DNA from: Omphiscola glabra
Taxonomy: Eukaryota > Mollusca > Gastropoda > Lymnaeidae
DNA: 64,000 nt
Reading direction: 5' to 3'
Assembly (NCBI GenBank): GCA_964017045.1
Contig: OZ024808.1
Location: 5,101,284 to 5,165,283 of the forward strand
This document shows, piece by piece, positions 1 to 64,000 of this stretch; position 1 is the stretch's first letter; the number at the start of each line of letters is the position of its first letter. A program made the translations under genes and the position numbers. The notes beneath the pieces are model-generated. The model worked only from the letters and a program-made list of their open reading frames with translations, was not told the origin of the DNA and did not search any database.

Positions 1-129
1 ATCTTAAACACAAGACTCCCTGTGTATGTGTAAGACAACACACCCTGTGTTTATGAAACATTAGCAGACACTCGTCGTGTTTTGAACATAAATTACACTA
101 AGATTCCACGTTAGAGGGAGCCACCGTTC

Positions 130-137
130 TATAAATA
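130..137 (+). promoter_or_regulatory. TATA box of the FABP gene
   Basis: The octamer TATAAATA stands 156 bases before the first long-frame ATG (286) and on the same strand as the FABP exons. A start of transcription about 25-32 bases downstream, near 160, would give a 5' leader of about 125 bases to the ATG at 286 or about 305 bases to the ATG at 466. The leader would contain a tiny upstream reading frame (ATG at 172, stop at 181-183). The motif is seen directly. Its use as a promoter is inferred from position only. Confidence 0.55.
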
Positions 138-171
138 CAGCACGACACCCCACGACATGCAACCAACAAGA

Positions 172-183
172 ATGTCCGCCTGA
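172..183 (+). other. Possible short upstream reading frame (3 codons)
   Basis: ATG TCC GCC TGA lies between the predicted start of transcription and the ATG at 286. If transcription starts near 160 this is an upstream reading frame in the FABP leader and could lower or redirect initiation downstream. There is no independent support. Confidence 0.3.
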
Positions 184-285
184 CAAGGACAAACAGTGTC
201 TCTGTCTGCGAGACGACTTGCTTACACCTTTCTTTGGTTTCGTTGCCTTGCGTGTTGATAGAGTTTTGAAAACATTCTCCCTGTT

Positions 286-541
286 ATGGCTACCCCTACG
301 GTCATGTTGATTCAAATATCGCTTTTGGCGGGGTACATCTGCGATGCCTTCCCGTCAACAACGTCTGCTTCTATTTTCAGTCATTCAAATTTCACCCAAG
401 ATTTAAACTCGAGAATATCGACAAGTACAGCAGACGTGAGAATATCGACAAGTGCAGCAGGCGTGATGGCTTTGGACCAATTTGTCGGGAGATGGTTGGA
501 GGACAAGAAGGAAGGATTCGCCTGTCTGGCAGACGCCTTGG
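286..541 (+). CDS. Fatty-acid-binding protein, exon 1 (with N-terminal extension)
   Basis: The frame is open from ATG 286 to the splice donor at 541/542 (G|GTAAGT, phase 1). From the internal ATG at 466 it encodes the classic first strand and helix of intracellular lipid-binding proteins: FVGRW (the G-x-W motif) is followed by 16 residues ending ALG. The distance from GxW to the first intron equals that of vertebrate FABPs. FABPs carry fatty acids or retinoids in a ten-strand beta-barrel, normally in the cytosol. Residues 1-60 from ATG 286 are extra: a hydrophobic segment at residues 6-18 (VMLIQISLLAGYI), a possible cleavage after CDA, an NFT sequon, then a Ser/Thr-rich stretch holding a 27-bp in-frame tandem duplication (RISTS twice). 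Both ATGs have G at -3 and G at +4, so context does not choose between them. The protein is either secreted with a signal peptide, or the extension is leader sequence and translation begins at 466. Confidence 0.85.
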
Positions 542-830
542 GTAAGTCATTTTGATTTGGCTACTTAAGGAGAGTTTATTTTTTCAAGTCTTTTTGTCTG
601 TCAGGGCCCAGAAAATATTTAGTCTTTTTGTAGTACTTTTCTGTGCAATGAGAAATTTGGTCTTTTTGAAGTCTTGTTGTCTATCCTATTGGGTGACGGA
701 AAGTGGGTCGCTTTAATGTAATTTTAATCTTACTTAAGGTTAGAGAAAAGTAGATCTTTGACCTTTGAACTTTTTATTGCGAGAAATAAATTTTTTATAC
801 TCGTAATTGAAAAACAGTTTTGTCTTTGAA
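542..830. other. Start of intron 1, no feature seen
   Basis: T-rich, unremarkable sequence after the donor site. It separates exon 1 from the first array, whose units share GTAAGTCAT with the donor. Confidence 0.6.
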
Positions 831-1262
831 TGTAAGTCATGGTACATTTGATTTGTTTAGAGAATAACTGTCTTTAGATTATGAGCTAAGTAAGTCATGG
901 TACATTTGATTTGTTTAGAGAATGCCTGTCTTTAGATTATGTATTAAGTAAGTCATGGTATATTTGATTTGTTTAGAGAATGCCTGTCTTTAGATTATGT
1001 ATTAAGTAAGTCATGGTATATTTGAGCTGTTTAGATATGACTGTCTTTAGATCATGTGCTATGTAAGTCATGGTATATTTGAGCTGTTTAGATATGGCTG
1101 TATTTAGATCATGTGCTTTGTAAGTCATGGTATATTTGAGCTGTTTAGATATGGCTGTCTTTAGATTATGTACTAAGTAAGTCATGGTATATTTGAGCTG
1201 TTTAGATATGGCTGTCTTTAGATTATGTATTAAGTAAGTCTTGGTACATTTGAGTTGTTTGA
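831..1262 (+). repeat. Minisatellite, unit 57-58 bp, about 7.5 copies, each with a GTAAGT
   Basis: GTAAGT recurs at 832, 890, 948, 1006, 1063, 1120, 1177 and 1234. The unit begins GTAAGTCATGGTA and includes TTTGATTTG or TTTGAGCTG. The true exon-1 donor region at 542 also reads GTAAGTCAT followed by TTTGATTTG. Confidence 0.95.
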
Positions 1263-1389
1263 TCCCTTTGATCTCTGTCATCTTCATGGCTCAAATAATC
1301 TTGACCCCTCTATATCATTAAATCTGACGTAACACTGCACTGTTGACAAACAACATTTTAAACTCAAATAACATTTGGAATTAAAAGTA

Positions 1390-1520
1390 TCTAGGTTGGG
1401 CTTCTGTGGGACTTCTGTGGGGCTTGTGTGGGGCTTGTGTTGTTTGGTTTTTTGTTTGTTTGTGTTTGTTTATTTGTGTGGGGTTGTTTGTGTCTTGCTG
1501 TTGTGCTGTTTGTGTTGGGC
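1390..1520. repeat. T/G-rich low-complexity tract
   Basis: Runs of TGTGGGGCTT and TTTGTTTG words without a fixed period. Confidence 0.8.
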
Positions 1521-1560
1521 TTGAGTTATCACAGCCGTAAAATAACTTACGTTGAACGTT

Positions 1561-1612
1561 GACTGTTGACGGGACATTCTCCAGCAGACTGTTGACGGGA
1601 CATTCTCCAGCA
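1561..1612. repeat. 26-bp direct repeat, two perfect copies
   Basis: GACTGTTGACGGGACATTCT followed by CCAGCA occurs twice head to tail. Confidence 0.9.
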
Positions 1613-1619
1613 CAAACCA

Positions 1620-2190
1620 ATGTTAACTTTTTTGCTGTTGTCCCCCGTCCCCCCCCCGGTCCTTAAAACAAACATTCCGGAAATTTGATGACGTCGGTGG
1701 TCCCAGGAATTTTGTGAATGCTTTCGACGGTAATATTCCCGTTCAATACTTTGCTCATTAAGAACTTATTAGTTCCCAATTGGATTTGTGTACATAGTTT
1801 GCGTCATACTTTTGGTGTAAACGTTGCAATTACCGTTCTGTGAATGCAGTCCTTTGGTTGTATGTCTTATCCGGCAAGTGCGCCATGCTGTCACGTGGTC
1901 ATCAATGCGTAGTTTAACTCATCCATAAGCTCACTATATTTAAGTCATATATCAGGGGCGCGTCTTTGCTCATTTTATCTCGCACGTTCATTCAAAATTT
2001 CTCCGCAGGCAGATTGCATACCGGATACTTTCCTTCTATATCTTTATAATGATTGAACTTTAATTTTTAAACGACATTTAATGGCGCTCTGATGACCAAC
2101 TAACAATGATTGCATTGACCATCTGGGGACACTTGTGCATGTTTTTAAAAGCTGAATAACAATCTTTAAAGAAAAAAAAAAGAACTGAAG
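1620..2190. other. Inter-array sequence, nothing recognised
   Basis: A C-run near 1640-1660 and AT-rich sequence. No coding signal or repeat structure was recognised. Confidence 0.5.
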
Positions 2191-2357
2191 TAGAGACTAA
2201 CCGAAAGTTATTTTCTGATTTCGGCTGAAACCAGGCCGCAAGTTAAAAATAACTTTCGGCTGAAACCGAAGCTTAAACCAAGAGCTTAACAAGACTTTCG
2301 ACCGAAACCGAAGCCAAAAACGAAAGAGTTGGATATTTTGAAATTCATTCACGCATA

Positions 2358-2636
2358 CATTCTTTATACATCGAGAAATGATGGGGGGAAGTATCAATAT
2401 TTACATTCTTTATACATCGAGAAATGATGGGGGAAGTATCAATATTTACATTCTTTATACATCGAGAAATGATGGGGGAAGTATCAATATTTACATTCTT
2501 TATACATCGATAAATGATGGGGGGAAGTATCAATATTTACATTCTTTATACATCGAGAAATGATGGAGGAAGTATCAATATTTACATTCTTTATACATCG
2601 AGAAATGATGGGGGAAGTATCAATATTTACATTCTT
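2358..2636 (+). repeat. Minisatellite, unit about 44 bp, about 6 copies, inside repeat R1
   Basis: The unit runs from CATTCTTTATACATCGAGAA through ATGATGGGGGAAGTATCAAT. In the other R1 copy (near 11870-11930, reversed) the matching sequence is present once, so the array arose in this copy. Confidence 0.93.
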
Positions 2637-3189
2637 CTTATACAAAAATGGATGATCGTGACGATTAATCAATCAACATGGAATGACGACTTTGGCTTTT
2701 ACCATTTGAATTAAAAGTTTAAAAAGATTAATTTATTTTGAAGTAGTATGGAAATAGAAAATTTTGACGGAAAAAAATGGGGGGGGGGGGGCAAAATTCA
2801 TGCAAAATAGACCAATGAGTATCGTTAGCTTTAATAACATAATTACAACTCTATCCAGACGTATTTGGTACACATCGTAAGCTTAAGTATGATTGGTATG
2901 GCCCACTAAATGTCCAGACATAAGCCTTAAAGGAACTCATTGTCTGGTTAAACCAAACATTTTCTTTGAAACACGTTGTCTGATTGATCGACGTTTAAAT
3001 GTTTCGCTTATCCGCACTTATCATGTATCAGCTAGTTTACTATATTACCGAGGTCAAGCAAGAGTCGAACGAATTTTGAACTGCGCTTTGTATTATAGTA
3101 CAGTAACAGACCTGGTTACACGGAACTCCCAATGTAGTACAACATAGTCTCAGAATAGTACTTATCCATCTCAAAATCGTACAATCGTG

Positions 3190-3347
3190 CAGTGTTTACC
3201 CGTACCCGTACGCCTGGAAGTACCGGAAGAGTGTGATGGGGGGGTACGCGTTACACCGGAAAATTTTTTAGATTTTAAAAAAATTGCTATTGAAGTATAT
3301 AGAAAATTATAGAGGGTACACAGATATCGAAAGTTTGGGAAACACTG
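3190..3347. mobile_element. hAT-like miniature element with CAGTGTTT inverted ends
   Basis: The left end reads CAGTGTTTACCC, and the complement of the right end reads CAGTGTTTCCCA (11 of 12 match). Five bases, TCGTG, flank both ends (3185-3189 and 3348-3352). No coding capacity. CAGTGTTTCCCA-type ends are familiar in hAT elements, but the expected 8-bp duplication is not intact, so the superfamily is tentative. Confidence 0.6.
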
Positions 3348-3391
3348 TCGTGCTGTAAAAGTAAATGAATAAACACACAGTATAATGTACA

Positions 3392-3392
<1 letters not shown>

Positions 3393-3440
<48 letters not shown>
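3393..3440. repeat. Poly-A run of about 48 bases between direct repeats
   Basis: An uninterrupted A tract. TGTACAC stands immediately before and after it. Confidence 0.9.
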
Positions 3441-3442
<2 letters not shown>

Positions 3443-3872
3443 TACACAATAACTGTTCGCATAGCATGTCTAATAAAGGTCAAAGGTCACTTCTCAACGT
3501 AGATGACTTACGTTTATATATTTACATACAGTGCAATATTTCAAAATTAAAACAAATATAATAAAAATAGTACTATTCTTTTACCTAAGCTTAACTGAAG
3601 CTACATTTTTGGAAATAAAGGACAAATAGGTCATCAATCAGCTGAGAGCAGTTTTCGAAGAAGGTTAGTCATACGATGACAGCAAGATGTCGAGCAGTTG
3701 CGAATATCGGACAGTCTGACTTCTGGTAGATGACCGAAAACCTCAATCATTTTCGGCCGAAACCGAAAATAAACCGAAAGTTAACTTTTCTCTTTCGAAA
3801 CTTATCAAATGGCAACTTTCGGCGCCGAAACCGAAACGAAAGCCGAAATTCAATCGGTCTCCAACTGAAGGA

Positions 3873-4395
3873 AAATCGGTTTCTTTTCTACGCATCATTA
3901 CATTTTCTTAGAAGAGTACTTGCCATTTTATTCCTGAAAGTGGTTTTATAAAACGTACAGTTATTTAAATTGTAAAGAAATTGTTTGACAACTATACTTT
4001 TAATGCTAAAATATGCAATCATGATAGGTTATAGCGGTGCACAGTTGTCTCCCCTCACCGGCTACATATATTGTTAGTCTACTATCGACCGGAAGTTAAA
4101 AAAAAACATTAATTGGCGCACATTTATTGTATTTTCCGCGTCGGTCGGCAATCGAGTGTCAAATGGAGACAGTTGTCCTATTCAATTGAATGCAGTTGTA
4201 TCGTTGTGTCTGCGCCGTGTCTCCTGTCTGTTGACATTTCCGTCTCGCCACATGACCAACTAATTAATGCAGCTGATAGCGTGGGACATTTCAAGGGCGA
4301 TAAGTTGCACGACTCTGTCTACCCATGGTTCTCAAATAGTCTGACATGACACTACTCTTTTATTGCGCCTGCTGTGCCGTTAATCCTAACCTGAA
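3873..4395. other. Inter-repeat sequence, nothing recognised
   Basis: AT-rich at first, then mixed. No gene, RNA or repeat structure was recognised. Confidence 0.5.
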
Positions 4396-4590
4396 TTTTT
4401 ATGCCCCTGATGGGGTCGTATGTTGATCATGGCCAATGAGGGGGTCGTATGTTAATAATGGTCAATGAGGGGGCCGTATGTTGATCATGATCAATGAGGG
4501 GGTAGTATGTTGATCATGATCAATGAGGGGGTAGTATGTTGATCATGGTCATTGAGTGGGGCATATGTTGATCATGGTCAATGATTTTTA
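4395..4590. repeat. Minisatellite, unit about 32 bp, about 6 copies
   Basis: The unit contains GGGGGTCGTATGTTGATCAT and GGTCAATGA. Confidence 0.92.
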
Positions 4591-4654
4591 CCGATATCAA
4601 TGAAATTATGTCTGGCATCAACTGCGACCCAAACGTTGCACTCCATCCAATAAC

Positions 4655-5815
4655 CGTGATATTAGCAATAACCATGATATTAGCAATAACCGTGATATTA
4701 GCAATAACCATGAGATTAGCAATAACCGGGATTTTAGCTATAACCATAATATTAGCAATAACCATGAGATTAGCAATAACCGTGATATTAGCAATAACCA
4801 TGAGATTAGCAATAACCATGATATTAGCAATAACCATGAGATTAGCGATAACCATGATATTAGCAATAACCATGATATTAGCAATAACCATGATATTAGC
4901 AATAACCATGATATTAGCAATAACCATGATATTAGCAATAACCATGATATTAGCAATAACCGTGATATTAGCAATAACCATGAGATTAGCAATAACCATG
5001 ATATTAGCAATAACCATGAGATTAGCGATAACCATGATATTAGCAATAACCATGATATTAGCAATAACCATGATATTAGCAATAACCGTGATATTAGCAA
5101 TAACCATGATATTAGCAATGACCATGATATAGCAATAACCATGATATTAGCAATAACCATGATATTGGCAATAACCATGATATAAGCAATAACCATGATA
5201 TTAGCAATAACCGTGATATTAGCAATAACCGTGATATTAGCAATAACCGTGATATTAGCAATAACCATGCGATAAGCGATAACCGTGATTTTAGCAATAA
5301 CCATGATATTAGCAATAACCATGATATTAGCAATAACCATGATATTAGCAATAACCATGATATTAGCAATGACCATGATATTAACAAAAGCCATGAGATT
5401 AGCAAAAATTATGATATTAGCCATAACTGTGATATTAGCAATAACCATGATATTTGCAATAACCATGATGTTAGCACTAACCATGATATTAGCAATAACC
5501 ATGATATTAGCAATGACCATGATATTAGCAAAAGCCATGACATTAGCAAAAACCACGATATTAGCAATAACCATGATATTAGCAATAACCATGATATTAG
5601 CAATAACCGAGATATAAGCAATAACCATGATATTAGCAATAACCGTTATATTAGCAATAATCATGATATTAACAATAACCATGAGATTAGCAATGACCAT
5701 GATAGTAGCAAAAGCCATGAGATTAGCAAGAACCATGAGATTGGCTACAACCATAAGATTAGCAACAACCATGAGATTAGCACAGCAACAATGAGATTAG
5801 CAACAATCATGAGAT
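4655..5815. repeat. Minisatellite, unit 18 bp, about 64 copies
   Basis: The unit is ATAACCATGATATTAGCA with frequent CATGAG and CGTGAT variants. Copies diverge toward the right end. The period is a multiple of three, so long stop-free frames exist on both strands. They encode only the repeat and are not taken as genes. Confidence 0.97.
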
Positions 5816-5861
5816 TGCGTAGAACCAAGCTTGGATTAGTAATTCGGCTCAGTGCTACACT

Positions 5862-6450
5862 AAGCCATTGGATTAGCTGGTGTGACGTGTTCCAATATCA
5901 GGTCAGGTGCTAACTAAGCCATTGGAATAGCTGGTATGACGTGTCCCAATATCAGGTCAGGTGCTAACTAAGCCATTGGAAATGCTGGTATGACGTGTCC
6001 CAATATCAGGTCAGGTGCTAACTATAACTAAGCCATTGGATTAGCTGGTATGACGTGTTCCAATATCAGGTCAGGTGCTAACTAAGCCATTGGTGTAGCT
6101 GGTATGACGTGTTCCAATATCAGGTCAGGTGCTAACTAAGCCATTGGAATAGCTGGTATGAGTTATCCCAATATCAGGTCAGGTGCTAACTAAGCCATTG
6201 GAATAGCTGGTATGACGTGTCCCAATATCAGGTCAGGTGCTAATTAAGCCATTGGAATAGCTGGTATGAAGGTCCCAATATCAGGTCAGGAGCTAACTAA
6301 GCCATTGGAATAGCTGGTATGACGTGTCCCAATATCAGGTCAGGTGCTAACTAAGCCATTGTAATAGCTGGTATGACATGTCCCAATATCAGGTCAGGTG
6401 CTAACTAAGCCAGTGGAATAGCTGGTATGACGAGTCCCAATATCAAGTCA
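5862..6450. repeat. Minisatellite, unit about 54 bp, 11 copies
   Basis: The unit includes TAAGCCATTGGAATAGCTGG and CCCAATATCAGGTCAGGTGC. Confidence 0.96.
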
Positions 6451-6495
6451 GCCAGTAGATTGAACATCAAATGTCCAGAACACTCCTTGCGCAGA

Positions 6496-7038
6496 TTCCC
6501 TTCTCCCCGACAATGGGTCCCATCTCCCCGACAATGGGTCCCATCTCCCCGACAATGAGTCCCTTCTCCCCGACAACGGGTACCATCTCCACGACAATGA
6601 GTCCCTTCTCCCCGACAATGAGTCCCATCTCCCCGACAATGGATCCCATCTCCCCGACAATTAGTCCCTTCTCCCCGACAATGAGTCCCATCTGCCCGAC
6701 AATGAGTCCCTTCTTCCCGACAATGAGTCCCTTCTCCCCGACAATGGGTCCCTTCTCCCCGACAATGGGTCCCTTCTCCCCGACAATGGGTCCCTTCGTC
6801 CCGACAATGGGTCCCTTCTCCCCGACAATGGGTCCCTTCACCCCGACAATGAGTCCCTTCTCCCCGACAATGAGTCCCATCTCCCCGACAATGGGTCCCA
6901 TCTCCCCGACAATGAGTCCCTTCTTCCCGACAATGAGTCCCTTCTCCCCGACAATGGGTCGCTTCTCCCCGACAATGGGTCCCTTCTCCCCGACAATGGG
7001 TCCCTTCTCCCCGACAATGGGTCCCTTCTCCCCGACAA
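6496..7038. repeat. Minisatellite, unit 21 bp, about 26 copies
   Basis: The unit carries CTTCTCCCCGACAATGGGTC. Variants alternate CATCTCC/CTTCTCC and GGGTCC/GAGTCC. Strand asymmetry is strong (pyrimidine-rich plus strand). Confidence 0.97.
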
Positions 7039-7129
7039 AGCTATGACCAGATAGTCGAAAGGTCTAACAGGTAGAACCATTTTATCCACTGCCCCAGAAC
7101 TTAAACAGGAAATGACCCGCCAAACAATG

Positions 7130-7200
7130 GCAGCTCAATTTAATTGACAAAACATGACTTCAAGTAAAGCACTTTATAAGAATCCCAATTAGTGCTAACT
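7130..7200 (+). repeat. Dispersed repeat R2, short copy
   Basis: The stretch from TTGACAAAACATGACTTCAA through CCCAATTAGTGCTAACTTC matches parts of the blocks at 13312-14235 and 31203-31895. It directly follows the 21-bp array. Confidence 0.6.
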
Positions 7201-7403
7201 TCTTGAAATTTTATTTTGCGCGCCTATTGAACACAGTGTTACAGACGTACATAAATACCAAGAGAATTATTATTTGTGATAGCTTCTCAAAGATCTTTAG
7301 AAGGTCCTATTATTTAAGAAGTATCCAGATCTGTAGCAGGTCCTTAGTAGGTGCTAGTTTTAAAGTAGGTAAAAATTTTAAAAGTTAGTAGATCTTTAAA
7401 AGG

Positions 7404-7800
7404 TCATAGGGCTTCAGTTAGTGAAATGTCTCAATTAGGTCCTTGGGCTTCAATTAGTCGAATGTCTCAATTAGGTCCTAGGGCTTTAGTTAGTCAAAGG
7501 TCTCAATTAGGTCCAGGGCTTCCGTTAGTCAAAGGTCTCAATTAGGTCCAGGGCTTCCGTTAGTCAAAGGTCTCAATTAGGTCAAGGGCTTCCGTTAGTC
7601 AAAGGTCTCAATTAGGTCCTAGGGTTTCAGTTAGTCAAAGGTCTCAATTAGATCTTAGGGCTTGCGTTAGTCAAAGGTCTCACTTAGGTCCTAAGGCTTC
7701 AGTTAGTCGAAGGTCTCAATTAGGTCCTGGAGCTTCAGTTAGTCAAAGGTCTCAATTAGGTCCTAATGTTTCCGTTAGTCAAAGGTCTCAATTAGGTCCA
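7404..7800. repeat. Minisatellite, unit about 36-38 bp, about 11 copies
   Basis: The unit contains GTTAGTCAAAGGTCTCAATT and AGGTCCTAGGGCTT. Confidence 0.93.
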
Positions 7801-7904
7801 AGGCGTGTAGTATGCCTTAGGTATTCCGTATTCCCTACAGTATAGAAGTTGAATGGGTGAAATAAATGGAAGATCCTTGGCGTATTTAATATATTTTTTT
7901 GTAA

Positions 7905-7985
7905 GAAGAAGGTCATATGTTAGATGAAGGTCATATGTTAGATGAAGGTCATATGTTAGATGAAGGTCATAGGTAAGATGTTGAT
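7905..7985. repeat. Minisatellite, unit 18 bp, about 4.5 copies
   Basis: The unit is GAAGGTCATATGTTAGAT. Confidence 0.92.
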
Positions 7986-8079
7986 TATAGATCAGAGCTA
8001 CAACTGTTTTTGTAGTACAACCACGAATCCTTATTATGCCCCATGTCCATAACGAAGCCACTTTTAGCCCCGGCATCGA

Positions 8080-9290
8080 CTAATCCAATTACGGTCATTG
8101 CTTTTGAACAGTCTCAGACATCCCAGCCATGACCTTAATACCAGAGACGATTTTCTTGGCCAGGATTTACGTTAAAAAAATCAATACAATGTTTGAAAAG
8201 ATCGGTATTAGTTATTTCTTTTAAAAAAATTAAAAGACACAAGGGCAAAAATTGATTTTTAATCTAAATTGAGTCAGTCAACTTTAAATTTCCTAATCAT
8301 GTTTAGCCAGCCTCGGGGGTGGGGCAGTCAGTGGTTTTTTAACTTTATTTTTACTACGCCCCAGAATGAAAAAAAATAATATCAGCACCCCACTTTATTC
8401 GATTTCCTTTTATTGTATTTGATATGTCCTCGTGTATCTACTGTTTCAAATTTTAGAACCACTCTGAACTGGTTAGATGAAATAGAAGTTTTGATATCTC
8501 ACAATGTTAACAATGGCCTGTTAACAATCACCAGGAGCAGACTACTCCATTAAGCATCCCATCTTAGATTTTTAAGCAGGGGCTCTTAACCAGATATATT
8601 CGCATCCCTTGGGGCGTGGCCCGGGGGGGGCCTTGGGGGGGCATTGTTAGAGTAGTCGAAAGACTCAGGTTTATTTGCATTTATTTTATTCTACTATTTT
8701 TACCGTAGTGTGAGGAAAAAGTGTTTTAAAATCAACTTAGTGGGGCTAGAAATGATCTGAAAACAAAAGGAAGGGTGGCGTTGTAAAATAAAAGTTGAGA
8801 AGCACCCCTTCTTTGGATAGAATCACTGGAGTAGTTAGAAACCCACTGTGTAGAAGCTTCAAATACTTTTAAAAAACAAATCTTCGTTCTGTCATTCCCA
8901 TCTTTACTGGACGCCTTGTAATATTAGACCATTAGAGGCGGTTTATTCCCCCTTGTCCTCGTGATTAGCGTCACGTGCCAAACACGTGCTGGCATCTGCG
9001 GGACTTCCTGCAAACAAGTCTCGTCAAGACACATCTCGTCAAGACTTGTTGATGTGTCAAATTGTGTTGAAATTGGTTGAAACTTGCTAATATAACATTT
9101 TATTTTGTGTGAAAACAATGCTAGACGTCTGTGATGTGTGGACTTGTTTGCTTTAGTGAGCAACATATCAATGACGTCATGAGGTAATGCAAGCTGTCTT
9201 CGAGATTTCATTGTTCAATTTTAAGTGATGGAACGATCTCATCTTGTTATGACATGACGTCATTGAATGTTATCTTTGGTTCGTTACGTC
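8080..9290. other. Mostly unique sequence; possible hAT-like remnant at 8577-8812
   Basis: The sequence CAGGGGCTCTTAACC at 8577 and, reversed, AAGGGGTGCTTCTCAAC at about 8812 look like diverged hAT-type ends, without a clear target duplication. TGACGTCA palindromes occur at 9172-9179 and 9255-9262. No gene was recognised. Confidence 0.35.
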
Positions 9291-9297
9291 AGTTCTT

Positions 9298-9495
9298 CTG
9301 AAACACAGGTCCTCCAGATAAACATTGGACTGAAACACATGTCCTCCAGATAAACATTGGACTGAAACACAAGTCCTCCAGATAAACATTGGACTGAAAC
9401 ACATGTCCTCCAGATAAACATTGGACTGAAACACAGGTCCTCCAGATAAACATTGGACTGAAACACATGTCCTCCAGTTAAACATTGGACTGACA
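9298..9495. repeat. Minisatellite, unit 32 bp, 6 copies
   Basis: The unit includes GAAACACAGGTCCTCCAGAT and AAACATTGGACT. Confidence 0.95.
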
Positions 9496-9519
9496 CCCGT
9501 GCTGCCTCCGAAATACACA

Positions 9520-9787
9520 ATGCTGAGATAAGTACTGCCTATAATGCTGATATAAGTATTACATGTAATGCTGAGATAAGTACTGCCTGTAATGCTGAGA
9601 TAAGTACTGCCTATAATGCTGATATAAGTATTACATGTAATGCTAAGATAAGTACTGCCTGTAATGCTGAGATAAGTACTGCCTATTATGCTGATATAAG
9701 TACTGCCTGTAATGCTGAGATAAGTACTGCCTATAATGCTGAGATAAGTACTGCCTGTAATGCTGAGATGAGTACTGCCTATAATTC
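9520..9787. repeat. Minisatellite, unit 24 bp, about 11 copies
   Basis: The unit is TAATGCTGAGATAAGTACTG plus CCTG or CCTA. A variant reading TATTACATG recurs. Confidence 0.95.
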
Positions 9788-9965
9788 GTGTTGATGACGT
9801 ACACAATGCTAAGTATTGCTCACATGTAAAACTAAAATGTGTACTAAAAACTGTATAATATAAAAATGTTGAATGATACAATGTGTACTACAAAGATATG
9901 TAATGATAAAACTGAGTTTTTTTTTCATGAAATACATATATCGAAACGATTTTTTAAAATGTGGT

Positions 9966-10288
9966 GGTGTTGAGAATTGACAGTGTATCGCAGTGTTGAG
10001 AATTGACATTGTATCGCAGTGTTGAGAATTGACAGTGTATCGCAGTGTTGAGAATTGACAGTGTATCGCAGTGTTGAGAATTGACAGTGTATCGCTGTGT
10101 TGAGAATTGACAGTTTATCGCAGTGTTGAGAATTGACAGTGTATCGCAGTGTTGAGAATTGACAGTGTATCGCAGTGTTGAGAATTGACAGTGTATCGCA
10201 GTGTTGAGAATTGACAGTGTATCGCAGTGTTGAGAATTGACAGTGTATCGCAGTGTTGAGAATTGACAGTGTATCGCAGTGTTGAGAA
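9966..10288. repeat. Minisatellite, unit 26 bp, about 12 copies
   Basis: The unit is GTGTTGAGAATTGACAGTGT plus ATCGCA. Copies are nearly identical. Confidence 0.97.
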
Positions 10289-10532
10289 TGGCTAGTATTT
10301 CCCCCCCAAATTATCCAGAAACCATCTAAATGAGACTAGTGAAACCCCACAAGTCGCATGCATGAAAAAACCGGCAATGAATTAGTGTAGAGTGTAGATC
10401 GATATTAAGGAGAAATAAATTGACCACGGTGATATTTCAGTTTGGAATTCCCTACAAGTCACGTGTCAATAGACGGACAACAGGATCATTTATAGTGGCT
10501 TTAAAAACAAGTATTCTAACAATCACAAGTGC

Positions 10533-12112
10533 ACTAGAGACCGACCGAATTTCGGCTTTGGTTTCGGCACCGAAAGTAGCCACTTGATCAATTTCGGCCT
10601 AGTTTCGGTTTCGAACAGAAAAGTTAACTTTCGGTTTTATTTTGGTTTAGGCCGAAGAAGACTGATGTTTTCGGTCATTTACCAGAAGTCAGACCTGTCT
10701 CTAGGCCGGCAATCTGATGTTTATTATTGCTCGACGCCTTGCTGTCATCACAGCTGCATGATGACCTACATGTACTTTATTTCCAAAAAATTTGAATTTC
10801 AATTAGGCCTAGGCAAATGTAAATAGTTTTTTTGGAAGAAAAGCTAATGGAATGGTAATATTTATATCATTTTATTTGTTTTAATTTTTTTCAAATATAA
10901 AATTTGGAACCCTAGGATTATTCAACTCCTTCATTTGTGATATTCATTTTGATTTATCATTAGTATGCTTATCAACGTTGTCATAGGCAATGGTGAATAA
11001 TATCGAATAATACTAGGAAAAGGTAATATATACCTTATTATTATTCACCTTTGCCTATAACAACGTTGATAAGCATAATAATGATAAATCAAAATGAATA
11101 TTACAAATGAAGGAGTTGAATAATCCTAGGTTGTTTTTTTTAAATTAGGTAAACTTAAGCTTTTTCAATTCACTCATTTCTTGAAATCCACCATTATCAT
11201 GCTCAAAAACATTGTTATTAACAAGTGTGTACATGCATCACTGGTTTGTATTATAATTTTGTAGTTGGCCTACTGCAGACCTGTTTACTTTTACATTTTT
11301 GGCGACCATAGAGGTCTTTTGCGATTCTCCATCGAGACCCGTCAAGAGAAATTACTATTTTAAGATACCCGGTTAAAAATATAATAATTTCACGCACCAA
11401 GGGGGGTGAGGGAGGTTGGTCGCCGAACGAAATAATTACGTCACCAGCACAGAAAGACTAATGTGCTGGTACTAGGCTAAATATTAATACAGCGATATCT
11501 TGCCAGCTATTTATGAAAACACAAAGCATTAGTTTGACGATAACCGAGAAACATTGTGATGATATTTGTATAGCCTTAATAACTGATATTTAGGTGACAA
11601 TTGGCTTAGTTAGAGCCACAATAATTATTATAGTTATCAGTTCTATTCTAGGTTGTAATTATAGTATACAAGCAAATGGCACTCTAGAGTCTATTGTGCA
11701 TGAATTCCACCCCCCCCCCCCCCAAAAACCCGGTCCAAATTTTCTCTTATCATACTACTTTAAAAACATTTTAAAAAGAAATTTAAATTGCTTATTAATC
11801 AAAATGGTAAAAGCCAAAGTTTCCATTCGATTTTTATTGATTAATATTCACGATGATCTCATTTTTTATAAAAAGAATGTAGATATTTATACTTCCCCCC
11901 CATCATTTTTTGATGCATGCAGAATATATGCATGAACGAATTGTGAAATATCAAAAGATATTTCGGGTTGGGTTCGGCTTCGGTTTCGGCCGAAAGTGTC
12001 TTTAAGCTTTTGGTGTCGGCTTCGGTTTAGGCAGAAAGTAATTTTTTACTTTCGGCCTGGTTTCGGTTTCGGTCGAAATCAGAAAATCGCTTTCGGTCGT
12101 CTTTCAAGTGTA
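10533..12112 (-). mobile_element. Dispersed repeat R1, copy b (reverse of 2192-3872)
   Basis: The right part of R1 comes first (10533-10910: TTTCGGC-rich end, TTAACTTTCGGTTTTATTTT). A foldback element is inserted at 10911-11130. Diverged internal sequence follows, then the left part (11700-12112) with the single-copy counterpart of the 44-bp unit. Shared landmarks include GACCGACCGAATTTCGGC at the end and AATTCATGCA near the internal C/G-run. No long reading frame. Confidence 0.6.
10911..11130. mobile_element. Foldback (palindromic) element, about 92-bp arms
   Basis: The left arm begins CCTAGGATTATTCAACTCCT. The complement of the right arm begins identically and stays about 95% matched for some 92 bases, around a loop of about 35 bases. 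It interrupts repeat R1. No target duplication is clear. Confidence 0.8.
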
Positions 12113-12365
12113 TAAAAAAAATCATGTAATTTAGGTTTATTTTTAGGTAGAATGGGAATGTAATGTTCCAGTGAAATATGTAGCAGTATGTTAAATCACT
12201 AGAAGAAGAGCTAAAAAAACTTCTTGTTTCATTGTTAGAAGACTCAGAAATCAATGAGAAAATCTAGTTGCGGGCTGTGGAGGGATCTGAGATGCAATAA
12301 ATGATGAGGATAAAGATGGAAATAAGAGAAAATTATACGAAAATTAAAATTTCCGACAGGCCAAT

Positions 12366-12595
12366 CCAGGCCACATACTCCGAGGCACATTCTCCTGGCC
12401 ACATACTTCTAGGCACATTCTCCTGGCCACATACTCCTAGGCACATTCTCCTGGCCACATTCTCCTAGGCACATTCTCATGGCCACATTCTCCTGGTTAC
12501 ATTCTCCTGGCCATATTCTTCTGGCGACATTCTCCTGGCCAAATAGTCCTGCTCACATTCTTCTGGCTACATTGTCCTGGCCACATCCTCCTGTT
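12366..12595. repeat. Degenerate minisatellite, unit about 28 bp (two 14-bp halves)
   Basis: Repeated CCTGGCCACATTCTCCT and CTAGGCACATTCTCCT words. Confidence 0.88.
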
Positions 12596-12599
12596 GTAT

Positions 12600-13070
12600 G
12601 CCGTAAAACATAGACCCATCTGAGACGAATAGCTTAACGTCATTGACGTGCAAGCGTCTCCTGCAGATCTTAGCGTCATGTGTAGCAGTTCAACAACTAA
12701 TCTGTCTCTAAAACATACACAGTTTTCCCTAGGATTTCTGGACTATTTATTCTTTGTAACTGGAGGAGAGTTGGGGAAAATTGATTTTTTTTTTTAAATG
12801 GGGGGTGGAATTTTAGAGTTAAACCTGGAGTGGGACTGATTGAGCGTTGTTTTGTTTTCACTAATTTACCTGGAAATCTCGTTACCGCCCCCATTAAGGT
12901 GTATGTTATATGATTGTTTTTAGTATAGCAATGCCACGCCACACACTAAGGTGTATGTTATGTACGTGTTTCTAGCTCACACACGCGTCACACCAAGACA
13001 ACTCTCATCCATTCCTTACATCAAATGTTTAACCTCGCTTCGGAATAAATGTCTATTTAATGACAAAAGG
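12600..13070. other. Inter-array sequence, nothing recognised
   Basis: Mixed sequence. The phrase AAGGTGTATGTTAT occurs twice (12895 and 12948 areas). No gene was recognised. Confidence 0.5.
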
Positions 13071-13071
13071 G

Positions 13072-13300
13072 ATAGATCACTCTGGCCCAGCCGTCTACAT
13101 TGTGCATGTGGCAACTGTTTCCTTCTTCTCTTATATCATTTACTGTAATAGATCACTCTGGCCCAGCCGTCTACATTGTGCATGTGGCAACTGTTTCCTT
13201 CTTCTCTTATATCATTGACTGTAATAGATCACTCTGGCCCAGCCGTCTAAATTGTGCATGTGGCAACTGTTTCCTTCTTCTCTTATATCATTTCAAATGA
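13072..13300. repeat. Tandem repeat, unit 76-77 bp, 3 copies
   Basis: The unit begins GATCACTCTGGCCCAGCCGT and ends CTCTTATATCATT. The three copies are nearly identical. Confidence 0.95.
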
Positions 13301-13311
13301 TAAAAATAAAT

Positions 13312-14235
13312 AATTAAGCAACCCCTAAGAACAAAGTGTTGCCAATAAATTCTTTATATAATGTAATATGTAGCAATGGGGTAGGGCTGAAAATTTGACT
13401 AAACATCCATTGAAGTAACGAACTTTTTGTAAGAAGTCCAATTAGTGTCCTCCCCCCCCCCCCCCCTTTTTGCCCCACACATTATTTTCACACCCTTAAA
13501 GTATATTTAAGTTCCAATGTCCCACCCGCTTTTACACATCAGATTTATTTCACCAACTGTTTCAGAAAAACAAAGAAATATTACGCAGTGTTATTTCGTG
13601 AAATCAGTCTGATCATATGTCTTATCATATGTCTTATCATATGTCTGATCACATGTCTGATCATATGTCTGATCATATGTCTTATCATATGTCGGATCAT
13701 ATGTCTGATCATATGTCTGATCATATGTCTGATCATATGTCTGATCATATGTCTGATCATGTGTCTGATCATATGTCTGATCATATGTCTGATCATATGT
13801 CTTATCATATGTCTTATCATATGTCTTATCATATGTCTGATCATATGTCTGATCATATGTCTTATCATATGTCTTATCATATGTCTTATCATATGTCTTA
13901 TCATATGGCTTATCATATGTCTTATCATATGTCTTATCATATGTCTTATCATATGTCTTATCATATGTCTTATCATATGTCCTCTATCCCTTCCCTTGAA
14001 AATCAGAAAAAAAACTACTTTTTGGGGTTGGGGGTGAAAATTGAATAGCATGTGTTGTCATCGGAAACGAGTCTATGTATCAAGTTTCAACTTGACAGGC
14101 TTTACGGGAAGTGGGTCAATAAGCCGTCCGAAGATTTGTCCACACACCCAGACAGAAAGAAACACACTAACGAACAAGAAGTTAATATAAAGTATTTAAA
14201 AAGTCATTGTAAACTCAAATTTTATGATACATCTT
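13312..14235 (+). mobile_element. Dispersed repeat R2, copy split by a 12-bp array
   Basis: The left part (13312-13610: CCCTAAGAACAAAGTGTTG, TTTGACTAAACAT, TTCACCAACTGTTTCAG) and the right part (13985-14235: GGGAAGTGGGTCAATAAGCC, GTCCGAAGATTTG, GAAGTTAATATAAA) match the block at 31203-31895 in order and orientation. Family unknown and no coding capacity. The right part resembles the short conserved tails seen in molluscan interspersed repeats. Confidence 0.65.
13612..13983. repeat. Minisatellite, unit 12 bp, about 31 copies, palindromic
   Basis: The unit is TGATCATATGTC or TTATCATATGTC. It contains the palindromes TGATCA and CATATG. Confidence 0.97.
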
Positions 14236-14289
14236 TCTTTATAAAAACAGCAAAAAAAACTTTCAGTGAGGTTTTAGATATATTTCTAT

Positions 14290-14730
14290 CTTTAGACATG
14301 AATAATATATATTCATGATAAAAACCTCACCAAAATAAATGCTACACATTGCACATAATCTGCAAATAATACCCGTGTGTATTATGTAGCGACCGTTTTC
14401 CCAGCGACCTACAACACTGTCTGGCAAACATATCCAGAAACGCCATCCAGGCAAGGTTACTAATGTCAGAAATTTCCCCCAACCCTAAATTCCTGGCAAT
14501 GTCAAACTCACCCCCGAAGCAACAATAATAGTACAGGGGAGAGAACTCGCAGTGTCTAAACATAGATTATGTTCCCTTTTAGCCCACAATTCAGGAAGTC
14601 AGTTTTTGCACTGGTTTGTTTCCCCCTCTCTATCTCTGAAACCCCCCCCCCCCCCCCCCCCCCAAATCCTTCTTTCCAAATGTTTTACTTTAAATCTAAT
14701 ATGTCATGACATCGTTAGTTCGGCTCGAGT
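14290..14730. other. Inter-array sequence with C-run
   Basis: Unique-looking, with a run of about 22 C at 14642-14663. No gene was recognised. Confidence 0.5.
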
Positions 14731-14732
14731 CT

Positions 14733-14912
14733 TGTTATGTCACAATGACAGGAAATATAGTCTCTGTTGTCACAATGACAGGAAATATAGCCTCTGTTGT
14801 CACAATGACATGAAATATCGTCGCTGTTTTCACAATGACAGGTAATGTAGTCTCTGTTGTCACAATGACAGGAAATATAGTCTCTGTTGTCACAATGACA
14901 GGAAATATAGTC
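14733..14912. repeat. Minisatellite, unit 30 bp, 6 copies
   Basis: The unit carries TGTCACAATGACAGGAAATA and TAGTCTCTGT. TGTCACAATGACA is itself a near palindrome. Confidence 0.95.
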
Positions 14913-15149
14913 CCTCTCAGGAAAAGTTTTTTACTTCTTTAAAAACCCAGTAAAAACACGCTTGAGGACCGCTGCCACACTGAAGGCTACTTCACCTGAC
15001 AAATGAAAGCTCAGATAACTCGCCCAGACTGAATGAAAACTTCAAAGGTTTTCTTATCATTACCTCCCCTTAAACTCCCCAACGCCGGAAATCAAATTTA
15101 ATAACTTTAATAAGCCGGGGAGACGATGCGATTGGATGGAATTTTAAGT

Positions 15150-15490
15150 AGTAATGTTAATCAGTTTCATACTCCTAGGCTTGGGGGCTTTGACAGTAAC
15201 AATGTTAATCAGTTTCATACTCCAAGGCTTGGGGGGCTTTGACAGTAACAATGTTAATCAGTTTCATACTCCGAGGCTTGGGGGCTTTGACAGTAACAAT
15301 GTTAATCAGTTTCATACTCCAAAGCTTGGGGGCTTTGACAGTAACAATGTTAATCAGTTTCATACTCCGAGGCTTGGGGGCTTTGACAGTAACAATGTTA
15401 ATCAGTTTCATACTCCGAGGCTTGGGGGCTTTGACAGTAACAATGTTAATCAGTTTCATACTCCAAGGCTTGGGGGGCTTTGACAGTTTC
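15150..15490. repeat. Minisatellite, unit 48 bp, about 7 copies
   Basis: The unit includes GTTAATCAGTTTCATACTCC and GGCTTTGACAGTAACAAT. Confidence 0.96.
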
Positions 15491-15710
15491 TCAGACTAGA
15501 GACGTGACAGATTCTCATATTATGGGCAGTTGCAGTATCTCAGACTAGGGGCGTGACAGTTTCTGAGACTAGGGATCGAGACAGTTTCTCATAGTAGAGG
15601 CAGTTGCAGTATCTCAGACTAGGGATCGAGACAGTTTCTCATAGTAGAGGTAGTTACAGTATCTTAGACTAGGGAGCGGGACAAATTCTTTTATTCAGAT
15701 TAAGGGCAGA
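15482..15710. repeat. Degenerate repeat related to the next array
   Basis: Repeated GACAGTTTCTCA and GACTAGGGA words form a transition between the 48-bp and 43-bp arrays. Confidence 0.75.
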
Positions 15711-15721
15711 GCTTCGGACAA

Positions 15722-16218
15722 GGGGCGGTGACAGAGTCTTAAAGTAGGGGCAGAGTATCAGACCAGGGGCATGACAGAGTCTTGGAGTAGGGGCAGAGAC
15801 TCAGACCAGGGGCATGACAGAGTCTTGGAGTAGGGGCAGAGACTCAGACCAGGGGCATGACAGAGTCTTGGTGTAGGTGCATGACTCAGACCAGGGGCTT
15901 GACAGAGTCTTGGAGTAGGGGCAGAGACTCAGACCAGGGAGCATGACAGAGTCTTGGAGTAGTGGCAGAGACTCAGACCAGGGGCATGACAGAGTCTTGG
16001 AGTAGGGGCAGAGACTCAGACCAGGGGCATGACAGAGTCTTGGAGTAAGGGCAGAGACTCAGACCAGTGGCATGACAGAGTATTGGAGTAGGGGCAGAGA
16101 CTCAGACTAGGGGGCATGACAGAGTCTTGGAGTAGGGGCAGAGACAGACTACGGGCATGACAGAGTCTTGGAGTAGGGGCAGAGACTCAGACTAAGGGGC
16201 ATGACAAAGTCTTGGAGT
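15722..16218. repeat. Minisatellite, unit about 43 bp, about 12 copies
   Basis: The unit includes GACAGAGTCTTGGAGTAGGG and CAGAGACTCAGACCAGGGGC. Confidence 0.95.
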
Positions 16219-16229
16219 AGGGGATTTGA

Positions 16230-17110
16230 CTCAGACGGCCATTATTGAAACTTGCACCCAAGTAGTAACATTTTTTTTTTGTAAATTTCAAGAGACTTTT
16301 AATAAAACGTCATTTCCGATATGTCTACAAATAGTCCTACTTGATACGACACCGTGCGCGAAGCAATTTCTCCTACATTTTCGCACCAGTTCACACAAGG
16401 CTAGCTTTAACAACAACTAGTTCTGTTATTGAGGCATTTTTCATCAGGTGAAACAAATAGCCCTTGACGGCTTACACTTCCATTAACGTGTGTCAGAGCT
16501 GTTAAAAGATTTGTTACTTTGGGCGAGGGAAGGCTTACACGCGACACATGCGATGAATCCTGATGCGCGATGTCTTTTGTCATGGGCGGCCCACGGTAAA
16601 AAAAAGTTTGGATATGTCTGCAGTCGGCAAACTGCAGGGGTTCTAAAATTTTGGACACTAATTTGTTGTCTACCATCTTTTTCAGCTAGTTATTATCTCC
16701 CAGCTTTGTTTTTGTACCACGCTTCGAGCCTCTGGGGATGAAGCGTGCTTTTTCAAATGAACTTTATTATTATTATTATTATTAATTTCTGTCAGCTACA
16801 GCGGTTCTAAATATGTATTTATTAATGTCAATGATCAATTGCTCTTAACTTAACGTCAATGCTATTTGATCGACTGCCACGGTGTAAACAATTTAGTCAC
16901 TCACAATTGAAACAGTTTGATCCGAGCGAAGCAATGAATGTCTGCATAGTTCTATAGTTGTGATATCGGCCAAACTCAATTGACACCAGCTATTCAACAT
17001 GTTGGTGTGTCTATTGAGTCAGTCTTTCCCTTGGAACATGGTGTTGCATTTTGAAGATGCTGTTGTAGTTTGAGTGTTTCACTGCAGCATAACTGCCGCC
17101 TGTCTTACTG
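16230..17110. other. Mostly unique sequence; short (ATT)n at about 16765-16785
   Basis: No gene was recognised. CAGGGGTTCTAAAATTTTGG at 16635 resembles a hAT-type end but has no visible partner. Confidence 0.45.
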
Positions 17111-17179
17111 ACAACAAAATATCATATATATATGTATGTATCATAATTAAATCATGTATATATATGTATATAAGTGAAA

Positions 17180-17880
17180 ATGTGTTTCTTTGTTCCGCAT
17201 ATGTTTCTACATCTATTGATGGATCTTAACCATGCTTGGCACATATATCCATATTTATGCGGAAAGAGCTATATGTGGTTATGAACTATTTATATCCTTC
17301 CGTTTGGGGCCGGGGCCCCAAAATTCGTTTTTATCTATATGAGCTGTATAAATAAAATTACAAACAAATACTCCTACATGAATTGATGGATCTTGACCAC
17401 GCTTAGAACACATATACTGGATTATCTTTATTCAAATACCGAAGGGTACTGAACTCATAACATCCATACCTCTTGTTGGTCATTTTCCTAATATAAGCTT
17501 CATAAACATCAATAGGCTAAGACATCGCTATAGGTTCTATGCGAATTGATATGATCTGGGCCTAGCCTGGTAGCAATACCCTTCATAGTCTGTATTGAAA
17601 TATCCGTGGATTTAGAATGAATAATATCCAATCCATTCAGAGCTGATCCAGAATATTCTAGAAATTAGGATTATTTAAAATGGCTATATCTGTGACATTT
17701 TTAAACCGATTGTAATGGGATACATTTTAAATTTTAACTTTATTACCTATCTAACTGATTTTTATAGGCCCCTCACCCATCTCAGGCAAAACTAAATCGG
17801 TATAACTAGGAAATGGGCCATCGCCGGGGCCCTTCTTTCAACTTAAATGTACCTTTGTTATAGTTTATTTAGTTGTATAA
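17180..17880. repeat. Dispersed-repeat-like block with internal direct duplication
   Basis: TTGATGGATCTTAACCATGC (17216 area) recurs as TTGATGGATCTTGACCACGC (17382 area) in the same context (CTACAT before, CACATATA after). This kind of sequence is common in molluscan interspersed repeats, but I cannot name the family. Confidence 0.45.
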
Positions 17881-17884
17881 TTTT

Positions 17885-18965
17885 TTGAAATGTTTCAGAA
17901 AGTTCTATATTGTTCTACGGGGATGTATAGTGGGACCTAAACGCTTATTGAAATGTTACTTTAGTTCTATATTGTTCTACGGGGATGTATAGTGGGACCT
18001 AAAAGCTTATTGACATGTTACTTTAGTTCTATATTGTTCTACGGGGATGTATAGTGGGACCTAAAAGCTTATTGAAATGTTTCTTTAGTTCTATATTGTT
18101 CTACGGGGATGTATAGTGGGACCTAAACGCTTATTGAAATGTTACTTTAGTTCTATATTGTTCTACGGGGATGTATAGTGGGACCTAAAAGCTTATTGAA
18201 ATGTTACTTTAGTTCTATATTGTTCTACGGGGATGTATAGTGGGACCTAAAAGCTTATTGAAATGTTTCTTTAGTTCTATATTGTTCTACGGGGATGTAT
18301 AGTGGGACCTAAAAGCTTATTGACATGTTTCTTTAGTTCTATATTGTTCTACGGGGATGTATAGTGGGACCTAAACGCTTATTGAAATGTTACTTTAGTT
18401 CTATATTGTTCTACGGGGATGTATAGTGGGACCTAAAAGCTTATTGAAATGTTACTTTAGTTCTATATTGTTCTACGGGGATGTATAGTGGGACCTAAAA
18501 GCTTATTGAAATGTTACTTTAGTTCTATATTGTTCTACGGGGATGTATAGTTGGACCTAAAAGCTTATTGAAATGTTTCTTTAGTTCTATATTGTTCTAC
18601 GGGGATGTATAGTGGGACCTAAAAGCTTATTGAAATGTTTCTTTAGTTCTATATTGTTCTACGGGGATGTATAGTGGGACCTAAAAGCTTATTGAAATGT
18701 TACTTTAGTTCTATATTGTTCTACGGGGATGTATAGTGGGACCTAAAAGCTTATTGAAATGTTACTTTAGTTCTATATTGTTCTACGGGGATGTATAGTG
18801 GGACCTAAAAGCTTATTGAAATGTTACTTTAGTTCTATATTGTTCTACGGGGATGTATAGTGGGACCTAAAAGCTTATTGACATGTTTCTTTAGTTCTAT
18901 ATTGTTCTACGTGGATGTATAGTGGGACCTAAAAGCTTATTGACATGTTTCTTTAGTTCTATTCA
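17885..18965. repeat. Minisatellite, unit 62 bp, about 17 copies, very homogeneous
   Basis: The unit includes TTCTATATTGTTCTACGGGG, ATGTATAGTGGGACCTAAAA and GCTTATTGAAATGTTACTTT. Copies differ only at a few fixed sites (AACG/AAAG, GAAATG/GACATG, TTAC/TTTC), and the variants recur in ordered groups. Confidence 0.98.
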
Positions 18966-19004
18966 TTTCTATAGTTTCAGAGGGATTTTCTTTAAACCTA
19001 CCGT

Positions 19005-19350
19005 TCATGATCCTACTAGGAACAAAATCCCACTGGGAACATGATTCCTCCTAGGAATATGATCTAAATGGGGGAACGAGATCCAACAGTAAACTGGTAT
19101 CCACCGGAAATGTGATCCATCGAGTAACAGAATCAAACCGGGATCCGGATCCTATCGGAAAACGGGATCTATCGGAGAAGAGGATCCCACCGGGAAATTG
19201 GATCCACTAGAATTGGATCTCACTGGGATCGGGATACTGGCAGACCGGGATCCCACCGGCATCGGGAAACCCCCTAGGATTGGGTTCTCATCGGGGTCTG
19301 AAAGGGAAAATGAATCTCACCGGGAAACGGGATCCCGACGGGATCGGAAT
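19005..19350. repeat. Degenerate GGATCC/GGGATC-rich tandem tract
   Basis: Words such as CCACCGGGA, GGGATCC and ATCGGGA recur every 15-25 bases without strict period. Confidence 0.75.
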
Positions 19351-19369
19351 CGAAAGAAGGTGTTTTGTT

Positions 19370-20070
19370 TTTGTTTAATATAGAGAGAAATGGAATAATG
19401 GGAGAGAGAGCTGGATTTGGCTGGTGTAAGTTGTGGATTTTATGGATGTTGTGGATAGATAATTTTTATCTGGGTAATATCTCCCAAAAAAAAAACATTT
19501 GTGTACCATAAATACAAAATCATTGACGATAACTTGAGGCTTCCAGTACACGATTACCCCATCCACCAACCTACCACTTCTCCCTGCCATAGTTAGCACT
19601 CTCCTTTATACGGTCCATCACTGACTCAGACCAATTAAGATACTATGAACAAAAATATGCCCAATTCCTTTCATTCATAAATTAAAGGTCATCCTCCCCC
19701 ACCCCCACCCCACCGCGCCCCGTAGTGAAGCACGGGAAAACTCGCTAGCCTAGCCTAATTGAAAAGGGTGTCATAGCCCCCCCCCCCTACCACACCACCA
19801 CCCACAAGGCGCCCGGTGCGAAAATGTCATTGAAAACTATGACAGTTGGGGAGGAATGAGCACGTCTATCTCGCCACGCGAGCCACTTCACTGAATGGTT
19901 CTGTATTTGTTCACCCCACGGGCTCACGGCGTGTACGTCACTCAGCGAGGCTGCAGCGAAACAGGGGCGAGGGCAAATATTTCACGGGTGATTGATCGCT
20001 GGCATTGATTGATTTCAACACGTAATTACTAGCCTCCGTGGCGACTCCTGGTGGTTTGTGGTTTTAGTTC
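19370..20070. other. Inter-array sequence, nothing recognised
   Basis: Contains C-rich runs near 19690-19800. No gene, RNA or transposon was recognised. Confidence 0.5.
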
Positions 20071-20071
20071 A

Positions 20072-20215
20072 GCGGTGCTAAGACTATGACTAACACGTTT
20101 TTGTGCTAAGACAATGACAAACATGTGTTTGTGCTAAGACTATGACAAACATGTGTTTGTGCTAAGACTATGACAAACATGCGTTTGTGCTTACACAATG
20201 ACAAACATTGATATG
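20072..20215. repeat. Minisatellite, unit about 27-30 bp, about 5 copies
   Basis: The unit includes GTGCTAAGACTATGACAAAC and ATGTGTTT. Confidence 0.92.
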
Positions 20216-20655
20216 TGCTTGAGTTCACGGGTTTTGAGTTTATTCTGCGCTCTCCGTTGAGACAAGTATATATTACGAGCTCTTGTTTGGGATTCTAATT
20301 ATGGGCATCAGTATGGGCAATCATAATACAATGCCCATTCTAGCTGTATGTGTATGTTTGTTCCATTATAACACCGTCATGTTATTTTACAGGTAAACCT
20401 CACGTGATTACTACACCGTTTCATCGTTAGAGATCAAAGTTAATATTGACTGACGTGGGTCATATCGAGGGGGTCCTGCTAACCCTACGGGGAGCAGGGG
20501 GGCCTCTAAGTTGTGTTGTGTGGACATAAAAAGTATCACCTTTGAGTGCATGGAGCACAAAAACGAAAAGTGGCAGAAAAAAGGGAATGGGGGGGGGGGG
20601 GGCGGCCGCTAAAAGTCAGACGACGGCCTCGCATTGAATGGCTCTATGTACTATG
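20216..20655. other. Inter-array sequence, nothing recognised
   Basis: Mixed sequence with a G-run of 14 at about 20589-20602. No gene was recognised. Confidence 0.5.
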
Positions 20656-20920
20656 GCATATGACACAATCGAAGGTATACCCAGAGACGGGTCCTAGTGG
20701 GTACGACACAATCGAAGGTGTACCCAGAGACGGGACCAAGTGGGTATGACACAATCGAAGGTGTACCCAGAGACGGGACCAAGTTCTGGTTATGACACAA
20801 TCGAAGGTGTACCCAGAGGCGGGACCAAGTTCTGGTTATGACACAATCGAAGGTGTACCCAGAGACGGGACCAAGTGGGTATGACACAATCGAAGGTGTA
20901 CCCAGAGACGGGACCAAGTG
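20656..20920. repeat. Minisatellite, unit 42-46 bp, 6 copies
   Basis: The unit includes ATGACACAATCGAAGGTGTA and CCCAGAGACGGGACCAAGT. Confidence 0.95.
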
Positions 20921-21034
20921 CCGTTTTGGATTGCTTTCTCCTCACTCAGACACACATGCTGTCTAGCCAACCCCCAATACCCGTCTTTTTTTACCAGTGA
21001 CTTAAGTAAAAACCTTTCTAGTGTAAGAGTGACG

Positions 21035-21245
21035 GGTGCAGACACGCTTAGAATGACCATAACCCAGACACGTTTAGAAAGACCTTACCTCAGACACGCT
21101 TAGAATAACCTTACATGAGACACGCTTAGAATGACCTTACCCCAGACACACGTAAAATGACCTAACCTCAGACACGCTTAGAATGACCTTACCTCAGACA
21201 CGCTTAGAATGACCTTACCCCAGACACGCTTAGAATGACCTTACC
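21035..21245. repeat. Minisatellite, unit about 25 bp, about 8-9 copies
   Basis: The unit is CAGACACGCTTAGAATGACC plus TTACC. Confidence 0.94.
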
Positions 21246-21379
21246 CCATCAACCGGGGAAATAGTGTTCTAATACATCGGAGCGTTGCTCCACATGTTTT
21301 GAGACGATGAACAATCGAATTTATTGAAAGTATCCGTGAGGAGTAGATTTAGAAATAAAGAAAACATATCCATTAGATG

Positions 21380-21505
21380 ATGTGTCCGAGTACATGTGTC
21401 CGAGTCCATGTGTCCGAGTCCATGTGTCCGAGTCCATGTGTCCGAGTACATGTGTCCGAGTACATGTGTCCGAGTACATGTGTCCGAGTACATGTGTCCG
21501 ATTAC
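21380..21505. repeat. Minisatellite, unit 14 bp, about 9 copies
   Basis: The unit is CATGTGTCCGAGTA or CATGTGTCCGAGTC. Confidence 0.95.
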
Positions 21506-21743
21506 TCATGTCAAAATAGTATTTCCTTTTTTGCCTGTCAGGCGGTTGTTGGCATTGTATGCCCTGACCCTTGATGATCCCCGGCTGCTAATGGATTATG
21601 GGAGATTTGCATTGTTGCTGCTCGAGACCCTATGAATGGATAACATGACTCATTCGGGCGGGCAACGATTGGTCGGTGTCTCGTCCAATGGACACACGGC
21701 AAGTGAAGCAGACATGAATTTATAACTTTGTTTTATATAATCT

Positions 21744-21785
21744 ATAATATATATATATATATATATAAATGTGTGTGTGTGTCTG
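21744..21785. repeat. (AT)n then (GT)n microsatellite
   Basis: A dinucleotide run of ATATAT followed by GTGTGT. Confidence 0.93.
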
Positions 21786-21834
21786 CAGAATTGTATATAG
21801 GTGTTTGTGTCTGTTCGAACCGTATAACACTGGG

Positions 21835-22402
21835 TAGTTCAGAAAGACAGCGATAGGTAGTGAAATAATCTGGGCTGCTGGGCAGTTCAGCAAGACAGTG
21901 ATAGGTAGTGAAATAATGTGGGCTGCTGGGCAGTTCTGCAAGACAGCGATAGGTAGTGAAATAATGTGGGCTGCTGGGCAGTTTAGCAAGACAGCGATAG
22001 GTAGTGAAACAATGTGGGCTGCTGGGTAGTTCAGAAAGACAGCGATAGGTAGTGAAATATAGTGGGCTGCTGGGTAGTTCAGAAAGACAGCGATAGGTAG
22101 TGAAATAATCTGGGCTGCTGGGCAGTTCAGCAAGACAGCGATAGGTAGTGAAATAATGTGGGCTGCTGGGCAGTTCAGCGATAGGTAGTGAAATAATGTG
22201 TGCTTCTGAGTAGTTCAGAAAGACAGCGATAGGTAGTGAAATAATGTGGGCTGCTGGGCAGTTCAGCAAGACAGCGATAGGTAGTGAAATAATGTGGGCT
22301 GCTGAGCAGTTCAGCAAGACAGCGATAGGTAGTGAAATAATGTGTGCTGATGAGTAGTTCAGCAAGACAGCGATAGGTAGTGAAATAATGTGGGCTGCTG
22401 AG
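21835..22402. repeat. Minisatellite, unit 48 bp, about 12 copies
   Basis: The unit includes GTGGGCTGCTGGGCAGTTCA and GACAGCGATAGGTAGTGAAA. One copy (about 22160) has an internal deletion. Confidence 0.96.
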
Positions 22403-22678
22403 GTTTTGACACAAAAAGAAAGAAATTTGCAATAATTTTAAAATGTTGGACATATTCCTAAAACATTTCGGATGTTAAAAGAAATGACTTGAATTCATCT
22501 TTATGATGGCAAATATATTATTTTAATGATGACAAATTTATCATCTTCGAAATTATGAAATCAACATTTAACTGTGTAACACAACAAAAAAATCTGTTAT
22601 ATCAGAAAAGTTCTTTACTTGGGGGAGGGTGGGGGGAGAGAGAAATTGTTGTATTTGACAATTTTTTCAAAAGCAAAC

Positions 22679-22790
22679 ACCAAAACACAAGCAACAACAA
22701 CGTCAACAACACCATCAACACCGCCCATAACACCAAAAACACCAACTACAGCACCAAGAACAAGATCAACAACGACGACATCAGCTTTTT
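22679..22790. repeat. A/C-rich low-complexity tract
   Basis: CAACAACA, ACACCAA and AACACCA words. Confidence 0.8.
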
Positions 22791-22797
22791 CCTGTAA

Positions 22798-23037
22798 TTA
22801 GTAACATTTGAGGTAACATTTGAAGTAACATTTGAGGTAACATTTGAGGTAACATTTGAGGTAACATGTGAGGTAACATTTGAGGTAACATTTGAGGTAA
22901 CATTTGAGGTAACATTTGAGGTAACATTTGAGGTAACATTTGAGGTAACATTTGAGGTAATATTTGAGGTAGCATTTGAGGTAACATTTGAGGTAACATT
23001 TGAGGTAACATTTGAGGTAACATTTGAGGTAACATTG
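22798..23037. repeat. Minisatellite, unit 12 bp, about 20 copies
   Basis: The unit is GAGGTAACATTT. Copies are almost identical. Confidence 0.97.
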
Positions 23038-23495
23038 TTGACTGCCAGATATTCTAGGCTTACTTCTACAAGACATCAGAATACCATATATTCTAGTCTT
23101 ACTTCTAATAGAGGTCAGACTTCCAGATATTCTAGGCTTACTTCTACAAGATGTCAGACTACCAGATATTCTAGTCTTACTTCTAATAGAGGTCAGACTG
23201 CCAGATATTCTAAGCGTACTTCTACTAGACGTCAGACTACCACATATTCTAGGCTTACTTCTACACTACAAGACGTCAGACTACCACATATTCTAGGCTT
23301 ACTTCTACAAGACGTCAGACTATCAGATATTCTAGTCTTACTTCTACTAGAAGTCAGACTACCAGATATTCTAGGCGTACTTCTACTTGACGTCAGACTA
23401 CCACATATTCTAGGCGTACTTCTACTAAACGTCAGACTACCACATATTCTAGGCTTACTTCTACTAGATGTCAGACTACCAGATATTCTTCTTGT
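23038..23495. repeat. Minisatellite, unit about 39 bp, about 12 copies
   Basis: The unit includes GACGTCAGACTACCAGATAT and TCTAGGCTTACTTCTAC. It directly abuts the 12-bp array. Confidence 0.94.
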
Positions 23496-24115
23496 AGTAT
23501 TATTTAAATATCGAAGGTCGGACATTTTCCCCAGCATTGTGTTTCGGTATATTAAGTGAAGCTTTTTGCTCCGATTGTCCCAGCCCAGCTATCATTTTAG
23601 ACGTCATCATATTGTCTAATTCATCGTCCTTGGGAACCTACAACCCTCCCCCACTCCGTATCAAACGCAGGTGATCCTCCAGCTAGGTGTGCATGACCTG
23701 ACATGTGCACATGCTCAATTTTTTTTATTTCCACAGCGCGCAACAGCCCCTGTGAGTTACAATGCACGCGCCGGCTTGCGACTAAGTACATAATCACACC
23801 AAGTGCTAGACGCTCAAAACAACAAGCAGCATCGCGGTCTGGGGAGCATTTGCCCCACAGCGCTGAAGGGTGGGACGCGGCCCGCATGGAGTGGTTAGTC
23901 CGGGTCTGAAATGGATAGTATTGTTTCAACAACGGAGTGTTAGACAAGTAAGGAGTCGAACCACCGGCGGCTCTAAACTTATGAACTCGAGATACAGGAA
24001 AGAAATAAAGATTTGGGGAAACATTGGTTTAATGAAATGGTGTGTTTGGGGTATATTTGATTTCTACCAGAGGTTCTACATTTACACCGAAGATGATGAG
24101 TGAATGGTTCGGACT
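23496..24115. other. Inter-array sequence, nothing recognised
   Basis: Comparatively GC-rich, unique-looking sequence (23600-23960). No splice-consistent exon or homology was recognised. Confidence 0.45.
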
Positions 24116-24116
24116 G

Positions 24117-24845
24117 AAGTTGTCAGGGCAGAAGTTCTCAGGACAGAAGTTCTCAGAACATAAGTTCTCGGGACATAAGTTTTCAGGACAGAAGTTCTCA
24201 GGACAGAAGTTCTCGGGACATAAGTTATCAGGACAGAAGTTCTCAGGACAGAAGTTCTCAGGACAGAAGTTCTCAGGACAGAAGTTCTCAGGACAGAAGT
24301 TCTCAGGACAGAAGTTCTCAGGACAGAAGTTCTCAGGATAGAGGTTCTCAGGACAGAGGTTCTCAGGACAGAAGTTGTCAGGGCACAAGTTCTCAGGACA
24401 GAAGTTCTCAGGACAGAAGTTCTCAGGACAGAAGTTCTCAGGACAGAAGTTCTCAGGACAGAAGTTCTCGGGACATAAGTTCTCAGGACAGAAGTTCTCA
24501 GGACAGAAGTTCTCAGGACAGAAGTTCTCAGGACAGAAGTTCTCAGGACAGAAGTTCTCAGGACAGAAGTTCTCAGGATAGAGGTTCTCAGGACAGAGGT
24601 TCTCAGGACAGAAGTTGTCAGGGCACAAGTTCTCAGGACAGAAGTTCTCAGGACAGAAGTTCTCAGGACAGAAGTTCTCAGGACAGAAGTTCTCAGGACA
24701 GAAGTTCTCAGGACAGAAGTTCTCAGGACAGAAGTTCTCAGGACAGAAGTTCTCAGGACAGAGGTTCTCAGGACAGAAGTTGTCAGGACAGAAGTTCTCA
24801 GGACAGAAATTCTCAGGACAGAAGTTCTCAGGACATAGGTTCTCA
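24117..24845. repeat. Minisatellite, unit 15 bp, about 48 copies, with a 240-bp higher-order repeat
   Basis: The unit is GGACAGAAGTTCTCA. The marker variant GGATAGAGGTTCTCAGGACA followed by GAAGTTGTCAGGGCACAAG occurs at about 24337 and again 240 bases later, so a 16-unit block was duplicated. Confidence 0.97.
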
Positions 24846-24920
24846 GACGATGTCTTGGATGGAGACTTGTCACAGACATTATGATAAGTCAGGGCTTCTA
24901 AAGTTTTTGAAGTTGGTTAT

Positions 24921-25190
24921 TTTGATACATTTGATAGAAAGGTATATTTCTGATAAATTTGATAGAAAGGTATATTTCTGATAAATTTGATAGAAAATGA
25001 TATTTCTGATAATACGATAAAAAGATATATTTCTGATACCATGATAGAAAGATATATGTCTAATACATTGATAGAAAGGTATATTTATGATTATACGATA
25101 TAAAAGTATATATTCCTGATAATACGATTGAAAGGTATATTTTTCATAGTACGAGAGAAAGGTAAATTTCCGATAATATGATAGAAAGGT
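24921..25190. repeat. Degenerate minisatellite, unit about 29-31 bp, about 9 copies
   Basis: The unit includes TGATAGAAAGGTATATTTCT and GATAATACGA variants. Confidence 0.88.
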
Positions 25191-25728
25191 GCTAGTCTAT
25201 TTGTTAAATATTGGTGCTAGTCTTTTGGTAAAATGTTGGTGCTAGTCTATTGGTAAAATGTTGGTGCTAGTCTATTGGTAAAATGTTGGTGCTAGTCTAT
25301 TGGTAAAATGTTGGTGCTAGTCTATTGGTAAAATGTTGGTGCTAGTCTATTGGTAAAATGTTGGTGCTAGTCTATTGGTAAAATGTTGGTGCTAGTCTAT
25401 TGGTAAAATGTTGGTGCTAGTCTATTGGTAAAATGTTGGTGCTAGTCTATTGGTAAAATGTTGGTGCTAGTCTATTGGTAAAATGTTGGTGCTAGTCTAT
25501 TGGTAAAATGTTGGTGCTAGTCTATTGGTAAAATGTTGGTGCTAGTCTATTGGTAAAATGTTGGTGCTAGTATATTGGTAAAATGTTGGTGCTAGTCTAT
25601 TGGTTAAATGTTGATGCTAGTCTATTGGTAAAATGTTGGTGCTAGTCTATTGGTAAAATGTTGGTGCTAGTCTATTGGTAAAATGTTGGTGCTAGTCTAT
25701 TGGTAAAATGTTGGTGCTAGTCTATTCA
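25187..25728. repeat. Minisatellite, unit 25 bp, about 22 copies, nearly perfect
   Basis: The unit is GGTGCTAGTCTATTGGTAAA plus ATGTT. Confidence 0.98.
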
Positions 25729-25746
25729 CTTAAGCCACCAAAACAC

Positions 25747-25912
25747 TGATGGAAGTCACCCATTACCCTGATGGAGGCCACCCTTTACCCTGACGGAGGC
25801 CACCCATTACCCTGATGGAGGCCACCCATTACCCTGATGGAGGCCACCCTTTACCCTGATGGAGGCCACCCATTACCCTGATGGAGGCCACCCATTACCC
25901 TGATGGAGGCCA
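25747..25912. repeat. Minisatellite, unit 22 bp, about 8 copies
   Basis: The unit is ACCCTGATGGAGGCCACCCA plus TT. Confidence 0.95.
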
Positions 25913-26029
25913 CCTCACTTGGCTTCGTCTAGCAACTTATAGGTGTCACCTAGCTTGAATAGCCACCCCCCTGCCCCACAATTTAAAGAAAATAATTCCG
26001 CCCGGCGCGTACCGCAACTCCTTAATTGC

Positions 26030-26362
26030 CCCCAAAGTTCTGTAACCCTCTTTCTACGCCACTGTTCACATTGCCCCCAAAGTTCTGTAACACTCTTTCT
26101 ACGCCACTGTTCACATTGCCCCCAAAGTTCTGTAACACCCTTTCTACGCCACTGTTTACAATGGCTCAAAGTTCTGTAACACTCTTTCTACGCCACTGTT
26201 CACATTGCCCTCAAAGTTCTGTAACACTCTTTCTACGCCACTGTTCACATTGCCCCCAAAGTTCTGTAACACTCTTTCTACGCCACTGTTCACATTGCCC
26301 CCAAAGTTCTGTAACATTCTTTCTACGCCACTGTTCACATTGCCCCCAAAGTTCTGTAGTTA
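26030..26362. repeat. Minisatellite, unit about 45 bp, about 7 copies
   Basis: The unit includes TTGCCCCCAAAGTTCTGTAA and CTACGCCACTGTTCACA. The word TACGCCACTG equals the inverted-end word of miniature elements elsewhere in the window (for example 35256-35265). Confidence 0.96.
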
Positions 26363-26461
26363 TTAGAAGTTTATAATATTTGTGTCGTAATATCTTGTTG
26401 TGGAAATCTTCTATTTTGTAAGCCGAATATTTACACATTTTAAGATACATAAGACTACAGG

Positions 26462-26540
26462 TTTATAGAGGTCAATGTTTATAGAGGTCAATCTTTATAG
26501 AGGTCAATTTTGTGTATAGAAGTTACTGTTTATAGAGGTC
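26462..26540. repeat. Short repeat, TTTATAGAGGTCAA words, about 4 copies
   Basis: TTTATAGAGGTCAA recurs at intervals of about 20 bases. Confidence 0.85.
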
Positions 26541-26577
26541 AAATATCGTACTCTCCTTTGTTCGTGTTGTCCAATTC

Positions 26578-26587
26578 TCTCTTCATT

Positions 26588-26620
<33 letters not shown>

Positions 26621-26705
26621 TTCTCTCCCAACTCTCTCTCTCTCTCACTCTGTCTCTCTCTCTTTCTGTCTGTGTCATTCTATCTCTCTGTCTCTCTCTC
26701 TTCCT
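26578..26705. repeat. (CT)n-rich microsatellite
   Basis: A CT dinucleotide run with scattered interruptions. Confidence 0.93.
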
Positions 26706-26709
26706 CTTT

Positions 26710-27587
26710 CATCTGAATCTACAATAAAATCATTGAATTAATGGGCCATAATTTGGGGCTGTTATTGGGGACCAGGGCAAAACAATCTCGGGCGGCACGT
26801 GTATAGTTGACCCCGATGTACGTGCATCAGATCACCCTGTATTGGCCTGGATATCATCAAATGAGACACAACCCCCACCCCCTCCCGATGGGTCTACGAA
26901 ATCCTGATATGTGGAGTCGAACCGTCTGGAATTATTATTTCTAGTTTACAAAACTACACTCCTTATACATATCGGAATATAAGAAGTGTCAAAATAAACA
27001 TAAAGATACAAGTTCAATGAATCGTAAATGTCCTTGACCCCTGAGTCCGCCGGTTATTTCATTCAAACTCTGATGGGTCTGAACGTCGGCCGGTGATCGA
27101 GATTTATTTGTTCCCTGGTATAGATTACCCGTCCTCAATGTCTACTGTGAGTCATCTTTTACTGGCTGGCACCCGGGCAACAAACAGGGCGGTGTAAGAT
27201 CAAGGGTTGGCGTAGAAATAAATAAGCCACGCATGTGTGTCTGTATGTATGTGGCTCTGTGTCTGTGTGCCATTATGTTCTGATTGTAAATATAAGGAGA
27301 TATGCAGCGATTTCAAGTCATCCTAATGATTGGTTTCTCTTTGGTTGGACTACGTGAACTCTACAAGGAACGTAATGGTGGTTTGGAAGGGGGGGGGGGG
27401 GGGCAGACGGCGGCGGGGCTAAGGGTCTGAGTGTGAGTGTCGCAAATAAAACACGATGCTCCATAATATCAGGTTGTGATGATGTGGGGGGGGGGGTCAT
27501 GGTGATTTCGGGGGTGGGGAGGACGCTGACCCCCCTGAACAGTACGCCATAGCTTGGTATACTAAAGAAAGTACTGCAGGGATTGTG
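26710..27587. other. Inter-array sequence, nothing recognised
   Basis: Mixed sequence with G-runs at about 27390-27402 and 27486-27496. No gene was recognised. Confidence 0.5.
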
Positions 27588-28506
27588 GGTAGGGTGGGGT
27601 CTGTCAGTTAACATTGTGTGGAGGGTGGGGTCTGTCAGTTAACATTGTGTGGAGGGTGGGGTCTGTCAGTTAACATTGTAGGGAGGGTGGGGTCTGTCAG
27701 TTAACATTGTAGGGAGGGTGGGTTCTGTCAGTTAACATTGTAGGGAGGGTGGGGTCTGTCAGTTAACATTGTGTGGAGGATGGGGTCTGTCAGTTAACAT
27801 TGTGTGGAGGGTGGGGTCTGTCAGTTAACATTGTGTGGAGGATGGGGTCTGTCAGTTAAAATTGTAAGGAGGGTGGGATCTGTCAGTTAACATTGTAGGG
27901 AGGGTGGGGTCTGTCAGTTAACAGTGTAGGGAGGGTGGGGTCTGTCAGTTAACATTGTGTGGAGGGTGGGGTCTGTCAGTTAACATTGTGTGGAGGGTGG
28001 GGTATGTCAGTTAACATTGTGTGGAGGGTGGGGTCTGTCAGTTAACATTGTAGGGAGGGTGGGATCTGTCAGTTAACATTGTAGGGAGGGTGGGGTCTGT
28101 CAGTTAACATTGTAGGGAGGGTGGGGTCTGTCAGTTAACATTGTGTGGACGATGGGGTCTGTCAGTTAACATTGTAGGGAGGGTGGGGTCTGTCAGTTAA
28201 CATTGTGTAGAGGGTGGCGTCTGTCAGTTAACATTGTGTGGAGGGTGGGGTCTGTCAGTTAACATTGTGTGGAGGGTGGGGTCTGTCAGTTAAAATTGTG
28301 TGGAGGGTGGGGTCTGTCAGTTAACATTGTGTGGAGGGTGGGGTCTGTCAGTTAACATTGTGTGGAGGGCTGGGTCTGTCAGTTAACATTGTAGGGAGGG
28401 TGGGGTCTGTCAGTTAACATTGTAGGGAGGGTGGGGTCTGTCAGTTAACATTGTGTGGAGGATGGGGTCTGTCAGTTAACATTGTGTGGAGGATGGGGTC
28501 TGTGGG
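27588..28506. repeat. Minisatellite, unit 31 bp, about 30 copies, G-rich plus strand
   Basis: The unit includes GGAGGGTGGGGTCTGTCAGT and TAACATTGTGT or TAACATTGTAG. Each unit has two or three G-runs on the non-template strand of the FABP gene. Confidence 0.98.
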
Positions 28507-28567
28507 TGCCATCAAATAACTTTGAGATCTATCTAGATATAATGTGTGATTATCTAGAGATGTTTTT

Positions 28568-28640
28568 TGGATTAATTAGGTATAATGTTGGATTAACTAG
28601 GTATAATGTTGGATTAACTAGACATAATGTTGTATTAATT
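28568..28640. repeat. Short repeat, unit about 21 bp, about 4 copies
   Basis: The unit is TAATGTTGGATTAACTAGG. Confidence 0.88.
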
Positions 28641-28914
28641 AATGATAATATTTTATAATTTTGGATTAAAGAGAGGTAATGTTGAAATAATATTCGATTA
28701 CCTAGTCTCCAGAGTCTACGCCCCCCACTCGGCAGTTCTGACGTAATCGATGTTACAAACTAGTCACTCTTTCCTCTTTGTTATCGTTATTATACTTCCT
28801 GGCATATCGCAATCCGAATGCGGCCGCATCCCCAGGGGGCGGGTGGTGGGGAGGTAAAACCACATGTGGACACGTGCGTGGGAAAAAAATTCTTATTTCG
28901 TGCTGACGTCCCCA

Positions 28915-29055
28915 ACAGCGGTTATCAGGTCGCGTTGACATTGTGACGTCATAAAGACAATGTATAGCAGAGGTCATCAGGCCACGATGACATTGTGACG
29001 TCATACGGACAATGCCTAGCAGCGGTCATCAGGTCACGATGACATTGTGACGTGA
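28915..29055. repeat. Tandem repeat, unit about 52-57 bp, about 2.5 copies, with TGACGTCA
   Basis: The unit includes GGTCATCAGGTCACGATGAC and ATTGTGACGTCAT. TGACGTCA lies at 28944-28951 and 28996-29003, and a one-base variant follows at about 29048. Confidence 0.88.
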
Positions 29056-29770
29056 TCAAGCCCATACGTGTCACAGGACAAGTTGTTGAGGACGGGGATC
29101 GCTGGACTTCAATAGCGATCACCATCACGACCCCTGGGCGCCAACATGTAGACAAAGATGTAAGCTGGTCACCTTCAAGCCCCCTGGGCCCCAAAAGGTA
29201 AACAAAGTTATAAACTTATCAAGATTGAGAGAGGTAAACTGTTGGCCCTGATCTTGTGAGGAGAAAACATTTGCGTGTGTCCGTGTGTCTTTAAGTATGA
29301 TTTTTTCAGTTGCTGTAGTGTTCCAATGGCGACCCAGAAATGTCTTTAGAGGAATTCTAGTATTTTCCCCACCATAAATTGCCATTTAAGATCGTATGTA
29401 GTTAAAGTTGATACCAAACAAAGACACATACACAAATAAAATAAAATCAGACTCTGGCTACGCTACAATATCCCAACGGCAGTTTGTCATGACACAACGG
29501 AAGTATTACGTTACTAATCCCGTGGAGGTTAGGATCTGCACTCGTGAGGTGTTGAATAGGCAGACATCATTTCCCGATTACAATTCTAACAGAAGTCCAT
29601 TCTTCGTGCAATGATTGCCTCCCATTCACAGCTGCAATAACCTCCCTTTATTAGATAAATCACATCAGCAGCGAGGTTATATTTCCTGCAGCTGTTGAAA
29701 TCTGGTAATTATTACCACCGCCCCCCCCCACACACACAAACGACACAGACATAAACACATTTGACACAGT
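29056..29770. other. Inter-repeat sequence, nothing recognised
   Basis: CCCCTGGGCGCCAA / CCCCTGGGCCCCAA is duplicated at about 29130 and 29180. No gene was recognised. Confidence 0.5.
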
Positions 29771-29779
29771 TATAATTAC

Positions 29780-29908
29780 CAGTGGGCCCCGCACTTTATT
29801 TTCTAATACAAAATCTTAATTTTTCACTTATTATCCTTATCCCTAAGCGGACTGGGCCCGGCGCAATCCGTTTCGCATAGGGCCCCGCAATCGTTAGGGC
29901 TGGCCCTG
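29780..29908 (-). mobile_element. Truncated copy of the CAGGGCCG hAT-type miniature element
   Basis: It matches, in reverse orientation, the element at 43974-44159 (shared words GTGGGCCCCGCACTTT, TTTTCTAATACAAAA, CAATCCGTTTCGCATAGGGC). It keeps the GGCCCTG end at 29908 and lacks the other end. No target duplication. Confidence 0.75.
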
Positions 29909-29910
29909 AC

Positions 29911-30110
29911 TGCAGCAATGCAGCTGTTTTAGCTGTTTGGGAGTTCTGGGAATGATACAAGACAGCAATGCAGCTGTTTTAGCTGTTTGGGAGTTCTGGG
30001 AATGATACAAGACAGCAATGAAGATGTTTTAGCTGTTTGGGAGTTCTGGGAATGATACAAGACAGCAATGAAGATGTTTTAGCTGTTCGGGAGTTCTGGG
30101 AATGATATTA
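29911..30110. repeat. Minisatellite, unit 50 bp, 4 copies
   Basis: The unit includes GACAGCAATGCAGCTGTTTT and GGGAGTTCTGGGAATGATAC. It starts next to the end of the truncated miniature element. Confidence 0.96.
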
Positions 30111-30178
30111 GACAGATAAACGAGAAGCTAAGATCTAGCATTATATTCATTACTTAATTGGAGACATTTACATAAGTT

Positions 30179-31142
30179 TCATGATATCACTGGAGTACTT
30201 CATTACGATATCACTGGAGTACTTCATTATGATATCACTGGAGTACTTCATTATTATATCACTAGAGTACTTCATTATGATATCACTGGGGCACTTCATT
30301 ATGATATCACTGGAGTAATTCATTAGGATATCACTGGAGTACTTCATTATGATATCACTGGAGTACTTCATTATGATATTATTGGAGTACTTCATTATGA
30401 TATCACTGGAGTACTTCATTATGATATCACTGGAGTACTTCATTATGATATCACTGGAGTACTTCATTACGATATCACTGGAGTAATTCATTAGGATATC
30501 ACTGGAGTACTTCATTATTATATCACTAGAGTACTTCATTATGATATCACTGGGGCACTTCATTATGATATCACTGGAGTACTTCATTAGGATATCACTG
30601 GAGTACTTCATTATGATATCACTGGAGTACTTCATTATGATATCATTGGAGTACTTCATTATGATATCACTGGAGTACTTCATTATGATATCACTGGAGT
30701 ACTTCATTATGATATCACTGGAGTACTTCATTACGATATCACTGGAGTACTTCATTAGGATATCACTGGGGCACTTCATTATGATATCACTGGAGTACTT
30801 CATTATGATATCATTGGAGTACTTCATTATGATATCACTGGAGTACTTCATTATGATATCACTGGAGTACTTCATTACGATATCACTGGAGTACTTCATT
30901 ATGATATCACTGGAGTACTTCATTATGATATCACTGGAGTACTTCATTACGATATCACTGGAGTACTTCATTAGGATATCACTGGAGTACTTCATTATTA
31001 TATCACTAGAGTACTTCATTATGATATCACTGGAGTACTTCATTATGATATCACTGGAGTACTTCATTATGATATCACTGGCGTACTTCATTATGATATC
31101 ACTGGCGTACTTCATTATGATATCACTGGCGTACTTCATTAT
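30179..31142. repeat. Minisatellite, unit 24 bp, about 40 copies, with higher-order blocks
   Basis: The unit is GATATCACTGGAGTACTTCA plus TTAT. The rare variant TTATTATATCACTAGAG recurs at 30251, 30515 and 30995, that is 11 and 20 units apart. Confidence 0.98.
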
Positions 31143-31202
31143 GCTCATGGAACTTAAGTTCAGTTTAATGTTTGAAACTCGGCTTATCATTGCAGCGGTT
31201 AT

Positions 31203-31895
31203 AAATCAACAAACCCTGAGAACAAAGTTTGTCGAATAAATCCTTTATCTAATGTAACATCGAGCCATGGGGAGGGGGGTGGTGTGGAGCTGAACTTTTG
31301 ACAAACCATGCTTACAAGTAACACACTTTATAATAATCCCAATTATTGCTTCTCCCCAGGGCCAAATTTAGACTTTCTGAGGTCCAAAGTTGATCAAAGT
31401 CCAGAAGCCCCTTGCCGTGTGAAATGACACGCGGTGCACAAAGTCAGATAATATATATATATAGCAAGCAGATTATGAGGCCCTAAGGCGTAGCTTATTT
31501 AGCGTATACGTAAATACGGCACTGCCAACACACCCTTCTTTTTAAAAAAGGCTCGCAAACGCATTTTTGTTCCCGCAACTGAATTATAATAATATTGAAA
31601 TGACCAACCTGCATTTCACCACAGATTTCTTTCACCAACTATTCCAGAAAAACAAAAGAACAAACGCACTTGCGAAATTTAATTTTTTTTAAATGGAAAA
31701 ACCTGATTTTGGGGTTTGGGATGGGGGTGGGGCTTCAAATTTGAAAAAAATATCTTATCATCTGCATCGAGTCTATCCGCCAACTTTCAGCTCGATAGTT
31801 TGACGGGAAGGGGGTCAATTAGCCGTCCGAAGATTTCGCCTGCCACAAACGAAAGTGAAGTTAATATAAATGATTTAAAAAGAATATTCCGTAAT
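31203..31895 (+). mobile_element. Dispersed repeat R2, longest uninterrupted copy
   Basis: It matches 13312-14235 in order: CCCTGAGAACAAAGTTTG, TTTGACAAACCATG, TTCACCAACTATTCCAG, then GGGAAGGGGGTCAATTAGCC and GTCCGAAGATTT. It carries an inserted piece (about 31358-31545, beginning CAGGGCCAAATTTAG) not seen in the other copy. It directly follows the 24-bp array. Confidence 0.65.
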
Positions 31896-31915
31896 TTTTT
31901 GTAGACGATCTAAGT

Positions 31916-32340
31916 CAGGGGGATCAAACTCGCGGCCCGCGGGTCATTTGAGGCCCGCAAAACGATATTTGCAAAGGTTAGTGTTAATGCGGTTCGCTCT
32001 TTTTCTCCATTTTCATATCTCACATCAATGACGGGGACTCGTAGCACACGTTCAAAGAATACTGCAAGGGTAGGGTGTGGAAGAGGACGTTGCTCTACGC
32101 TGCATTATCCATCAGCAGGTCCTTTGCAGCAAATGTCTCAAGTTTGACAATGTGATGTCTGACTTTGAGAAATGCATCAACCGTAACAGACCCAGGGGCT
32201 TGAGCATCGGCAGTTCTGCACCTTTTTAGAGGAAATAGAGTCAGAATATGAGGATGTTATCCACTTTACCGAGGTACTTTGGCTTAGTAGAGGAAACGTC
32301 CTGATCATGTTTTTTTGAGGTGAGAAAAGTGCTGAGTAAC
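31916..32340 (+). pseudogene. hAT transposon remnant with broken transposase fragment
   Basis: A hAT-type end (CAGGGGGATCAAACTCGCGG, followed by a CCCGCGGGTC motif) stands at 31916. From about 32087 three plus-strand frames in succession read like the catalytic half of GTF2IRD2/EPM2AIP1-like hAT transposases. First comes ALRCIIHQQVLCSKCLKFDN, then FLEEIESEYEDVIHFTEVLW with LSRGNVL, then FFEVRKVLSN. The H-x-E-V-x-W-L-S-R-G block is typical of that family. At least two frameshifts (near 32200 and in the T-run near 32316) and missing upstream and downstream parts show it is dead. The far end is not found, and a small tandem repeat begins at about 32372. Confidence 0.75.
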
Positions 32341-32371
32341 GGATTGTAGACTCTAATGAACACGTCACTGG

Positions 32372-32445
32372 ATGGACGGAATGATGAATGGATGGAATGA
32401 TGGATGGACGGAATGATGAATGGATGAAATGATGGATGGACGGGT
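32372..32445. repeat. Short tandem repeat, GGATGGACGGAATGATGAAT words
   Basis: About four imperfect copies of an 18-24-bp unit. Confidence 0.88.
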
Positions 32446-32561
32446 GCACGTGTGTAGAGGAAACATTGATGCATAGATGCGTGAATTGATGAAATTATTT
32501 ATTTGTTGAATTTGAGACTCAATCAAGGTCAACACGTGAAACATGCGTGGTAGAACTGTAG

Positions 32562-32870
32562 GAAAACAGTGGGCGTTCAAACAAACAGTGGGCGTTCAAA
32601 CAAACAGTGGGCGTTAAAACAAACAGTGGGCGTTCAAACAAACATTGGGCGCTTAAATAAACAGTGGGCGTTCAAACAAACAGTGGGCGTTCAAACAAAC
32701 AGTGGGCTTTAAAACAAACAGTGGGCGTTCAAACAAACAGTGGGCGTTCAAACAAACAGTGAGCGTCAAAACAAACAGTGGGCGTTCAAACAAACAGTGG
32801 GCGTTCAAACAAAGAGTGTGCGTTCAAACAAACAGTGGGCGTTCAAACAATGGGTGCTCAAACGTTCGCC
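32562..32870. repeat. Minisatellite, unit 19 bp, about 16 copies
   Basis: The unit is ACAAACAGTGGGCGTTCAA. Confidence 0.96.
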
Positions 32871-33027
32871 ACAGTGAACTTCTTAGCGCCACATGTCCAC
32901 ACTATGGACCGCGAAGCGGCACGCGCCAAACGCCGAGCCACTACGAAAACCTAGCCCACCCCACCCCCTCCCGCCCCGCCCAATCTCGACAGTCGGACTG
33001 AGATGGAGGCCATAACAACGAAAGAGC

Positions 33028-33204
33028 CTTATGCAGATCGTGTTACCTAAGCATCAACAGATCGTGTTACCTAAGCATCAACAGATCGTTTTACCTAAGC
33101 ATCAACAGATCGTGTTACCTAAGCATCAACAGATCGTGTTACCTAAGCATCAACAGATCATGTTACCTAAGCATCAACAGATCGTGTTACCTAAGCATCA
33201 ACAG
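33028..33204. repeat. Minisatellite, unit 24 bp, about 7 copies
   Basis: The unit is ATCGTGTTACCTAAGCATCA plus ACAG. Confidence 0.97.
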
Positions 33205-34005
33205 TGACAGAACTCCTTAGAGTTTGGGACGGATATAATCAGAAGGTCCAGTGACATAGAAATCAGTCTCTGAAATTTCATCAACTTCCAATACAGATGT
33301 GAAACCACATTCATATTCAGACATCACACTGATTAGCTGCATAACACCATTTACAGCTATGCCTAACAGAACTATATTCATACCCATGCCAAACGTAACA
33401 CCATTTACACCCAGGTCTAACATCCTCATCCTAAATTCCATCCAAAACAACACCGCACACCTATTATCGTTATAATCCCATCGGCATACAGATCTAAATT
33501 CAATATCCTTTTAATCCTATCCACATCCACACAGCGCACCCATTAACCTGCCACCCCACTGGCAGACGTCTTGGCTGATACATGTTGACTAATGTAATAA
33601 TAGCATTCACGTATAGCTCCGCCTGCTACCCATTAGCATACTGTCTGGCCCCTAGATATGGTATGTCGGGGACTCTCAAACAATGCCCCAGTTAGTGGTA
33701 TGTAAGGAGTTCCGAAACGGACCATGAGGGATGGTGTTTAAGGATGTCCCTGGCTCCTGGGTCTCTTTGCCTAGATCTGTATTGAGTTCTGACACACTGG
33801 TTACCTGGACTTGGTTCAAGTATAAAAATACTAAAATAGTCAACGTTAGCATAAGCTGATTTTTCTGTAGTTTGAGGATCCGTGGCTGGGTATGCAAGAA
33901 GCTCAAACAGTGGGGACCTGTATTTTTTTTTATGATAGTGGTCCTCACACTGTGTACAAAGTAATGTGCGTGCCATTGTAATAAGCATGTCAGGGGTACT
34001 ACATA
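33205..34005. other. Inter-array sequence, nothing recognised
   Basis: A weak internal duplication (CGTAACACCATTTACA-like words at about 33340 and 33390). A 78-codon minus-strand frame (33217-33453) has no recognisable homology and is not called. Confidence 0.45.
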
Positions 34006-34205
34006 CATGTCGTGTGGACATACATCATGTCGTGTGGACATACATCGTGTCGTGTAGGCATACATCATGTCACGTGGACATACATCATATCGCGTGCACA
34101 TACATCATGTCGTGTGGACATACATCATGTCGTGTGGACATACATCATGTCGTGTGGACATACATCAAGTCGTGTGGACATACATCGTGTCGTGTAGGCA
34201 TATGC
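34006..34205. repeat. Minisatellite, unit 20 bp, 10 copies
   Basis: The unit is ACATACATCATGTCGTGTGG. Confidence 0.97.
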
Positions 34206-34455
34206 ATCTACACTGGAACCACATGAGTGGCGCTGGCTTAGAAAAATCTAAAACATCCAGACACACGCATCCACACACCCACACACAAAAAGTCGTTTAA
34301 GCTGTTACAGGGTTACGTTACAGGCAGTTAAAAATGATGCTCATAAAGAGCCAGCTGAACATGTAGGCCAAACATTGTGTAGAGATTAGTCTTGTTATAA
34401 ATGTACTTCAACTGTGATTCGGTTGTGGACTTTTCATTGGGATCTGTGGATGCGA

Positions 34456-34805
34456 GGGCATGATACCTACTGACGCCGAGGGCCTGATACCTACTGACGC
34501 CGAGGGCATGAGACCTACTGACGCCGAGGTCCTGAGACCTACTGACGTCAAGAGCATGAGACCTACTGACACCGAGGGCATGAGAACTACTGACGCCGAG
34601 GGCCTGAGACCTGCTGACACCGATGGCATGAGACCTGCTGACGCCGAGGTCCTGAGACCTGTTGACGCCGAGGTCATGAGACCTGCTGACGCCGAGGTCC
34701 TGAGACCTGCTGACGCCGAGGTCCTGAGACCTGCTGACGCCGAGGGCCTGAGACCTACTGACGCCGAGGGCATGAGACCTACTGACGCCGAAGGCCTGAG
34801 ACCTG
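34456..34805. repeat. Minisatellite, unit 24 bp, about 14 copies
   Basis: The unit is ATGAGACCTACTGACGCCGA plus GGGC. The period is in frame, so a long repetitive reading frame exists on both strands. It is not taken as a gene. Confidence 0.96.
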
Positions 34806-35087
34806 TTAGCCTAAAGAGCCCAAATTCACAGCATACAAAGTGTGCTCCGCTACAAATGCAATAGATGTTCCACAACCCGACCTCAGTGGCGCACCCGTAC
34901 ATGACATATTGCTAATGCACATCCGTTGCTTGTATCCGTAACGCGCATAAATGCGATAAATAAGTGCTGACATGGTGCTACGATCCGCCTGCAATGAATC
35001 ACTTCTATTAATGTTGTTTTGTTACCTTCATTTCCAAGAACATAACCATTTAATTGCTTACAGAAAACCAACCCTAACATTGACAAT

Positions 35088-35265
35088 CAGTGGCGTGGAA
35101 AGTGGGGTGAAGGGTGGTCTGTCCCAGGCGGCACATTTCTTCTTAATATTGATGCCTGGTAAACTACATTATTTGCCATCTGCAAATTTGTGTGTGTGTG
35201 TGGGGGGGGGGGCGCATAAAAAATCTTCATCCGCCCCTGTCAGGCCTACCTTAGCTACGCCACTG
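35088..35265. mobile_element. Miniature element with CAGTGGCGT ends
   Basis: The left end reads CAGTGGCGTGGAAAGTGGGG. The complement of the right end reads CAGTGGCGTAGCTAAGG. Length is 178 bp, with no coding capacity and no clear target duplication. Confidence 0.55.
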
Positions 35266-35353
35266 CATACACCGATTCTACTCTTGTACATTTCCTTAAC
35301 TCACCCTTGCACTATGTGCCAGATCATTAAAACTTAAGCTGCATGTGGTAGAG

Positions 35354-35529
35354 CAGTGGTTCTCAACCTTTCTAATGCCGCGACCCTTTAATACAGTTCT
35401 TCATGTTGTGACGACCCCCTACCACAAAATTGTTTTCGTTGATCTTTATAACCCTAGAGCATAAGTGTTTTCAGATGGTCTTAGGCGACCCCTATGAAGG
35501 GGTCGCGACCGACAGGTTGAGAACCGCTG
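35354..35529 (-). mobile_element. SPIN-like hAT miniature element, copy 1
   Basis: The ends are CAGTGGTTCTCAACC and, on the other strand, CAGCGGTTCTCAACC. The inside has GGTCGCGACC and GGCGACCCCTATGAAGGGG, the pattern of the non-autonomous SPIN hAT family known from vertebrates. It is flanked by TGGTAGAG (35346-35353) and TGTTAGAG (35530-35537), an 8-bp duplication with one mismatch. Inverted relative to the copy at 63086. Confidence 0.82.
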
Positions 35530-35654
35530 TGTTAGAGAGTTCTACTTCAATTATGCAGAATGACGCAATGCTCTTTTGATCATTTGTATTTCCTTGTTTT
35601 AAAGGTGGGAGAAATAACATTGAGATTGAAGTTAAAACACTATTCTGAAATAAC

Positions 35655-36085
35655 ATGTATAATTGTTCTATCCCTGAAGTCATAATTGTATTATAGTTCT
35701 ATCCCTGAAGTCTTAGTTGTATTATAGTTATAGCCTTGAAGTCTTAGTTGTATTATAGTTCTATCCCTGAAGTCTTAGTTGTATTATAGTTATAGCCTTG
35801 AAGTCTTAGTTGTATTATAGGTATATCCCTGAAGTCTTAGTTGTATTATGGTTATACCCTTGAAGTCTTAGTTGTATTATAGTTATACCCTTGAAGTCTT
35901 AGTTGTATTATAGTTATACCCTTGAAGTCTTACTTGAATAATAGTTATAGCCTTGAAGTCATAGTTGTATTATAGTTATATCCCTGAAGTCTTAGTTGTA
36001 TTATAGTTCTATACCTTAAGTTTTGGTTGTATTATACTTCTAGCCTTGAAATCTTAGTTGTATTACAGTTATAGCCTTGAAGTCT
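35655..36085. repeat. Minisatellite, unit about 31 bp, about 14 copies
   Basis: The unit includes GAAGTCTTAGTTGTATTATA and GTTATAGCCTT. Confidence 0.95.
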
Positions 36086-36202
36086 TGGTACAAAAATGTT
36101 AATAATTTTTATACCATAAAACCTGGAAATAACGCTGTCCCTGGTTTATGTGCGGGCTCACCCTGACAAGGGACAATGTTTTAACGCTGGATTGACCTGC
36201 CG

Positions 36203-37190
36203 ACAGCATAATCACTGCCTACAGCATAATCACTGCCTACAGCATAATTCCTCCCTACAGGATAATCACTGCCTACTGCATAATTCCTGCCTACAGCATA
36301 ATCCCTGCCTACAGCATAATCCCTGCCTACAGCTTAATCACTGCCTAAAGCATAATCACTGCCTACTGCATAATCAATGCCTACAGCAAAATCACTGCCT
36401 ACAGCATAATCCCTGACTACAGCATAACCCCTGCCTACAGCATAATCAATGCCTACAGCATAATCCCTGCCTACAGCATAATCCCTGCCTACAGCATACT
36501 CACTTCCTACAGCATAATCACTGCCTACAGCATAATCCCTGCATACAGCATAAAACCTAACTACAGTATAATTCCTGCCTACAGCATAATCCCTGCCTAC
36601 AGCTTAATCACTGCCTAAAGCATAATCACTGCCTACTGCATAATCAATGCCTACAGCAAAATCACTGCCTACAGCATAATCACTGCCTACAGCATATTCC
36701 CTGCCTACAGCATAATCCCTGCCTACAGCATAGTCACTGCCTACAGCATAATCACTGCCTACAGCATAATCCCTTCCTACAGCATAAAACCTTCCTACAG
36801 CATAAAACCTGCCTACAGTATAATTCCTGCCTACAGCATAATCCCTGCCTACAGCATAATCACTGCCTACAGCATAATCCCTTCCTACAGCATAATCCCT
36901 GCCTACAGCATAATCCCTGCCTACAGCATAATTACTGCCTACAGCATAATCCCTGCCTACAGCATAATCACTGCCTACAGCATAATCCCTGCCTACAGCA
37001 TAATCACTGCCTACAGCATAATCCCTGTCTACAGCATAATCCTTGCCTACAGCATAATTACTGCCTACAGCATAATCCCTGGCTACAGCATAATCACTGC
37101 CTACAGCATAATCCCTGCCGACAGCATAATCACTGCCTACAGCATAATCCCTGCCTACAGCATAATCACCTGCCTACAGCATAATCACTG
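36203..37190. repeat. Minisatellite, unit 18 bp, about 54 copies
   Basis: The unit is GCCTACAGCATAATCACT or GCCTACAGCATAATCCCT. The variant block TACAGCTTAATCACTGCCTA recurs at about 36328 and 36598, indicating a duplicated sub-block. Confidence 0.97.
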
Positions 37191-37309
37191 CTAGTAGCAC
37201 CTTTTTGCTTAGGCCCCAAGGGTTTGCGTTATTTACAGGTCTCACAACAAAAACGCTAATGTGGCGGAGACCAAATGTCATGAGTTGCTGACGAGAGCAT
37301 GTGTGGCTT

Positions 37310-37490
37310 AATCTTTCCATGTGGCTTATTTTTTATGTGGCTTTATCTTTCTATGTGGCTTAATGTTTCTATGTGATTTAATATTTCTATGTGGCTTAAT
37401 CTTTCTATGTTGCTATATCTTTCAATGTGGCTTAATCTTCCTGTGTGGCTTAATGTTCCTTGTTTATGGCTTAATCTTTCTTCGTCTCCA
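37310..37490. repeat. Minisatellite, unit 18 bp, about 9 copies
   Basis: The unit is TATGTGGCTTAATCTTTC. Confidence 0.93.
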
Positions 37491-37792
37491 ATTATGTATT
37501 GTCTGCAGCAAGTAACTAATCTTTTAACACGCCATGAATCTTTCTTTCTTGAGTTCCAGACCCTCTCTGATGGGGTCCATGAGGTGGGGTGGTGGGTGTG
37601 GCTTGGAAGGATAAGTGTGTGTGTGTGTGCTGAAAGAACGGGAACAGGTCTGGCATTAGTGGCGAGAGTTTTGCCTCTATTCCTTCTTTCAAGATTGTAA
37701 TAGACTGTGACATATCCATGCTGGATACTTACTTGTCACGTGACGGAATGTAGTGGTAAACTCAGAGCTCTACAAAAACAAGTTAACGCGTG

Positions 37793-38025
37793 GCACACCC
37801 TGGCACACCCTAGCACACCCTGGCGCACCCTAGCGCACCCTGGCACACCCTGACACACCCTAGCACATCCTGGCACACCCTGACACACCCTGGCACACCC
37901 TAGCGCACCCTGGTACACCCTGGCACATCCTTGCACACCCTGACACACCCTGGCACACTCTAGCGCACCCTGGTACACCCTGGCACATCCTGGCACACCC
38001 TGACACACCCTGGCACACCCTGGCT
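37793..38025. repeat. Minisatellite, unit 10 bp, about 23 copies
   Basis: The unit is TGGCACACCC with GCGCACCCTA variants. Confidence 0.96.
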
Positions 38026-38069
38026 AGGCTGTCGAAAAATACCGCGACATATCACGAGCAAAAAGTATT

Positions 38070-38190
38070 TGGAGTACAGAGTGCACAAGTGGAGTGCAGA
38101 GTGCACAAGTGGAGTACAGAGTGCACAAGTGGAGTATAGAGTGCACAAGTGGAGTACAGAGTGCACACGTGGAGTACAGAGAGCACAAGT
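38070..38190. repeat. Minisatellite, unit 20 bp, 6 copies
   Basis: The unit is GTGGAGTACAGAGTGCACAA. Confidence 0.96.
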
Positions 38191-38354
38191 GAAATGAACA
38201 TGAACCAGTAGCACTTCCATAATATATAACATTACAGTTGACAGACAATGTACTTGAATGGTCTCAGACAAACTGCAGTACTCCAAATGGAACGCCCTTT
38301 TTTAAACACTTTCTGCGTCGCAATATTAAGATTACAAACGTATAGTACTTTCTT

Positions 38355-38610
38355 CCTTTTATACACCTGTTGATATCTCTGCCCCTTCTCCTCCTTTTAA
38401 ATACCTATTGATATCTCTGCCCCCCCCTCCTCCTTTTATACACCTGTTGATATCTCTGATCCGCCTCTCCTCCTTTTATACACCTGTTGATATCTCTGCC
38501 CCCCTCTCCTCCTTTTATACACCTGTTGATATCTCTGCCCCCCTCTCCTCCTTTTATACACCTGTTGATATCTCTGCCCCCCTCTCCTCCTTTTATACAC
38601 CTGTTGATCA
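38355..38610. repeat. Minisatellite, unit about 38 bp, 6-7 copies
   Basis: The unit includes CTCCTCCTTTTATACACCTG and TTGATATCTCTGCCCCC. Confidence 0.95.
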
Positions 38611-38749
38611 AGTTTAATCTAAAATTCTGCCTGTGGGTCGCCACAACCTGGCAAATGTTATAACGGGGTAGCAGGAATAAAAAAGGATAAGGAACGCTGG
38701 ATTTCTATGGTTAAGTAATTAGTGTTATGAATTCTTCAACTTTCATGGA

Positions 38750-38940
38750 TTGCTGTTCACTACTGGTTGTGTACATGTACTTTTCACTGATACCCATAGT
38801 GTTAACTCCTGATTGTGTACATGTACTTCTTCACTGCTACCCATAGTGTTCACTCCTGGTTGTGTACATGTACTTTTCACTGCTACCCATAGTGTTAAAT
38901 CCTGGTTGTGTACATGTACTTTTCACGTCTACCCTATGTT
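38750..38940. repeat. Minisatellite, unit about 47-53 bp, 4 copies
   Basis: The unit includes CTGGTTGTGTACATGTACTT and TTCACTGCTACCCATAGTG. Confidence 0.93.
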
Positions 38941-39837
38941 TAAAATCAAATCAAAGTGTTGCGTGGACACACAAAGTAACAAAATATTTGTATAACGAAG
39001 GGGGAACCCCACACAAATACATACGTCAGTTTATTATAGATATCTTTAATGGGAATACAAAGTAAAACTCAATTTGTAACAAGATCCGCCGTTTATAAGC
39101 GCAAGTTTATTGATATATTCGCACCACGTTTGCACACATAAATTTATAAAAATAACATAAATATCCTGACTTGTGCACCGTCTGAACTCGTGCGAGTTCA
39201 TTCAGTTTGGAAAGATTGTTTTTGTTACTCTCTTTTTTTTTTTGGTGATTTTTTTTTGGTCATACTTATTTTTGGCAGTGGGGCGTTCATTTGCAGACAT
39301 TCCCCCCCCCCCACCTTTGTATTTGAGTTTGTCTGGCACAGCCGTCCCGACAGACTCAACAGTTTCCTGCTAACAACCCAGACCTGCAGCGTTTGCCTTA
39401 AATTACTTTAAAGCTACAAAAACTAAAAAGCGATGCAATCTAAACAAACTTGAAATCACAGTTAAAGGAGGAGGAAACGGAAGAAAAAAAATTTGGGAAA
39501 TTAGAAGGAAAGATTTTCTTGTCTAAATATTCGGCTTGAACGACTGGAGGAAACTTTGATATTTTTTTCTTTTAAGGAGCAAAGTCTTTTGGGGAGAAGG
39601 AAAAAATCAACAAATAAAATATTTAGAAACTATCTATCGCTGACTGTGCAGGATTATCTCCACGTTTTCTGTCCTGGATTATACCCCTTCTTTTGCACGT
39701 TATAATAAAAGTTTCATCTTTTACCCAAATGAGCTGATGAAATCAGAAAATGTGTTGGCTAAAGAGGGGGGGGGGGGGGGAGGGGGAGGAAGACACCGGG
39801 TATAAGGACTTTGCGCAGAGGTGGGAAGGGAGATGGG
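38941..39837. other. AT-rich inter-array sequence, nothing recognised
   Basis: T-runs at about 39230-39260 and a G-run at 39767-39780. No gene was recognised. Confidence 0.5.
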
Positions 39838-40025
39838 GATCACTGTGGTCACTGTGGTTACTGTGATCACTGAGGTCACTGTGGTCACTATGGTCACTGT
39901 GGTTAATGTGATCACTGAGGTCACTGTGGTCACTGTGGTCAATGTGATCACTGGGGTCACTGTGGTCACTGAGGTCACTGTGGTCATTGAGGTCACTGAG
40001 GTCACTGTTGTCACTGTGGTCACTA
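39838..40025. repeat. Minisatellite, unit 9 bp, about 20 copies
   Basis: The unit is GTCACTGTG with GTCACTGAG and ATCACTGAG variants. Confidence 0.95.
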
Positions 40026-40389
40026 TTATTATGGATGAGTTGAGACAGCCAGGTAACGTGTCTGGTGGTGTAGCACAACTCTATTCCACATTTTATGAAT
40101 GGTAAGGAATTTTTTTAATAAATCTTATTTTTAGAAAATGTTAAAATTACTCAAAATTGAAATACATTATTTATAAAAGTCAGCTATAAATATAATAACC
40201 CTCTTACGCCCCACAATATTTCTCCCACTCTCTTACTCCCCAACCCATCCAGGAGCGGAGGCTTGTCTGCCCCCTCAGCACTTTTCTTTATATCTAAAGG
40301 TGGCATTTTCGGCCAGCTACATGTTATGTTTTTGTGTGAAAAGATGGGAGGGTGGTAAATATCTTGGCCCGCCCCTGGCGGCACTCACC

Positions 40390-40515
40390 TTAGCTACGCC
40401 ACTGCACACAACTAAGTCCTTAGCTCCGCTAGTGCACCCAACTAAGTCCTTACCTTAGCTCCGCTAGTGCACCCAACTAAGTCCTTAGCTCCACTAGTGC
40501 ATCCAACTAAGTCCC
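40390..40515. repeat. Tandem repeat, unit about 30-36 bp, about 4 copies, starting at a transposon end
   Basis: The unit includes AACTAAGTCCTTAGCTCCGC and TAGTGCACCC. The first unit carries TTAGCTACGCCACTG, the end word of the CAGTGGCGTAGC elements. Confidence 0.9.
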
Positions 40516-40869
40516 TCCGTGAGAAATGAGAACGAACAAACACTTTGACTAGCTCCATTCTTAGGATAACAAAGTCAGACGTAGTTATTTCCTTCTCGGC
40601 CCTACACGGCCTTTATGAGATAACAATTTAAGACAGCACATGACTTTAGCCTCGTGTGATGTTGGCATCGAGAGAGTCTCGTTCTGAGACAAGTCTCCTT
40701 CGTGTCCAGGAAATGACCAACATTTCTTGAAGCTTGTGTTTAATCTCATAATCCCCTTCTGTTGTTTCCTCCGATTTTCTAACTTTAACCATTCAACAAA
40801 AATTTAATTTCCTCTATCTCCAAATCTTACAATCTGAGACATAGAACACTTTAGAGCATACATCTTAAA

Positions 40870-41260
40870 TACATACACATCTAGCTAACACATACATCTA
40901 CCCAACAAAATCATTTAGCTAACATATTCATCTAGCTAAAATATACATCTAGCTAACATATAGTTCTAGCTAACACATTTATCTAGTTAACATATACATC
41001 TAGCTAACATATAGGTCTAGCTCACATATGCACCTACTTAACACATACATCTAGCTAACATATTGATCTAGCTGGCATATTCATCTAGCTAAAACATATC
41101 TAGCTAACATATAGATCTAGCTAACACCTACACCTAGCTTACATATGCATCGAGCTAACATAAACATCTATCTAACACATCCATCTATCTACACATACAT
41201 CTAGCTTACTTATACTTCTAGCTAACACATAAATCTAGGTAAAACATACATCTTCCCAAA
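40870..41260. repeat. Degenerate minisatellite, unit about 18 bp, about 20 copies
   Basis: Words of the type ACATCTAGCTAACACATA. Confidence 0.9.
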
Positions 41261-41327
41261 ACAGACATAATCCCTAAGAAATACAAACATCTCCCCAACA
41301 ACAGACTGGATGGGGTTCGTTAGGTAA

Positions 41328-41590
41328 GGACATTTGACAGGACATTACACGGGACATTAGACAAGACATTTGACAAGACATTAGACACATTTTTTTTGAC
41401 AAGCCGTTTGACAAGATATTTGACTGTTCATTTGACAAAACACATTTGACAAAACAATTTAACAACTCATTTGAAAAAACACATTAGACAAAACATTTGA
41501 CAACTCATTTGACAAGACATTAGACAAAACATTTGACAAGACATTAGACAAGATATTTGACAAGACATTAGACACGAGATTTAAAAACAT
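41328..41590. repeat. Degenerate minisatellite, unit 11-13 bp, about 20 copies
   Basis: Words GACATTAGACAA and GACATTTGACAA. Confidence 0.9.
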
Positions 41591-42057
41591 CTCTTCGAGC
41601 ACGAAAACATTTTCTTTCTTTTATTTTACAGATGACCTTTCAAAACAATATTTTCACAGCAGCGTCATCAGCACGACATTTGACCTTAGAGTCAACTCAG
41701 AAACAACATGGCTCTCAACATTTACTCTTTGTTAAATCCAAGATCGTCAGCGCCGAAAAATCGGGGATATCGTATCAATAGTTTATAGCCTCACGTGGGT
41801 CACGTGACCATGAGTTTATAACTTATCCCTATGAGATCCCTTTCTTACGCGTAACCACATTCACCGATGTGGTAAACGAATTAATAAATATTTATACTAG
41901 AACCGTATACTTTACACTGTGGATTTTGAACTTGGAACAAGTTTGTGAAATCACATGAACGAATTTGGTGCGATGTGGTGCGCAGCGGTGTGCAAAAGTT
42001 ATCTTATCAGCTACAGAATTTTATCACATTTCTGGGTCTCAGAATTACTCTACACAT
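41591..42057. other. Inter-array sequence, nothing recognised
   Basis: No gene, RNA or transposon signature was seen. Confidence 0.5.
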
Positions 42058-42412
42058 ACTGACTCTGTGATGGAAGCTCTACACATACTGACTCTGTGAT
42101 GGAAGCTCCCGGGTAAATACGATAATTGCTCTACAAATACTGACTCTGTGATGGAAGCTCCGGGTAAATAAGATAATTGCTCTACACATACTGACTCTGT
42201 GATGGAAGCTCCGGGTAAATAAGATAATTGCTCTACACATACTGACTCTGTGATGGAAGCTCCCGGGTAAATAAGATAATTGCTCTACACATACTGACTC
42301 TGTGATGGAAGCTCCGGGTAAATAAGATAATTGCTCTACACATACTGACTCTGTGATGGAAGCTCCGGGTAAATAAGATAATTGCTCTACACATACTGAC
42401 TCTGTGATGGAT
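42058..42412. repeat. Minisatellite, unit 51 bp, 7 copies
   Basis: The unit includes CTACACATACTGACTCTGTG and GTAAATAAGATAATTGCT. The first copy is shorter. Confidence 0.96.
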
Positions 42413-42510
42413 GTGTGGGAAGGTAGGGAAGGTAGGGAGGAGGTGTGGGGAGGAGGTGTGTTGAGGAGGTGTGGGAAGGATGTGAGGGGAGGAGGTGTGG
42501 GGAGGAGATG
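42413..42510. repeat. GGAGGTGTGGGGA-type low-complexity repeat
   Basis: Purine-rich words of about 10-14 bases follow directly after the 51-bp array. Confidence 0.85.
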
Positions 42511-42689
42511 TTTGGTGTAGTGAGGATACCAGAGAGACATAAACCCCCCTAATTCAGTCGTCATCTGATCGTCCTCTTCACAGACACATATGATTGGTGG
42601 CTTTGTAGACATTCTATCGTCCAACACTATGAGGCGATAGAGTGGTGTTGTTGCGAGTCGTTGAGTCGTGGCAGTTGTGCTTTTGGGGG

Positions 42690-43137
42690 TGAAAGGTTGA
42701 TCCATAGACGTTGAGGGGGGAAAGGTTGATCCATAGAGGTTGAGGGGGAAAGGTTGATCCATAGAGGTTGAGGGGGAAAGGTTGATCCATAGAGGTTGAG
42801 GGGGAAAGGTTGATCCATAGAGGCTGAAGGGGAAAGGTTGATCCATAGAGGTTGAGGGGGAAAGGTTGATCCATAGAGGTTGCGGGGGAAAGGTTGATCC
42901 ATAGAGGTTGAGGGGGAAAGGTTGATCCATAGAGGTTTAGGGGGAAAGGTTGATCCAAAGAGGTTGAGGGGGAAAGGTTGATCCATAGAGGTTGAGGGGG
43001 AAAGGTTGATCCATAGAGGTTGAGGGGGAAAGGTTGATCCATAGAGGTTGAGGGGGAAATGTTGATCCATAGAGGTTGAGGGGGAAAGGTTGATCCATAG
43101 AGGTTGAGGGGAAAAGGTTGATCCATAGAGGTTGAGG
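42690..43137. repeat. Minisatellite, unit 28 bp, about 16 copies
   Basis: The unit is GGTTGATCCATAGAGGTTGA plus GGGGGAAA. Confidence 0.97.
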
Positions 43138-43282
43138 GATGAGTGGTCGTTTTAGGGGGTATCTTTCCTTACAAAGAAATCTTAAGCTTTTCAAAAGTAA
43201 CATGGAGTATACAAATCTAGTGACAACCCTTTATTGACAATAAATGTGTGAATAGCATGAACAAAACAAGGGAGTCTGTCCT

Positions 43283-43630
43283 TTAAGATGGCAACAAGTG
43301 TTGACCAATGGAGTTTGTTATTTAAGATGCCAACAAGTGTTGACCAATGGAGTTTGTCATTTAAGATGCCAACAAGTGTTGACCAATGGAGTTTGTCATT
43401 TAAGATGGCAACAAGTGTTGACCAATGGAGTTTGTCATTTAAGATGCCAACAAGTGTTGACCAATGGAGTTTGTGATTTAAGATGGCAACAAGTGTTGAC
43501 CAATGTAGTTTGTCATTTAAGATGGCAACAAGTGTTGACCAATGGAGTTTGTCATTTAAAATGGCAACAAGTGTTGACCAATGGAGTTTGTCATTTAAAA
43601 TGGCAACAAGTGTTGACCGATAGTTTCTGT
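43283..43630. repeat. Minisatellite, unit 39 bp, about 9 copies
   Basis: The unit includes GCAACAAGTGTTGACCAATG and GAGTTTGTCATTTAAGAT. Confidence 0.97.
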
Positions 43631-43864
43631 CATCTAAGCTGGTGGCTATTTATTATTTTTAAATGAGGTATTGGAAATTTTAAACAAATAAAAAAAAAAT
43701 CTCAACTAAGTGAATTAATGCCCGTATATACACATGAGAGATTTAAAAACAATTTTTTGTAAAAGCTTTAGTGCCTATTGTTCTCCGAGACATAAGGAAT
43801 TGTGTTTATAATTGAAAATATAAAGTAAATCTAAAAATGAAACAGAGAGGTAAAGCGATCCCGA

Positions 43865-44234
43865 ACCGCTCCCTAAATTATGGATATCCATAATATAGAA
43901 GAGGATATCTTCTTATTCTTCTTCTATATGTGAAGGGCCCACGATCAATTTATTGATCATTCTGGCTCCTATGCAGGGCCGACCCTAACAATTGCGGGGC
44001 CCTATGCGAAACGGATTGCGCAGGGCCCAGTCTGGGTAGGAATACGGATAATAAGTGAAAATTAAGGTTTTGTATTAGAAAATAAATTTGGGGTGGACCC
44101 TATGAAAGTGCGGGGCCCACTGCGGCCGCATCGGTTGCAGTGGCCTAAGGCCGGCCCTGCTCCTATGCATGTAGAGGGGATTTGCAATGTTTCTGTGCCT
44201 GGTGTTGATGAGGATATTTCACTGGTTGCAACAG
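43865..44234 (-). mobile_element. 3' untranslated region of the non-LTR element, interrupted
   Basis: Outside the inserted miniature element, the words AGAATGATCAAT, CGTGGGCCCTT and TATAGAAGAAGA recur in the same orientation and order at 58985-59045, where only this tail is present. Confidence 0.7.
43974..44159. mobile_element. hAT-type miniature element with perfect 8-bp target duplication
   Basis: The ends are CAGGGCCGACC and, reversed, CAGGGCCGGCC. The flanks are CTCCTATG on both sides (43966-43973 and 44160-44167). It is 186 bp and non-coding. It has landed in the 3' untranslated part of the non-LTR retrotransposon remnant, so it is younger than that remnant. Confidence 0.9.
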
Positions 44235-45345
44235 TTACTTAATAAGGGTATCATGCACTGGGGTTGGAAGGCCTGAGGCAATAGACGCAAATGAGTCAAG
44301 TGTTGTCGCCTCAACTGTTCCCATTGGAAGCTTGTTCCAGTCCCTGATTGTCTTGGGCAGGAATGAGCAGTTCTTATACTGGCTTCTCGCTGGTATGAGC
44401 CGGAACTGCCTGTCATGGCCTCGACGCTGTCTATGGGGGAGAGGGACGAGCTTCTGTTTAATGCCAGAGCAGTGGACAAGCCAATTATTTATCTGGTAAA
44501 TCATGGAGAGCCTGGATAGTCGTCGTCGTTCCTCCAATAGTGACAAGCCCGGTGTTTTCAGCATGCTGCCAACACTAGAGGTATTTCTGTAGCGGTTCAG
44601 GACAAAGCGTGCTGCCCATCGCTGTACTGCCTCCAGCCTGTCGATGCTCTTCTGGGTAAATGGGTCCCAGACTGAAGATGCATAAACTAAAAGAGGCCGG
44701 ACAAAAGCTTTATAGGCTCTTTCTTTCACACTGGAGTTGCTGATCTTTAGATTACGCCTTACGAACCCCATGGTCTTGTTTGCCTTTTTGCACACATAGT
44801 TAATAGACTTGTCCCAGCGGACTCTCTTTGTATGGTAACACCCAGGTACGTTACGGAGGAAACCGACTCAATTAAATGGCCATGCAATTCATAGTGTTAC
44901 AGTAGAGGAGTACAACTTCTAGAGACTGATAGTTTCTGGCACTTTGCAGAATGAAATTCCATGTCCCAGCTCATCTCCCACTCAGCTAAGCGACTGAGAT
45001 CCTGTTGAAGGTGGTCCTGGTCAGATCTGTTGGCGATCACCCTATACGCCGCCGTGTCATCTGCTAACAGTCTTGCGTGGGATGTTTCATCTGCTAACAG
45101 TCTTGCGTGGGATGTCAGTTTATCTGGAGTAGGTCATAGATGTATGCTAGGAACAAACAGGGGCCTAACACCGAGCCCTGGGGGACCCCCGACTTAACGC
45201 CGACAAAGGAGGAGCTTGTATCGTCCACCACTACTGCCTGGCATCGGTTGCAGAGGAAGCATAGTTCAATGAAAGGTCTTCAGGATAATCCCTCAAGCTA
45301 AACTCAGTAATATCATTACACCGTCGGTTCCCACCAGTTAATTGA
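44235..45345 (-). pseudogene. Non-LTR retrotransposon (Jockey/CR1-like) reverse transcriptase remnant
   Basis: Read on the minus strand from about 45345 leftward: FIELCFLCNRCQAVVVDDTS, the SGVPQGSVLGP motif (about 45195-45165), AYIYDL, then LLADDTAAYR with the A-D-D catalytic pair (45056-45064). The intact C-terminal 186 codons follow (44795-44235), starting at MCKKANKTMGFVRRNL and including KAFVRPLLVYASSVWDP, the thumb-like region usual in this clade. Two frameshifts are visible, near 45125-45135 and near 44825-44835, and the 5' part is missing, as in 5'-truncated copies. A 30-bp in-frame tandem duplication copies SHARLLAD next to the catalytic box (45057-45116). The 3' untranslated part continues to about 43865 across a later miniature-element insertion. 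Confidence 0.88.
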
Positions 45346-45734
45346 AGACGTGCGATTTTATCAATGAGATCAGGGCAGGTAACCCAAGTAGCACTTTCTC
45401 TAGTTGGGCGTCAAGATGGGTAACTCAGCTTGGGGTCATGCCCCCAAAACTGATTAACTCCCTTAAATTTTTTTTTATCTCAAAGCGTAATCGAGTCCTT
45501 TGTTTCACCTTCCTTTTTTCAATCTTTCTTTAAATCTTCCTTTCTACACATTCCACCCATCTTCACCCATCTTCACCCTTTACACCCCCCACTTCTTTCA
45601 ACAGAATAACTGCGTTGATAAATACACTCCTCATGCCCCCCTCCCCCCGTGTATCTGCTCATCTCGTTTTTTCCCGTCACCAGGATTTATAATGCACGTG
45701 TGGCTTTACGTCATCATTACTTTCATGACATAGA
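45346..45734. other. Inter-repeat sequence, nothing recognised
   Basis: It may include more decayed retrotransposon sequence at its left edge. T/C-rich from 45490 to 45660. Confidence 0.4.
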
Positions 45735-45875
45735 CCAGCTGTTACATCCTCATTACATATACCTGCCATTACCTCCTCATTACATATACCTGCCATTACC
45801 TCCTCATTACATAGAATGGCCATTGCCTCCTCATTACATAGACCCACTGTTACCTCGTCATTACAGAGACCCGCG
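45735..45875. repeat. Minisatellite, unit about 27 bp, 5 copies
   Basis: The unit is CCATTACCTCCTCATTACAT plus ATACCTG variants. Confidence 0.94.
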
Positions 45876-45934
45876 CGCTTTTAAAGAAAATTTCCCTTTA
45901 AAAGAATGTTTTTTTCAAAACTGATGTTTGTCTA

Positions 45935-46050
45935 TATTTGCTGTTCTGTTGCTTATATTTGCTGTTCTATTGTCTATATTAGCTGTTCTGTTGTCTATGT
46001 TTTCTGTTCTGTTGTCTATATTTGCTGTTCTGTTATCTATATTTGTTGTT
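45935..46050. repeat. Minisatellite, unit 21 bp, 5-6 copies
   Basis: The unit is TGCTGTTCTGTTGTCTATAT plus T. Confidence 0.94.
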
Positions 46051-47406
46051 CAAGGCTATCAGATGTTTTTTTCGTCTTTCTTCAAATTTTTCCCCCACCT
46101 TGATTAACATATGATTTCTTGTTGCTTCAAATTGAACGCAGTCCTCCCCATATTACACTGAGTTCAACCTGAACGTATATAGTCCCTGGGTTAGAGGGAC
46201 ATCGGGGGAAAGAAAAGGGGCGGGGGAATAAAAATAAAATAATTCTGTGTTTTATAAATTGACCATAAATTGTATTGAGCCGGATGTCAACCAGTGCACG
46301 TTCTCAGAAACTGGAAACATTTTTGTGGAGCAAAAGTTCCAACACCAGCTCATCTTCATCATGTTTTTGCCCCATGTTGAAATATTCCCATTTTGATTTA
46401 TTTACCTTCTAATGTGGTTTACTTTTTTTTTTTCTTTTTTACCGTTATAAAAACCATTCCAAAGGGAGTGAATTCTACAAATATTTATCCTAGGTAACTC
46501 GGGAGGAGAGAGAGAGAAAAAAATCCTAACAAACTTTCAATAAATAAATAAATGCGAACATTTCTCGGAGCACTGCCATGCCTGCTGCTTACACGGCGCA
46601 TCTTCGTGAGAGTACCTTCCCTTGTCTGATGGTATCTTTTCGCTTGTAGCTGTCAGCTGAACCTGACTGGAAATTCCCGATAAGAGACTCTCCATTTTGT
46701 AGTGTTTGAATGGACCGAAAGAGTAGTCTAGAAGGGAAACAATTAAGAGATAGGATGCTCGAATATAATAGGGGGGATAATTTCACGGTAATGTTATTAT
46801 TATCATAGGATGGATTAGAATAATAGTATTAATATACGTTAGTAGTAATTACAGATATTAATCCCCGAAATCGAATAGAATGTGAAAGTCATTAGATGAA
46901 CAAACACAAAAATTGAAATTTATAGAAAATTGTGTTAATTTTTTTTTCCCCTTGAAAATGTATGGCACTAGAGAGTGGGACCTATACCGGTAGGGGGTGG
47001 GGGGGTCTCGGCATTTTATTATTCAATTTTTTTTAAAAAGTCGAGACGAGTAGAAGGGCCGCTGTGGTGAGCAACGAAGTCTGTGCAGCGATTCTGTGTT
47101 GAGCTGACCCGGGCACAGATCTTGGTGGTACTAGCAAATATAAACAAATCAACAATAATAATTTATCAAATCTTTGACAGATTAACTCATTACTATGCAA
47201 AAAGTACCAGGTCACACATGGGGCCAAGTGCAAAAAAGAGTCAGATGTCAGACTTTATGTCAGAAGGCATTTAACAGTACTGTCACAAAGGATGTCAATG
47301 ACATTCAGCAGTACTGTCACAAAGAATATGTTTCGCAAAAATATAATTATTGAAATAAATATTAAATAAATATCCAAATATACCATTTAAGAAAATAAAG
47401 TTGAAA
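46051..47406. other. AT-rich inter-repeat sequence, nothing recognised
   Basis: Homopolymer runs (T, A, G) and no gene, RNA or repeat structure that I can support. Confidence 0.5.
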
Positions 47407-47414
47407 GGCATTGC

Positions 47415-47596
47415 CATGGGAGCCCGCAAGTAGTGGCAAGGTGGGGCACTTGCCCCCCCCCCCCCCCATTCCCTGGATTGATTGATCAAAAAAATTTTTT
47501 AGACAAAAATAGACAAAAAATGTATTAAAGTAAAGAGAAAATAAAGAGAAACTATTTTGCCCCCTTCCCCCAGAAAATTTTCTGCGGGCGCCCATG
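47415..47596. mobile_element. hAT-type miniature element, CATGGG ends, perfect 8-bp target duplication
   Basis: The ends are CATGGGAGCCCGCA and, reversed, CATGGGCGCCCGCA (13 of 14). GGCATTGC flanks both sides (47407-47414 and 47597-47604). It is 182 bp with no coding capacity, and a C-run and G-rich segments sit inside. Confidence 0.88.
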
Positions 47597-47779
47597 GGCA
47601 TTGCCAAACTATTGTAAACATTTAGTAAAACTTTTTCTCTTACTTGTCTCTTCCGTAATAAAAAAGCCTTTTTAAAATCCGGCCATTTCATTAAGTGACG
47701 TGGAAGGATTGTTTCGAGACGTGCCCGATATTTGCCCCACTCCTAACTTGTTGGTGAATAGCGAAACAATATACCCTGA

Positions 47780-47855
47780 GTCAGCAGTCTCTACGAGGAG
47801 TCAGCAGTCTCAACAAGGAGTCAGCAGTCTGAACAAGGAGTCAGCAATCTGAACA
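47780..47855. repeat. Minisatellite, unit 20 bp, about 4 copies
   Basis: The unit is GAGTCAGCAGTCTGAACAAG. Confidence 0.93.
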
Positions 47856-47927
47856 ATGTATGAATCGTGTGTATTTATATTTGTATTGTTAATTGACAGT
47901 AGCCTGGTAGCATTATTTGAGACTTGG

Positions 47928-48732
47928 CCTGTGTGTCTGTAGAACAACAAACTACCAAGTGTCCCATAGACTTGGCCAGTGTGTCTGTAGAACAACAAAC
48001 TACCAAGTGTCCCATAGACTTGGCCCGTGTGTCTGTAGAACAACAAACTACCAAGTGTCCCATAGACTTGGCCAGTGTGAATGTAGAACAACAAACTACC
48101 AAGTGTCCCATAGACTTGGCCCATGTGTCTGTAGAACAACAAACTACCAAGTGTCCCATAGACTTGGCCCGTGTGTCTGTAGAACAACAAACTACCAAGT
48201 GTCGCATAGACTTGGCCAGTGTGATTGAGAACTACAAACTACCAAGTGTCCCATAGACTTGGCCAGTGTGATTGAGAACAACAAACTACCAAGTGTCCTA
48301 TAGACTTGGCCAGTGTGATTGAGAACAACAAACTACCAAGTGTCCCATAGACTTGGCCAGTGTGTCTGTAGAACAACAAACTACCAAGTGTCCCATAGAC
48401 TTGGCCCGTGTGTCTGTAGAACAACAAACTACCAAGTGTCCCATAGACTTGGCCAGTGTGAATGTAGAACAACAAACTACCAAGTGTCCCATAGACTTGG
48501 CCAGTGTGTCTGTAGAACAACAAACTACCAAGTGTCCCATAGACTTGGCCAGTGTGATTGAGAACTACAAACTACCAAGTGTCCCATAGACTTGGCCAGT
48601 GTGATTGAGAACAACAAACTACCAAGTGTCCCATAGACTTGGCCCGTGTGTCTGTAGAACAACAAACTACCAAGTGTCCCATAGACTTGGCCAGTGTGTC
48701 TGTAGAACAACAAACTACCAAGTGTCCCATAG
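47928..48732. repeat. Minisatellite, unit about 47-48 bp, about 17 copies, with higher-order pattern
   Basis: The unit includes ACAACAAACTACCAAGTGTC and CCATAGACTTGGCCAGTGTG. Three unit types (GTCTGTAG, GAATGTAG, GATTGAGA) follow each other in a repeated order, so multi-unit blocks were duplicated. Confidence 0.97.
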
Positions 48733-49203
48733 GCCCGTGAATCTCCTAAAACATAATGGTTACTTTAAAATGTGATGAAGACCAAAATAAAAATGCCCCC
48801 CACCCCGCCACACATTAAATTTTTTTTGCCCCGTACAAGCATCAGATTTAATATGTAATGTATGACTTGCTGTGGAAAAAAAGGGGGGGGGGGGCTAAAC
48901 AGCTAGTTAACTTGTTACTTCTGCAACACCTGGCTCCAACTGTGAACTACAATTCAACTACTGCAACGTGTCGTGTTGAAAGGTCATGACACGAGGTCGG
49001 CACGAGACCAAACGCGTGCGGGGCTATCAAAAGATACGATGACGTCACTTGAGTCACAATGGCTCTGTACAATAAACAAAGCGAGCGAGCTTCTTCTCTA
49101 TTTTGGTCTCATAACGAGCTTTCACCAGTGCAACAACTCTTCCAGGAATCCGAGCTATGTCCAACTTATTTTAATGCTCTAGTGAGATCTTCTTGTGCAG
49201 TTT
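48733..49203. other. Inter-array sequence, nothing recognised
   Basis: A G-run at about 48885-48894. No gene was recognised. Confidence 0.5.
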
Positions 49204-52134
49204 GGGACCGTGCATACAGAGCCATTATGATGCAAAGATCATGTTTGGGTCCGAACATACAGAGCCATAATGATGCAAAGATCATGTTTGGGACCGTGCA
49301 TACAGAGCCATATGATGCAAAGATCATGTTTGGGTCCGAGCATACAGAGCCATTATGATGCAAAGATCATATTTTTGGACGCGCATACAGATCCATAATG
49401 ATGCAAATATCATGTTTGGGGTCATGTATACAGAGCCATAATGATGCAAAGATCATGTTAAGACCCGAGCATACAGAGCCATTTTGATGTTTAAAAAACA
49501 TATTATTGGCCGAGCATACAGAGCCATTATGATGCAAAGATCATGTTTTGGGTCGTACACACAGAGCCATAATGATGCAAAGATCATGTTTGGGATCGTA
49601 CACACAGAGCCATAATGATGCAAAGATCATGTTTGGGGTCGTACACACAGAGCCATAATGATGCAAAGATCATGTTTTGGGTCGTACAAACAGAGCCATT
49701 ATGATGCAAAGATCATGTTTGGGGTCGTACACACAGAGCCCTAATGATGCAAAGATCATGTTTGGGGTCGTGCATACAGAGCCGTAATGATTCAAAGATC
49801 ATGTTTTGGGTCGTACACACAGAGCCATAATGATGCAAAGATCATGTTTGGGTCCGAGCGTACAGAGCCATAATGATGCAAAGATCATGTTTGGGGTCGT
49901 ACAAACAGAGCCATTATGATGCAAAGATCATGTTTGGGGTCGTACACACAGAGCCATAATGATGCAAAGATCATGTTTTGGGTCGTACAAACAGAGCCAT
50001 TATGATGCAAAGATCATGTTTGGGGTCGTACACACAGAGCCCTAATGATGCAAAGATCATGTTTGGGGTCGTGCATACAGAGCCGTAATGATGCAAAGAT
50101 CATGTTTGGGGTCGTGCATACAGAGCCGTAATGATGCAAAGATCATGTTTTGGGTCGTACACACAGAGCCATAATGATGCAAAGATCATGTTTGGGGTCG
50201 TGCATACAGAGCCGTAATGATGCAAAGATCATGTTTTGGGTCGTACACACAGAGCCATAATGATGCAAAGATCATGTTTGGGTCCGAGCGTACAGAGCCA
50301 TGATGATGCAAAGATCATATTTTTGGACGCGCATACAAGTCCATAATGATGCAAAGATCATGTTTGGGGTCATGTATACAGAGCCGTAATTATGCAAAGA
50401 TCATGTTTGGGTCCGAGCATACAGAGCCATTTTAATGTAAAGATCATATTTTTGGTCGAGTATACAGAGCCATAATGATGCAAATATCATGTTTGGGGTC
50501 ATGTATACAGAGCCATAATGATGCAAAGATCATGTTAGGACCCGAGCATACAGAGCCATTTTGATGTAAAAAACGTATTTTTGGCCGAGCATACAGAGCC
50601 ATTATGATGCAAATATTATGTTAGGACCCGAGCATACAGAGCCATTTTGATGTAAAAAACGTATTTTTGGCCGAGCATACAGAGCCATTATGATGCAAAG
50701 ATCATGTTTGGGGTCGTACACACAGATCCATAATGATGCAAAGATCATGTTTAGGGTCGTACACACAGAGCCATAATGATGCAAAGATCATGTTTGGGGT
50801 CGTACACACATAGCCATTATGATGCAAAGATCATGTTTGGGGTCGTACAAACAGAGCCATTATGATGCAAAGATCATGTTTGGGGTCGTACACACAGAGC
50901 CATAATGATGCAAAGATCATGTTTGGGGTCGTGCATACAGAGCCGTAATGATGCAAAGATCATGTTTGGGGTCGTGCATACAGAGCCGTAATGATGCAAA
51001 GATCATGTTTTGGGTCGTACACACAGAGCCATAATGATGCAAAGATCATGTTTGGGGTCGTGCATACAGAGCCGTAATGATGCAAAGATCATGTTTTGGG
51101 TCGTACACACAGAGCCATAATGATGCAAAGATCATGTTTGGGTCCGAGCGTACAGAGCCATGATGATGCAAAGATCATATTTTTGGACGCGCATACAAGT
51201 CCATAATGATGCAAAGATCATGTTTGGGGTCATGTATACAGAGCCGTAATTATGCAAAGATCATGTTTGGGTCCGAGCATACAGAGCCATTTTAATGTAA
51301 AGATCATATTTTTGGTCGAGTATACAGAGCCATAATGATGCAAATATCATGTTTGGGGTCATGTATACAGAGCCATAATGATGCAAAGATCATGTTAGGA
51401 CCCGAGCATACAGAGCCATTTTGATGTAAAAAACGTATTTTTGGCCGAGCATACAGAGCCATTATGATGCAAATATTATGTTAGGACCCGAGCATACAGA
51501 GCCATTTTGATGTAAAAAACGTATTTTTGGCCGAGCATACAGAGCCATTATGATGCAAAGATCATGTTTGGGGTCGTACACACAGATCCATAATGATGCA
51601 AAGATCATGTTTAGGGTCGTACACACAGAGCCATAATGATGCAAAGATCATGTTTGGGGTCGTACACACATAGCCATTATGATGCAAAGATCATGTTTGG
51701 GGTCGTACAAACAGAGCCATTATGATGCAAAGATCATGTTTGGGGTCGTACACACAGAGCCATAATGATGCAAAGATCATGTTTGGGGTCGTACAAACAG
51801 AGCCATAATGATGCAAAGATCAATTTTGGGGTCGTACAAACAGAGCCATAATGATGCAAAGATCATGTTTGGGTCCGAGCGTACAGAGCCATAATGATGC
51901 AAAGATCATGTTTGGGGTCGTACACACAGAGCCATAATGATGCAAAGATCATGTTTGGGGTCGTACAAACAGAGCCATTATGATGCAAAGATCATGTTTG
52001 GGGTCGTACACACAGAGCCATAATGATGCAAAGATCATGTTTGGGGTCGTACACACAGAGCCATAATGATGCAAAGATCATGTTTGGGGTCGTACACACA
52101 GAGCCATAATGATGCAAAGATCATGTTTGGGGTC
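49204..52134. repeat. Largest minisatellite: unit about 43 bp, about 68 copies, with 860-bp higher-order repeat
   Basis: The unit includes ATACAGAGCCATAATGATGC and AAAGATCATGTTTGGGGTCG. Several unit types exist (CGTACACA, CGAGCATA, CATGTATA, CGCGCATA). The block 49981-50932 reappears almost base for base at 50841-51792 (offset 860, exactly 20 units; one mismatch noticed at 50042/50902). Confidence 0.98.
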
Positions 52135-52754
52135 TGTAGTTCTCATGATGTCAGACCCTGTTCGTCATTCTCATGACTAGAGTGAGTTTTGAAAAAAAAG
52201 GGGGGGGGGGGTGGATATCACAAACTATCAAATTTTCTTTTACTAACTTTTTTTGCAAGTTAAGTGAATGAGGGGGAGGGAGGGGTGTTAAGGAGGGGGT
52301 GGGGCAAGTGAGAGATAAAAATAGTTGTCTTAAACAGCACATCCATATGTTGTATTTCTTCTTCTTGCACCTGTTCTCAGTTTCATTAAGAAACAATCCG
52401 TTTCCCGTGAGACGTCATTATGACCCATGTAATTAGGGGGCGCCGGGTGCTCCCTCGACGTGTCGGGTCTCATTAAAAGCTCGTGTGCTGTTCGCAGCGC
52501 CCTAGGGTGGTGCAAGCCACGTTTGTGGCGCCACACATTGAGCAAGAAGGAAAATATGGGGCTGTGTGGGGGAGGGCTGTGTGGAGGAGGGGCTGTGTGG
52601 GGGGGGCTGTGTGGGGTAGGGGCTGTGTGGTGGTTGGATGGGAGCTGAGTTGGGGGGGATGGAGGCTGAGGTAGAATGCTGATTTTGGAGGCTGATGTTG
52701 AAGGCTGATGTGGGCTGAGGATGGGGCTGAGATGGGTACTGATGTAAAAGAATG
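52135..52754. other. Inter-array sequence with G/T-rich tract
   Basis: A GGCTGTGTGGGGGAG-type tract at 52558-52630 and GGCTGA words to 52740. No gene was recognised. Confidence 0.55.
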
Positions 52755-52917
52755 ATGCAATAAAACGATGACGTAGTACACAACTAGTAAAAGGTGCATT
52801 TACAACGATGACATAGTACACTACTAGTAAAAGGTGCATTTACAACGATGACGTAGTACACAACTAGTAAAAGGTGCATTTACAACGATGACGTAGTACA
52901 CAACTAGTAAAAGTATC
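52755..52917. repeat. Minisatellite, unit about 41 bp, 4 copies
   Basis: The unit includes ACGATGACGTAGTACACAAC and TAGTAAAAGGTGCATTTACA. Confidence 0.96.
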
Positions 52918-53639
52918 AATATTTTTATACACTTAGATTTACATATTTGGAAATAACACTTATTGGACGCAGGGCAGTGGCGTAGCTAGAGGGGGGTGCG
53001 GGGCATGCGGACTGCACCGGGTGACACCATCTCATGGGGGTGAAACCAAATTCAAAAATTGCATATTTACAGAGAAACACACACTGCTCGTTCTGACCGA
53101 ATTTCATCAAAGGATAACCGATCACACGTATATAACATTTTACATTTTCCACACATGTAACCTATCAAAATGCCTGCTTTATTTAAAGTTCAAAGTCGAT
53201 GCGTTAGAATTGAGGTTACCATATAATAAGGTCAGGAAAAAAAACGTTTTGACCAGGATTCAACACCGATTGAATTGTTCGGTAACTTTCGCAAGTGGCA
53301 GGAAGCTATAGTCACATAAATTCTGAGGAAATAAAGCTTTCAATTGATAACAAATACGATGTCGTCAGGTGATTCTATGTAAATGAATTAAAAACATGTT
53401 AAAATGACTTTTGTACCCATTTATAGGGATAACAAAATAATTTTGTGCACATTTTGTAATATCTAATTAATAATTTCTTTAAATTTATTTAAATTATTTT
53501 TGAAGCTAAATATATCGAGACCCAGAAATACTCAAAAAATAATATTTTCGCCGATTCATCACTAGCGCCACATCTTAACAGATGAGCCCGATTGTCATAC
53601 AGCACAGGGTCTTTTACATGCTGTCTGTGTTACACGTGC

Positions 53640-53910
53640 TAACTTTGGGCTGACCTACTTGAGGAAGTTAATCTTACTCAGCAATATCTTCAGACTAAAG
53701 GATTTACTCTTGACAAAGTGGTGAACAATCTAAAGGTCTTAAGAATGTTTCTGAACGAGAAGTGCTGCCACTTGGTGGAACATGCTGCCACTTGGTGGAA
53801 CATGCTGTCACTTGGTAGACATGCTTCTAAAAAGGCCCTTTTAAAATCAGACCAATGTGAAATTTCAGTGGAGAAAAGATTAAGGTTTAAGAAGAATATC
53901 AAAGGATAAC
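53640..53910 (+). pseudogene. hAT (DUF4371/ZMYM1-like) transposase fragment
   Basis: One plus-strand frame reads ADLLEEVNLTQQYLQTKGFT, LDKVVNNLKVLRMFLNEK, then after repeats SDQCEISVEKRLRFKKN. The order (YLQTK-x-F-x-LD, a helical stretch, then I-x-V-E-K-R-x-R-F-K-K) is that of the DUF4371-type domain in ZMYM1-like hAT proteins. The middle is disrupted by three 20-bp repeats (GCTGCCACTTGGTGGAACAT, 53762-53820). No catalytic region remains. The family call is from memory of the motif and is moderate. Confidence 0.55.
53762..53820. repeat. 20-bp tandem repeat, 3 copies, within the transposase fragment
   Basis: The unit is GCTGCCACTTGGTGGAACAT. The third copy is diverged. Confidence 0.9.
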
Positions 53911-54455
53911 TATTTACGATCCAAAATGGGACAGTCAAGGCTTTCTGTTATGGCTCTACTAACAATTAAACAAAATAAATTTAATGTAAATATAACTATA
54001 ACATAACTAAATGGCTATTGGTACCCGGGTACCAGAATTGACAGATTGGGATTAAAAAACTATTTAAAATATTATTGTTGGGTTTGTAAGACCAAATGAG
54101 GTATCAAATGAAAGATAATTGAATGTACTATACGTTTGTAAACTTAATTCTTCATTTTAACTAAAATAAACTACCACAAATGACATCCGAAAAGCATTAG
54201 TCAAAATGAACCCAGACACGCAGCGCTGCCATTCGCACCCGGGTACCATTAGACTCTGGTAACCGGGTACCAATAGGTGCAGCCATAACTTAACGTTGTC
54301 ACAGTTCTTAAATACATTTACCTCCTGACCTTCAATTAATTTGTTATTGTTCTTGTTATACTGTGGATTTATTTTAACAAGAAGAAATTCGGGGGGATTG
54401 GGGGTGCACCATGAGTTTACCTCACCGGGTGACCCCAACCCTAGCTAAGCCACTG

Positions 54456-55774
54456 GGGCTGTCGGCACAAATTGACCACCCAACAAATTCGAAACTGGAT
54501 CCGCTCCTGAAAATCCGTTTCGCAAATATATTTTTAAAAAAATTTTTTTTTGAAAGGCATTTAAGGATTCGAACCCTGGGGCAGAACGCTCGACTGCCGG
54601 GCGACAGCTTCAGTTTCAAAAACGCTTTTTTCAAAGGAAGTTAATCGGTGCAAAGTAATTCAAGTAACATGGAGCTATTTGTTTACCTACATCAAAAGGC
54701 GCAATTTATGGGTATTGAAGGCAGTAGTAAGGTAAAAATATTATGTGGAGACTCTCAGCGGGTTTACCCGGTTCAGACTTTCTCATTAACCCACCGCTGT
54801 TCCTGCTCCGGGAATTCCCCATGCCAGGATAAAAGTGAGATTGGATTACGACTTTCCTATGATCAGTGGTGTTGCGTTTGAGTAATGTTGCGAGAGGATG
54901 TTAGTTGTTGGTGTGTCTGTGGGTCTGTGTTTCTAATTATCTAGCAATTTTAATGAAAAGAGACGGGTGGGGCTGGTGTGGTTCCTTAAGGTTTAAATGC
55001 CAATTAGTTGACATTTTGTTCTGGGAGGAAGGGGGGTGAAGGCCACGGGGCACGGCGCACAGACGTACATCACCCTGCACCACAAAGTTGATCTCTTTCA
55101 AATTGTTGGATGGCTGGTGAGTGTAGGAAGCATGGTGTAGAGTCCCAACAACTTGGCTTCTATTATATTCTTTTCCTTTTTATACGGTTTCCATTCTATA
55201 CGTATTCAATCAATTCTATACGTTTTCCATCTAATAGTTTACTACTCTACTCTATTTTTCTATTGTACTTTTTGCATCCTTATTTGAGCACCATGTCATT
55301 TTCCATCTATCAATGAACGGAAATAGACACCGTATCCTTTTATTCTGACTCCATAGTCAGGCTCTGGTCTGTGCCGCATGTGTGCCGCATGTGTGTCGTG
55401 TTATTTTGCCTCGCCTACACAGCTAATTACCCGGACTGTTTCCGTAATGAAAGCATCATTAAATGCTACTCACACGTCCTCGGTAGGAGGGTTATCAAAG
55501 TGCCGAGTCGCTCACACAAGTCTGGGGCACGTGGCCTGGAATACCTCACACATGAAAGCAGAGGCTCGTCTATTCGGGGTGGGGGGTACAAGGCGTTCGA
55601 ATCTCAAGATGTTATAAAAGGTGGGGGGAAAGGGCTTGAAAAGTAGACACCCCTAGTGAGTGCCTGTTGTGTTCATCCTTGGTTTCATGCATATAGATCT
55701 CTCTATACGCCTCTGCCTGTTAGTCTATATATGTGGGGGTATTGTAGCTGGAGTTAAACTTTGTTGTAGACGAA
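54456..55774. other. Mostly unique sequence, possible decayed element ends
   Basis: GGATTCGAACC at 54567 is a reverse tRNA B-box-like word and GGATCCGCTCCTG at 54498 resembles a hAT-type end reversed. Neither can be extended to a full element. No gene was recognised. Confidence 0.4.
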
Positions 55775-56745
55775 GTGTCTGACAGTAGAATCTCGTATGT
55801 CTGACAGTAGAATCTCGTATGTCTAACAGTAGAATCTCGTATGTCTGACAGTAGGATCTCGTATGTCTGACAGTAGGATCTCGTATGTCTGACAGTAGGA
55901 TCTCGTATGTCTGACAGTAGGATCTCGTATGTCTGACATTAGGATCTCGTATGTCTGACAGTAGGACCTGGTATGTCTGACAGTAGGATTTGTAATGTTT
56001 GACAGTAGGATCTCGTATGTCTGACAGTAGGACCTGGTATGTCTCACAGTAGGACCTGGTATGTCTGACAGTAGGATCTCGTATGTCTGACAGTAGGACC
56101 TGGTATGTCTGACAATATGATATTGTATGTCTGGCAGTAGGACCGGGTATGTCTGACAGTAGAATCTCGTATGTCTGACAGTAGAATCTCGTATGTCTGA
56201 CAGTAGGATTTCGTATGTCTGACAGTAGAATCTCGTATGTCTGACAGTAGGATCTCGTATGTCTGACAGTAGGATCTCGTATGTCTGACAGTAGGATCTG
56301 GTATGTCTGACAGTAGGATCTGCTATGTCTGACAGTAGGACCTGATATGTCTGACAGTAGGATCTGTTATGTCTGACAGTAGGACCTGGTATGTCTGACA
56401 GTTGGACCTGGTATGTCTGACAGTAGGATTTGTAATGTCTGACAGTAGGACCTGGTATGTCTCACAGTAGGACCTCGTGTGTCTGACAGTAGGATCTGTT
56501 ATGTCTGACAGTAGGACTTGGTATGTCTGACAGTAGGACCTGGTATGTCTGACAGTAGGACCTGGTATGTCTGACAGTAGGATCTGTTATGTCTGACAGT
56601 AGGACCTGGTATGTCTGACAGTAGGAGATGGTATGTCTGACAGTAGGAGATGGTATGTCTGACAGTAGGATCTCGTATGTTTGACAGTAGGACCTGGTAT
56701 GTCTGACAGTCGGACCTGGTATGTCTGACAGTAGGACCTGGTGTA
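55775..56745. repeat. Minisatellite, unit 22 bp, about 44 copies
   Basis: The unit is ATGTCTGACAGTAGGATCTC plus GT, with ACCTGGT variants. Confidence 0.98.
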
Positions 56746-56925
56746 GTCCTGAAGTTATGCTCAGCTGAATGTATGATGTTTGTATGTAACATCTTTATAT
56801 TATGTAACATGTATCCCTTTGTATGTAATATGTCCAACATATATCGTACATGTAACATATGCCTGCATGTATCTATACGTAACTGCACATGTATCACTCA
56901 TCTGTCTTTACCATCCATTTGTGTT

Positions 56926-57004
56926 TACATTTCCTGTATATCAATTCAGATGGCCAGACGGTAGTTTACATTTCCTGTATATCAACTCAGATGGCCAGAC
57001 AGTA
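56926..57004. repeat. Direct repeat of about 41 bp, two copies
   Basis: TTTACATTTCCTGTATATCA followed by a segment with CAGATGGCCAGAC occurs twice. Confidence 0.9.
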
Positions 57005-57065
57005 ATTGTGTTTGAGACCGGGGAGTAACATCTCTTATCTGACCGGCATTACCTGATAGTCTTTA

Positions 57066-57200
57066 TATGCACACAGATACACACATGCTCACACACATAC
57101 TCACAAATGTTCAGACATACTTACACGCATACACACACACATGCTCACACATATTCTCACTCACATGCTCACACACAAACTCACACACGTGTTCACACAT
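57066..57200. repeat. CA-rich low-complexity tract
   Basis: Words ACACATGCTCACAC and ACTCACA. Confidence 0.88.
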
Positions 57201-57411
57201 ATCTCAAGTACATCTCACAGGGGCACTGCATTGGCCATCTTTTAAAAAAGTTTTGTACGATTCATACATGTTTGGTAAGGGTGTGTACTTCATATGCAAT
57301 CATATGCTAAATTATATGAAACAGTGTACTACACATTTGCAGTTCCCATGAAAAACGAAGATTTTTGTTGGAAGAAAAAAAAATACCTTGAATTCATATT
57401 TTCGAGTACAA

Positions 57412-57625
57412 CTCAGTCCTAGAATTTGCATTAAAGATGGGATCTAAATGTTCCACAGTCCTAGAATTGGCCCTAAAGATGGGATCTAAATGTTCCACAG
57501 TCCTAGAATTGGCACTAAAGATGGGATCTAAATATTCCACAGTCCTAGAATTGGTCCTAAAGATGGGATCTAAATGTTCCATAGTCTTAGAATTGGCCCA
57601 AAAGATGGGATCTAAATGTTCCATT
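57412..57625. repeat. Minisatellite, unit 42 bp, 5 copies
   Basis: The unit includes GTCCTAGAATTGGCCCTAAA and GATGGGATCTAAATGTTCCA. Confidence 0.96.
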
Positions 57626-57824
57626 AATAGAATAACTAAGCCTGCGGTGATTTTTATAATGACTTTCAGTTTTTGGTTGCCGTCCGAGAAGATTGGACTG
57701 GCTTATTTAGATATCGCTATTGCGTAACGGGGAATTTTGGCGTAACTCAAGCAGTGGTGTCTAAGTGGTGTCTGAGAAAACATCACTAAAATCAGAGACA
57801 TTTTTTGCTTTGTTTGACCATGCA

Positions 57825-58290
57825 GGACAGTGGTGCATTCATTAGGACAATCGAAGTAAGTTATGTAGGTCAGTGGTACATTCATTAGGACGATCGAAGT
57901 AAGTTATGTAGGTCAGAGGTGCATTCACTGGGACGATCGAAGTAAGTTATATAGGTAATTGATGCATTCATTAGGATGATCGAAGTAAGTTATGTAGGTC
58001 AATGGTGCATTCACTAGGACGATCGAAATAATTTATGTAGGTCAGTGGTGCATTCATTAGGACGATCGAAGTAAGTTATGTAGGTCAGTGGTGCATTCAT
58101 TAGGACGATCGAAGTAAGTTATGTAGGTCAGTGGTGCATTCATTAGGACGATTGAAGTAAGTTATGTAGGTCATTAATACATTCATTGGGATGATCGAAG
58201 TGAGTTATGTAGGTCAGTGGTGCATTCATTAGGACGATCGAAGTAAGTTATGTAGGTCAGAGGTGCATTCATTAGAAGGTTTGAAGTAGT
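57825..58290. repeat. Minisatellite, unit 43 bp, about 11 copies
   Basis: The unit includes GTCAGTGGTGCATTCATTAG and GACGATCGAAGTAAGTTATG. Confidence 0.96.
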
Positions 58291-58612
58291 CCATGTCCTG
58301 CTAAACCTGCGGTTAAAAATAAATTCATTTATTCAATGCAATTACTTTGTAAAATTGATTGTTTGCATGTAAGGAAGGAGTTCTTGATCTTCTTATGACT
58401 GGCAAAAAGGTCTGTAGAACAAACTATTTAAGAACCCCTATTGTAGACAAGAGGGTAGATTACTGTTTCGGAATATAACTATGTTTCCCGGGATCCAATT
58501 CTCTCTCTCATTTTCCCGAACAAATAGTGTAATTTGGATAAGTAGCATTTTAGAATTTGTAACAAGGTAATTTTCATCAAGCCCTATCATTTTTGTTGAG
58601 TGCCGCAACTGA

Positions 58613-58742
58613 ACATGTCCTTGATCCAGCACTGAACATGCCCTTGAGCCGTCACTGAACATGTCCTTGAGCCGCCACTGAACATGTCCTTGAGCTGCCA
58701 CTGAACATGTCCTTGAGCTGCCACTGAACATGTCCTTGAGCG
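58613..58742. repeat. Minisatellite, unit about 23 bp, about 6 copies
   Basis: The unit is CACTGAACATGTCCTTGAGC plus CGC or TGC. Confidence 0.95.
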
Positions 58743-58984
58743 ATGCGAATTCGGCTCACATCAGAGCCCGTAATAGCTCCTTAATTAACACAAGAGACTT
58801 AACCCACCAGCTGCCCTGAGCAGGGGAGATTAGCCGATGATATTTAGCTTAGTGAACAGCCGGTCAGGAAATGTGCACGGCTACAGAGGCGGAGGAATGA
58901 CCTGTGGGTGGTCTTGTCATTAATATTTGTTTTATATTGATATTTGTTGTAAAGCTGGGTTGATATCAAGTTGTATATCTGATA

Positions 58985-59045
58985 CATAGGAGCCAGAATG
59001 ATCAATACATATCGTGGGCCCTTAATATATAGAAGAAGATATGAT
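58985..59045 (+). mobile_element. Tail-only copy of the non-LTR retrotransposon 3' end
   Basis: It matches the reverse of 43895-43970 in order (CATAGGAGCCAGAATGATCA, CGTGGGCCCTTAA, TATAGAAGAAGATAT). It represents an extreme 5'-truncated insertion. Confidence 0.65.
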
Positions 59046-59063
59046 ACCGAAGCGATCGTGAAA

Positions 59064-59215
59064 TGTCACTGGTCTCTTGTCACTGGTCCCCCGTCACTGG
59101 TCCACTGTCACTGGTCCCTTGTCATTGGTCCCTTGTCACTGGTCTCTTGTCACTGGTCCCTTGTCACTGGTCCTTTGTCACTGGTCCCTTATCCCTTGTC
59201 ACTGGTCCCTTGCTG
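59064..59215. repeat. Minisatellite, unit 12 bp, about 13 copies
   Basis: The unit is CACTGGTCCCTT with TGT linker (TTGTCACTGGTC). Confidence 0.95.
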
Positions 59216-59302
59216 ATGTCGTATCTCAGTGATTTGATTTGTCTCTGATTTGTGCATACCACTAGCACATGTACCAAGGTATCGAAGTGAACAAAGGTGG
59301 AA

Positions 59303-59745
59303 TGATGTGTATGTGTATAACAAGATATAGTTGGCTATGATGTATAACAAGAGATAGTTGGCTATGATGTATTACAAGAAATAGTTGGCTAAGATGTATT
59401 ACAAGAAATAGTTGGCTATGATGTATTACAAGAAATAGTTGGCTATGATGTATTACAAGAAATAGTTGGCTATGATGTATTACAAGAAATAGTTGGCTAT
59501 GATGTATTACAAGAAATAGTTGGCTATGATGTATTACAAGAGATAGATGGCTAAGATGTATTACAAGAGATAGTTGGCTATGATGTATTACAAGAGATAG
59601 TTGGCTATGATGTATTACAAGAAATAGATGGCTATGATGTATTACAAGAGATAGATGGCTATGATGTATAACAAGAAATAGATGGCTATGATGTATTACA
59701 AGAGATAGATGGCTATGATGTATAACAAGAAATAGATTGCTATTT
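59303..59745. repeat. Minisatellite, unit 27 bp, about 16 copies
   Basis: The unit is GATGTATTACAAGAAATAGT plus TGGCTAT. Confidence 0.97.
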
Positions 59746-59811
59746 ACTTTCTGTGGTTTAGCCAGGACGAGAAATAATAGGATTGCAAACTTATTTTATG
59801 GTCAGTCGCGT

Positions 59812-60395
59812 TTAAGAACAGATTTCACGGGGACCAATAAGAAGTGTAACAACAGATGTCACGGGGAACAATAATAGGTGTAACAACACATTTCACGGGG
59901 ACCAATAAGAGGTGTAACAACACATTTCACGGGGACCAATAATAGGTGTAACAACACATTTCACGGGGACCAATAAGAGGTGTAACAACACATTTCACGG
60001 GGACCAATAAGAGGTGTAAAACACATTTCACGGGGACCAATAAGAGGTGTAACAACACATTTCACGGGGACCAATAAGAGGTGTAACAACACATTTCACG
60101 GGGACCAATAAGAGGTGTAACAACAGATGTCACGGGGACCAATAAGAGGTGTAACAACACATTTCACGGGGACCAATAAGAGGTGTAAAACACATTTCAC
60201 GGGGACCAATAAGAGGTGTAACAACACATTTCACGGGGACCAATAAGAGGTGTAACAACACATTTCACGGGGACCAATAAGAGGTGTAAAACGCATTTCA
60301 CGGGGACCAATAAGAGGTGTAACAACACATTTCACGGGGACCAATAAGAGGTGTAACAACACATTTCACGGGGACCAATAAGAGGTGTAACAACA
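59812..60395. repeat. Minisatellite, unit 33-34 bp, about 17 copies
   Basis: The unit includes GTAACAACACATTTCACGGG and GACCAATAAGAG. Confidence 0.97.
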
Positions 60396-61085
60396 CATGA
60401 GTGCTGTTTTATCAGGCATCTCATGAGTGCTGTTTTACCTAGCATCTCATGAATGCTGTTTTACCTAGCATAGCATGAGTGCTGTTTTACCTAGCATAGC
60501 ATGAGTGCTGTTTTACCTAGCATAGCATGAGTGCTGTTTTACCTAGCATCTCATGAGTGCTGTTTTACCTAGCATAGCATGAGTGCTGTTTTACCTAGCA
60601 TCTCATGAGTGCTGTTTTACCTAGCATAGCATGAGTGCTGTTTTACCTAGCATAGCATGAGTGCTGTTTTACCTAGCATCTCATGAGTGCTGTTTTACCT
60701 AGCATAGCATGAGTGCTGTTTTACCTAGCATAGCATGAGTGCTGTTTTACCTAGCATAGCATGAGTGCTGTTTTACCTGGCATAGCATGAGTGGTGTTTT
60801 ACCAGGCATCTCATGAGTGCTGTTTTACCTAGCATAGCATGAGTGCTGTTTTACCTAGCATAGCATGAGTGCTGTTTTACCTGGCATAGCATGAGTGCTG
60901 TTTTACCTAGCATAGCATGAGTGCTGTTTTACCTAGCATAACATGAGTGCTGTTTTACCTGGCATAGCATGAGTGGTGTTTTACCAGGCATCTCATGAGT
61001 GCTGTTTTACCTAGCATAGCATGAGTGCTGTTTTACCTAGCATAGCATGAGTGCTGTTTTACCTGGCATAGCATGAGGGCTATTT
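60391..61085 (+). repeat. Minisatellite, unit 26 bp, about 27 copies, next to exon 2
   Basis: The unit is ATGAGTGCTGTTTTACCTAG plus CATAGC or CATCTC. Each unit carries TGTTTTACCTAG, which looks like a 3' splice site, and the array stops about 57 bases before the real acceptor. Confidence 0.97.
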
Positions 61086-61142
61086 TAAGAGTCACTTGTC
61101 GTCCACTGCTTTGTCTTATGTTTAATTTCTCTTTGGTTTCAG

Positions 61143-61321
61143 GTCTCTCTCCAGAGCAAAGAGCATTTTTCGAAAACAGCCAATCAGAACTGTCCTACCA
61201 AAGAGATGGCGATACGTGGACCATACAGGTTGGAATTGTGGGAGTTCCTCAGAATACGACCTTCACCTTCAAGCTAGGAGAAACGTACGATTCCACTAAT
61301 ATAGACGGTTCACCTTTGAAA
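61143..61321 (+). CDS. Fatty-acid-binding protein, exon 2
   Basis: The exon is bounded by a good acceptor (pyrimidine-rich, TTTCAG|GT) and a donor (AAA|GTAAGA). Its first two bases complete the Gly codon split by intron 1. It then encodes 59 residues starting LSPEQRAFF and ending DGSPLK. Landmarks of the FABP family are visible: the DGD turn with TWTIQV strand, and NTTFTFKLGETYD, which matches the family pattern N-T-x-x-x-F-x-L-G-E-x-F/Y-D. Length and end point are those of the usual second FABP exon. It encodes the beta-C to beta-F part of the barrel that lines the ligand pocket. A 26-bp minisatellite reaches to within about 60 bases of the acceptor. Confidence 0.92.
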
Positions 61322-61339
61322 GTAAGAAATGTATAGCAC

Positions 61340-61391
61340 CGTATGTCATCATGTGTCATCATGTGTCATCATGTGTCATCATGTGTCATCA
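61340..61391. repeat. 10-bp tandem repeat, 5 copies
   Basis: The unit is TGTCATCATG. Confidence 0.93.
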
Positions 61392-61394
61392 TAT

Positions 61395-61530
61395 TATTAT
61401 TATTGTTAGAAGTTTTCTATATCGTGCTACCCCAGTCAAGGGCTGGGCTCACCACGCTGTACATACAAATTAACAAACATAATCATGAACTTAAAAATTA
61501 ACATACACTAATTAAATAAAACAAAACAAA
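61395..61530. repeat. Dispersed-repeat-like sequence in intron 2
   Basis: It contains CTATATCGTGCTACCCCAGT and GGGCTGGGCTCACCACGCTG, a pattern reminiscent of molluscan short interspersed repeats. No second copy was found in the window, so it is tentative. Confidence 0.3.
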
Positions 61531-61544
61531 TGTATATGTCATCA

Positions 61545-62190
61545 TAGGTTTTAACAAATACTTTTATAGGACCATATGTCATTATAGGTTCTAAAAATAC
61601 TTTTATAGGACCATATGTCATTATAGGTTCTAACAAATACTTTTATATGACCATATGTCATTATAGGTTCTAACAAATATTTTTATAGGACCATATGTCA
61701 TCATAGGTTCTAACAAATACTTTTATAATTGATATGTCATTATAGGTTCTAACAAATATTTTTATAGGACCATATGTCATCATAGGCTCTAACAAATACT
61801 TTTATAGGACCATATGTCATCATAGGTTCTAACAAATACTTTTATAGGGCTTAATGAGGAGACCAATTGGACCATTTGTCATAATAGGTTCTAACAAATA
61901 CTTTTATAGGACCATATGTCATCATAGGTTCTAACAAATACTTTTATAGGACCATATGTCATCATAGGTTCTAACAAATACTTTTATAGGACCATATGTC
62001 ATCATAGGTTCTAACAAATACTTTTATAGGACCATATGTCATCATAGGTTCTAACAAATACTTTTATAGGACCATATGTCATCATAGGTTCTAACAAATA
62101 CTTTTATAGGACCATATGTCATCATAGGTTCTAACAAATACTTTTATAGGGCCATATGAGGAGACCAATGGGATTATATGTCATCATAGA
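61545..62190. repeat. Minisatellite, unit about 40 bp, about 16 copies
   Basis: The unit includes ATATGTCATCATAGGTTCTA and ACAAATACTTTTATAGGACC. Two copies have an insert with TGAGGAGACCAAT. Confidence 0.97.
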
Positions 62191-62431
62191 CTATAACAAT
62201 TTCTTTTTTATTGATTTTATCAGGAGGCCACTTATAAAAAAAAAAATTTTTTAATTTTGAGAAAATAGCAAAGATAGCATTAAGATGTTTGTTATGATGA
62301 CATTTTAAACCAACAGAAGCTTTTGATTTGTTAACTACACAAAATATTGTGTGGATCTACACTTAACAAAAACCAACCAAAGTGTTTATTTCATTTATGT
62401 TCAAAAACATGACACTGTGGTGTTTGCAAGT

Positions 62432-63030
62432 GGTCTCCTCATATGTCATTGTTGTGACATGTACTTATGTAGGGCCGTCCCCATATGTCATTGCTGTGAC
62501 ATGTACTTATGTAGGGCTGTCCTCACATGTCATTGCTGTGACATGTACTTATGTAGGGCTGTCCTCATATGTCATTGCTGTGACATGTACTTATGTAGGG
62601 CTGTCCTCACATGTCATTGCTGTGACATGTACTTATGTAGGGCCGTCCCCATATGTCATTGCTGTGACATGTACTTATGTAGGGCTGCCCTCACATGTCA
62701 TTGCTGTGACATGTACTTATGTAGGGCTGTCCTCACATGTCATTGCTGTGACATGTACTTATGTAGGACCGTCCCCATATGTCATTGCTGTGACATGTAC
62801 TTATGTAGGGCTGTCCTCACATGTCATTGCTGTGACATGTACTTATGTAGGGCTGTCCTCATATGTCATTGCTGTGACATGTACTTATGTAGGGCTGTCC
62901 TCATATGTCATTGCTGTGACATGTACTTATGTAGGGCTGTCCTCATATGTCATTGCAGTGACATTTACTTATGTAGGGCTGTCCTCATATGTCATTGCTG
63001 TGACATTCATTTATGTAAGGCCGTTCAATG
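62432..63030. repeat. Minisatellite, unit 42 bp, about 14 copies, palindromic core
   Basis: The unit includes ATGTCATTGCTGTGACATGT and ACTTATGTAGGGCTGTCC. TGTCATTGCTGTGACA forms an imperfect hairpin. Confidence 0.97.
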
Positions 63031-63085
63031 TCTTAGATTCTAGCACGCCATTTTGTACTGTGATAGATCGCCATACACTCTAAGG

Positions 63086-63280
63086 CAGCGGTTCTCAACC
63101 TGTGGGTCGCGACCCCTTTGGGGGTCGCACGACCCTTTCACAGGGGTCGCCTAAGACCACCTGAAAACAAATATACCCTAAAGTTTTAAAGTATCAACAA
63201 ATAATTTTGTTGTTGGGAGTCGCCACAACATGAGAAACTGTATTAAAGGGTCGCGGCATTAGAAAGGTTGAGAACCACTG
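63086..63280 (+). mobile_element. SPIN-like hAT miniature element, copy 2
   Basis: The left end reads CAGCGGTTCTCAACCTGTGG, then GGTCGCGACCCCTTTGGGGG and TCACAGGGGTCGCCTAAGAC. The right end reads AAGGTTGAGAACCACTG. It is flanked by CTCTAAGG (63078-63085) and CTCTAGGG (63281-63288), an 8-bp duplication with one mismatch and a central TA as favoured by these elements. It is 195 bp and non-autonomous. Confidence 0.87.
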
Positions 63281-63288
63281 CTCTAGGG

Positions 63289-63864
63289 CATGTTTAGGAG
63301 CAAAAAACATTGTATAAGTCTTGCAGGTATCTCTACTGGTCACAGTCGACCGTCTTATTTACAGTCAGTGAATCAGAATTTTTTAGAATAAATCCTTTAG
63401 AACTTTAAGCATCAGAAAATGTATTTGACCTCTATGTAACCCTCTGAAAATTTTCCCAATCATTGGAGATGGGGGAGGGAGGAGTGGCATACCGTTGGAT
63501 CAAATTAATTGATGACGACATAGAAATAATTCTTTTAGGGAAATAAGAGATGTACGCTACACATTGTCATAGCACTCTTTCACCGTCAGTACGGTGAGAC
63601 ATCGTCTCCATCAGAACAACTAACCCCACCTTCCATAACTAACCAGATATCCACAGCTTTTCCAGACTTTACATTACTTCGTCACTGCCTACCACCAATT
63701 TAAAAATTCACTAAATCAATCTTACATATTTCACTTTTCATTACACCATGATAATCCCTGGATATGTCTACCAACACTCCCTTGATACCATATCTTACAC
63801 CATGATAATCCCTGATACCTCCAAGATATCTCCACACATCTAACTGTCTTGCCTTTGTCCCTAG
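63289..63864. other. End of intron 2, mostly unique
   Basis: A short duplication (ACCATGATAATCCCTG at about 63745 and 63789) and a pyrimidine-rich stretch before the acceptor at 63864. Confidence 0.6.
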
Positions 63865-63975
63865 AGTGTTATAAGACAAGACGGGGACCGACTTGTGGAG
63901 AAACATGAGAACCACGGCCAGAGAACATTTGTCATGGACATCGTCAGGGAAGTCACCAATGACGTCATGAATGCG
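63865..63975 (+). CDS. Fatty-acid-binding protein, exon 3 (gene continues past the window)
   Basis: An acceptor (TTGTCCCTAG|AG) and a donor (GCG|GTAGGT) enclose 37 codons in phase 0 with exon 2. The peptide begins SVIRQDGDRLVEKHE and continues through TFVMDIVREV. It corresponds to the third FABP exon, which starts with the S-x-x-x-x-D-G-D-x-L-V strand. It is about three residues longer than the usual 34, the extra being near TNDVMNA. The final exon, expected to encode the last strand with the R-x-Y carboxylate-binding pair, is not in the window, so function of the pocket cannot be fully judged. The assembled product from M466 would be about 122 residues plus the missing last exon, in line with family size (about 132-140). 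Confidence 0.9.
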
Positions 63976-64000
63976 GTAGGTCAACCAATGCTCACCGTGA

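Follow-up and report, generated by a model that had tools for sequence, protein, structure and literature searches.

A 60.6-kb first intron in a fatty acid-binding protein gene of Omphiscola glabra, nearly half of it made of mutually unrelated tandem arrays

Results

The window analysed, a whole stretch of 64,000 nucleotides from Omphiscola glabra, contains the first three exons of a gene for a fatty acid-binding protein (FABP) and the two introns between them (Table 1). FABP genes have four exons, with a phase 1 first intron after about 25 codons and a phase 0 second intron. Exons 1-3 and both intron phases fit this layout, and exon 4 lies beyond the window. Exon 1 ends at 541 (TTGG/GTAAGT donor), exon 2 begins at 61143 (TTTCAG/GTCTCT) and is directly followed by GTAAGA, and exon 3, preceded by CCCTAG, begins at 63865. 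The first-pass annotation had proposed a 60.6-kb FABP intron at 542-61142 with its exons in phase, and the splice sites of this GT-AG intron coincide exactly with those coordinates.

Table 1. Features of the FABP locus, in positions of the window
Feature	Position	Strand	Remarks
FABP exon 1 reading frame	286..541	+	canonical start 466, donor GTAAGT after 541; in-frame upstream extension 286-465, with a signal-peptide-like start
Intron 1	542..61142	+	60,601 bp, phase 1, 47% tandem arrays
FABP exon 2	61143..61321	+	179 nt
Intron 2	61322..63864	+	2,543 bp, 49.5% tandem arrays
FABP exon 3, portion matched by P0001	63865..63975	+	tblastn
In-frame duplication, upstream frame of exon 1	411..466	+	27 bp x 2.1
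Dispersed element copy containing 45-bp array	2200..2849	+	after state
Array inside element copy 2200..2849	2356..2636	+	45 bp x 6.2; 9-bp overhang
Sister element copy, segment present once	11652..12097	-	before state
Seed	1561..1612	+	26 bp x 2.0, copies identical
Seed	45057..45115	+	30 bp x 2.0, copies identical
Array with 16-unit block repetition	24111..24846	+	15 bp x 49
Array with in-phase end (example)	33034..33204	+	24 bp x 7.1; 3-bp overhang
Largest array	49200..52134	+	43 bp x 68; 20-unit block offset
Two abutting unrelated arrays	59813..61087	+	34-bp and 26-bp units; end about 55 bp 5' of acceptor

Protein homology places the gene in the FABP family. The best PDB match of the spliced product had an E value of 3.1e-10 (phmmer), and 14 of 22 candidates were homologues with E values of at most 0.001 and identities of 66-98%, several of them named fatty acid-binding protein; the Pfam lipocalin/FABP match was weak (E 0.009, under the curated cut-off). 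When the 14 homologues, together with the exon-1 pieces of those having one, were used as tblastn queries against the window, exon 1 was placed at 466-543, and identity to homologue P0001 reached 100% in exon 2 and 97% in exon 3. This search revealed no credible second exon 1 candidate in the window, the lowest E value outside the FABP exons being 0.07. Homologues from several snails run uninterrupted through exons 1 and 2, and the exon 1-exon 2 join proposed in the annotation is supported by one homologue of 98% identity, located on a contig of 942 bp, that crosses the junction. Intron 1 is very long in comparison with the mean intron of the slug Deroceras laeve, given as 4,250 bp in its genome paper (PMC12506671).

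Arrays detected by Tandem Repeats Finder covered 28,722 of the 60,600 bp at 542-61141 (47.4%; 46.5% and 51.4% under other scorings), in comparison with 0-56 bp in five dinucleotide shuffles of the intron. These bases belong to 91 distinct arrays with units of 9-76 bp (median 24); 88 have a period of at least 10, and 74 of these 88 have at least three copies. The earlier figure of about 80 unrelated minisatellites was therefore slightly too low as a count, and the unrelatedness of the units was borne out. With head-to-tail units in the range of about 10-100 bp in 88 of the 91 cases, the arrays are minisatellites, which they resemble in unit size, in the presence of unit variants and, in some of them, in multi-unit blocks. 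They depart from minisatellites in their number (about 1.5 separate arrays per kb across 60 kb), in the lack of a unit sequence common to the arrays, and in the small number of accompanying short-unit repeats (24 rows with period of 6 or less, 781 bp). Divergence within arrays ranges from 0 to 17% (median 5.5%), a spread which suggests that births are ongoing. The window contains no N letters. A search of the non-array remainder for older arrays gave 35 rows totalling 811 bp, where five shuffles gave 3-9 rows and 60-191 bp; a laxer scoring raised this to 114 rows and 3,427 bp, with 26-43 rows and 784-1,194 bp in the shuffles. This modest excess was kept out of the 47.4% figure.

Comparison of the units of 93 arrays of period at least 9 from the whole window (4,278 pairs) revealed only four pairs with a score of at least 24, the maximum in shuffled sequences being 22, and two of the four were neighbouring arrays. 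There is thus no satellite DNA family of one or few related units over many arrays within the window, and the spread of one satellite is ruled out at this scale. The placement of 89 arrays was near random. Gaps of up to 5 bp were more frequent than expected (7 of 88 vs 1.3, P 0.0004), as were those of up to 30 bp (12 vs 7.1, P 0.044) and 100 bp (28 vs 21.4, P 0.044); since several of the tightest gaps correspond to one array split by the program, no rule of birth by abutment is claimed. There may be a weak strand bias of the units (GC skew positive in 53 arrays and negative in 29, Wilcoxon P 0.11). A derivation of the first array from the splice donor was discarded (P 0.038 by shuffles, too weak), as was a suspected transposase at 31900-32330, which had no Pfam match in three frames; scans of limited scope found no tRNA and no Rfam family in the window.

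One dispersed element provides a before and after view of an array birth, a segment present once in one copy being repeated 6.2 times in the sister copy. This is the only such pair, and the 9-bp overhang of its 45-bp array (2356-2636) is more like slippage. Short duplications outside larger arrays numbered eight in the whole window, in comparison with 0-1 in 20 shuffles, and two-copy seeds with identical copies are among the features listed. The values of run minus period for the eight duplications were 2, 0, -3, -1, 5, 4, 4 and -4, so not every short duplication is tight. Of 43 arrays examined for block repetition, 6 reached P<=0.05, where chance alone would give about 2. In 55 arrays the end copies were no more diverged than the middle copies.

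The end phase r, defined as the remainder of the array length (counted in consensus units) after division by the unit, was determined for the 81 arrays of period at least 14 in the whole window. Values of |r| up to 3 bp were found in 40 of them (21.8 expected), and this excess is accounted for by values from 0 to +3, with 26 arrays vs 12.5 expected. When six entries were removed (the duplication in exon 1 and five arrays that were compound or split; n=75), rescoring in four ways gave 29-37 arrays with in-phase ends vs 20.1 expected (P 0.00005 to 0.014), the excess being smaller in the two strict scorings (29 and 32 of 75; P 0.014 and 0.0015). In-phase ends thus characterize somewhere between one third and one half of the arrays examined. 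In arrays with period of at least 20 and at least four copies, 17 of 48 ended at 0 to +3 and 2 of 48 at +4 to +7, with 6.2 expected for each class. Overhangs of +4 to +7 occurred in 5, 6, 6 and 14 of 75 arrays in the four scorings (11.5 expected), the value of 14 corresponding to one lax scoring. Among arrays with more than 6% divergence, 7 of 30 ended at 0 to +3 (5.4 expected).

Births were also simulated, with three replicates per setting and up to 15 copies. In the best fit, about 35% of births had a microhomology of 2 bp (33% if it was set to 3 bp) and the rest were uniform; homologies of 5 and 8 bp received zero weight. A mixture of zero homology and uniform also outperformed a purely uniform model, by 2.9 log units, so some arrays may have had blunt births. 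About 61-65% of arrays fit a uniform end phase; for most arrays, therefore, the birth mark has been lost or was never present. The excess of ends corresponding to whole-unit duplication with 0-3 bp of microhomology is thus shown for the arrays taken together and not for each array.

Discussion

The unrelated units, the before and after pair of element copies and the in-phase ends of part of the arrays uphold the idea of the first-pass annotation that the arrays were born independently and did not arise by the spread of one satellite. On balance, we favor a model in which the intron was built by in-place duplication through end joining followed by whole-unit amplification. The intron would have grown through many successive local events, independent of one another, each of them the in-place duplication of a segment of about 10-80 bp. 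The most likely route is the repair of a staggered break, both overhangs being filled in and the ends then joined with 0-3 bp of microhomology. Each two-copy seed would subsequently be amplified in whole units, at times in blocks of several units, through unequal exchange, slippage or conversion, with point mutations accruing meanwhile. Small tandem duplications of this type are described in mouse ES cells, where breaks whose 3' overhangs are complementary undergo fill-in followed by NHEJ (PMC8355091). The arrays of the snail are like those duplications in being head-to-tail, under 100 bp in unit and without long flanking homology; on the other hand, the latter are single duplications in cultured mammalian cells, whereas seeds here have been amplified to up to 68 copies. 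According to the same study, junction microhomology marks the minor theta-mediated route and not the main NHEJ route (PMC8355091), which counts against an NHEJ-type reading of the present arrays, and the break-repair chemistry proposed for the births is to be taken as conjectural.

The in-phase ends favor end-joining duplication with whole-unit growth over the two other origins considered for the arrays. Births by slippage between pre-existing flanking direct repeats of 5-10 bp, followed by growth through slippage (the second model of PMC3389668), would agree with the overhang of the 45-bp element array and with several further arrays having overhangs of 8-11 bp. We regard this origin as unlikely, given that overhangs of 6-8 bp were found in 4 arrays and those of 9-11 bp in 7, with 9.3 expected in each case (n=81), that longer homologies had no weight in the simulations, and that the +4 to +7 class showed no significant excess in any of the four scorings. 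Arrays could also have been made elsewhere, as rolling-circle copies of extrachromosomal circles or within repeat-carrying mobile elements, and inserted whole, which would yield arrays without phase memory such as the uniform majority. This is very unlikely in view of the excess of in-phase ends, of the array sitting in an element whose sister has one unit, and of the fact that within the window no unit recurs in two separate arrays except for neighbours and two marginal pairs. An artefact of the assembly, or the membership of exon 1 in another transcript, is harder still to credit. P0001 could in principle stem from a retrocopy; nevertheless, copies inside the arrays differ from one another, the sequence has no N, homologues from several snails show no break between exons 1 and 2, and the window offers no other candidate for exon 1.

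The process that gives rise to the arrays is probably genome-wide rather than local, as judged by analogy from intron 2, where arrays are equally dense (1,260 of 2,543 bp, in 3 blocks), and from Deroceras laeve, in which tandem repeats identified by Tandem Repeats Finder make up a further 28.39% of the genome beyond the interspersed repeats (PMC12506671). That the arrays are peculiar to this intron, owing to a fragile site or relaxed selection, is decidedly improbable; the evidence does come from one gene, whose intron far exceeds the slug mean (PMC12506671), but both the coverage of intron 2 and the slug figure (PMC12506671) speak against it. Apart from lengthening the primary transcript, the arrays presumably serve no function for the FABP gene.

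The ingredients of this picture are already known; the density is extreme and the birth signature is testable. Listings of the literature surveyed revealed no description of such arrays in gastropod introns, and the words "tandem" and "intron" are absent from the Bradybaena paper. The genome of Deroceras laeve is likewise rich in tandem repeats; the sections of its account consulted neither give unit sizes or compare units nor treat introns or the mechanism of birth (PMC12506671). In human transposon-derived minisatellites the postulated mechanisms explain 6% of cases only (PMC3389668); the present case is similar in that an array arose from part of a dispersed element, and different in that only one array is shown to lie within such an element.

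The origin of minisatellites is recognized as a problem still largely to be explained (PMC3389668). With some ninety arrays that are unrelated to one another and differ in divergence, this locus provides enough cases for statistical tests of the starting mechanism, and the end-phase test can be used on any genome. It is possible, though we advance it only tentatively, that in a lineage of snails small tandem duplications by end joining occur in the germline at an unusually high rate and their seeds are amplified as a matter of course. Minisatellite birth, and not transposition alone, would then be among the leading causes of growth of introns and genomes. Were the process to act throughout the genome, local duplication would account for much of the size of snail genomes and the length of their introns, and masking of interspersed repeats alone would miss it, as the Deroceras authors stated for their genome (PMC12506671).

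Structure of the FABP locus

Exons 1 to 3 of a fatty-acid-binding-protein (FABP) gene lie in the window. The 123-aa spliced product is matched by solved FABPs (best E 3.1e-10) and by 14 proteins of a large database, and its Pfam match is weak, under the cut-off of the family. The nearest homologue, P0001 (98% identity, 138 aa), is carried by contigs of at most 942 bp, so that exons 1 to 4 occur together in this species or one closely related to it; its source is most likely a transcript, with a retrocopy as the alternative. The next annotated snail homologues come from Physella acuta (89% identity) and Biomphalaria pfeifferi (88%), and these matches suggest that the window derives from a freshwater pulmonate. 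A tblastn search with the 14 homologues and their exon-1 pieces as queries located exon 1 at 466-543 and revealed no credible competing exon 1 within the intron (lowest other E 0.07). The first-pass annotation had placed exons 1 and 2 60.6 kb apart in correct phase, and these data bear out that spacing. Two annotated 'partial' FABPs, P0011 from Biomphalaria glabrata and P0013 from Plakobranchus ocellatus, start precisely with the first complete codon of exon 2; one reading is that a distant exon 1 was overlooked, hinting that long first introns may defeat annotation in related genomes.

Features of the FABP gene and of the paired element copies (window coordinates)
Feature	Position	Strand	Details
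Exon 1	ends 541	+	GTAAGT directly after
Intron 1	542-61142		60,601 bp, phase 1
Exon 2	61143-61321	+	preceded by TTTCAG
Intron 2			2,543 bp, phase 0
Exon 3	starts 63865	+	preceded by CCCTAG
Element copy, before state	11652-12097		segment present once
Element copy, after state	2200-2849		segment as 45-bp unit x 6.2

Upstream of the canonical start codon, the reading frame of exon 1 (286-465) codes for a hydrophobic stretch resembling a signal peptide and for a linker rich in Ser and Thr; it includes a 27-bp duplication at 411-466. A comparable N-terminal extension is present in the B. pfeifferi homologue P0003, and the Physella homologue P0002, named isoform X2, begins at the canonical Met. A secreted FABP isoform is possible.

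Tandem arrays in the introns

Analysis of intron 1 with Tandem Repeats Finder revealed 91 distinct arrays (period of at least 10 in 88 of them) covering 28,722 of 60,600 bp (47.4%), as compared with 0-56 bp in five dinucleotide shuffles. Unit comparison showed the units to be mutually unrelated, in agreement with the chain of unrelated tandem arrays described in the first-pass annotation. Arrays of period at least 9 had median values of 24 bp for the unit, 203 bp for the array and 7.1 for copy number, and median divergence from the consensus was 5.5% (93 arrays, whole window). Repeats of period 6 or less were scarce, with 24 rows and 781 bp even at score 30, vs 172 longer-period rows. Placement was near random and mildly clustered, and coverage in intron 2 (49.5%) was the same as in intron 1.

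At 59813-61087 two large unrelated arrays adjoin with a 3-bp overlap and stop roughly 55 bp short of the splice acceptor. At the other end of the intron, the splice donor region (542-570) and the first array's unit (832-1260) have GTAAGTCAT and TTTGATTTG in common, with a gap of 6 bp (P 0.038); this array reiterates a donor-like GTAAGT.

Birth and growth of the arrays

For each array we asked whether its start and end occupy equivalent positions in the unit. An inserted repeat block predicts arbitrary ends, homology-free duplication predicts whole units, and duplication between short repeats predicts an overhang equal to the repeat length. Among 81 arrays of period at least 14, the ends lay within 3 bp of whole units in 40 (21.8 expected), and the overhang was 0 to +3 in 26 (12.5 expected). 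After removal of six compound, split or exonic rows (n=75), four scorings gave 37, 33, 29 and 32 arrays vs 20.1 expected (P 0.00005, 0.00045, 0.014 and 0.0015, respectively). In the 48 arrays with period of at least 20 and at least four copies, 17 fell at 0 to +3 and two at +4 to +7, with 6.2 expected in each class. When simulated births were run through the same alignment as the real arrays, the best fit put about 35% of births at 2 bp of microhomology (or 33% at 3 bp) and left the remainder uniform; a uniform distribution alone fitted less well by 8.8 log units, and a mixture of zero homology and uniform by 5.9.

A dispersed element has two intron copies in opposite orientation (approximately 75-78% identity). 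Since the sister copy holds once the segment that the other holds as an array, the 45-bp array was born in place.

We propose that many arrays would have originated by in-place duplication through end joining, that others may have had their ends blurred by later deletion and mutation, and that some may have been born by slippage. Against this account, phase memory is absent in about 61-65% of arrays according to the simulation fit, and arrays above 6% divergence retain little phase signal (7 of 30 at 0 to +3, 5.4 expected). The 45-bp array has a 9-bp overhang, and one lax scoring placed 14 of 75 arrays at +4 to +7 (11.5 expected). The short duplications outside larger arrays, eight vs 0-1 in 20 shuffles, have run-minus-period values of -4 to +5.

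Some arrays have grown by multi-unit blocks: block repetition reached P<=0.05 in 6 of the 43 arrays with at least eight copies (about two expected by chance), including offsets of 16 units in 24111-24846 and 20 units in 49200-52134. In 55 arrays, first and last copies were no more diverged than middle copies.

Other dispersed elements

Copies of an element at 35349-35540 and 63075-63285 (opposite orientation, about 80% identity) resemble SPIN hAT transposons, a group known for horizontal transfer. Inverted copies of another element lie at 29780-29908 and 43974-44122 (90% identity over 114 bp), and an array at 29913 starts four bases past the former. A further inverted pair (3606-3861 and 10537-10789) is rich in CCGAAA-type motifs, also found in the 2200-2849 element.

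Relation to published work

Minisatellites, transposon-derived arrays and small tandem duplications are each already known. One study describes small tandem duplications as the short insertions found most often in the human genome, arising at breaks with complementary overhangs, and junction microhomology as the mark of a minor theta-mediated route (PMC8355091). Another names two older models of how minisatellites start and attributes only 6% of transposon-derived arrays to postulated mechanisms (PMC3389668). For the slug Deroceras laeve, a further 28.39% of the genome is reported to have come from Tandem Repeats Finder (PMC12506671). A partial literature search turned up no snail study that analyses arrays of this kind unit by unit or examines the signature left by their birth. 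A single window from a single species cannot establish that the process is genome-wide. The observation is solid and striking: its ingredients are known, and the pattern is new and testable.
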